DNA of 25,985 nt from positions 1 through 25,985 of the IMG/VR virus record IMGVR_UViG_3300030333_001270; one strand, written 5' to 3'. This document shows positions 1-25,985 of this stretch, one piece after another (within the stretch, counting starts at the first letter, position 1; the number at the start of each line of letters is the position of its first letter). This stretch comes from a virus. A program made the position numbers and the translations under genes. The notes under the pieces are model-generated. The model saw only the letters and a list, made by a program, of their open reading frames with translations. It did no database searches and was not told where the DNA came from.

Positions 1-1
1 A

Positions 2-1213
2 ACTGTTGTTACAGACACAATATTTTTATCAGCTGCCGCAAGTAAAGGGGATATTTATATTTCTTGTGATGATGGTAGTGGAGGAGCAGTTGCCAGTTTA
101 GTAGCAGGAGATTATATTCAAATAGTTGAGACTGACGGCTCTAACTCAGAAGTTAGAAGAATATTAAAAGACACAAGTGATACATTTAAATTAAATTATC
201 CATTAAGTTTTGACCACGCAAATAATGCTGTAGTTAACGAAGTTACCCATAGTTCTAGCATATATTATGACCATGTTATATCAGAGTCAACAAGCCTTGA
301 CACTGTATCATGGCATGTACATATGAAAGATAGTTCTGAAACTACGGCTAGAAATTTTGACCGAAGATATGTGGGGGGAATGATAGGTTCTACCACAATA
401 TCGGCTGAAGAAGGCGGAATGTTAGCAATGTCTTGGGACAGTGTAAACTTCCTAAACATGGTACACAACCAACAAAACCAAAAAACTGTTGGAGGTACAG
501 CCTTAGGAGATGATTATGTAGGAGCTAGTGTTGCAGCCAATATGCCTAGATTTGGATTGATGCAACAAATCGACCACGATGATATAGGTGAGCCTAGTCA
601 CAATGGTTCAAGTGCTAATAATGGTAGTGGTTACCCAACAACAGCCCCATATTATTTTTCAGAAGGAACTATAAAATTCTTTGGGCAAGAATTTGCTAGA
701 ATAAGAAGTTTTTCATTATCAATTTCAAATGGTGAAGAACCAAGATATTATATTGGTAAACAGGGGCGAAGAGCTAGGGGTCCTTACGAAATAAGAGAAG
801 GAGCTAGAGAATATTCTATGTCTGCCACAGTTGCCTTACCAGACGCAGATGTCAGTGCAAGTGCAACAGCAGCAAATTCCGACCAAGGTGGAGCATTAGA
901 ATTATTTAGACAATTATTATTAGAAGGTGATTATGGTGCTGGTGGGGGAAGCATACACAGAAGAGGTATGACTGCCAGCTTAAAGTTTGAAAGAGGGACT
1001 AATGATTATATAATAATAGACATACCAACATCTACTACAGCTGGTTCACCTACAGAGGGCACAGATAATACAAATCAATTAAATAAACAAGGTATTTTTA
1101 TCAATAGTGCTGCTCACGATATAACAGGTGACCAACAGTTAGAAGTAGATTTAAGTATGATATTTAGAAGTTTGAAGATAACAATAAGAGACAATGTACC
1201 AGTATATCCATAA
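2..1213 (+). CDS. Tail tube protein, 5' partial
   Basis: Structural protein, probably the subunit stacked to form the phage tail tube. The reading frame is open to the left edge of the window, so the true start lies outside; the first internal ATG (323) is not a believable start because the coding frame reads through upstream without a stop. The first 85 or so visible residues form a beta-rich module (GDYIQIV ... ILKDTSDTFKL) that resembles the modules repeated in the hub protein at 3827-8752. The rest has the Ser/Thr/Gly-rich, beta-strand character of siphovirus tail tube proteins, ending in a strand-rich segment (LEVDLSMIFRSLKITIRD). It sits directly before the tail assembly chaperone pair and the tape measure gene, which is the usual place for the tube gene. 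Family assignment is by composition and synteny; a major tail protein of another family is the main alternative. Confidence 0.6.
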   Translation, partial: TVVTDTIFLSAAASKGDIYISCDDGSGGAVASLVAGDYIQIVETDGSNSEVRRILKDTSDTFKLNYPLSFDHANNAVVNEVTHSSSIYYDHVISESTSLDTVSWHVHMKDSSETTARNFDRRYVGGMIGSTTISAEEGGMLAMSWDSVNFLNMVHNQQNQKTVGGTALGDDYVGASVAANMPRFGLMQQIDHDDIGEPSHNGSSANNGSGYPTTAPYYFSEGTIKFFGQEFARIRSFSLSISNGEEPRYYIGKQGRRARGPYEIREGAREYSMSATVALPDADVSASATAANSDQGGALELFRQLLLEGDYGAGGGSIHRRGMTASLKFERGTNDYIIIDIPTSTTAGSPTEGTDNTNQLNKQGIFINSAAHDITGDQQLEVDLSMIFRSLKITIRDNVPVYP

Positions 1214-1233
1214 ATAATAGTAAGGAGAAAAAT

Positions 1234-1608
1234 ATGGCGAAGCAAAGTAAAGCGTTTGACCACACTAAGTATACGGTCGAGCCCACAGTTGAAAGAAAGA
1301 AAGTAGTTATTGAACAGACTGGGGACGAGTTTGAAGTTTCTGTAAAAACTCTATCATGGAGTCGTAGAAACCAACTTGTATCCCGTTGTTTAAAGGTAAC
1401 TAATGATGGGCAATCTTCTTTTGATGGCGACAAGTATATAAGGGAATGTTTAAAGGAAATCGTTGTAGAAGCTCCTTGGGGACCTACAACAGAAGCCTTT
1501 TTAGTTTCTATTGACGATAGACTAGGTACTGCTTTAGAAAAAATAGTACCCAACGCTTTCGGAGATAAGGGAGGTCAAACACCTGATGAAATAAAAAAAG
1601 AGTCTTAG
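1234..1608 (+). CDS. Tail assembly chaperone, short (G-like) product
   Basis: This 124-residue protein lies between tail tube and tape measure genes, the place of the lambda gpG-type tail assembly chaperone, which coats the tape measure protein while the tube polymerises. An AAGGAG site lies a few bases before the ATG. The mature body is mixed alpha/beta with a central segment on the pattern LSWSRRNQLVSRCLKV. The last codons are ATA AAA AAA GAG TCT TAG, so the gene ends on an A-AAA-AAA slippery heptamer (1593-1599), and the -1 frame stays open to 1838. This strongly supports the chaperone identity because the pair G/GT is made by such slippage in most long-tailed phages. No sequence family was recognised independently of this architecture. 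Confidence 0.75.
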   Translation: MAKQSKAFDHTKYTVEPTVERKKVVIEQTGDEFEVSVKTLSWSRRNQLVSRCLKVTNDGQSSFDGDKYIRECLKEIVVEAPWGPTTEAFLVSIDDRLGTALEKIVPNAFGDKGGQTPDEIKKES

Positions 1609-1838
1609 TTTTCTTAAAGGGATTTCCTGTAGATAAAAGTGAGCACATGGTCTTTAGCTATTGGTTAACTATCATACAACTTTTAAAAACGGGTTTTTCT
1701 TGGGAGGCTATTACTAATTTCTCAGATGAAGAACTTTATATGGTTATGGGGGTAGAAATGGCACTATCACAAAGACAACAAGAAGCTGAGGCACGAGCAA
1801 GTGCTAAAAACTTTAAAGGACCCAAGGGGGGTTTTTAA
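1234..1838 (+). CDS. Tail assembly chaperone, frameshifted (GT-like) product
   Basis: Predicted fusion made by -1 ribosomal slippage, join(1234..1599,1599..1838), giving about 201 residues. After the two AAA codons at 1594-1599 the ribosome would move back one base and read AGA GTC TTA GTT from 1599; this frame has no stop until 1836-1838. The added 79 residues include a hydrophobic helix (WLTIIQLLKTGFSW) and an acidic/Gln-rich helix, as expected for the T part that contacts the tape measure protein. The first ATG in this part (1647) has no good ribosome binding site, so an independent small gene there is less likely. The fusion stops directly against the tape measure start codon at 1839. The slippery site is seen; the slippage itself is inferred from the family. 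Confidence 0.72.
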
Positions 1839-3227
1839 ATGCAGAGTATAATATCATTAGGTAATTTAGGGGACGGAGCCGGCATTTTAGCAGGAGGTGC
1901 TCAGTTTGCGGCAGGGTTTGGCAAAGGAGCTCTCAGAGGAGCAGGTGATACTGCTATGGGCACATTTAGGTTAGCTAAAGATACAGTACAAGCATTATCT
2001 CCAATAGGTGCTGGTGGTTCACAAGCTCGAAAGAGACTAATGGAAAGAGGTCTTATCGAAAGTGGTGTCAACAGAACTAAACAACTCAAACGAATGGCAG
2101 GCAAGACAGCAGGGTTACTAGGAGTAAATTTAAGCCTTGCGTCTATTTTAAAACAATCACAGATATTTACAGGAGTCTTTGGTACCGTATTTCAAATTTT
2201 AGGTGCCTTTGTTGATATTATGTTGATACCCTTAATGCCAGTAATTAAGTGGGTATTAAACAACATGATAGATTTTATTCCTACTGTTCAAGCAAAAGCA
2301 ACCGCTTTAGAAGGTTTTGGTAAGCGAGCGGCAGCGTATTTAGAAAGTGTAAAACAAGACACAAAAGGAGTTTGGGAATTTATTAAACGATTAGCCTCAG
2401 ACGCTTGGTCAAAAGTTATTGTACCTTGGTGGAAGGGTCCTGATGGATGGGAGAAAATTTATCAAGGACTGAAAGATGCAATTCAATGGGGGCTTGAGAA
2501 AGCTGGACTTTTAGAGCCCATTAAACCCATGACAGAAGTTGATGAGTTGATGGAAAAAATGATAAAAGAATTTGCAAGACAAGGCATGAAAATACCTAAA
2601 ATGCCAATGGGAGGAGGTTCAGCAATAGAATTTGAAGATTTAGGTGAAGTTCCAGAAGGATATGGTGGAGTTCCATCAATAGGTGTTATACCCTCGCAAC
2701 CCGGTGTTCCAAATACAGGTATACCACAGGCTATAGATTTTTTGCAAGCTGCAGAAGAAAATGTACAAAGAGGTTTTAGTTCAATATCTGGCACACTTAT
2801 GCCTCACGTTAGAAGTCCTATTACAAGAAAAGAAGGAGGCTTCCTTGGTTTGGGGTATCAAAGTCCTTTTCCCGACCCTTTACGTGAAGCAGAAAGGGGA
2901 ATACAACAAGAAATGGGGGCAAACTTTTTGTTAGAAACAGGAAAAAATATACTTGGAGCAATTGGGATAACACAAACCCCGCCACTACCCGGAGCTGGGG
3001 GAGTTTTAGGAATAGGTGCTGGTGGAGTTGCTCAGACTAAACCTTATGTAGAACAAGGTTCTGTAATGGAAGGACCACTACCCGGATATGACTCTCGGGC
3101 TGAAGGGGTAATTCAATTAACAAACCAAGCAAAAGACAATTACGTAGCTCGTTATCATGACGAAGCTGCTCAATATGAAGATGAACTATACTTTCAAGAA
3201 ATGATGTTAGGTGTAGGTAGATACTAA
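1839..3227 (+). CDS. Putative tape measure protein
   Basis: This 462-residue protein would set tail length by stretching through the tail tube. Evidence is position right after the chaperone pair and composition: a Gly/Ala-rich amphipathic N-terminal third, then a strongly hydrophobic stretch at about residues 105-145 (motif LGAFVDIMLIPLMP) of the kind found in tape measure proteins, followed by helical and then Pro/Gly-rich segments. It is short for the family; at the usual rough scale of 1.5 angstrom per residue it would predict a tail near 70 nm, if the whole chain spans the tube. The ATG abuts the stop of the frameshift frame, and its ribosome binding site is the G-run AAGGGGGG at 1825-1831, which could pair weakly with the preceding ACCC. 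No peptidase or lytic domain is visible. Confidence 0.6.
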   Translation: MQSIISLGNLGDGAGILAGGAQFAAGFGKGALRGAGDTAMGTFRLAKDTVQALSPIGAGGSQARKRLMERGLIESGVNRTKQLKRMAGKTAGLLGVNLSLASILKQSQIFTGVFGTVFQILGAFVDIMLIPLMPVIKWVLNNMIDFIPTVQAKATALEGFGKRAAAYLESVKQDTKGVWEFIKRLASDAWSKVIVPWWKGPDGWEKIYQGLKDAIQWGLEKAGLLEPIKPMTEVDELMEKMIKEFARQGMKIPKMPMGGGSAIEFEDLGEVPEGYGGVPSIGVIPSQPGVPNTGIPQAIDFLQAAEENVQRGFSSISGTLMPHVRSPITRKEGGFLGLGYQSPFPDPLREAERGIQQEMGANFLLETGKNILGAIGITQTPPLPGAGGVLGIGAGGVAQTKPYVEQGSVMEGPLPGYDSRAEGVIQLTNQAKDNYVARYHDEAAQYEDELYFQEMMLGVGRY

Positions 3228-3253
3228 ACTTTCAACGTAAATTTATCTAGTAT

Positions 3254-3266
3254 TGGTATAATATAA
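3254..3266 (+). promoter_or_regulatory. Extended -10 promoter-like site before the Dit-like gene
   Basis: TG-G-TATAAT with downstream ATAA lies in the 62-base gap between tape measure and Dit-like genes (TG at 3254-3255, TATAAT at 3257-3262). No convincing -35 hexamer is present at 16-18 bases. The same bases sit in an inverted repeat, GGTATA (3255-3260) with TATACC (3269-3274), so an RNA hairpin or an operator is an alternative. It matches the sites at 9312, 15525 and 24550. Confidence 0.45.
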
Positions 3267-3289
3267 TATATACCTTCGGAGGAATTTAA

Positions 3290-3826
3290 ATGGCAGACGA
3301 GTTATCGGTTTTCTTGAGAGATAATACACACGCTTCAGCTAGTGTTAGACTTGCATTGAAAGTAGACCAATTGGCACTATCTTTTTCAAGAACTCCAATA
3401 CATATTGCATTACCTAGAAGTAACCCAGAAATATTTGATTTGGGGACTACTAGACCAGCAATTACTATTTCGGGTCTTGTAGATAACATAGGGCAAGACA
3501 CAACAAACACAGATTCAACTACATTCAAAGGAATGCAGAAAGTATCTCACACAATATCAAGTAGTACGCAAACTTATTACGTTCCATATAAAAATTATTT
3601 AGAAGAAAAACTTATTACGTGGGTTACGAATGATTCAACCGATTTGCAATTAGAGATAGGAGATGCTACAACCCCAGAAAACACAAGTGGTGCTTTTGCC
3701 ACAGGTGGGGGAATTTATAGAGTAGCAGTACAACAATTTCAATTTTCTCAAACTCCGGGGTTAGAAGATAGGTGGGCATTTAGTATTTCCTTTGTTGCTA
3801 AGTTTAGAGATGGAGTAAGTTTCTAG
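3290..3826 (+). CDS. Distal-tail (Dit-like) or baseplate protein
   Basis: This 178-residue protein is Ser/Thr-rich and beta-rich, without membrane segments. It lies between tape measure and the large hub/fibre gene, where siphoviruses encode the distal tail (Dit) ring protein that joins the tube to the hub. The C-terminal half (GGGIYRVAVQQFQF, then WAFSISFVAKF) looks like paired strands of a beta-sandwich. The start is well set: GGAGG at 3278-3282 lies seven bases before ATG. A promoter-like site lies just upstream (3254-3266), so this could be the first gene of its own transcript. The role rests mostly on gene order; I do not recognise a named family. Confidence 0.45.
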   Translation: MADELSVFLRDNTHASASVRLALKVDQLALSFSRTPIHIALPRSNPEIFDLGTTRPAITISGLVDNIGQDTTNTDSTTFKGMQKVSHTISSSTQTYYVPYKNYLEEKLITWVTNDSTDLQLEIGDATTPENTSGAFATGGGIYRVAVQQFQFSQTPGLEDRWAFSISFVAKFRDGVSF

Positions 3827-6800
3827 ATGGCAATATCTACAGCAAATCCTACTAGAGTTATAAAACGACCTATTTTTTCTTATTGGAATGGGACTAAATG
3901 GAAAGATTTAGTTAGTTTCAGAGATGGGGCAGATACAAAACTAACAGCTACTTTGAATATGACTTTAGGTAGTGGTTCTAGTGACACAACCATTACAGTT
4001 TCATCAAGTGCAGAGTTTTATACTGGTCAGGTAATTAAATTTGGTACAAATACTGAAGAAATAGAAGTAGTATCTATAACAAATGCTACAACTATTGAGG
4101 TTGTCAGAGGAGGAACTCCTGCGGCAGCTTCTAGTGGAGCAGATATTTACGCAGCAGTAAGTGACGTTAGAAGATGGGAACTTAGGGACGTACTGCATAG
4201 TCCACTAATGTTAAAAGTAATTATAAACAACGCTTCAAGTCATCCTTTCTCTAATAGTGGAGGCACTTCAAAAGGACCTCATACGGGCAAGTTAGGGGAT
4301 TTTACCCATATAAAACTTAGAGATGGGGACACACACCATATATATTTTTACGGAGTCGCTTATTCTGTAGACGATAGTTTTAAAATAGGTGTAGGACAAG
4401 TCTTATCAATAACTGGTTATGATTTTCTACAAGAGCTTGCAGAGAATACTGGGTTGAGTGGAAATGCTTATTTGTTAGATAATGATGCTAATTTATATGA
4501 CGCAGTAGTTCCTCATGGTACAGGAGCAGATAATTTAGATGTGACAAATAAAATATGGCAAACCACAGCCGACCCACCACAGGGTTATATATCTAGTAGA
4601 AGTGGTTTAATAAAATCTCTTATAGGTGAGTATAGCCAAAACATAACAACTCCGGGCGATGCTAATTCAACGGACACGGATAGGTTTACAGAATCAGTAG
4701 CAAAATTAACTAATGGTAATAAAACAAACGAAGCATATAAATTAAATGGATTGACGTCAATATTAAGTAGAATAAAAAGTTTAGCTTCTACAGAACCACA
4801 CACTGCGTCTGCAAGCACCGAAATAACACATGGTTATGATTACTATTTAGACTCTAACTGGGGAGGAGCAACAAACGGTACTAACGCTTCCTTAGCTGAC
4901 CATAAACCAACAGCTTTTTTTAATTATTTTAAACGTGGCGAACGCCCACACAATACTCCAGCGACATATGGATTAAGTGTACACTATCCCTCTCCAGACA
5001 CTACGTCTGGGGGAGATTTTACAAAGACAACTATGCGTGTACCTATGACATCTTATGATGTAAAAAGACCTAAAAACGAAATTTATACTGATGCTACAGT
5101 TTCTTATGTGGAAGAAATGTTGCAGGAATCTACTAACGCAGATGGGGAAAAAGTAAAAGAAGTTGTTCGACACTCTGATTCTGATACATTTGAATTACTT
5201 ACAATACACTCAGCATCAAACTTTGATGATTTTGTTGATTTGTTAGAAGCTTCTGAAATGAATATTGAAGCCGGCACCCCGGGAACAGAAAGTGCCGAAT
5301 ATCTAAAAGTTAAAATTGCAGAAGTAAATGATAACAGTGCTACCGATGGGACAGGAATAAGCAATAGTGACACTTCTGTAACAGTAGACACACCGGGAGT
5401 AGCAGGATTTTATGTAGGACAACACATTGAAATAGATAGTGAGGTAATGAAAGTAACTGCTATTAATACAGGTACTGATACACTTACTGTAACAAGAGGG
5501 GAAGCTCACCCCACAACAGGAGCATCAACATCAGCAGTCGAACATGACAACAATGCAGATATTTATGCTTTAGAAGTTTGCAGATTGCAGTGGACAGGAC
5601 TCCAAGGGGGTACTGCTACAGTAGCTTCAGATGCAACATCTTATGTGTTAATTTCAGATGTAGATGAAAGAATAAGTGAAAACTCAACTTACTGGTCGGC
5701 AGATACAACCTTTAAAGGTCAGACATCTTCTAGTGCGTCTTTCGAAATAACTTCTAGACCAAGAACAAAGTATGGAATTAGAAGAAATATTAGTAAGGGA
5801 TTAGGGACTGTAAAAAATCCTAATGAACAAAGAAAAGCTATATATTCTTTACTAGAAAAAAGAACAGAATCTTTAGTAAGAGCTAAATTTCAAACACATG
5901 AAAGACCATTTTTTTATTTTGATGATAGTCCAGCTTCTGTTACAACTCATAGTGGTTCAGACCAAACTCTTGATTTGTCTGGTAGTGAAAACCCACAAAA
6001 TTATGGTGTAACGGCAGGTATGTTAGTTGTAAAACTAGACGCTAATAATGCAGCCACGAATGTTTATGGTTATGTAACTAGTACAACTTCAGCTGCCGTG
6101 AGAATAACATGGTCATATGGGACAGTTTCGGCTAGTGATACTGTGAGATATTATGTACCAGTTAGAGCTGGAGATTATATTAGTGTAAGAAATGATTTAT
6201 CTAATTTAAATACAAATATGCTTGTAACTAAAATTGACCATAAAGATGAGAATGGAGTTATGGTTTCTAGATTTGATACCGTAGGTGTTGACTCAAATCA
6301 AAAACAGGGAGCAGACGCTCCTAAACCTATGTTTGCTTCTGATGCAGAAGTTTTATTTGATGATTTTGGGACTCCAGAAGCACCATCACAACCAGAACCT
6401 GCTGAAGCAACGATAGTTACAATAGACAATACCTTTTCAGCAGCCAATGAGCATACAGTAGCATGGACAGCAGGAAATTTATATGTAGGCAGTAAGAAAT
6501 ATTCTATAGATGCCGGTAATTCGGGGACGCTAACAACGCAAGCAGGTCCGTATGTTTTATATTATTTAAAAGGTCAATCAAGTTATTCCGTAAAAACTCT
6601 AAGTAATTATGAACTTATTTCTAAATATAGTACTAAATATATAAGAATAGCTACTGTTGAGTATGATATTCCTTTTGCTCGATGGGTTTTGGCTAAAAGT
6701 ATTAGGGGAGCAAACGCAACCAAGTTGAAGGCTGGCGAAGTACTACAAGGACAATCTTTAGAAGCATCACTAATAAAAAAAGGTAATCAACAATTTTCAT

Positions 6801-8752
6801 CTAATCTAAGTTTTGAAGCCACAGGTACTGCAGGTGAATATAACAAGATAAAATTTGGGCAAAAAGGTTCTATAGGTAGTGACGCTACAATTTCATTCGC
6901 AGACAATACTACTGAAACAGTTGCTCACAGTGCTACAGGGACAGCTACCTTAGGAAACAGTTCATCTGTTGCAGGGGGTAAGGTTACACTAGCAGCAGGA
7001 GTTAATTATATATATAAAGAAGTAGGTAAACCTGAAATTACTACAATGAGGGTAGCTAATGAATCCACAACAGAACAAACTTTTGAGGTAACTTCTACAT
7101 CAAATATGTTTGTAGGACAAATGTTACAAATTTCAGAAGAAAATTTAACTGTTGCTAGTATTACAGATGGGGACACTGTAGAGCTAAATAGGGCACAAAA
7201 TAGTACGTCTGCCCAAACACACGCTCTAAATGATGGTGCCGGCAACCCAATAAAGATATATGCAGTAAACGATGCAAATAAAACCTTAAAAATAACTAAT
7301 ACTTATTCAGATGTGTTTCAAGATGACCGAATGTTATTGGCTACAGTAGTAGTAGCTAGTTCAGATGATGGTTCAGATTCTCCTTCTATATTCCCATTTA
7401 CAGGTAATGAAGCTACAGTTTCAGCCGGTGTATTGGCAGCCGGGGCTATAAAAGCAGATAATATACAAGCTAATGCAATTACTGCGTCTAAACTAGAAGC
7501 AAATTTAGTTTTAGCAAACAATATAAAAACAAGTGCTACGGTTAATGATGGTAGTGGTACAGACCAAAATGGCTTCATTATAAATAGTACTGGTATAACA
7601 GCATTTAATGCGGCTGGGGAACAACAAATAAAAATAAATCCAACTACAGGAAGATTAGCTAGTGGGGCTAATGAAGATAAAGTAGTAATATATGCTGGTG
7701 GGCTGTCTGTATTGGAAGACACTAATGACTTAACTATTGATTCTGTGTTTACTATGGGGTCTTCAGCTAAGAATAGGGCTTCTGGGGCAACTTTAGCAGA
7801 AGATTTAGATGCTAGTGAAGATGGTGTAGATGTTTCTGATGGAACAAAATTTGCATTAGGTAATGTACTTGTAATAGATAGTGAAAAAATGCTTGTGAAA
7901 AGCATATCATCTAACACGTTGACTGTTGAGCGTGAATATGAAGGCACAAGTGCAGCTACTCATTCAAATGGTACTGCAATATCCTTTAAAGGATTAGGAA
8001 CTTATTACCAAACAGTTTATGATGGGGGGTCTGGAGGAGTTCCGGCAACTTACTGGCTAGCTACTACACAAGAAGCTGCAAGTGGTACTGGGTATAACAC
8101 ATCTAGGTCTCATGATATCTACATTGGCCCCAACGAAGCAGATAAAACTATGTTTATTGTTCCTAGTTATACAGCCGATATTGGTAATGATGGAGTTGTT
8201 TTAGGTTCTAATAGTAAGGAGTTTTGGGCTTTGTATTCTGGGCTAGTGTACGCTAGTACAACCCCCGGAGCAAGTGCCCCTGCCTATACATTCAATGGTG
8301 ATACAGATACAGGTATGTATCAAAGTTCTGCAGACCATCTAGCATTTTCTACTGGGGGTAGCTTAAGAGCTAGATTTTATAGTGGGGGGTTAGTGTTAGA
8401 TACTATAGGAACTACTTCAGGTACTGACTTAGTTGTTAATGGTTCAAACGTAGTACATAAAAAATCATCATCTAAAAAATATAAAAGAAATATAGTTGAT
8501 ATAGCATTAGATTCAAATAAAGTATATGACTTAAGACCTGTGGACTTTGAATGGAATGAAAAATCGGCTACAGAAGGTAAGAAAGATATTGGATTAATAG
8601 CGGAAGAAGTAGCAGAAATACTACCAGAAATAGTAAATTATAATAATGATAACACACCAGAAAGTGTTTCATACGACAAATTATCAGTAATACTACTAAT
8701 GGAAATAAAAAAACTAAAAGAAGAAATAGAAAAACTAAAGGAGAATAAATAA
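3827..8752 (+). CDS. Tail hub/fibre protein with C-terminal S74 intramolecular chaperone
   Basis: This 1641-residue tail tip protein probably combines the hub and the receptor-binding fibre. The N-terminal region (about residues 10-35 and 115-210) is hub-like, with YGVAYSVDDSFKIGVGQVLS recalling the beta-barrel of gp27-like hub proteins. Four related beta modules follow at about residues 40-112, 515-582, 1082-1147 and 1325-1388. The C-terminus is a clear peptidase S74 domain: SSKKYKRNI with Ser1548 and Lys1553 in the S-x4-K spacing of the self-cleaving dyad, then DLRPVDFEW and GLIAEEVAEILPEIV, ending in a short coiled coil (KKLKEEIEKLKENK). In known S74 fibres the chaperone domain trimerises the stalk and then cuts itself off; here residues from Ser1548 on would be released. 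The gene abuts the Dit-like gene and its stop overlaps the next ATG by one base. Confidence 0.85.
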   Translation: MAISTANPTRVIKRPIFSYWNGTKWKDLVSFRDGADTKLTATLNMTLGSGSSDTTITVSSSAEFYTGQVIKFGTNTEEIEVVSITNATTIEVVRGGTPAAASSGADIYAAVSDVRRWELRDVLHSPLMLKVIINNASSHPFSNSGGTSKGPHTGKLGDFTHIKLRDGDTHHIYFYGVAYSVDDSFKIGVGQVLSITGYDFLQELAENTGLSGNAYLLDNDANLYDAVVPHGTGADNLDVTNKIWQTTADPPQGYISSRSGLIKSLIGEYSQNITTPGDANSTDTDRFTESVAKLTNGNKTNEAYKLNGLTSILSRIKSLASTEPHTASASTEITHGYDYYLDSNWGGATNGTNASLADHKPTAFFNYFKRGERPHNTPATYGLSVHYPSPDTTSGGDFTKTTMRVPMTSYDVKRPKNEIYTDATVSYVEEMLQESTNADGEKVKEVVRHSDSDTFELLTIHSASNFDDFVDLLEASEMNIEAGTPGTESAEYLKVKIAEVNDNSATDGTGISNSDTSVTVDTPGVAGFYVGQHIEIDSEVMKVTAINTGTDTLTVTRGEAHPTTGASTSAVEHDNNADIYALEVCRLQWTGLQGGTATVASDATSYVLISDVDERISENSTYWSADTTFKGQTSSSASFEITSRPRTKYGIRRNISKGLGTVKNPNEQRKAIYSLLEKRTESLVRAKFQTHERPFFYFDDSPASVTTHSGSDQTLDLSGSENPQNYGVTAGMLVVKLDANNAATNVYGYVTSTTSAAVRITWSYGTVSASDTVRYYVPVRAGDYISVRNDLSNLNTNMLVTKIDHKDENGVMVSRFDTVGVDSNQKQGADAPKPMFASDAEVLFDDFGTPEAPSQPEPAEATIVTIDNTFSAANEHTVAWTAGNLYVGSKKYSIDAGNSGTLTTQAGPYVLYYLKGQSSYSVKTLSNYELISKYSTKYIRIATVEYDIPFARWVLAKSIRGANATKLKAGEVLQGQSLEASLIKKGNQQFSSNLSFEATGTAGEYNKIKFGQKGSIGSDATISFADNTTETVAHSATGTATLGNSSSVAGGKVTLAAGVNYIYKEVGKPEITTMRVANESTTEQTFEVTSTSNMFVGQMLQISEENLTVASITDGDTVELNRAQNSTSAQTHALNDGAGNPIKIYAVNDANKTLKITNTYSDVFQDDRMLLATVVVASSDDGSDSPSIFPFTGNEATVSAGVLAAGAIKADNIQANAITASKLEANLVLANNIKTSATVNDGSGTDQNGFIINSTGITAFNAAGEQQIKINPTTGRLASGANEDKVVIYAGGLSVLEDTNDLTIDSVFTMGSSAKNRASGATLAEDLDASEDGVDVSDGTKFALGNVLVIDSEKMLVKSISSNTLTVEREYEGTSAATHSNGTAISFKGLGTYYQTVYDGGSGGVPATYWLATTQEAASGTGYNTSRSHDIYIGPNEADKTMFIVPSYTADIGNDGVVLGSNSKEFWALYSGLVYASTTPGASAPAYTFNGDTDTGMYQSSADHLAFSTGGSLRARFYSGGLVLDTIGTTSGTDLVVNGSNVVHKKSSSKKYKRNIVDIALDSNKVYDLRPVDFEWNEKSATEGKKDIGLIAEEVAEILPEIVNYNNDNTPESVSYDKLSVILLMEIKKLKEEIEKLKENK
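3944..4162 (+). repeat. Beta module copy A in the hub protein
   Basis: Residues about 40-112. Core pattern FYTGQVIKFGTNTEEIEVV, then SIT-x3-TIEVVRGG and a closing GADIYAA. It is the first of four diverged protein-level copies in this gene. Confidence 0.6.
5369..5572 (+). repeat. Beta module copy B in the hub protein
   Basis: Residues about 515-582. Core pattern FYVGQHIEIDSEVMKVTAI, then TLTVTRGEAH and a closing NNADIYAL. It is the copy closest to copy A in its F-Y-x-G-Q opening and its IYA ending. Confidence 0.6.
7070..7267 (+). repeat. Beta module copy C in the hub protein
   Basis: Residues about 1082-1147. Core pattern MFVGQMLQISEENLTVASI, then TVELNRAQNS and a closing PIKIYAV. It is more diverged, but has the same order of strands and the same spacing. 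Confidence 0.55.
7799..7990 (+). repeat. Beta module copy D in the hub protein
   Basis: Residues about 1325-1388. Core pattern FALGNVLVIDSEKMLVKSI, then TLTVEREYEGT and a closing NGTAISF. It is the last copy before the fibre shaft and S74 domain. Confidence 0.55.
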
Positions 8753-8943
8753 TGCCAGACGTAACAGTATCGTTTACAGATGCACAATGGACTAGAATGC
8801 AAGCAGCTGTGGGGAATATTTTAGGGGTAGGGGCTCAATCAAGCGACCTAACTACAAATGAGTTATCAACTCGGTGGAAAAATGAGATAGTTTCAGCAGT
8901 AAAAGGCTATGAGCAAGAGAACGCAAGTCTCTCGGACTTCTAA
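8752..8943 (+). CDS. Small phage protein downstream of the fibre gene
   Basis: This 63-residue protein has no recognised family. Its ATG shares the last A of the fibre gene stop (TAATG), with AAGGAG about ten bases before, so it is likely translated by coupling to the fibre gene. It begins with a short beta strand (PDVTVSFTDAQW) followed by a helix, and has no membrane segment or signal peptide, so it is a poor candidate for a holin although it sits where lysis genes often lie. A tail-tip accessory role is possible but not shown. Confidence 0.6.
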   Translation: MPDVTVSFTDAQWTRMQAAVGNILGVGAQSSDLTTNELSTRWKNEIVSAVKGYEQENASLSDF

Positions 8944-9298
8944 AATCATACAACATAGATATAATAACCCACATGATACACTTCAGCAAATCGGTGATGC
9001 TTTTGGTGTGTCTCGTCAGTATATATACAAAGTACTGAAACAAAATAATGTTCCTACTATTCGGGCAAAGAAGATGAAGAATGTTAGGCACTGCAAAATA
9101 TGTGGAGAAATCAGTACAAAACTAGTACATGATGGTTCTTGTCACTTCCAATATTACAACATAAAAGTAAACTGTTCTTTCTGTCGTGTCCCATTCTACA
9201 GGAAACGAAGTCAAATCATACAAAAGTATAATAATGGGTACAATAACATATATTGTTCTAATAGGTGTTATTACAGAGGTAAAAGACTTGGCGTTTAA
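8909..9298 (+). CDS. HTH plus zinc-motif DNA-binding protein
   Basis: This 129-residue probable DNA-binding protein has two parts. Residues 21-48 look like a helix-turn-helix (TLQQIGDAFGVSRQYIYKVL), similar to region 4-like or recombinase-type HTHs. The second part carries metal-binding cysteines: C62-x2-C65 with C78, then C89-x2-C92 and C116-x3-C120, a pattern seen in small phage zinc proteins and in the zinc part of some HNH enzymes. No HNH catalytic motif is present, so a transcription regulator or accessory nuclease-derived protein is likelier. The start overlaps the previous gene by 35 bases in another frame. It lies directly upstream of the sigma factor, which suggests a role in switching gene expression. 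Confidence 0.6.
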   Translation: MSKRTQVSRTSKIIQHRYNNPHDTLQQIGDAFGVSRQYIYKVLKQNNVPTIRAKKMKNVRHCKICGEISTKLVHDGSCHFQYYNIKVNCSFCRVPFYRKRSQIIQKYNNGYNNIYCSNRCYYRGKRLGV

Positions 9299-9321
9299 AT
9301 ATAAAATGTGATAGAATAAAA
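9288..9321 (+). promoter_or_regulatory. Promoter-like site before the sigma factor gene
   Basis: TTGGCG at 9288-9293, an 18-base spacer ending in TG-A, then TAGAAT at 9312-9317 followed by AAAA. The -35-like box lies in the last codons of the HTH/zinc gene and the -10-like box in the 71-base gap. It would start a transcript about 45 bases before the sigma gene. Confidence 0.45.
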
Positions 9322-9369
9322 GTACTGTAATAATTAATCCTATCGGATTTAAAAACTAACAAAAAAACA

Positions 9370-9885
9370 TTGGAAATAAACGATAAATTAGTATTACAGT
9401 GGGAACCTAAGATACAAAAAATGGTATCAAATTCCTATATTGTTGGGTTAGATAACGAAGATTTGGCTCAAGAGTTGCGAATTGCTTTAGTAAAAGCCGC
9501 TAAAAAGTTTGACGACTCAAAAGGGGTTCTATTTCACACATATCTACACACATCTCTTGTAAATACTATTAGAACATTGATTAGTAAGGCTCAACGTCAG
9601 CCACTACAAAGAAGTATTGACCTAACATATGTAGATTCCAATGCTGTGCCACAAGAAATCTCAAGAGCTTTAGTCGACCCAAACAGTTATTCTGATGAAA
9701 TTGAAACTAATTTATGGGTAGACTCTCAAGGACTAGCTCTAAACGAGAAATTGTTCCTCCAGCTAAAGCTAGAGGGACTGACAATGGAAGAAATAACAGA
9801 AGATTTAGGAGAATCTGCATATAAAGTTAGGCAATCATTACGAGAAAAACTGAAGATTGATTCCGATGAAACAGATAACCCTTGA
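9370..9885 (+). CDS. Sigma-70 family RNA polymerase sigma factor
   Basis: This 171-residue phage sigma factor would direct host RNA polymerase to phage promoters. Residues about 11-78 match region 2: NEDLAQELRIALVKAAKKF, then GVLFHTYLHTSLVNTIRTLI, with the usual DLxQE and F-x-TYL signature for core binding and -10 recognition. Residues about 122-162 form a region 4-like HTH (LNEKLFLQLKLEGLTMEEI ... YKVRQSLREKL). Regions 1 and 3 are missing, as in short ECF or phage late sigma factors. Upstream in frame there is a stop at 9331, and the only reasonable starts are TTG at 9370 or ATG at 9421; TTG is chosen because it keeps the beginning of region 2, although no strong Shine-Dalgarno is visible. 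A promoter-like site precedes it. Confidence 0.75.
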   Translation: MEINDKLVLQWEPKIQKMVSNSYIVGLDNEDLAQELRIALVKAAKKFDDSKGVLFHTYLHTSLVNTIRTLISKAQRQPLQRSIDLTYVDSNAVPQEISRALVDPNSYSDEIETNLWVDSQGLALNEKLFLQLKLEGLTMEEITEDLGESAYKVRQSLREKLKIDSDETDNP

Positions 9886-10339
9886 TAATTTAAATGCTAA
9901 AGACTTGTATAACTTATTTAGTACACTCTATAAGGAAAAACATGGAGTTGACTATGAAGGAGTGGGTTTTATAGGTAATGAAATGCACAAACTAAAAAAT
10001 AGTATTGAAGAACATGGTTCTGCACACGTTGCTTGTGCGATATTAAATTGTATAAACAGAAATGATAGAACTGTTTCAGTACCTTATTTTACTGCTGGGG
10101 CTAGATATTATATGGTTCCAGATAATCCAGAAATATATTGGTCTATAAAACGATATGGAACACCTAAAATGAAAAAATTATGGCGTGAATATATGTTTTT
10201 AGACTCTGTTTGGTTACCAACAGCAACAAAAAGACAAAGATTAAAAGAAGTGATAAAACAACTAAGGGAGTGGGCTTATGCCAAGACGGGTAAGAAGACG
10301 AGGACACCTAATACAAAAACCAAAGAACAAAAACCATAA
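9866..10339 (+). CDS. Protein of unknown function before the helicase region
   Basis: This protein of about 157 residues is not recognised. ATG 9866 is preferred over the TTG three codons upstream; either way it overlaps the end of the sigma gene, so translation is likely coupled. It is helical and basic at its C-terminus (TATKRQRLKEVIKQLREWA, then a Lys/Thr-rich tail) with conserved-looking aromatic segments (VPYFTAGARYYM, PEIYWSIKRYG, LWREYMFLD). Its place two genes before a DnaB-like helicase would fit a helicase loader or replication accessory protein, but nothing in the sequence proves this. Confidence 0.6.
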   Translation: MKQITLDNLNAKDLYNLFSTLYKEKHGVDYEGVGFIGNEMHKLKNSIEEHGSAHVACAILNCINRNDRTVSVPYFTAGARYYMVPDNPEIYWSIKRYGTPKMKKLWREYMFLDSVWLPTATKRQRLKEVIKQLREWAYAKTGKKTRTPNTKTKEQKP

Positions 10340-10511
10340 AACTATATACAGAGTAATAGCGTCAGAAATAGGTGGTGATGTTTGGACTGAAGGGGAATAT
10401 ACATCATTTGAGGACGCAAAGCGAGCAGTTGACAGCTACAACACTCCTAAAGTAGACTATTTAATATATTCAGATAAAAATAGAGTCTTATACACGAAAA
10501 AAGGAGAGTAA
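10278..10511 (+). CDS. Small basic protein of unknown function
   Basis: This 77-residue protein has a very basic N-terminus (MPRRVRRRG) followed by a small alpha/beta body (TIYRVIASEIGGDVW, YLIYSDKNRVLY). The start at 10278 is supported by GGGAG upstream, even though it overlaps the preceding gene by 62 bases in another frame. Its stop is directly followed by the helicase ATG. The basic tail suggests nucleic acid contact; no family is recognised. Confidence 0.55.
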   Translation: MPRRVRRRGHLIQKPKNKNHKTIYRVIASEIGGDVWTEGEYTSFEDAKRAVDSYNTPKVDYLIYSDKNRVLYTKKGE

Positions 10512-11759
10512 ATGCCAAACTTTGAGTACACGGAGTCAGCATTGATTTTTGGCTTAGATACCAAAACTAACCTACGTTCTTTCAAACATTCTGAAAAGGA
10601 TTTTGCGAGACATGGTGATGCATATAAATTTGTAATAAATCATTTCGACAAATACGGAGAGTTCCCTTCTCCCGAAGTTTTGTTAGAAAATTTTCCAACC
10701 TTAGATAAAACTGCCCAATCAGTTAATTTTGAATACGCAGTAGAGCTTTTTAAAGACCAAGTGTTACAACGAGCCGTTGTTTCTACTGTCCAAAAGCAAA
10801 GAGAGTTGGTAAAAGAGAACCCAAAACAAGCTTTATCTAACATTATGGTAGGGCTAACAGATATTGAAGTGGTTTATGATGAAGACGTTCAAGCTTACGA
10901 TAGTGGTAAATTGACTAGATTAGATGAGTGGAAGGAAAGAACTGCTAAACGTAAAATGGGAGATGGTCTAATGGGGATACCCACTAGTTTCAAAACAATC
11001 AATTCTACTGGAGTTGGGTGGATGCCCGGTGAGTTGGTTGCAATGTTTGCTAGACCTACCATTGGTAAAACTTGGATGTGTGTGCACGCAGCAGCTACAG
11101 CAGTCAATCATGGTGCAAGAACTTTGTTAGTATCTACAGAGATGCCTAACACAGCAATAAACATGAGACTTGATGTAGTACTTGCTAAAATGAAAGGATA
11201 TAACCTGTCTCATAGGTCACTAAGACATGGTGAGCCTATTGATGAGGAGGAGTATGTAAGGTTTTTAGAGGAATCTAATGCCCAGTCACTTTTGATTTGT
11301 GACCATATTTCAGGGCAGATGGGTATTTCTATAGAAGCTATAGCCGGGTTAGTAAGGAAGCACAATCCCGAATTTGTAGTTATAGATGGAGTATATTTAG
11401 TTTCTACAACAGACTCTAGTAAGGCAGCTTGGGAGCAATCTCACTCTTTATTTTATGGGTTGAAGAACTTAGCGACATCTACAAACACGCCAATTATGGT
11501 TTCTACACAGGCTACTCGAGACGCAGCCAACATGTTTACTCCACCAAGGTCAGACCAAGTCGCTTTTGGTGATGCCTTGATAAGAGCTGCAGATGTAGCA
11601 ATAGCAATGTGTGCTTTAGAAAATGAAGATGATAAAAGATTAGTACAGTTTCAAAAATATCGTGATGGAGAATTAAGTCGAGACCTCACGGTAATGCAAT
11701 GGGGTGTAAATAATGGAAATATAGAAGAGTTGCCCGACTATGAATGGGAAGACTTTTAA
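10512..11759 (+). CDS. DnaB-like replicative DNA helicase
   Basis: This 415-residue ATP-driven helicase unwinds DNA at the phage fork. The first 90 or so residues are helical, like a reduced DnaB N-terminal domain. The C-terminal RecA-like core shows Walker A ARPTIGKT at 180-187 (the same A-R-P form as in E. coli DnaB, not a defect), LLVSTEMP at 205-212 with the catalytic Glu210, Walker B FVVID ending at Asp292, and the sensor STQATR with Gln333. It begins immediately after the preceding stop, with GGAG just before the ATG. Primase and polymerase genes follow, so it is part of a phage-encoded replisome. A RepA- or KaiC-like paralogue is unlikely given the full DnaB motif set. Confidence 0.85.
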   Translation: MPNFEYTESALIFGLDTKTNLRSFKHSEKDFARHGDAYKFVINHFDKYGEFPSPEVLLENFPTLDKTAQSVNFEYAVELFKDQVLQRAVVSTVQKQRELVKENPKQALSNIMVGLTDIEVVYDEDVQAYDSGKLTRLDEWKERTAKRKMGDGLMGIPTSFKTINSTGVGWMPGELVAMFARPTIGKTWMCVHAAATAVNHGARTLLVSTEMPNTAINMRLDVVLAKMKGYNLSHRSLRHGEPIDEEEYVRFLEESNAQSLLICDHISGQMGISIEAIAGLVRKHNPEFVVIDGVYLVSTTDSSKAAWEQSHSLFYGLKNLATSTNTPIMVSTQATRDAANMFTPPRSDQVAFGDALIRAADVAIAMCALENEDDKRLVQFQKYRDGELSRDLTVMQWGVNNGNIEELPDYEWEDF

Positions 11760-11776
11760 AAAACAGGAGGAGAATT

Positions 11777-11971
11777 ATGGGAATCTTTGATTGGCTCAAT
11801 GGTGGGGAAGATGACAGTGGAATTGTTGTAAAATCCACTAGAAGCAAAGGAGAAGGAAGACCTATTATTGATATAACCGTAGACAATATCCGAAAGGGAA
11901 TTGCTACAGATGAAAATGGTTATAGAAATGAAGTTGTTCTATTTCTAAGAAAAAATAAAAAGGATAGATAA
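11777..11971 (+). CDS. Small protein between helicase and primase
   Basis: This 64-residue protein is not recognised. The start at 11777 is chosen over an in-frame ATG at 11744 because AGGAGGA lies just upstream of 11777 and because the longer form would overlap the helicase gene. It begins MGIFDWLNGGEDDSG, is followed by a short strand pair (RPIIDITVDNI) and ends basic (LRKNKKDR). Its stop overlaps the primase ATG by one base (TAATG), implying coupled translation and perhaps a helper role for helicase or primase. Confidence 0.55.
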   Translation: MGIFDWLNGGEDDSGIVVKSTRSKGEGRPIIDITVDNIRKGIATDENGYRNEVVLFLRKNKKDR

Positions 11972-12834
11972 TGATAGATTGGTACTCTGTATTAACAAAG
12001 TATGGAGTTTCAGTACCTAATCAAGAACAATTTATAATCCATTGCCCCTTTCACGAGGATAGAAGGGAATCTTGCTCTATCAATTTAGAGAAGGGGGTGT
12101 GGATTTGTTTTGCTGGGTGTGGACAAGGTAACCTTAAGTACTTCATTTGGAAGCTATCAGGGAAATCTTGGGATGAAATAAACTCTGAGTTTGAATCAAA
12201 GACATGGGACTTAGACTTTTCGATGTTAGACGACATAGTAGAAGAAGATACAACGTCCGAATCCTTCCAAAAGCCTGAAGTACTTAATGATGTTTCTGAC
12301 AATCACTGGATATACAATCGAGGCTTCACGAAAGAAACCACAATGAAGTGGGGCTGTAAAATGAATCAGTTTTTAGACTTTATGATTCCAGTAGAGACAC
12401 AAGAACTCGAAACGGTTGGATGGATTTCAAGAAGAAAACAGGCAATTCCTAAATACTTATTTTCTAAAGGATTTGCTAAATCCCAATATTTATTTGGTAT
12501 TAGTCAGTTATATGACACAAAGGTAGTTTATATTGTAGAAGGTGCTTTAGATTGTATGTGGTTGAGTCAATTTGGTTACTCAAGCGTAGCAGTTTTAGGG
12601 GCGAGTATATCTCAGCGACAGATAGACCTAATAAGTTCATTGCACCCACAAGAAGTTGTTTTAGCATTGGATAATGATACAGCTGGTAGAAAGGGCATAG
12701 AAAAAGCTACACTTGACATGGAGGGCAGGTTTCTTATATCATATTTAAGATTACCAAAAAATATAAAAGACGTTCAAGAAATCAGTAACGTTGATACTTT
12801 ACACAAGGTAATGAAAAATAAAACAATCTTTTAA
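11971..12834 (+). CDS. DnaG-type DNA primase
   Basis: This 287-residue primase makes RNA primers for lagging-strand synthesis. The N-terminal zinc-binding domain is C25-x2-H28 with C46-x3-C50 (CPFH ... CFAGCG), the CHC2 type. The C-terminal half is a TOPRIM fold: VVYIVEGALDCMWL with catalytic Glu190, then LALDNDTAG with Asp234 and Asp236 for metal binding. It is shorter than bacterial DnaG because the helicase-binding C-terminal domain is missing, as in many phage primases. It overlaps the preceding small gene by one base and is followed by the SSB-like gene. Confidence 0.85.
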   Translation: MIDWYSVLTKYGVSVPNQEQFIIHCPFHEDRRESCSINLEKGVWICFAGCGQGNLKYFIWKLSGKSWDEINSEFESKTWDLDFSMLDDIVEEDTTSESFQKPEVLNDVSDNHWIYNRGFTKETTMKWGCKMNQFLDFMIPVETQELETVGWISRRKQAIPKYLFSKGFAKSQYLFGISQLYDTKVVYIVEGALDCMWLSQFGYSSVAVLGASISQRQIDLISSLHPQEVVLALDNDTAGRKGIEKATLDMEGRFLISYLRLPKNIKDVQEISNVDTLHKVMKNKTIF

Positions 12835-12847
12835 ATAGGAGATTTAA

Positions 12848-13528
12848 ATGAGTGGAATAGCAAAAATTGCTAAAGGCAGAGAAGAGGCTAGAAGACCTCT
12901 TCCAGAAAGAGTACCCGGCAGAGAAGTTTGGTTGAAAGACGGAGACCAAATTTTTCTTACCTCAATAGCTACGGGGGCAGAAAACGATAAGTACCTAGAT
13001 GAGATTTATCTTTATACTTTTAGGGTTGGCAATCGGTGGACAAACCTTATCAAAGATGACAAGGTAGACACTAGCAATGTACCTGAAGACACAAGAGCTT
13101 CTCACAAATTTGCTTTTTGGGCATATGTACATAACATAATACACAATGAAAAGCGTAATGAAGAGTGGGTTGAAATAGAAGGACCTGCCGGTAAGAAAGT
13201 TTACAGAGAAGATGTAAATGACTTTAGAATTGTCTCTCTTGGGTTTGGAAGAAGTGACTATGTCTGGAATCAATTAGTTGATGTATACAGTGACTGGGGT
13301 GCTTTGAACAAAGGTGTGCTAAGAATAAAAAGAACAGGGCAAGGAGCTTATGATACTTCTTATTCCATTACAGCTACACCAAAGATAGATGAAATACCTG
13401 CAGACAAAAGCAAAGAAATTAGTGAATTACCATTACTAAAAGATTATTATTTAGAGAGATATGGTAACCCTGACATTATCGACATAGCTACTTCAACAGC
13501 TTCTGACGATGATGACGAACTATTTTAA
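12848..13528 (+). CDS. Putative single-stranded DNA-binding protein
   Basis: This 226-residue protein has a beta-rich core (EVWLKDGDQIFLTSIATG, VLRIKRTGQG, SYSITATP) and a strongly acidic end, SDDDDELF. That tail is the hallmark of SSB proteins, which use it to recruit replication and repair partners. It lies between primase and polymerase, where phages often put their SSB. The start has AGGAG at spacing of about eight before ATG. The first 25 residues are basic. A classical OB-fold cannot be proven by eye, so another replication protein with an acidic tail remains possible. Confidence 0.55.
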   Translation: MSGIAKIAKGREEARRPLPERVPGREVWLKDGDQIFLTSIATGAENDKYLDEIYLYTFRVGNRWTNLIKDDKVDTSNVPEDTRASHKFAFWAYVHNIIHNEKRNEEWVEIEGPAGKKVYREDVNDFRIVSLGFGRSDYVWNQLVDVYSDWGALNKGVLRIKRTGQGAYDTSYSITATPKIDEIPADKSKEISELPLLKDYYLERYGNPDIIDIATSTASDDDDELF

Positions 13529-13536
13529 TTGAGGCT

Positions 13537-15516
13537 GTGACGGTTGTAACAAATCGCACCTTTGAAGAAAGTCTCAAGCAACTACAGTCGGTTTTAGAGG
13601 TAGCACCGACTCTTGTGGTTGATGTCGAAACGAATGGGCTAGATGCTTACGGGTCTAACCAAATATGTGGAGTTGGGGTTGGCGAAACTAACCCTGATGG
13701 ACTTGTACAGTACTACCCATTCAGACATCATCTTGGAGAAAATCTAACATTTGAAGCGTTTCAAGAACTAATATCTATTTTAAACCAATCGGTTAAATCT
13801 TATGTAGGTTATAATTTAAAGTTTGATTTACATTTCTTAGAGAAAGACGGCTTAGATGTTGTGGGGAAAGAACTTATAGATGTCATTGTTATGGTGCGTC
13901 TTATAGAGCACTCAGACATCAAGGAGTTAGGTCTGACACCTACAGGCAAGCGTGCCTATGGAGAAGGGGCTGTTCAGTATGACATTGATACTAAGAAGTT
14001 TCTTAGGTCTAACAAATGGAACAAAGACTTTTCTATGGCTCCCCCCGATTTTTTGGGAGAGTATTGTAAGAAAGATGTTTCCCTAACAGCTAGAATTTAT
14101 TCAGATTACTTAAAAAGAATAGCAAAAACTGGTCAAAACAAGGTGTTCGACTTAGAAAAAAAGCTTACAAAGGTTCTATATAAGATGGAACAGTTAGGTA
14201 TTTCTGTAGATAAAGCTTATGCTATGAACACAAAAACGGCTTTATTAGGACGTTTAGCAGAGGTAAGAGCAGAAATTCTTGCTTTATGTGGTAAAAACGA
14301 AGAAGAATTTAACATTTCAAGCCCTAAACAAATAGGTGAAGTGTTCAAGGAGATGGGTATACACTCCCCAGTTAAAACAAGTAAGGGTAATGATTCTTGG
14401 AATGAGGCGGCTCTTATAAATATAAATCACCGAATGGCTGGGCTAATAAGACAGTACAGAACATTGGAGAAACTAGGCTCAACATACCTAGACCCATATT
14501 TAGAAACTGATGTAATGCATACTAATTTTTGTAACTGGGGGACTGCTACAGGTAGATTGTCTAGTAGAGAGCCGAACTTACAGAATATACCAAGAAACCA
14601 CTTTAAGTTACATGAAAGAGATTTAACTGACCAAGATAAAATAGAAATTCGCAATGGTATATCAGCAATGGTAGCACAAAAAGGGATAACAATGGACACT
14701 GAATTATCTGATGATGTCCTTTCTACATGGTCTTTTATAGGTGATGAATCTTTCAATGACTCTGACGATAAGCAGTTAGCTATACGTAGGTTATTTGTAC
14801 CTCGTGAGAACTTTACTTTAGTAGGGTTTGACTATCAACAAATGGAAGTTCGTGTCTTTATGTCCTATTTTAGAAACGAGACTATTGATGCAATACTGAA
14901 TAAGGAAGATGTGGATTTTCACAGTGAGGCAGCTAAGTTAGCGTTTGGGGTAGACGAGTCATCTCCAAGGTTCAAAGAGTTTAGGCAGTACGCCAAAGCT
15001 ATAACATTTGGAACTATCTATGGTATTGGTAACAAAAAGCTTGCACAACAATTGGGTACAACTCCTCGTGAAGCCGGCAAATTTAAGAAGCAATACTTTG
15101 AGGGTATGGAGGGGTCTAAAGATTTTTTTGACAAAGTGGTAAGAAAAGTAGAACTGCGAGGGATGGTAAAAAACAGGTATGGCAGGCAATATAAAATAAA
15201 CCCACAGTTTGCTTACAAGGGAGTAAATTACCTTGTACAAGGAACTAGTGCAGATATTCTTAGCGAAAGAATGTTAGTTATAGATGATTATTTACTAGAC
15301 AAAAAAAGTAATCTTTTATTACAAGTACACGATGAGATAATATGTGAAATACATGACAGTGAGTTTAATACTATTCCATATAAAATACAAAGTTTGTTGG
15401 AAGATAACACATTAGATGTGCCTTTAAAAGTAGATATGGAAGTATGCTCACCTTCATGGGCTACTAAGAAAAATTATAAACCAGTAGAGTTGGAAGACTA
15501 CATTGACTGGGGCTAA
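13537..15516 (+). CDS. Family A DNA polymerase with 3'-5' exonuclease
   Basis: This 659-residue replicative polymerase has an N-terminal proofreading domain with all DEDDy residues: Asp29/Glu31 (VDVETNG), Asn93/Asp97 (GYNLKFD) and Tyr176/Asp180 (YCKKD). The polymerase domain shows TATGRLSSREPNLQNIP at 336-352, motif A DYQQMEVR with Asp432, motif B RQYAKAITFGTIYG with Arg483, Lys487, Phe491 and Tyr495, and motif C VHDE with Asp599. Phe491 aligns with E. coli Phe762, a site linked to phage lifestyle in marine surveys. There is no 5' nuclease domain. Between NLQNIPR and RRLFVP lies an insertion of about 55-60 mostly acidic residues (about 354-414) not expected in Pol I. The start is GTG at 13537, eight bases after the SSB-like gene. 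Confidence 0.93.
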   Translation: MTVVTNRTFEESLKQLQSVLEVAPTLVVDVETNGLDAYGSNQICGVGVGETNPDGLVQYYPFRHHLGENLTFEAFQELISILNQSVKSYVGYNLKFDLHFLEKDGLDVVGKELIDVIVMVRLIEHSDIKELGLTPTGKRAYGEGAVQYDIDTKKFLRSNKWNKDFSMAPPDFLGEYCKKDVSLTARIYSDYLKRIAKTGQNKVFDLEKKLTKVLYKMEQLGISVDKAYAMNTKTALLGRLAEVRAEILALCGKNEEEFNISSPKQIGEVFKEMGIHSPVKTSKGNDSWNEAALININHRMAGLIRQYRTLEKLGSTYLDPYLETDVMHTNFCNWGTATGRLSSREPNLQNIPRNHFKLHERDLTDQDKIEIRNGISAMVAQKGITMDTELSDDVLSTWSFIGDESFNDSDDKQLAIRRLFVPRENFTLVGFDYQQMEVRVFMSYFRNETIDAILNKEDVDFHSEAAKLAFGVDESSPRFKEFRQYAKAITFGTIYGIGNKKLAQQLGTTPREAGKFKKQYFEGMEGSKDFFDKVVRKVELRGMVKNRYGRQYKINPQFAYKGVNYLVQGTSADILSERMLVIDDYLLDKKSNLLLQVHDEIICEIHDSEFNTIPYKIQSLLEDNTLDVPLKVDMEVCSPSWATKKNYKPVELEDYIDWG

Positions 15517-15534
15517 AAAACTGCTAGAATATAA
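15503..15534 (+). promoter_or_regulatory. Promoter-like site before the recombination block
   Basis: TTGACT at 15503-15508, a 16-base spacer ending in TG-C, and TAGAAT at 15525-15530 followed by ATAA. The -35-like box is inside the last codons of the polymerase gene, the -10-like box in the 31-base gap. This is the best sigma-70-like match in the window. The leader to the ATG at 15548 would be only about 11 bases. Confidence 0.5.
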
Positions 15535-15547
15535 GTAGGAAAAACAA

Positions 15548-15817
15548 ATGGGAAAATACAACGAAAAAGCTATTCTAAAAGAAATATCTAAGTATGTAGA
15601 CAATACATATGACCAGCACTACAGTGAGGGTGAAGTTCAGACGTTAGACTTTATAGCGGCTTGTGGGGATGCCAAAGCTTTCTGTAGGGGTAACATTCTT
15701 AAGTATGCTTCCCGATATGATAAAAAGGGAACACCTCGTAAAGACATTCTAAAGATTATTCATTACGCAATGCTCCTTTTACATTTTAACGATAAGGAAA
15801 AAAATGATACTAACTGA
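15548..15817 (+). CDS. DUF3310 family protein
   Basis: This 89-residue protein matches the DUF3310 pattern common in phages: His24-Tyr25, then LDFI at 33-36, FCRGNILKYASRY at 45-57 and a C-terminal helix with DILKIIHYAM. The family is often annotated loosely as nucleotide kinase or nucleotide metabolism protein; its activity is not settled. AGGA lies at suitable spacing before ATG, and a promoter-like site overlaps the upstream gap. It overlaps the next gene by 14 bases. Confidence 0.75.
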   Translation: MGKYNEKAILKEISKYVDNTYDQHYSEGEVQTLDFIAACGDAKAFCRGNILKYASRYDKKGTPRKDILKIIHYAMLLLHFNDKEKNDTN

Positions 15818-16595
15818 TTTAATATGTTTTTGTAAAGACAAGTGTGTGTGCACATATACTTGGCAACTGAAGGCACAAGAGGCAGCAACAGTAGATGAGC
15901 CTAAAACACATAATTTTTATGACTCAAATGTTATTGGGAAAAAGGGGGAGGAATTGGTTATGCCCTTCCTTCAATATAAATACCCAGATAAAATTGTAAA
16001 GGATGTTAGAGCTGTAGGCGAATATCGAGAGAAAGATATTGATTTTCTTCTTATGGAATCAGATAATACTGTGTACAAAAGCATCGAATTGAAAACAGAT
16101 AGTTATGCTGATTGGGATACAGTAAACTTTTATGAAGCTATGGAGATGGTGAATAAAGCCACGGGTGAAGTAGGTGTACAAAGAAGTAAAAACCTTATGG
16201 TTGAAACTATCAGTCATGTTTTATGTAGAACACCGGGATGTTTAGTAAAAACCGAGGCAGACGAAATTTATTACTATTTTATTAACCAAGACAAAATTTA
16301 CGTTTTAGACCGTGAACCTTTTCAAAAGTGGTTTAAACAAGAGCTTCCTAAACACAAGGCAAGAACTCCAGTAACCCTTAATCAGGACAAGTCCAGATAT
16401 ACGGAATTAAAAACAAAAAGCGGTGGGAAGGTAACCAGAAAATTTAAAAACAGTGATAACACTTGGTGGCGAAGACCTGTGAAAAACGAAAACAAATTAA
16501 CAATAAATTATGCTGTTCCAAAAAAAGATATAGAAGGACAGCCCTTTTTATTAGAAACAATTGAATTAGAGGAGAAAAAAGATGCCAAAAGTTAG
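15804..16595 (+). CDS. PD-(D/E)XK superfamily nuclease
   Basis: This 263-residue probable DNA endonuclease has a core with an N-terminal helix (VIGKKGEELVMPFLQYKYP, Glu49), then KDIDFLL with Asp80, then SIELKTDSY with Glu95 and Lys97, which together form the D-ExK site of the PD-(D/E)XK fold. The extension after residue 180 is basic and rich in Lys/Arg/Trp, fitting DNA binding. Odd is a cysteine cluster at the very N-terminus, C8-x-C10-x3-C14-x-C16, that could bind metal. The gene overlaps the DUF3310 gene by 14 bases, with AAGGA before the ATG. Recombination or host DNA degradation are the likely roles; a Holliday junction resolvase is less likely since a RuvC-like gene lies downstream. Confidence 0.6.
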   Translation: MILTDLICFCKDKCVCTYTWQLKAQEAATVDEPKTHNFYDSNVIGKKGEELVMPFLQYKYPDKIVKDVRAVGEYREKDIDFLLMESDNTVYKSIELKTDSYADWDTVNFYEAMEMVNKATGEVGVQRSKNLMVETISHVLCRTPGCLVKTEADEIYYYFINQDKIYVLDREPFQKWFKQELPKHKARTPVTLNQDKSRYTELKTKSGGKVTRKFKNSDNTWWRRPVKNENKLTINYAVPKKDIEGQPFLLETIELEEKKDAKS

Positions 16596-16800
16596 TGCAC
16601 ATTTAGGATTTACATTTAGAATAGGTCCGTTAGACCAGAACCAATATGGTAGGGTTGACTTGACTGTTGACCAAATAGATACTGAACTACCCATAGAGCC
16701 CCAGCTAGAAGAGTCTAAAAAAGTAGCTGATGTTGTGTGGGAATTTATCAAAGGAAAGGTAGACACTCAGATAGAGGACATGTTAGATGAGTCTAAGTAA
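16582..16800 (+). CDS. Small acidic protein of unknown function
   Basis: This 72-residue protein is acidic overall, with a beta-like N-terminal half (AHLGFTFRIGPLDQNQYGRV) and a C-terminal helix (KKVADVVWEFIKGKVDTQI). GAGGAGA precedes the ATG, and the gene overlaps its neighbours by 14 bases on each side, so it belongs to one translationally coupled operon. No family is recognised. Confidence 0.6.
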   Translation: MPKVSAHLGFTFRIGPLDQNQYGRVDLTVDQIDTELPIEPQLEESKKVADVVWEFIKGKVDTQIEDMLDESK

Positions 16801-17050
16801 TTCTTCAGAGTCTACCCGAATGTCTGTGATAGAAGCAATTTTAGCAGAAAGAGAAAGACAAGACAAAATCTGGGGGGTACAAGACCACGATGATTCTTGG
16901 TGGAATATTATTACCGTTGAAAGAAATGGTGATATTGCTAGAGAAGTATATGGACAAAATGAAACAAAACTGTTTATCGAGCTAATACAGACCTGTGCTA
17001 CATACTTAGCGTGGGCTGAAGCAGTTCGTAGGAGATATAAAAATGGATAA
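16787..17050 (+). CDS. MazG-like nucleotide pyrophosphohydrolase-type protein
   Basis: This 87-residue protein begins with ILAERERQDKIWG, the opening motif of short phage MazG-like proteins, followed by His34, Trp38-Trp39 and a second helix pair (LFIELIQTCATYLAWAEAV). Members are thought to hydrolyse nucleoside triphosphates or related alarmones. The metal-binding EExxE helix is degenerate here (VERNGDIARE, with Glu45 and Asp49), so activity is uncertain. ATG 16787 overlaps the previous gene by 14 bases; ATG 16820 is an alternative that would still keep the motif. Confidence 0.6.
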   Translation: MSLSNSSESTRMSVIEAILAERERQDKIWGVQDHDDSWWNIITVERNGDIAREVYGQNETKLFIELIQTCATYLAWAEAVRRRYKNG

Positions 17051-17984
17051 AACAGCAGAAGATGCAATAGAAAAATTATTAAAAAACAAAGATTTGAACT
17101 TTCAAAAAGGTGATAGTGATGATTTTATTACAAATAGAATCCCTTTCAATGTTCCGGCACTAGACCGGCTTACAGGGGGAGGTATCCCATTTAAAAAGAT
17201 GACCTTAATATATGGTCCGACCAATGTTGGTAAGTCTTATCTAGCATCCCAGATAGTAGTTAATGCTCAGAAAATGGGTGGTAAAGCCGTTTGGGTAGAC
17301 ACCGAGTTATCTTATGATAAGGACTGGATGGCAACGTGTGGGGTAGATAGTCAAAAGATATTAGTTTCACAACCTACTACAGGAGAAGAAGCTTTAGAAC
17401 ACATTAGAGAAGCTATGATAGCAGGGTTTGAAGTAATAGTGTTGGATAGTATAGCAGGGTTAGTCCCTACTAACGTGGCTGAAGAAGACTTTGGGTTCAG
17501 TCCGATGGCTTGGCAAGCAAGATTTGTAAACAGCTCATTCCCCAAACTATTTCCACATCTTCAGAATGGTTCGGCATTTGTAGCAATAAACCAAGTGAGA
17601 GCTAGCATGGGACCTGTAGCATTAGATAATATGCCTGCAGGACAAGGTCAAGTATTCTTTTCTCATTCTATTTTGCAAGTGCAGAGGAAGGGTTGGATAA
17701 CAGAAGGGGAGAAAAAAGTAGGGTTTGATATGAACGTCAGATTACGAAAGACCAAAACAGGTGGAGAGAATTGGGACTCAGCCATTGTCCCATTTAGAGT
17801 TGAGGGTGGAATTGATTTAGTTGAAACTTATATTAGAGACGGGTTAGAACAAAACATAATAACCAAGAAAGGTGCTTGGTATAAGTACAAGGATATAAAT
17901 GCTCAAGGCTTGAATGGTATTAAGAATGAGTTTTTAGAGAAGCCAGAACTTTTTGAAGAGATGAAAAGTGAACTTACCTCCTAG
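17043..17984 (+). CDS. RecA/UvsX-like recombinase
   Basis: This 313-residue strand-exchange ATPase has Walker A GPTNVGKS at 58-65, VDTELSYD with the catalytic Glu88, Walker B VIVLDSIAGL with Asp135, and AINQVRASMG with Asn183-Gln184 where RecA couples ATP to the DNA-binding loop. The N-terminus includes VPALDRLTGGGIP, the typical RecA specificity loop before the P-loop. It is shorter than bacterial RecA and lacks its C-terminal domain, as UvsX-like phage proteins often do. Start overlaps the MazG-like gene by eight bases. With the nearby nucleases, a possible mediator and a resolvase it forms a recombination-dependent replication and repair set. Confidence 0.88.
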   Translation: MDKTAEDAIEKLLKNKDLNFQKGDSDDFITNRIPFNVPALDRLTGGGIPFKKMTLIYGPTNVGKSYLASQIVVNAQKMGGKAVWVDTELSYDKDWMATCGVDSQKILVSQPTTGEEALEHIREAMIAGFEVIVLDSIAGLVPTNVAEEDFGFSPMAWQARFVNSSFPKLFPHLQNGSAFVAINQVRASMGPVALDNMPAGQGQVFFSHSILQVQRKGWITEGEKKVGFDMNVRLRKTKTGGENWDSAIVPFRVEGGIDLVETYIRDGLEQNIITKKGAWYKYKDINAQGLNGIKNEFLEKPELFEEMKSELTS

Positions 17985-18273
17985 AGATTATACAGACCAA
18001 GAAAATTTGATAGCTAGGTGTTTAGACGAATTTGGGTTGAGATATGAGCAACAGGCGTACTATCATCCATATATAGTGGACTTTTATGTTCCAGAGCTAA
18101 AGATGGTTATTGAGGCAGATGGAGTGTATGGGCACCTAGGTAAAAGGGATAGGAAAAGAGATAAGGATTTACAATCTATTGAGGACATAGAGTATATTGT
18201 ACATATAAAAGAAAAAACATTAGAAAAAATTAAGGATATATTATGGCAGGAATTAACCAGATTAAGCCAATAA
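17968..18273 (+). CDS. Vsr/DUF559-like endonuclease
   Basis: This 101-residue protein belongs to the compact PD-(D/E)XK-type group that includes Vsr and DUF559 proteins. Visible signature: ENLIARCLDEFGLRYEQQ near the start, then IVDFYVPELKMVIEADGVYG with Asp38, Glu49 and Asp51, then His56 and RDRKRDKDL. These proteins cut DNA at mismatches or junctions. No ATG exists in frame; GTG at 17968 is the likely start and overlaps the recombinase gene by 17 bases. The role in this phage is open: mismatch-linked nicking or branch processing both fit the neighbourhood. Confidence 0.7.
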   Translation: MNLPPRDYTDQENLIARCLDEFGLRYEQQAYYHPYIVDFYVPELKMVIEADGVYGHLGKRDRKRDKDLQSIEDIEYIVHIKEKTLEKIKDILWQELTRLSQ

Positions 18274-18929
18274 AGAGACCCACAAAGGCTAGAAAAACTA
18301 CAAACAAAGCTCTTGCTGACACATGGTTAGAAGATGTGATAGATGCTTCTTTAGAAGGAGTAATGGAAGCCCCTAAGGCAGGGGTTTTTTACCCATCGTC
18401 TTTAGGCAATCCTTGTGACCGATATTTATGGTTGTGCTATAACGGGCTGATGATAGAACAGAATTTGCCAGCTAATTTAGAAAGAATTTTTCAAAACGGA
18501 AGTTCTTTAGAAGACAGAGTAGACAGATGGTTTACGAAGTTAAATATTCTTGTAGAACGAGAGTTATCCGTCAAACAAGATATCCCACCTATCTCTGGAA
18601 GAATAGACTTCATAATTAATCACGCTACGTACAATCACATGCCTGTAGAATTAAAATCAATAAACACTAATGGTTTTAGTAAACTAAGAAGCCCAAAACC
18701 AGAACATGCTGTTCAAATTCAAATGTATTTAAACATGGGTGATTATGATATAGGAACAGTTTTATACGAAAACAAAAACGACCAAAAGATAAAAAGTTTT
18801 TTAGTCGAGCGTGACCCTAAGGCTTGGGATGAAATTTTAGCTAGGTGCTTCAACGTTCAAGAGATGATAGCCAGACCAGATGAATGCACAGGAGCTACTT
18901 GGTGTGCTTGTAGAAAGGTGGAGGACTAA
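18243..18929 (+). CDS. Cas4/RecB-like exonuclease with Fe-S-type cysteines
   Basis: This 228-residue PD-(D/E)XK exonuclease shows GRIDFII with Asp122, PVELKSI with Glu136 and Lys138, and QIQMY at 158-162, the QxxxY motif of RecB/Cas4 nucleases. Cys58 (GNPCDRY) plus the C-terminal C215, C221 and C223 (CTGATWCAC) give the one-plus-three cysteine layout that holds a 4Fe-4S cluster in Cas4 and AddB-type proteins. No Cas1, Cas2 or repeat array is near, so the role is phage recombination or end resection, not CRISPR adaptation. A terminator-like hairpin with six T lies inside the gene at 18367-18390. It overlaps the preceding nuclease gene by 31 bases. Confidence 0.8.
   Translation: MAGINQIKPIKRPTKARKTTNKALADTWLEDVIDASLEGVMEAPKAGVFYPSSLGNPCDRYLWLCYNGLMIEQNLPANLERIFQNGSSLEDRVDRWFTKLNILVERELSVKQDIPPISGRIDFIINHATYNHMPVELKSINTNGFSKLRSPKPEHAVQIQMYLNMGDYDIGTVLYENKNDQKIKSFLVERDPKAWDEILARCFNVQEMIARPDECTGATWCACRKVED
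18367..18390 (+). terminator. Intragenic intrinsic-terminator-like hairpin
   Basis: CCCCT (18370-18374) pairs with AGGGG (18380-18384) around the loop AAGGC, extended outward by two A-T pairs and one G-T pair, and followed by TTTTTT at 18385-18390. The shape is that of a rho-independent terminator on the + strand, but it lies within the Cas4-like coding sequence (codons for APKAGVF). Confidence 0.45.
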
Positions 18930-18934
18930 AACAA

Positions 18935-19438
18935 ATGCAAGAGAGAGAAACTAAATGGACTCCTATGAAAGCTCTAGGGAGAGCTAGACAAAAGGTAGAT
19001 TCACTTGGGATACCTATATTTAGTCCTGACTTAGCTGAAAGAGAAAACCTAAACTTCTCAGAACTAGACAAGTACTCAGATAAAGAACTTGAAGGGTTTT
19101 TGACTATGTATGGGGGGTATGAAGCTTTCTTAGAAACTAAAGTAGCTACACTTGAGGCAACTTTAGGAGCCCTAGAAGCATCATTTAATGAAGGTTACTC
19201 TACTTCTTTATATCAATTATCAAAACATTATGAAAAGGAAAACAAGAAAAAACCCATAAAAGATGAAATTAGGGGTGAGATTATGTCAAAAAATAAACAA
19301 TTAGCACAGGTAAAGAAAGATATTATTGAACAAGAAGCAGAGTTACGTATCGTCAAAGGACTTTTAGAAACTTATCGTAAGGCATATGGAACGGTAAGCA
19401 GAGTAGTTACTCTAAGAACCAAGGGGGCACAAGATTAG
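18935..19438 (+). CDS. Coiled-coil protein, possible UvsY-like recombination mediator
   Basis: This 167-residue protein is almost entirely helical. After a basic N-terminus it has ELEGFLTMYGGYEAFLETKV, then a long heptad-like stretch (VATLEATLGALEASF; NKQLAQVKKDIIEQEAELRI) and a C-terminal LLETYRKAYGTVSRVVTLR. Its size, helical build and place among recombinase, Cas4-like nuclease and resolvase genes recall T4 UvsY, which helps UvsX replace SSB on DNA. That is an inference from layout only. GGTGGAGG lies at good spacing before ATG. The last codons overlap the ATT start proposed for the resolvase. Confidence 0.55.
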   Translation: MQERETKWTPMKALGRARQKVDSLGIPIFSPDLAERENLNFSELDKYSDKELEGFLTMYGGYEAFLETKVATLEATLGALEASFNEGYSTSLYQLSKHYEKENKKKPIKDEIRGEIMSKNKQLAQVKKDIIEQEAELRIVKGLLETYRKAYGTVSRVVTLRTKGAQD

Positions 19439-19886
19439 GTATTTAGGATTAGATTGTTCTAGCTTGGCTGTGCATGGGGCTTTGATAGACGACAAAGAAG
19501 AACTTATATCTTTATACAAATGGAATAGTAAAGAAAAAAGTTTTGACTTAAGATTCCCCGATATGATTAAAGGATTTTCGGAAGAATTAAGTACAATAGA
19601 TAAAGTAGATTTTGCAGCGATTGAAGCAGCTATTTTTATTCAGAATCCTAAAGCAACCATTGCTATAGCTAATGTAGTTGGGGCAGTTTGGGGGTTTTTA
19701 TTAAAAGAAGATATATCTACAACAATTATAGATAACAGAAGATGGAAAAAAATTATTGTTGGTAAAGGTAATGCCAATAAAGATTTTATTAAAAATTTTG
19801 CAATAGAAAAGTGGGGCGATAAGTTCCCAGAACAAGATTACGCTGATGCAGCTTGCATAGCGTTATGGAACAAGAGGAGGTTCTAG
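19434..19886 (+). CDS. RuvC-like Holliday junction resolvase, ATT start
   Basis: This resolvase of about 150 residues has an RNase H fold and would cut four-way DNA junctions before packaging. The frame before TTG 19464 reads RYLGLDCSSLAVHG, which is the first RuvC strand with the catalytic Asp; starting at 19464 would remove it. In frame, between the stop at 19413 and this motif there is no ATG, GTG or TTG, but ATT at 19434 sits where Met is expected (x-RYLGLD) and AAGGGGG lies six bases before it. Further motifs are FAAIEAAIF with the second acidic residue, GKGNANKDFI, and a C-terminal DYADAACIALW with the last Asp residues. ATT overlaps the TAG of the upstream gene (ATTAG), so translation is likely coupled. 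Confidence 0.78.
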   Translation: MRYLGLDCSSLAVHGALIDDKEELISLYKWNSKEKSFDLRFPDMIKGFSEELSTIDKVDFAAIEAAIFIQNPKATIAIANVVGAVWGFLLKEDISTTIIDNRRWKKIIVGKGNANKDFIKNFAIEKWGDKFPEQDYADAACIALWNKRRF

Positions 19887-19887
19887 T

Positions 19888-20391
19888 ATGATAGGGTCAG
19901 GTGGATTAACTAAGGTAGTTAGAGGATTTCAAATGTTCTTCCCGGGCAAAAAGGAAGGACCTAAAAGGGAATACAAAGATAAATTTCCTAAGAAATTACC
20001 TACCATAGAAGATGTAAAAAAGAAATATGGTGCAGTTGTTTGGTGTAAATTTGCCAAATGTGCTAGCAACCAAGAAGTAAAAAACTTACAAAGAACTACT
20101 GGGAGTCTACTAAAAAGAAGAAACTATACACCTATTGCAGAACAAGAACATATATGGGCTGGAATATGTACTAGGGGCGAAATAGGAATGCAATTTAATG
20201 AAATAAAATTACCACATGGTTCAAAGATAAAAGTTCCTAGTTGTTATACAGCTCACACAGATAAAACAGGATACTGGGATTTCTCTCAATTCTTAAATTC
20301 TGATGGAACACCATTAGGAGGAAACATAGATTCTCAACATGTATCTGATGATGGATACGGAGCACTAGATAGTAACAACATATACGAGTAA
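19888..20391 (+). CDS. Unknown protein upstream of the terminase genes
   Basis: This 167-residue protein is not recognised. It has a basic first 45 residues, a small cysteine pair (WCKFAKCASN), an NLQRTTGSLLKRRNY helix and a beta-like second half with a third cysteine (IWAGICTRGEIGMQF) and a fourth (KVPSCYTAHT), ending acidic (DDGYGALDSNNIYE). The four cysteines could bind metal. AGGAGG seven bases before ATG gives a firm start. It sits between the resolvase and terminase genes; a packaging or DNA-modification-tolerance role would be a guess. Confidence 0.6.
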   Translation: MIGSGGLTKVVRGFQMFFPGKKEGPKREYKDKFPKKLPTIEDVKKKYGAVVWCKFAKCASNQEVKNLQRTTGSLLKRRNYTPIAEQEHIWAGICTRGEIGMQFNEIKLPHGSKIKVPSCYTAHTDKTGYWDFSQFLNSDGTPLGGNIDSQHVSDDGYGALDSNNIYE

Positions 20392-20393
20392 TT

Positions 20394-20894
20394 ATGCCAA
20401 AACATATACCAGACGAAATAAAACTAAAAGCGATGGAGCTTTTTCTAAAAGGAGATAAGACAGCTAAACAGATAGCTAAAGAAATCTCTACAGCAGAACA
20501 TAAAGTTGCTCCTCCTACTATTTATATGTGGGCAAAAAAAGAACGCTGGGGGGAACAAAAAGCAGTGGCTATAGCTGATAGACAAACTGAATTAGCTGAA
20601 ACAGAAGGAGAACGATTTGCTAGGCTGCAAGCAGCTCAGTTAGATGGGTATACAGAAATAGCAAATAAAGCTACGAGAGAAATGACAAGTTTACATTTTG
20701 ACCGAGCTTTAGATGCAGCAAGAGCAGCAGACATAGGTATCAAAGGGCAAAGAGAAGTTCTGCAAGGTATGATAAATCTTGAGTTTGTACAGGACATAAT
20801 GAATATTTTAATAGAAGAAATTACAGACCAAGAAACTTTACAGAGAATTGGAGTAAAACTAAAAGCCATAGAGCAAAAACATAGGGATATATAA
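20394..20894 (+). CDS. Terminase small subunit-like protein
   Basis: This 166-residue protein begins with an HTH (residues about 12-53: ELFLKGDKTAKQIAKEIS ... PPTIYMWAKKERWG) that fits the DNA-recognition domain of small terminases. The following segment is a long helical stretch (ARLQAAQLDGYTEIANKA; ALDAARAADIGIKGQREVL) able to form the oligomerisation core, and a C-terminal helix that may touch the large subunit. It directly precedes the large terminase, separated by two bases. It would bind the packaging start site and regulate the motor. Confidence 0.72.
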   Translation: MPKHIPDEIKLKAMELFLKGDKTAKQIAKEISTAEHKVAPPTIYMWAKKERWGEQKAVAIADRQTELAETEGERFARLQAAQLDGYTEIANKATREMTSLHFDRALDAARAADIGIKGQREVLQGMINLEFVQDIMNILIEEITDQETLQRIGVKLKAIEQKHRDI

Positions 20895-20896
20895 TT

Positions 20897-22564
20897 ATGG
20901 CTAAAGATATCATCAGTGTTGAAGGGGCATTTAATATGCTTTCTCAAGGGCTTATAGAACAAAAGAAATATGAAGTAGGTTCTTTTAGAGATTTTATAGA
21001 AAATATATGGGCTCTTTCATACGATAACCCAGAGTATTTTAAGGCTTGGCATGTAAGTTTACTTGCAGAAGATATTGAAGAATGTTTAGAAACAGGACTA
21101 AATTATGTAGGAGTTCTTCCCAGAGGACATTTTAAATCTACAATACTAGGACATGCATTTAGTGTTTGGAGATTATTGAAAGCTCCTAGAGACATGTCTA
21201 TACTTTACTTATCTTATAGTGATGGAATGGCTAAATACCATATTGCTGAAATAAATAAAGTAGTTTCTAGAAACCCAATTATTCCAGAATTATTAGTCAA
21301 TAGAAATCCAAAGGCAGATTTTTCTGCTAGGTTTTATAAAAATAACAAACCTATGGAAATTATGCATGGGGGTTTATTTTCTTTCAAACGAGGTATGCAC
21401 GTCAATGGAGCATTGATTGCTGATGACGTATTGAGAGACCCAGAGAACCCATTGAACATGGGACAAATAACTAAAGTAGAAGACCACTTTATGACAGAGT
21501 CTATGTTCATACCATTGAAAGAAGCTCCTGTTATTGTTGTAGGAACACCTATGATGCCGGGAGATATACTAGCGAAGTTGCAAGAAGACTCTAGATTTAA
21601 AGCAAGAGTTTTGCCTGCGTTAGACCCGGTGCCGGGCAGAAGAGTATTAGCTCCTGAAATAATGAGTGAGGATTACTTGTTAGCACAACAGAAGGCTAGA
21701 CCTAAATCGTTTGCTTCGGAGTTTATGTTGGTGCCTCACTTTGCTACAGAGTCTTACTTTAACGAAGAAGATATTGCAAGTTGTGAAGACGAATCTTTAA
21801 GGTCTTATCCAGCGACTAAAAAATTTACAGACTGGGAATCAGGTGACCAAATCTTTGGGGGCTTTGATGTAGGGAAAAAGAAACACCCATCTCATTTAGT
21901 TATTTTTAGAAAAAGGGGAGAAGCTATAGAACAAATACATCAATCCTTTTTAGAGGGGTGGAGTTACTCTGACCAGATAGAATATTTGAATGAAGTAGCA
22001 GATAACTTTGATTTAACTTCAGGGTATGTAGATAACACTAGAGGAGAATTAGAAGACCGTGGATTAGACGCTAGATGGAGGTCTATGAATTTCACAAGAA
22101 AAAGTAAAAATACTATGGCTCAAGTCTTTGAAAAATTTGCCTTAGATGGTATATTAAAACTAATCAAAGACGAAAGACAGAAGCAACAGATTTTGTCCGT
22201 TAGTAATGAATTAAAAGCACCCGATACTCCAATGGGGCATGGGGATGCTTTTTTCTCTATTGCTATGGCTCTACAAGCAGTTCATGATACAGCATATAAG
22301 TTTGTAGATTTAGGGAGTGCTACTGACTGGTTCAATGCCGTCAGTCCGGGAGAAACCCCAGAGAGTAGAAGACAGGGTAGAGAAGAGCTAAAGGGGGGAA
22401 CCCCTTCGGATACACCTGCTGTTAATCCTTTACAAATGCAGCCAGTCAATCCAAATGTTGTAGCAGAGTCTGCACCAAACCCACAATGTAAGGAAGGAGT
22501 TTGTAACCCAACTTTTTGGGTGCCTGAACGAGGTCTTTGCATATATTGTGGTTTTAGAAAATAA
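20897..22564 (+). CDS. Terminase large subunit with C-terminal zinc motif
   Basis: This 555-residue packaging motor has an ATPase part showing the P-loop LPRGHFKST at 74-82, Walker B ALIADDV with Asp176-Asp177, and the coupling motif VVGTPMM at 214-220. The RNase H-like nuclease part shows FGGFDVGKKK with Asp324, GYVDNTRG with Asp379 and GHGDAFFSIAMAL with Asp450, the three acidic residues for metal-dependent cleavage. After residue 475 there is a Pro/Gly-rich linker and then C531-x4-C536-x11-C548-x2-C551, a zinc-ribbon-like end not usual for large terminases. A strong hairpin with GGAA loop lies in the linker (22391-22406). The protein works at the portal vertex, feeding DNA into the capsid. 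Confidence 0.88.
   Translation: MAKDIISVEGAFNMLSQGLIEQKKYEVGSFRDFIENIWALSYDNPEYFKAWHVSLLAEDIEECLETGLNYVGVLPRGHFKSTILGHAFSVWRLLKAPRDMSILYLSYSDGMAKYHIAEINKVVSRNPIIPELLVNRNPKADFSARFYKNNKPMEIMHGGLFSFKRGMHVNGALIADDVLRDPENPLNMGQITKVEDHFMTESMFIPLKEAPVIVVGTPMMPGDILAKLQEDSRFKARVLPALDPVPGRRVLAPEIMSEDYLLAQQKARPKSFASEFMLVPHFATESYFNEEDIASCEDESLRSYPATKKFTDWESGDQIFGGFDVGKKKHPSHLVIFRKRGEAIEQIHQSFLEGWSYSDQIEYLNEVADNFDLTSGYVDNTRGELEDRGLDARWRSMNFTRKSKNTMAQVFEKFALDGILKLIKDERQKQQILSVSNELKAPDTPMGHGDAFFSIAMALQAVHDTAYKFVDLGSATDWFNAVSPGETPESRRQGREELKGGTPSDTPAVNPLQMQPVNPNVVAESAPNPQCKEGVCNPTFWVPERGLCIYCGFRK
22391..22406 (+). other. GC-rich hairpin with GNRA-type loop in the terminase linker
   Basis: AAGGGG (22391-22396), loop GGAA, CCCCTT (22401-22406): a perfect six-pair stem in otherwise AT-rich DNA, within codons 499-504 of the large terminase. 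There is no T-run after it, so it is not a typical terminator. Confidence 0.4.
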
Positions 22565-22587
22565 GAAAAATACAGGAGAATATTAAA

Positions 22588-24531
22588 ATGATACTAAGAA
22601 ATGAAACCAACCCACGTCTAGAAAACACACCAGTTATTACTGACCAAGCAAACGTTATATTGAATCATAGGTATCTTTTAAAAAACTCTGACAATGAAGT
22701 AATAGAAACTCCAGAAGAATTATTTATGAGAGTTGCTAAAGCTGTTGCTGAAATTGATATTGACTATGGTAAGTTGGTAGTTGACGCAAAACTTACTACG
22801 AATGATTTTTATTTAATGATGGCAAATTTAGAGTTCATTCCAAACTCTCCAACTCTTATGAATGCAGGAACTGAACAAGGAACCTTGTCAGCATGTTTTG
22901 TACTGCCTTTAGAAGATAGCATGGAAGACATTATGAAAGCAGCTACTGATACTGCAATGGTTCAGAAGTTTGGAGGTGGTACTGGGTTTGCGTTGTCGCA
23001 TTTAAGACCAAAGGGGGATAAGATACAATCTACTCATGGTGTTGCTTGTGGTCCTATAGAAGTGCTAAAGACACTTTCAAGGGTTTCTTCTATGATTACA
23101 CAGGGTGGTAAAAGGGATGGTGCTAATATGGCAGTAATGTCTATATATCATCCAGACATATTAGATTTTATTGACTGTAAAAAAGTCGAAGGAGAGATAC
23201 ATAACTTTAATATTTCGGTTGGGGTGGACTCTAACTTTATGAAAGCCGCTGAAAATAACATGGAGTATAACCTTATAAATCCTAAAACTAATGAAATAGC
23301 TGGTTCTTTAAATGCCAGAGATGTATTTAACAAAATAGTTGCAGGGGCTTGGAGAAATGGTGAACCCGGAATGATATTCCTAGACCAAGTAAATAAAGAC
23401 AATCATGTAAAAGAAACATATGGAGAAATGATTGCTACCAATCCTTGTGGAGAACAACCACTATTAGGTAATGAAAGTTGTAATTTAGGTTCTGTTAACT
23501 TAGCAAAATTTTATACAAAGGCTGATGGTCCTACTCATGGGTGGGACGAAAAGGTAGACTGGAATCGGCTAGAGTGGGTTACACGGAAAGCAGTACATTT
23601 CTTAGATAACGTAATTGACGCAAACAAGTATGCTACTTCTGAGATAGAACAAATGACTAAAGCTACTAGAAAAATAGGGTTAGGAGTTATGGGATTTGCA
23701 GACTTGTTAATACAAATGCACATACCATACAACTCTTCAACAGCTAGAGATGTTGGGGCAAAATTAATGTCTAAGATTAAAGAGTGGGCAGATGACGAGT
23801 CTAAAGAGTTAGCTAAAGTTAGGGGTACTTTCCCAGCTTGGAGTGATAGCAACTACAACAAAGACACAGAAGCTTATAGAAATCATTGTAGATTAACAGT
23901 TGCTCCTACAGGAACAATATCAATGATAGCTGACACATCTAGTGGTATTGAACCTACATTTGCATTAGCTTGGAAAAAACAAAACATTCTTGAAGGTAAG
24001 ACACTAAACTACGTAAACAAATATTTTGAAGCAGATGCTAGAAAGCATGGGTTTTATTCTGAAGACTTGATGGATTATTTAGCTGAGGGTGGTTCGCTAG
24101 AATCAGTTCCAGACTTACCAGACTGGGTAAAGGCTGTATACGCAACAGCTCCGGAAATATCCCCCGAAGACCATGTGCTAATGCAAGCATCCTTTCAAAA
24201 ACATTGTGACTCAGGTATTTCTAAAACTATTAACTTTGCTAATTCTGCTACTGTAGAAGATGTAGAAAATGCTTACATGCTTGCTTGGGGAGAAGGTTGT
24301 AAGGGAATTACAGTCTATAGAGCTGGCAGTAGAGAGAAGGAAGTTTTAGTAAAAGGTAACAAAGAAAAAGCTGAACAACCTACTTTAGATGGGTTTGAAC
24401 TGGAAAACCAACTTATAAACGAAGATGTAGCTTTACCAGAACATAATTGTTGTGATAATCCAAATATAATTTTTGAGTCTGGATGTCACACTTGTAAAGT
24501 CTGTGGGTGGAGTGCTTGTGTGATTTCTTAG
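22588..24531 (+). CDS. nrdJ: Class II (B12-dependent) ribonucleoside reductase
   Basis: This 647-residue enzyme reduces ribonucleotides to deoxyribonucleotides with adenosylcobalamin, supplying DNA precursors. Seen: NSPTLMNAG at 86-94, [12 protein letters not shown] with Cys103 (first redox cysteine), the [16 protein letters not shown] glycine-rich loop, NPCGEQ with Asn285, Cys287 and Glu289 (radical site), [10 protein letters not shown] with Cys298 (second redox cysteine), and [17 protein letters not shown]. The C-terminus has C633-x2-C636-x2-C639 and Cys644 ([12 protein letters not shown]) for re-reduction. No ATP-cone precedes the core and no small subunit gene is near, which both fit class II. 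AGGAG precedes the ATG; only 23 bases separate it from the terminase, too few for a cobalamin riboswitch. Its place between terminase and portal is unusual. Confidence 0.9.
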
Positions 24532-24549
24532 TAAATACGAAAATTATAG

Positions 24550-24559
24550 TATAATATAA
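24550..24559 (+). promoter_or_regulatory. Promoter-like site before the portal operon
   Basis: TATAAT at 24550-24555 followed by ATAA, in the 54-base gap after the reductase gene. It shares the ten-base TATAATATAA with the site at 3257 but lacks the TG of an extended -10 and any clear -35. It would drive the unknown gene at 24586 and the portal gene. Confidence 0.4.
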
Positions 24560-24585
24560 AGATAGAAAAGAATTAGGAGAAGTTT

Positions 24586-25032
24586 ATGGTAATTGGTAAT
24601 ATGTTATCAGATTCAGGACAGCAGTATGTAGCTACCAAAGATGATAAGAATACATGGAGAATATTAGATACTTGGCACGCAGAGTTAAAACAAATGAGTG
24701 CCGATGATGATATCCCTGATGACAGCCCAGCAGTAGTAGCTTTATCTGAGGGTCAATTTATTGCCTTAATAAAGGAAGCTGCAAGTGAAGGAGTATTAGA
24801 GAATGTTAATATTACTTCTGATGTCGATACAGCTGAGTTAGAACATATAATTGAAACAAAAAATTTAGAAATAGATAGGCTGAGTGCTGAACTTGACAGA
24901 GCTAAAAGTGAAAAACAGACTGTTGAAAGAGCAGCGGCTCACTCGGAAGAATTTGAACTAAAGGAGAAAGCTATGGATAACATATTAAAATTAGTATCCA
25001 TGCAAGATATGACTAAACTAAGCAGGGATTAA
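24586..25032 (+). CDS. Acidic coiled-coil protein before the portal gene
   Basis: This 148-residue protein is not recognised. The N-terminal half is mixed (TWRILDTWHAELKQM, then VVALSEGQFIALIKEAASEG); the second half is a charged coiled coil (LEHIIETKNLEIDRLSAEL, RAKSEKQTVERA). The overall charge is acidic. Strong AGGAGA precedes the ATG, and a promoter-like site lies 27 bases further up, so it likely opens the head-gene transcript. A scaffold-like or portal-assembly role would fit coil and place, but scaffolds usually follow the portal, so this stays open. Confidence 0.6.
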   Translation: MVIGNMLSDSGQQYVATKDDKNTWRILDTWHAELKQMSADDDIPDDSPAVVALSEGQFIALIKEAASEGVLENVNITSDVDTAELEHIIETKNLEIDRLSAELDRAKSEKQTVERAAAHSEEFELKEKAMDNILKLVSMQDMTKLSRD

Positions 25033-25034
25033 TA

Positions 25035-25985
25035 ATGAAACTATCCGAATATTTACCACAAGTTCCCCAAATGCAGCAACAAATGGCTGATTTGAACAAA
25101 CAAATTAGTTTATTAGATGTTATGAAGTCTACTGGGGATACAGGGAATGCCCCAACTATAGGTCTTGACCAAATTGTAAACACTTGGGTTAGACACCAAA
25201 TGGCATATCGCCAACAGCTTGTACAAGATTTGCAAACTATTGCGATGTCTGTAGAAGAAATAAGGGGTCCATTGTCTCACATTACGGGGGAAGTATTTAG
25301 AAGGGGGATTGAAATAGTTCCCAAAATAGAAAACCCCGATTCGGAACAGAAAGAGAGACTTTTGAAATGGCTGAAAGACTGTAACGTTTTTGACCAAAGT
25401 ATGGAAGAGGTTCTTAGACAATTTCATTTTGACGTGAACTCATTAGACGATGGGTTTTTGTACTTAGCTAAAGAATATAAAGACTCTGGTGATGGGAACG
25501 TTACATCTAGACTACAAGAAATTAGAAGACTTAATCCAGCATTAGTAGAATTTGATTTAGACCAAGCTGGGTTACCTAAGAACACACACTTTATATGTCC
25601 TATACATCGTGAAGTAATTCAAGAATCTGGTGGTAAATGTGTAGAGGAAGATTGTAATGTAATTCTTCATCCTGCTATGTATAAGTATTATCATCGAAAC
25701 CAACATATGTATTTTACAGATTCTGAAATTATACACCTATCTAAATTTTCACCTTCTGAAACATATGGATGGTCACCATTACTTACTATTTTTGAAAAAG
25801 CTTTGACGCTAGTAGGTATGGATAAAAATTTATACAGGTACTTTTTTGAAAGAAAAATGCCTGCAAGTATGTTGATGGTCACTACAGATGACCCAGAGAG
25901 TCTAAGAAGAGAGCGTGAACATATTGCGGCACAAACACGACTAGACCCAAACTATATACCTATGGTAGCTGTATCTGCTAGAAAC
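25035..25985 (+). CDS. Portal protein, 3' partial, with CxxH/CxxxxC insert
   Basis: The first 317 residues of a portal protein are in the window; the frame is open at the right edge. The portal is the dodecameric ring through which DNA is packaged and released. Typical parts are RGIEIVPKI (88-98), QEIRRLNPALVEF with DLDQAG, then IIHLSKFSPSETYGWSPLL and LYRYFFERKMPASMLMV (267-282), the conserved tail of the clip-to-stem region. Unusual is an insertion at 188-207: C188-x2-H191 and C202-x4-C207, right after the NPALVEFDLD strand, which could bind zinc. The ATG lies three bases after the previous stop. Portal identity rests on these motifs plus the position after terminase. Confidence 0.8.
   Translation, partial: MKLSEYLPQVPQMQQQMADLNKQISLLDVMKSTGDTGNAPTIGLDQIVNTWVRHQMAYRQQLVQDLQTIAMSVEEIRGPLSHITGEVFRRGIEIVPKIENPDSEQKERLLKWLKDCNVFDQSMEEVLRQFHFDVNSLDDGFLYLAKEYKDSGDGNVTSRLQEIRRLNPALVEFDLDQAGLPKNTHFICPIHREVIQESGGKCVEEDCNVILHPAMYKYYHRNQHMYFTDSEIIHLSKFSPSETYGWSPLLTIFEKALTLVGMDKNLYRYFFERKMPASMLMVTTDDPESLRREREHIAAQTRLDPNYIPMVAVSARN

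Follow-up and report, generated by a model that had tools for sequence, protein, structure and literature searches.

Loss of multiple palindromic Type II restriction sites in a family of uncultured marine tailed phages, with probable host restriction as the cause

The question raised by the window

What keeps GATC out of a stretch of phage DNA in which GAT occurs 512 times? The window analyzed here is the whole stretch of 25,985 nt (positions 1 to 25,985 of IMG/VR record IMGVR_UViG_3300030333_001270), a fragment of an uncultured marine tailed phage with a GC content of 36.7%. A sequence-only reading had listed GATC, GCGC and GGCC as absent or nearly absent and had attributed their loss to restriction by the host.

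Palindromic sites missing from the window

Expected counts were derived from a maximal-order Markov model, from base composition, and from codon shuffling within genes (2,000 shuffles). GATC is absent, against 52.5 expected by the Markov model (z -8.7), 83.5 by base composition and 57.4 by codon shuffling (z -10.7), and the minimum across the shuffles was 39. GCGC is also absent (7.9 by Markov, z -3.3; 12.7 by shuffle, z -4.0), with 63 occurrences of GCG. GGCC occurs once (22.6 by Markov, z -5.5; 18.6 by shuffle, z -4.6), with 187 occurrences of GGC. The exact counts thus bear out the absences and the single GGCC at 8126 first seen by reading, and the accompanying estimates were close (GC near 35%, about 70-90 GATC by base composition, hundreds of GAT, about 65 GCG and nearly 200 GGC). 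The 4-mer count and codon-shuffled control proposed at that time gave strongly negative scores for GATC and GGCC; from the window alone, GCGC is the weakest of the three sites, and relatives add 0 observed against 256 expected.

The list of three, all of them real, proved incomplete. CCWGG is missing (24.1 by Markov; 20.0 by shuffle, z -6.8), as are CGCG and GAATTC (7.0 expected for the latter), and TTAA is partly depleted (140 against 196 by Markov; z -8.1 by shuffle). Observed counts are below 0.1 of the Markov expectation for GATC (0/52.5), CCWGG (0/24.1), GGCC (1/22.6) and GCGC (0/7.9). CCSGG is over-represented (21 against 7.5 by shuffle), which is expected if CCWGG mutates into CCSGG. 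As had been claimed, four-base palindromes are not lost in general (CCGG 30, AGCT 142, CTAG 102, GTAC 79, CATG 60).

1..25985, no strand: whole window; GATC 0, GCGC 0, CGCG 0, CCWGG 0, GAATTC 0, GGCC 1
8126..8129, no strand: the sole GGCC (exact count)

The loss is visible in codon choice. Asp codons before C are GAC in 53 cases and GAT in none, as the earlier reading had indicated, whereas the GAC:GAT ratio elsewhere is 165:348; likewise, the Ile codon after G is ATC in 0 of 71 cases, against 39 of 474 elsewhere. By the shuffle scores (-10.7 for GATC, -6.8 for CCWGG, -4.6 for GGCC and -4.0 for GCGC), protein sequence and codon usage do not explain the depletion. In addition, of 46 aligned positions with GATC in the relative L012, none carries it in the window, while GATG is kept at 41 of 83.

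The genes of the window are listed below.

2..1213, +: tail tube protein (PF18906 match), 5' end open
9370..9885, +: sigma-70 region 2 protein (PF04542, 4.5e-11)
10512..11759, +: DnaB-like replicative helicase (phrog_19, 6.7e-49)
11971..12834, +: DNA primase (phrog_47)
13537..15516, +: family A DNA polymerase (phrog_17, 5e-112), left border of a variable hotspot
15804..16595, +: variable hotspot gene, 263 aa, putative PD-(D/E)xK-type motif (KDIDFLL...IELK, by eye)
17043..17984, +: UvsX/RecA-like recombinase (phrog_97), bounds the hotspot region on the right
17968..18273, +: small nuclease of DUF559/Vsr-like type, conserved whether relatives are GATC-free or GATC-rich
18243..18929, +: Cas4-like exonuclease
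19464..19886, +: RuvC-like resolvase
20394-20894: TerS-type ORF (PF06056), just upstream of the large terminase
20897..22564, +: large terminase, marker for relatives
22588..24531, +: ribonucleotide reductase large subunit (PF02867/PF00317), class II-like by best named matches
25035..25985, +: portal protein, cut by the window end; only haloarchaeal tailed viruses matched

Site loss and retention among relatives

With the large terminase as marker, 173 related contigs were found. GATC is exactly zero in 103 of the 168 informative contigs (pooled expectation 2,898), and CCWGG in 59 of 85 (pooled expectation 1,032). In the main GATC-free group (67 contigs, 799 kb), observed and expected counts are 2/1838 for GATC, 0/256 for GCGC, 1/132 for CGCG, 11/765 for CCWGG, 1/115 for GCTNAGC, 4/72 for GRCGYC and 18/231 for GAATTC. 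An exhaustive scan of 4-6-mers in these 799 kb found no non-palindromic word near zero; in smaller groups the scan gave a few extra weak cases, all with low counts. Not one of about 170 contigs lacks any of the control palindromes CTAG, AGCT, TGCA and GTAC, so only palindromic Type II words are affected.

The missing set differs even among close relatives. Which of GATC, CCWGG, GCGC, GGCC and GGWCC are lacking together varies from lineage to lineage, and CCWGG, GCGC, GGCC and others were lost independently of GATC. Close relatives, some from identical metagenomes, hold GATC at normal frequency: observed and expected counts are 58/75 in L016 versus 0/19 in L049 (IMG 3300025151), 62/69 in L013 versus 0/66 in L019 (IMG 3300024344), and 81/94 in L011 versus 0/20 in L106 (IMG 3300020410). 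On the terminase tree the GATC state switches at least 4 times, and on the polymerase tree at least 6. Three near-free contigs (L046, L050 and L148) retain three to five GATC each; those of L050 all lie inside 115 bp close to a contig end and perhaps stem from recombination. The tolerant contigs L012 and L043 have 9 of 49 GATC in common, somewhat below control words (0.26-0.37), and such sharing between tolerant clades fits either regain of GATC or repeated loss.

Together, the synonymous-codon controls, the palindrome-only pattern, presence and absence by lineage, and the same-sample controls strongly support selection at the DNA level against specific palindromes.

Host restriction as the most probable agent

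Based on these results, the best explanation is that restriction by the host has driven a classical elimination of Type II sites; to this we assign a probability of about 0.86. The first attribution therefore holds as far as DNA-level selection is concerned, and from this pattern we infer host restriction, by enzymes of the named specificities, as the agent. The hosts would carry Type II restriction enzymes for GATC, CCWGG, GCGC/CGCG and GGCC and, in some lineages, for GAATTC or GGWCC. Genome copies with an unprotected site would be cut, and sites would be removed down to zero, largely through synonymous changes. Phages of this kind would seldom encode a methylase of their own, which would make site removal their main shield. 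Lineages that met different enzymes would come to lack different sets, and a site would stay near its normal frequency in a lineage unexposed to the enzyme. What each lineage lacks looks like a trace of the enzymes it has had to withstand. Standard Type II enzymes with such targets are DpnII/MboI, HhaI, HaeIII, EcoRII/MvaI, EcoRI, AvaII, BlpI and AcyI.

Searches for methylase genes agree with a shield of this type: no Dam, C5 or N6/N4 family was found in the window, and the families are near-absent from the fragmentary records (PF02086 in 0 of 50, PF00145 in 2 of 51, PF01555 in 1 of 51); modifying enzymes of other kinds may be present. A phage-encoded Dam shielding the GATC-tolerant relatives was rejected on the same PF02086 result.

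The mechanism is old and textbook; its completeness here is unusual. With no residual site over tens of kb, the loss goes beyond the partial deficits often seen in other cases, and an agent different from ordinary host restriction is therefore conceivable. Among published viral genomes, about one-tenth of those studied show (almost) complete site elimination, mostly of orthodox Type II sites, and 17% under-representation compares with 7.5% elimination (PMC6286503).

Alternative agents

One such agent would be a host system acting on GATC by other means, namely methyl-directed mismatch repair, a methyl-dependent Type IIM enzyme or GATC-motif phosphorothioation. Loss is indeed most complete for GATC, avoidance of this site linked to Type IIM enzymes is known (PMC6286503), and HF1-type haloviruses are without GATC, for which a phosphorothioation motif has been discussed (PMC7230728). 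However, such a system would have to be one among several agents, given the independent loss of CCWGG, GCGC, GGCC and others, and orthodox Type II restriction accounts for all sites alike; we regard it as very unlikely.

Equally improbable is self-protection, in which phage endonucleases would cut these sites in host DNA and the phage would have purged its own genome to survive them. The locus between the polymerase and UvsX genes is a hotspot rich in putative PD-(D/E)xK, HNH and AIPR genes among the relatives, and the small DUF559/Vsr-like and Cas4-like nucleases are conserved. These conserved nucleases, however, also occur in GATC-rich relatives, and in GATC-free genomes the hotspot genes vary widely or are missing (L033, L035, L053, L076, L109). 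No hotspot gene was observed to track the loss of GATC, CCWGG, GCGC or GGCC, and five or more specificities would be required. A self-cutting phage nuclease was therefore rejected, since site loss does not follow hotspot content.

An artefact introduced during sampling, library construction or assembly, or a peculiarity of mutation or composition, deserves next to no credence and, taking the whole family, has been refuted. Common four-base cutters of the laboratory do recognize GATC, GCGC and GGCC, but the same metagenomes yield relatives with normal GATC, GATC is missing from every stretch examined of the 66-kb and 82-kb records, the codon-shuffle and Markov controls speak against it, GATG, GATA, GATT and other palindromes occur at their usual rate, and cytosine deamination leaves the loss of an adenine-methylation site unexplained.

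A candidate gene for GATC retention

The 263-aa hotspot gene of the window is swapped for other genes in relatives, with AIPR in GATC-tolerant ones. Within the core family, an AIPR/AbiU-type gene stands at this locus in 12 of 12 GATC-tolerant contigs that span it and in 0 of 52 GATC-free contigs; it is missing from 7 outer GATC-tolerant contigs. The association comprises two or three events that are independent, and it is non-significant once corrected for phylogeny (one informative independent pair). The protein of L011 matches PF10592 with 54 bits (curated cut-off 25), all six AIPR members match this family, and that of L043 matches PADLOC AbiU (6.9e-10); the gene is absent from the window. 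Predicted structures were unusable (mean pLDDT 35 for AIPR and 30 for the 263-aa protein of the window). We tentatively consider, as a possibility with the odds against it, that this gene downstream of the polymerase encodes a putative anti-restriction protein that makes GATC harmless, so that phages either purge GATC or carry the gene. It might, for example, block a host nuclease directed at GATC, or a modification-restriction system linked to that site.

Search for the host

The sigma-70 region 2 protein argues for a bacterial host, which is probable on this predicted gene. The terminase as host marker gave no match in 84,980 genomes of genome collections (peptide pattern), nor did a terminase profile search, run without a positive control, across 250 genomes from the order to which a SAR202 MAG belongs; no cultured phage was found that links the family to a host. 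The nearest cellular matches of the ribonucleotide reductase are mostly low-GC SAR202 Chloroflexota MAGs (58-61% identity). This weak hint was rejected as a host assignment: GATC is normal in those genomes and methylases are rare, with a C5 methylase missing from 12 of the 13 genomes reached. Both findings count against the host-restriction reading. As neither the terminase nor the reductase search gave a host, no cognate restriction enzymes were located.

Significance and comparison with known systems

With more than 170 contigs of one marine phage group, the family constitutes a natural experiment in which the complete loss of at least five restriction sites is turned on and off between close relatives. 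With the missing-site set as a barcode, restriction systems could be recognized in an uncultured host; how fast and in what order sites disappear can be measured; and AIPR is a candidate gene that may allow GATC retention.

Type II site elimination in dsDNA phages (Rusinov et al. 2018, PMC6286503) likewise brings orthodox palindromic sites near zero, and GATC is a commonly avoided site there. In the present family, by contrast, at least four or five sites are purged together in one genome, and the combination varies among closely related genomes. Haloviruses of the HF1 group (PMC7230728) resemble the family in extensive palindrome avoidance inside one virus group and in the complete absence of GATC, there in all isolates. 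They also lack CTAG, which is near normal here, whereas the set lost here is GATC, CCWGG, GCGC and GGCC, and the host is probably bacterial, judging from the sigma-70-like gene. Pelagiphages (PMC9516812) are similarly a marine family in which a methylation-linked site is lost in some subgroups and kept in others; the site depleted in those subgroups is GANTC, which is undepleted in the window (76 against 60 expected), whereas other sites are gone completely.

Restriction sites missing from the window

Exact counting found no GATC, no GCGC and a single GGCC (at 8126) in the window, as the sequence-only reading had claimed, and the other palindromes that it listed occur in normal numbers. The expected number of GATC copies is 52.5 from the Markov model, 57.4 from codon shuffling and 83.5 from base composition; the observed zero is far beyond chance under all three, and the Markov and codon-shuffle controls that the reading had proposed both place it outside chance. 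In 2,000 codon shuffles, each holding every protein and its codon usage, the minimum was 39 for GATC, 10 for CCWGG, 6 for GGCC and 4 for GCGC, against observed counts of 0, 0, 1 and 0. Codon choice follows the same pattern: the remark in the reading that Asp before C is always GAC holds exactly (GAC 53, GAT 0; at other positions GAC 165, GAT 348), and Ile codons after G are never ATC (0/71, compared with 39/474 elsewhere).

The earlier site list of GATC, GCGC and GGCC was right but incomplete, since it missed CCWGG (0 copies, approximately 24 expected), CGCG and GAATTC, which also have no copy in the window. CCSGG, a single step from CCWGG, is over-represented. TTAA is reduced rather than lost, at approximately 0.7 of expectation (z -8.1, codon shuffle); a similar deficit is seen in many GATC-free relatives, and TTAA is normal in the related contig L037 and in the outer lineages.

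GATC state among relatives

By searching with the terminase, 80 IMG/VR loci with 75-100% identity were obtained, and further relatives were added by polymerase and hotspot queries; merging by exact overlap gave 132, later 173, distinct contigs. The outermost contigs (L237 and L238, only 24% identical to the query) served as an outside check. Among these relatives the GATC state is near all-or-none. For 168 contigs the expected number of GATC copies is 10 or more; the word is absent from 103 of them (pooled expectation 2,898), below 0.1 of expectation in 2, at or above 0.5 in 46 and intermediate in 17, mainly outer lineages. GATC is also 0 in every stretch examined of a 66-kb record (L168-L170) and an 82-kb record (L171-L174), and of the 85 contigs informative for CCWGG, 59 have no copy, against a pooled expectation of 1,032. 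One otherwise GATC-free contig, L050, carries three GATC inside 115 bp near its end (6580-6697), a cluster for which recombination is a possible source.

The main GATC-free group comprises 67 contigs with 799 kb of sequence. It was defined by the absence of GATC and GCGC, whose observed/expected counts of 2/1838 and 0/256 are therefore descriptive. The sites outside the definition gave CGCG 1/132, CCWGG 11/765, GCTNAGC 1/115, GRCGYC 4/72, CCTNAGG 7/86 and GAATTC 18/231. When all 4-, 5- and 6-base words were tested group by group, no other near-zero word appeared in the main group; in small groups TTCGAA, GAGCTC and a handful of low-count non-palindromes fell below 0.15. CTAG, AGCT, TGCA and GTAC are each present in all of the approximately 170 contigs, and GANTC frequency is normal. 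The eliminated words are all standard Type II restriction targets.

Switching of the lost sites

When GATC, CCWGG, GCGC, GGCC and GGWCC were scored, 61 fully scorable contigs showed 24 patterns. The window lacks the first four, while the adjoining terminase clade (L009-L016) lacks CCWGG, GCGC and GGCC with GATC near normal. Another group (L026, L028, L015, L031, L139 and L022) lacks GATC and CCWGG and has an excess of GCGC (pooled 229, 131 expected), and the outer lineages L212-L232 almost entirely lack GGWCC, with GATC only down to 0.2-0.4 in many. The GATC state changes at least four times on the terminase tree and at least six times on the polymerase tree; the two trees disagree in places, as expected for mosaic phages. 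At none of the 46 positions where L012 has GATC does the window have it. The commonest replacement is GACC, and in a comparison of the relatives L043 and L063 the protein is unaffected by 25 of the 32 replacements.

Phage identity and the hotspot locus

The window is an entire virus record of 25,985 bases, classed as linear in IMG/VR and probably a fragment. Genes, almost all of them on the + strand, take up approximately 98.6% of it. They encode a tail tube protein, a sigma-70 region 2 protein, a DnaB-like helicase, a primase, a DUF559/Vsr-like nuclease, a Cas4-like exonuclease, a RuvC-like resolvase and a terminase, together with the following:

13537-15516, family A polymerase
15804-16595, hotspot gene, between polymerase and UvsX
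17043-17984, UvsX/RecA-like recombinase
22588-24531, ribonucleotide reductase; closest among the cellular genomes found are marine SAR202 Chloroflexota MAGs (58-61%)
25035-25985, portal; matches only haloarchaeal tailed viruses (29-30%) among 50,697 phage records

The best terminase matches in the same 50,697 records reach only 23-26%. The phage is a tailed one with a dsDNA genome and has no close relatives in culture. That its host is bacterial is suggested by the sigma-70 region 2-like protein.

The hotspot content varies among relatives: genes with PD-(D/E)xK-like motifs (recognized by eye), HNH, AIPR, a C5 methylase, or none. In L037, which is free of GATC and GGCC, a C5-cytosine methylase (2818-3942) adjoins the polymerase, and its gene cluster recurs in L100, L104 and L110. 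An AIPR gene (PF10592; AbiU in PADLOC) is found in 12 of 71 locus-covering contigs, all 12 of them GATC-tolerant; those without it comprise 52 GATC-free and 7 GATC-tolerant contigs, the latter all outer lineages. Genes of the AIPR family commonly sit within restriction-modification operons (PMC2292703), and the DndB N-terminal domain is said to be of the same family (PMC3506569). The gene could protect GATC, but the trees show no more than two or three changes of AIPR, and an independent-pairs test gave a single informative pair. It may be just a marker of lineages with other hosts.

Mechanism of site loss and the host

The best supported agent of site loss is selection exerted by Type II restriction enzymes of the host. 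Methylases encoded by these phages are almost absent, so site removal is plausibly their main defence. A self-cutting enzyme of the phage's own is disfavoured as the driver, because neither the hotspot content nor the conserved nucleases track the site-loss pattern. Laboratory and assembly causes are excluded, since the same metagenomes hold both GATC-rich and GATC-free members.

For the reductase, low-GC marine SAR202 Chloroflexota make up most of the nearest cellular relatives. SAR202 was not adopted as the host, because the reductase-matched genomes have normal GATC and few methylases, and a search of 250 genomes of the SAR202 order did not find the phage terminase.

Comparison with known systems

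Restriction-site elimination itself has long been known, and it is complete or near-complete in approximately one tenth of the viral genomes studied (PMC6286503). The phage family of the window is a new, unusually complete case, and its completeness and switching make it useful rather than surprising. In HF1-type haloviruses GATC and CTAG are altogether missing (PMC7230728), and among marine pelagiphages GANTC varies from subgroup to subgroup (PMC9516812); compared with the known cases, the present family has lost more sites simultaneously and shows clear on/off switching among close relatives.
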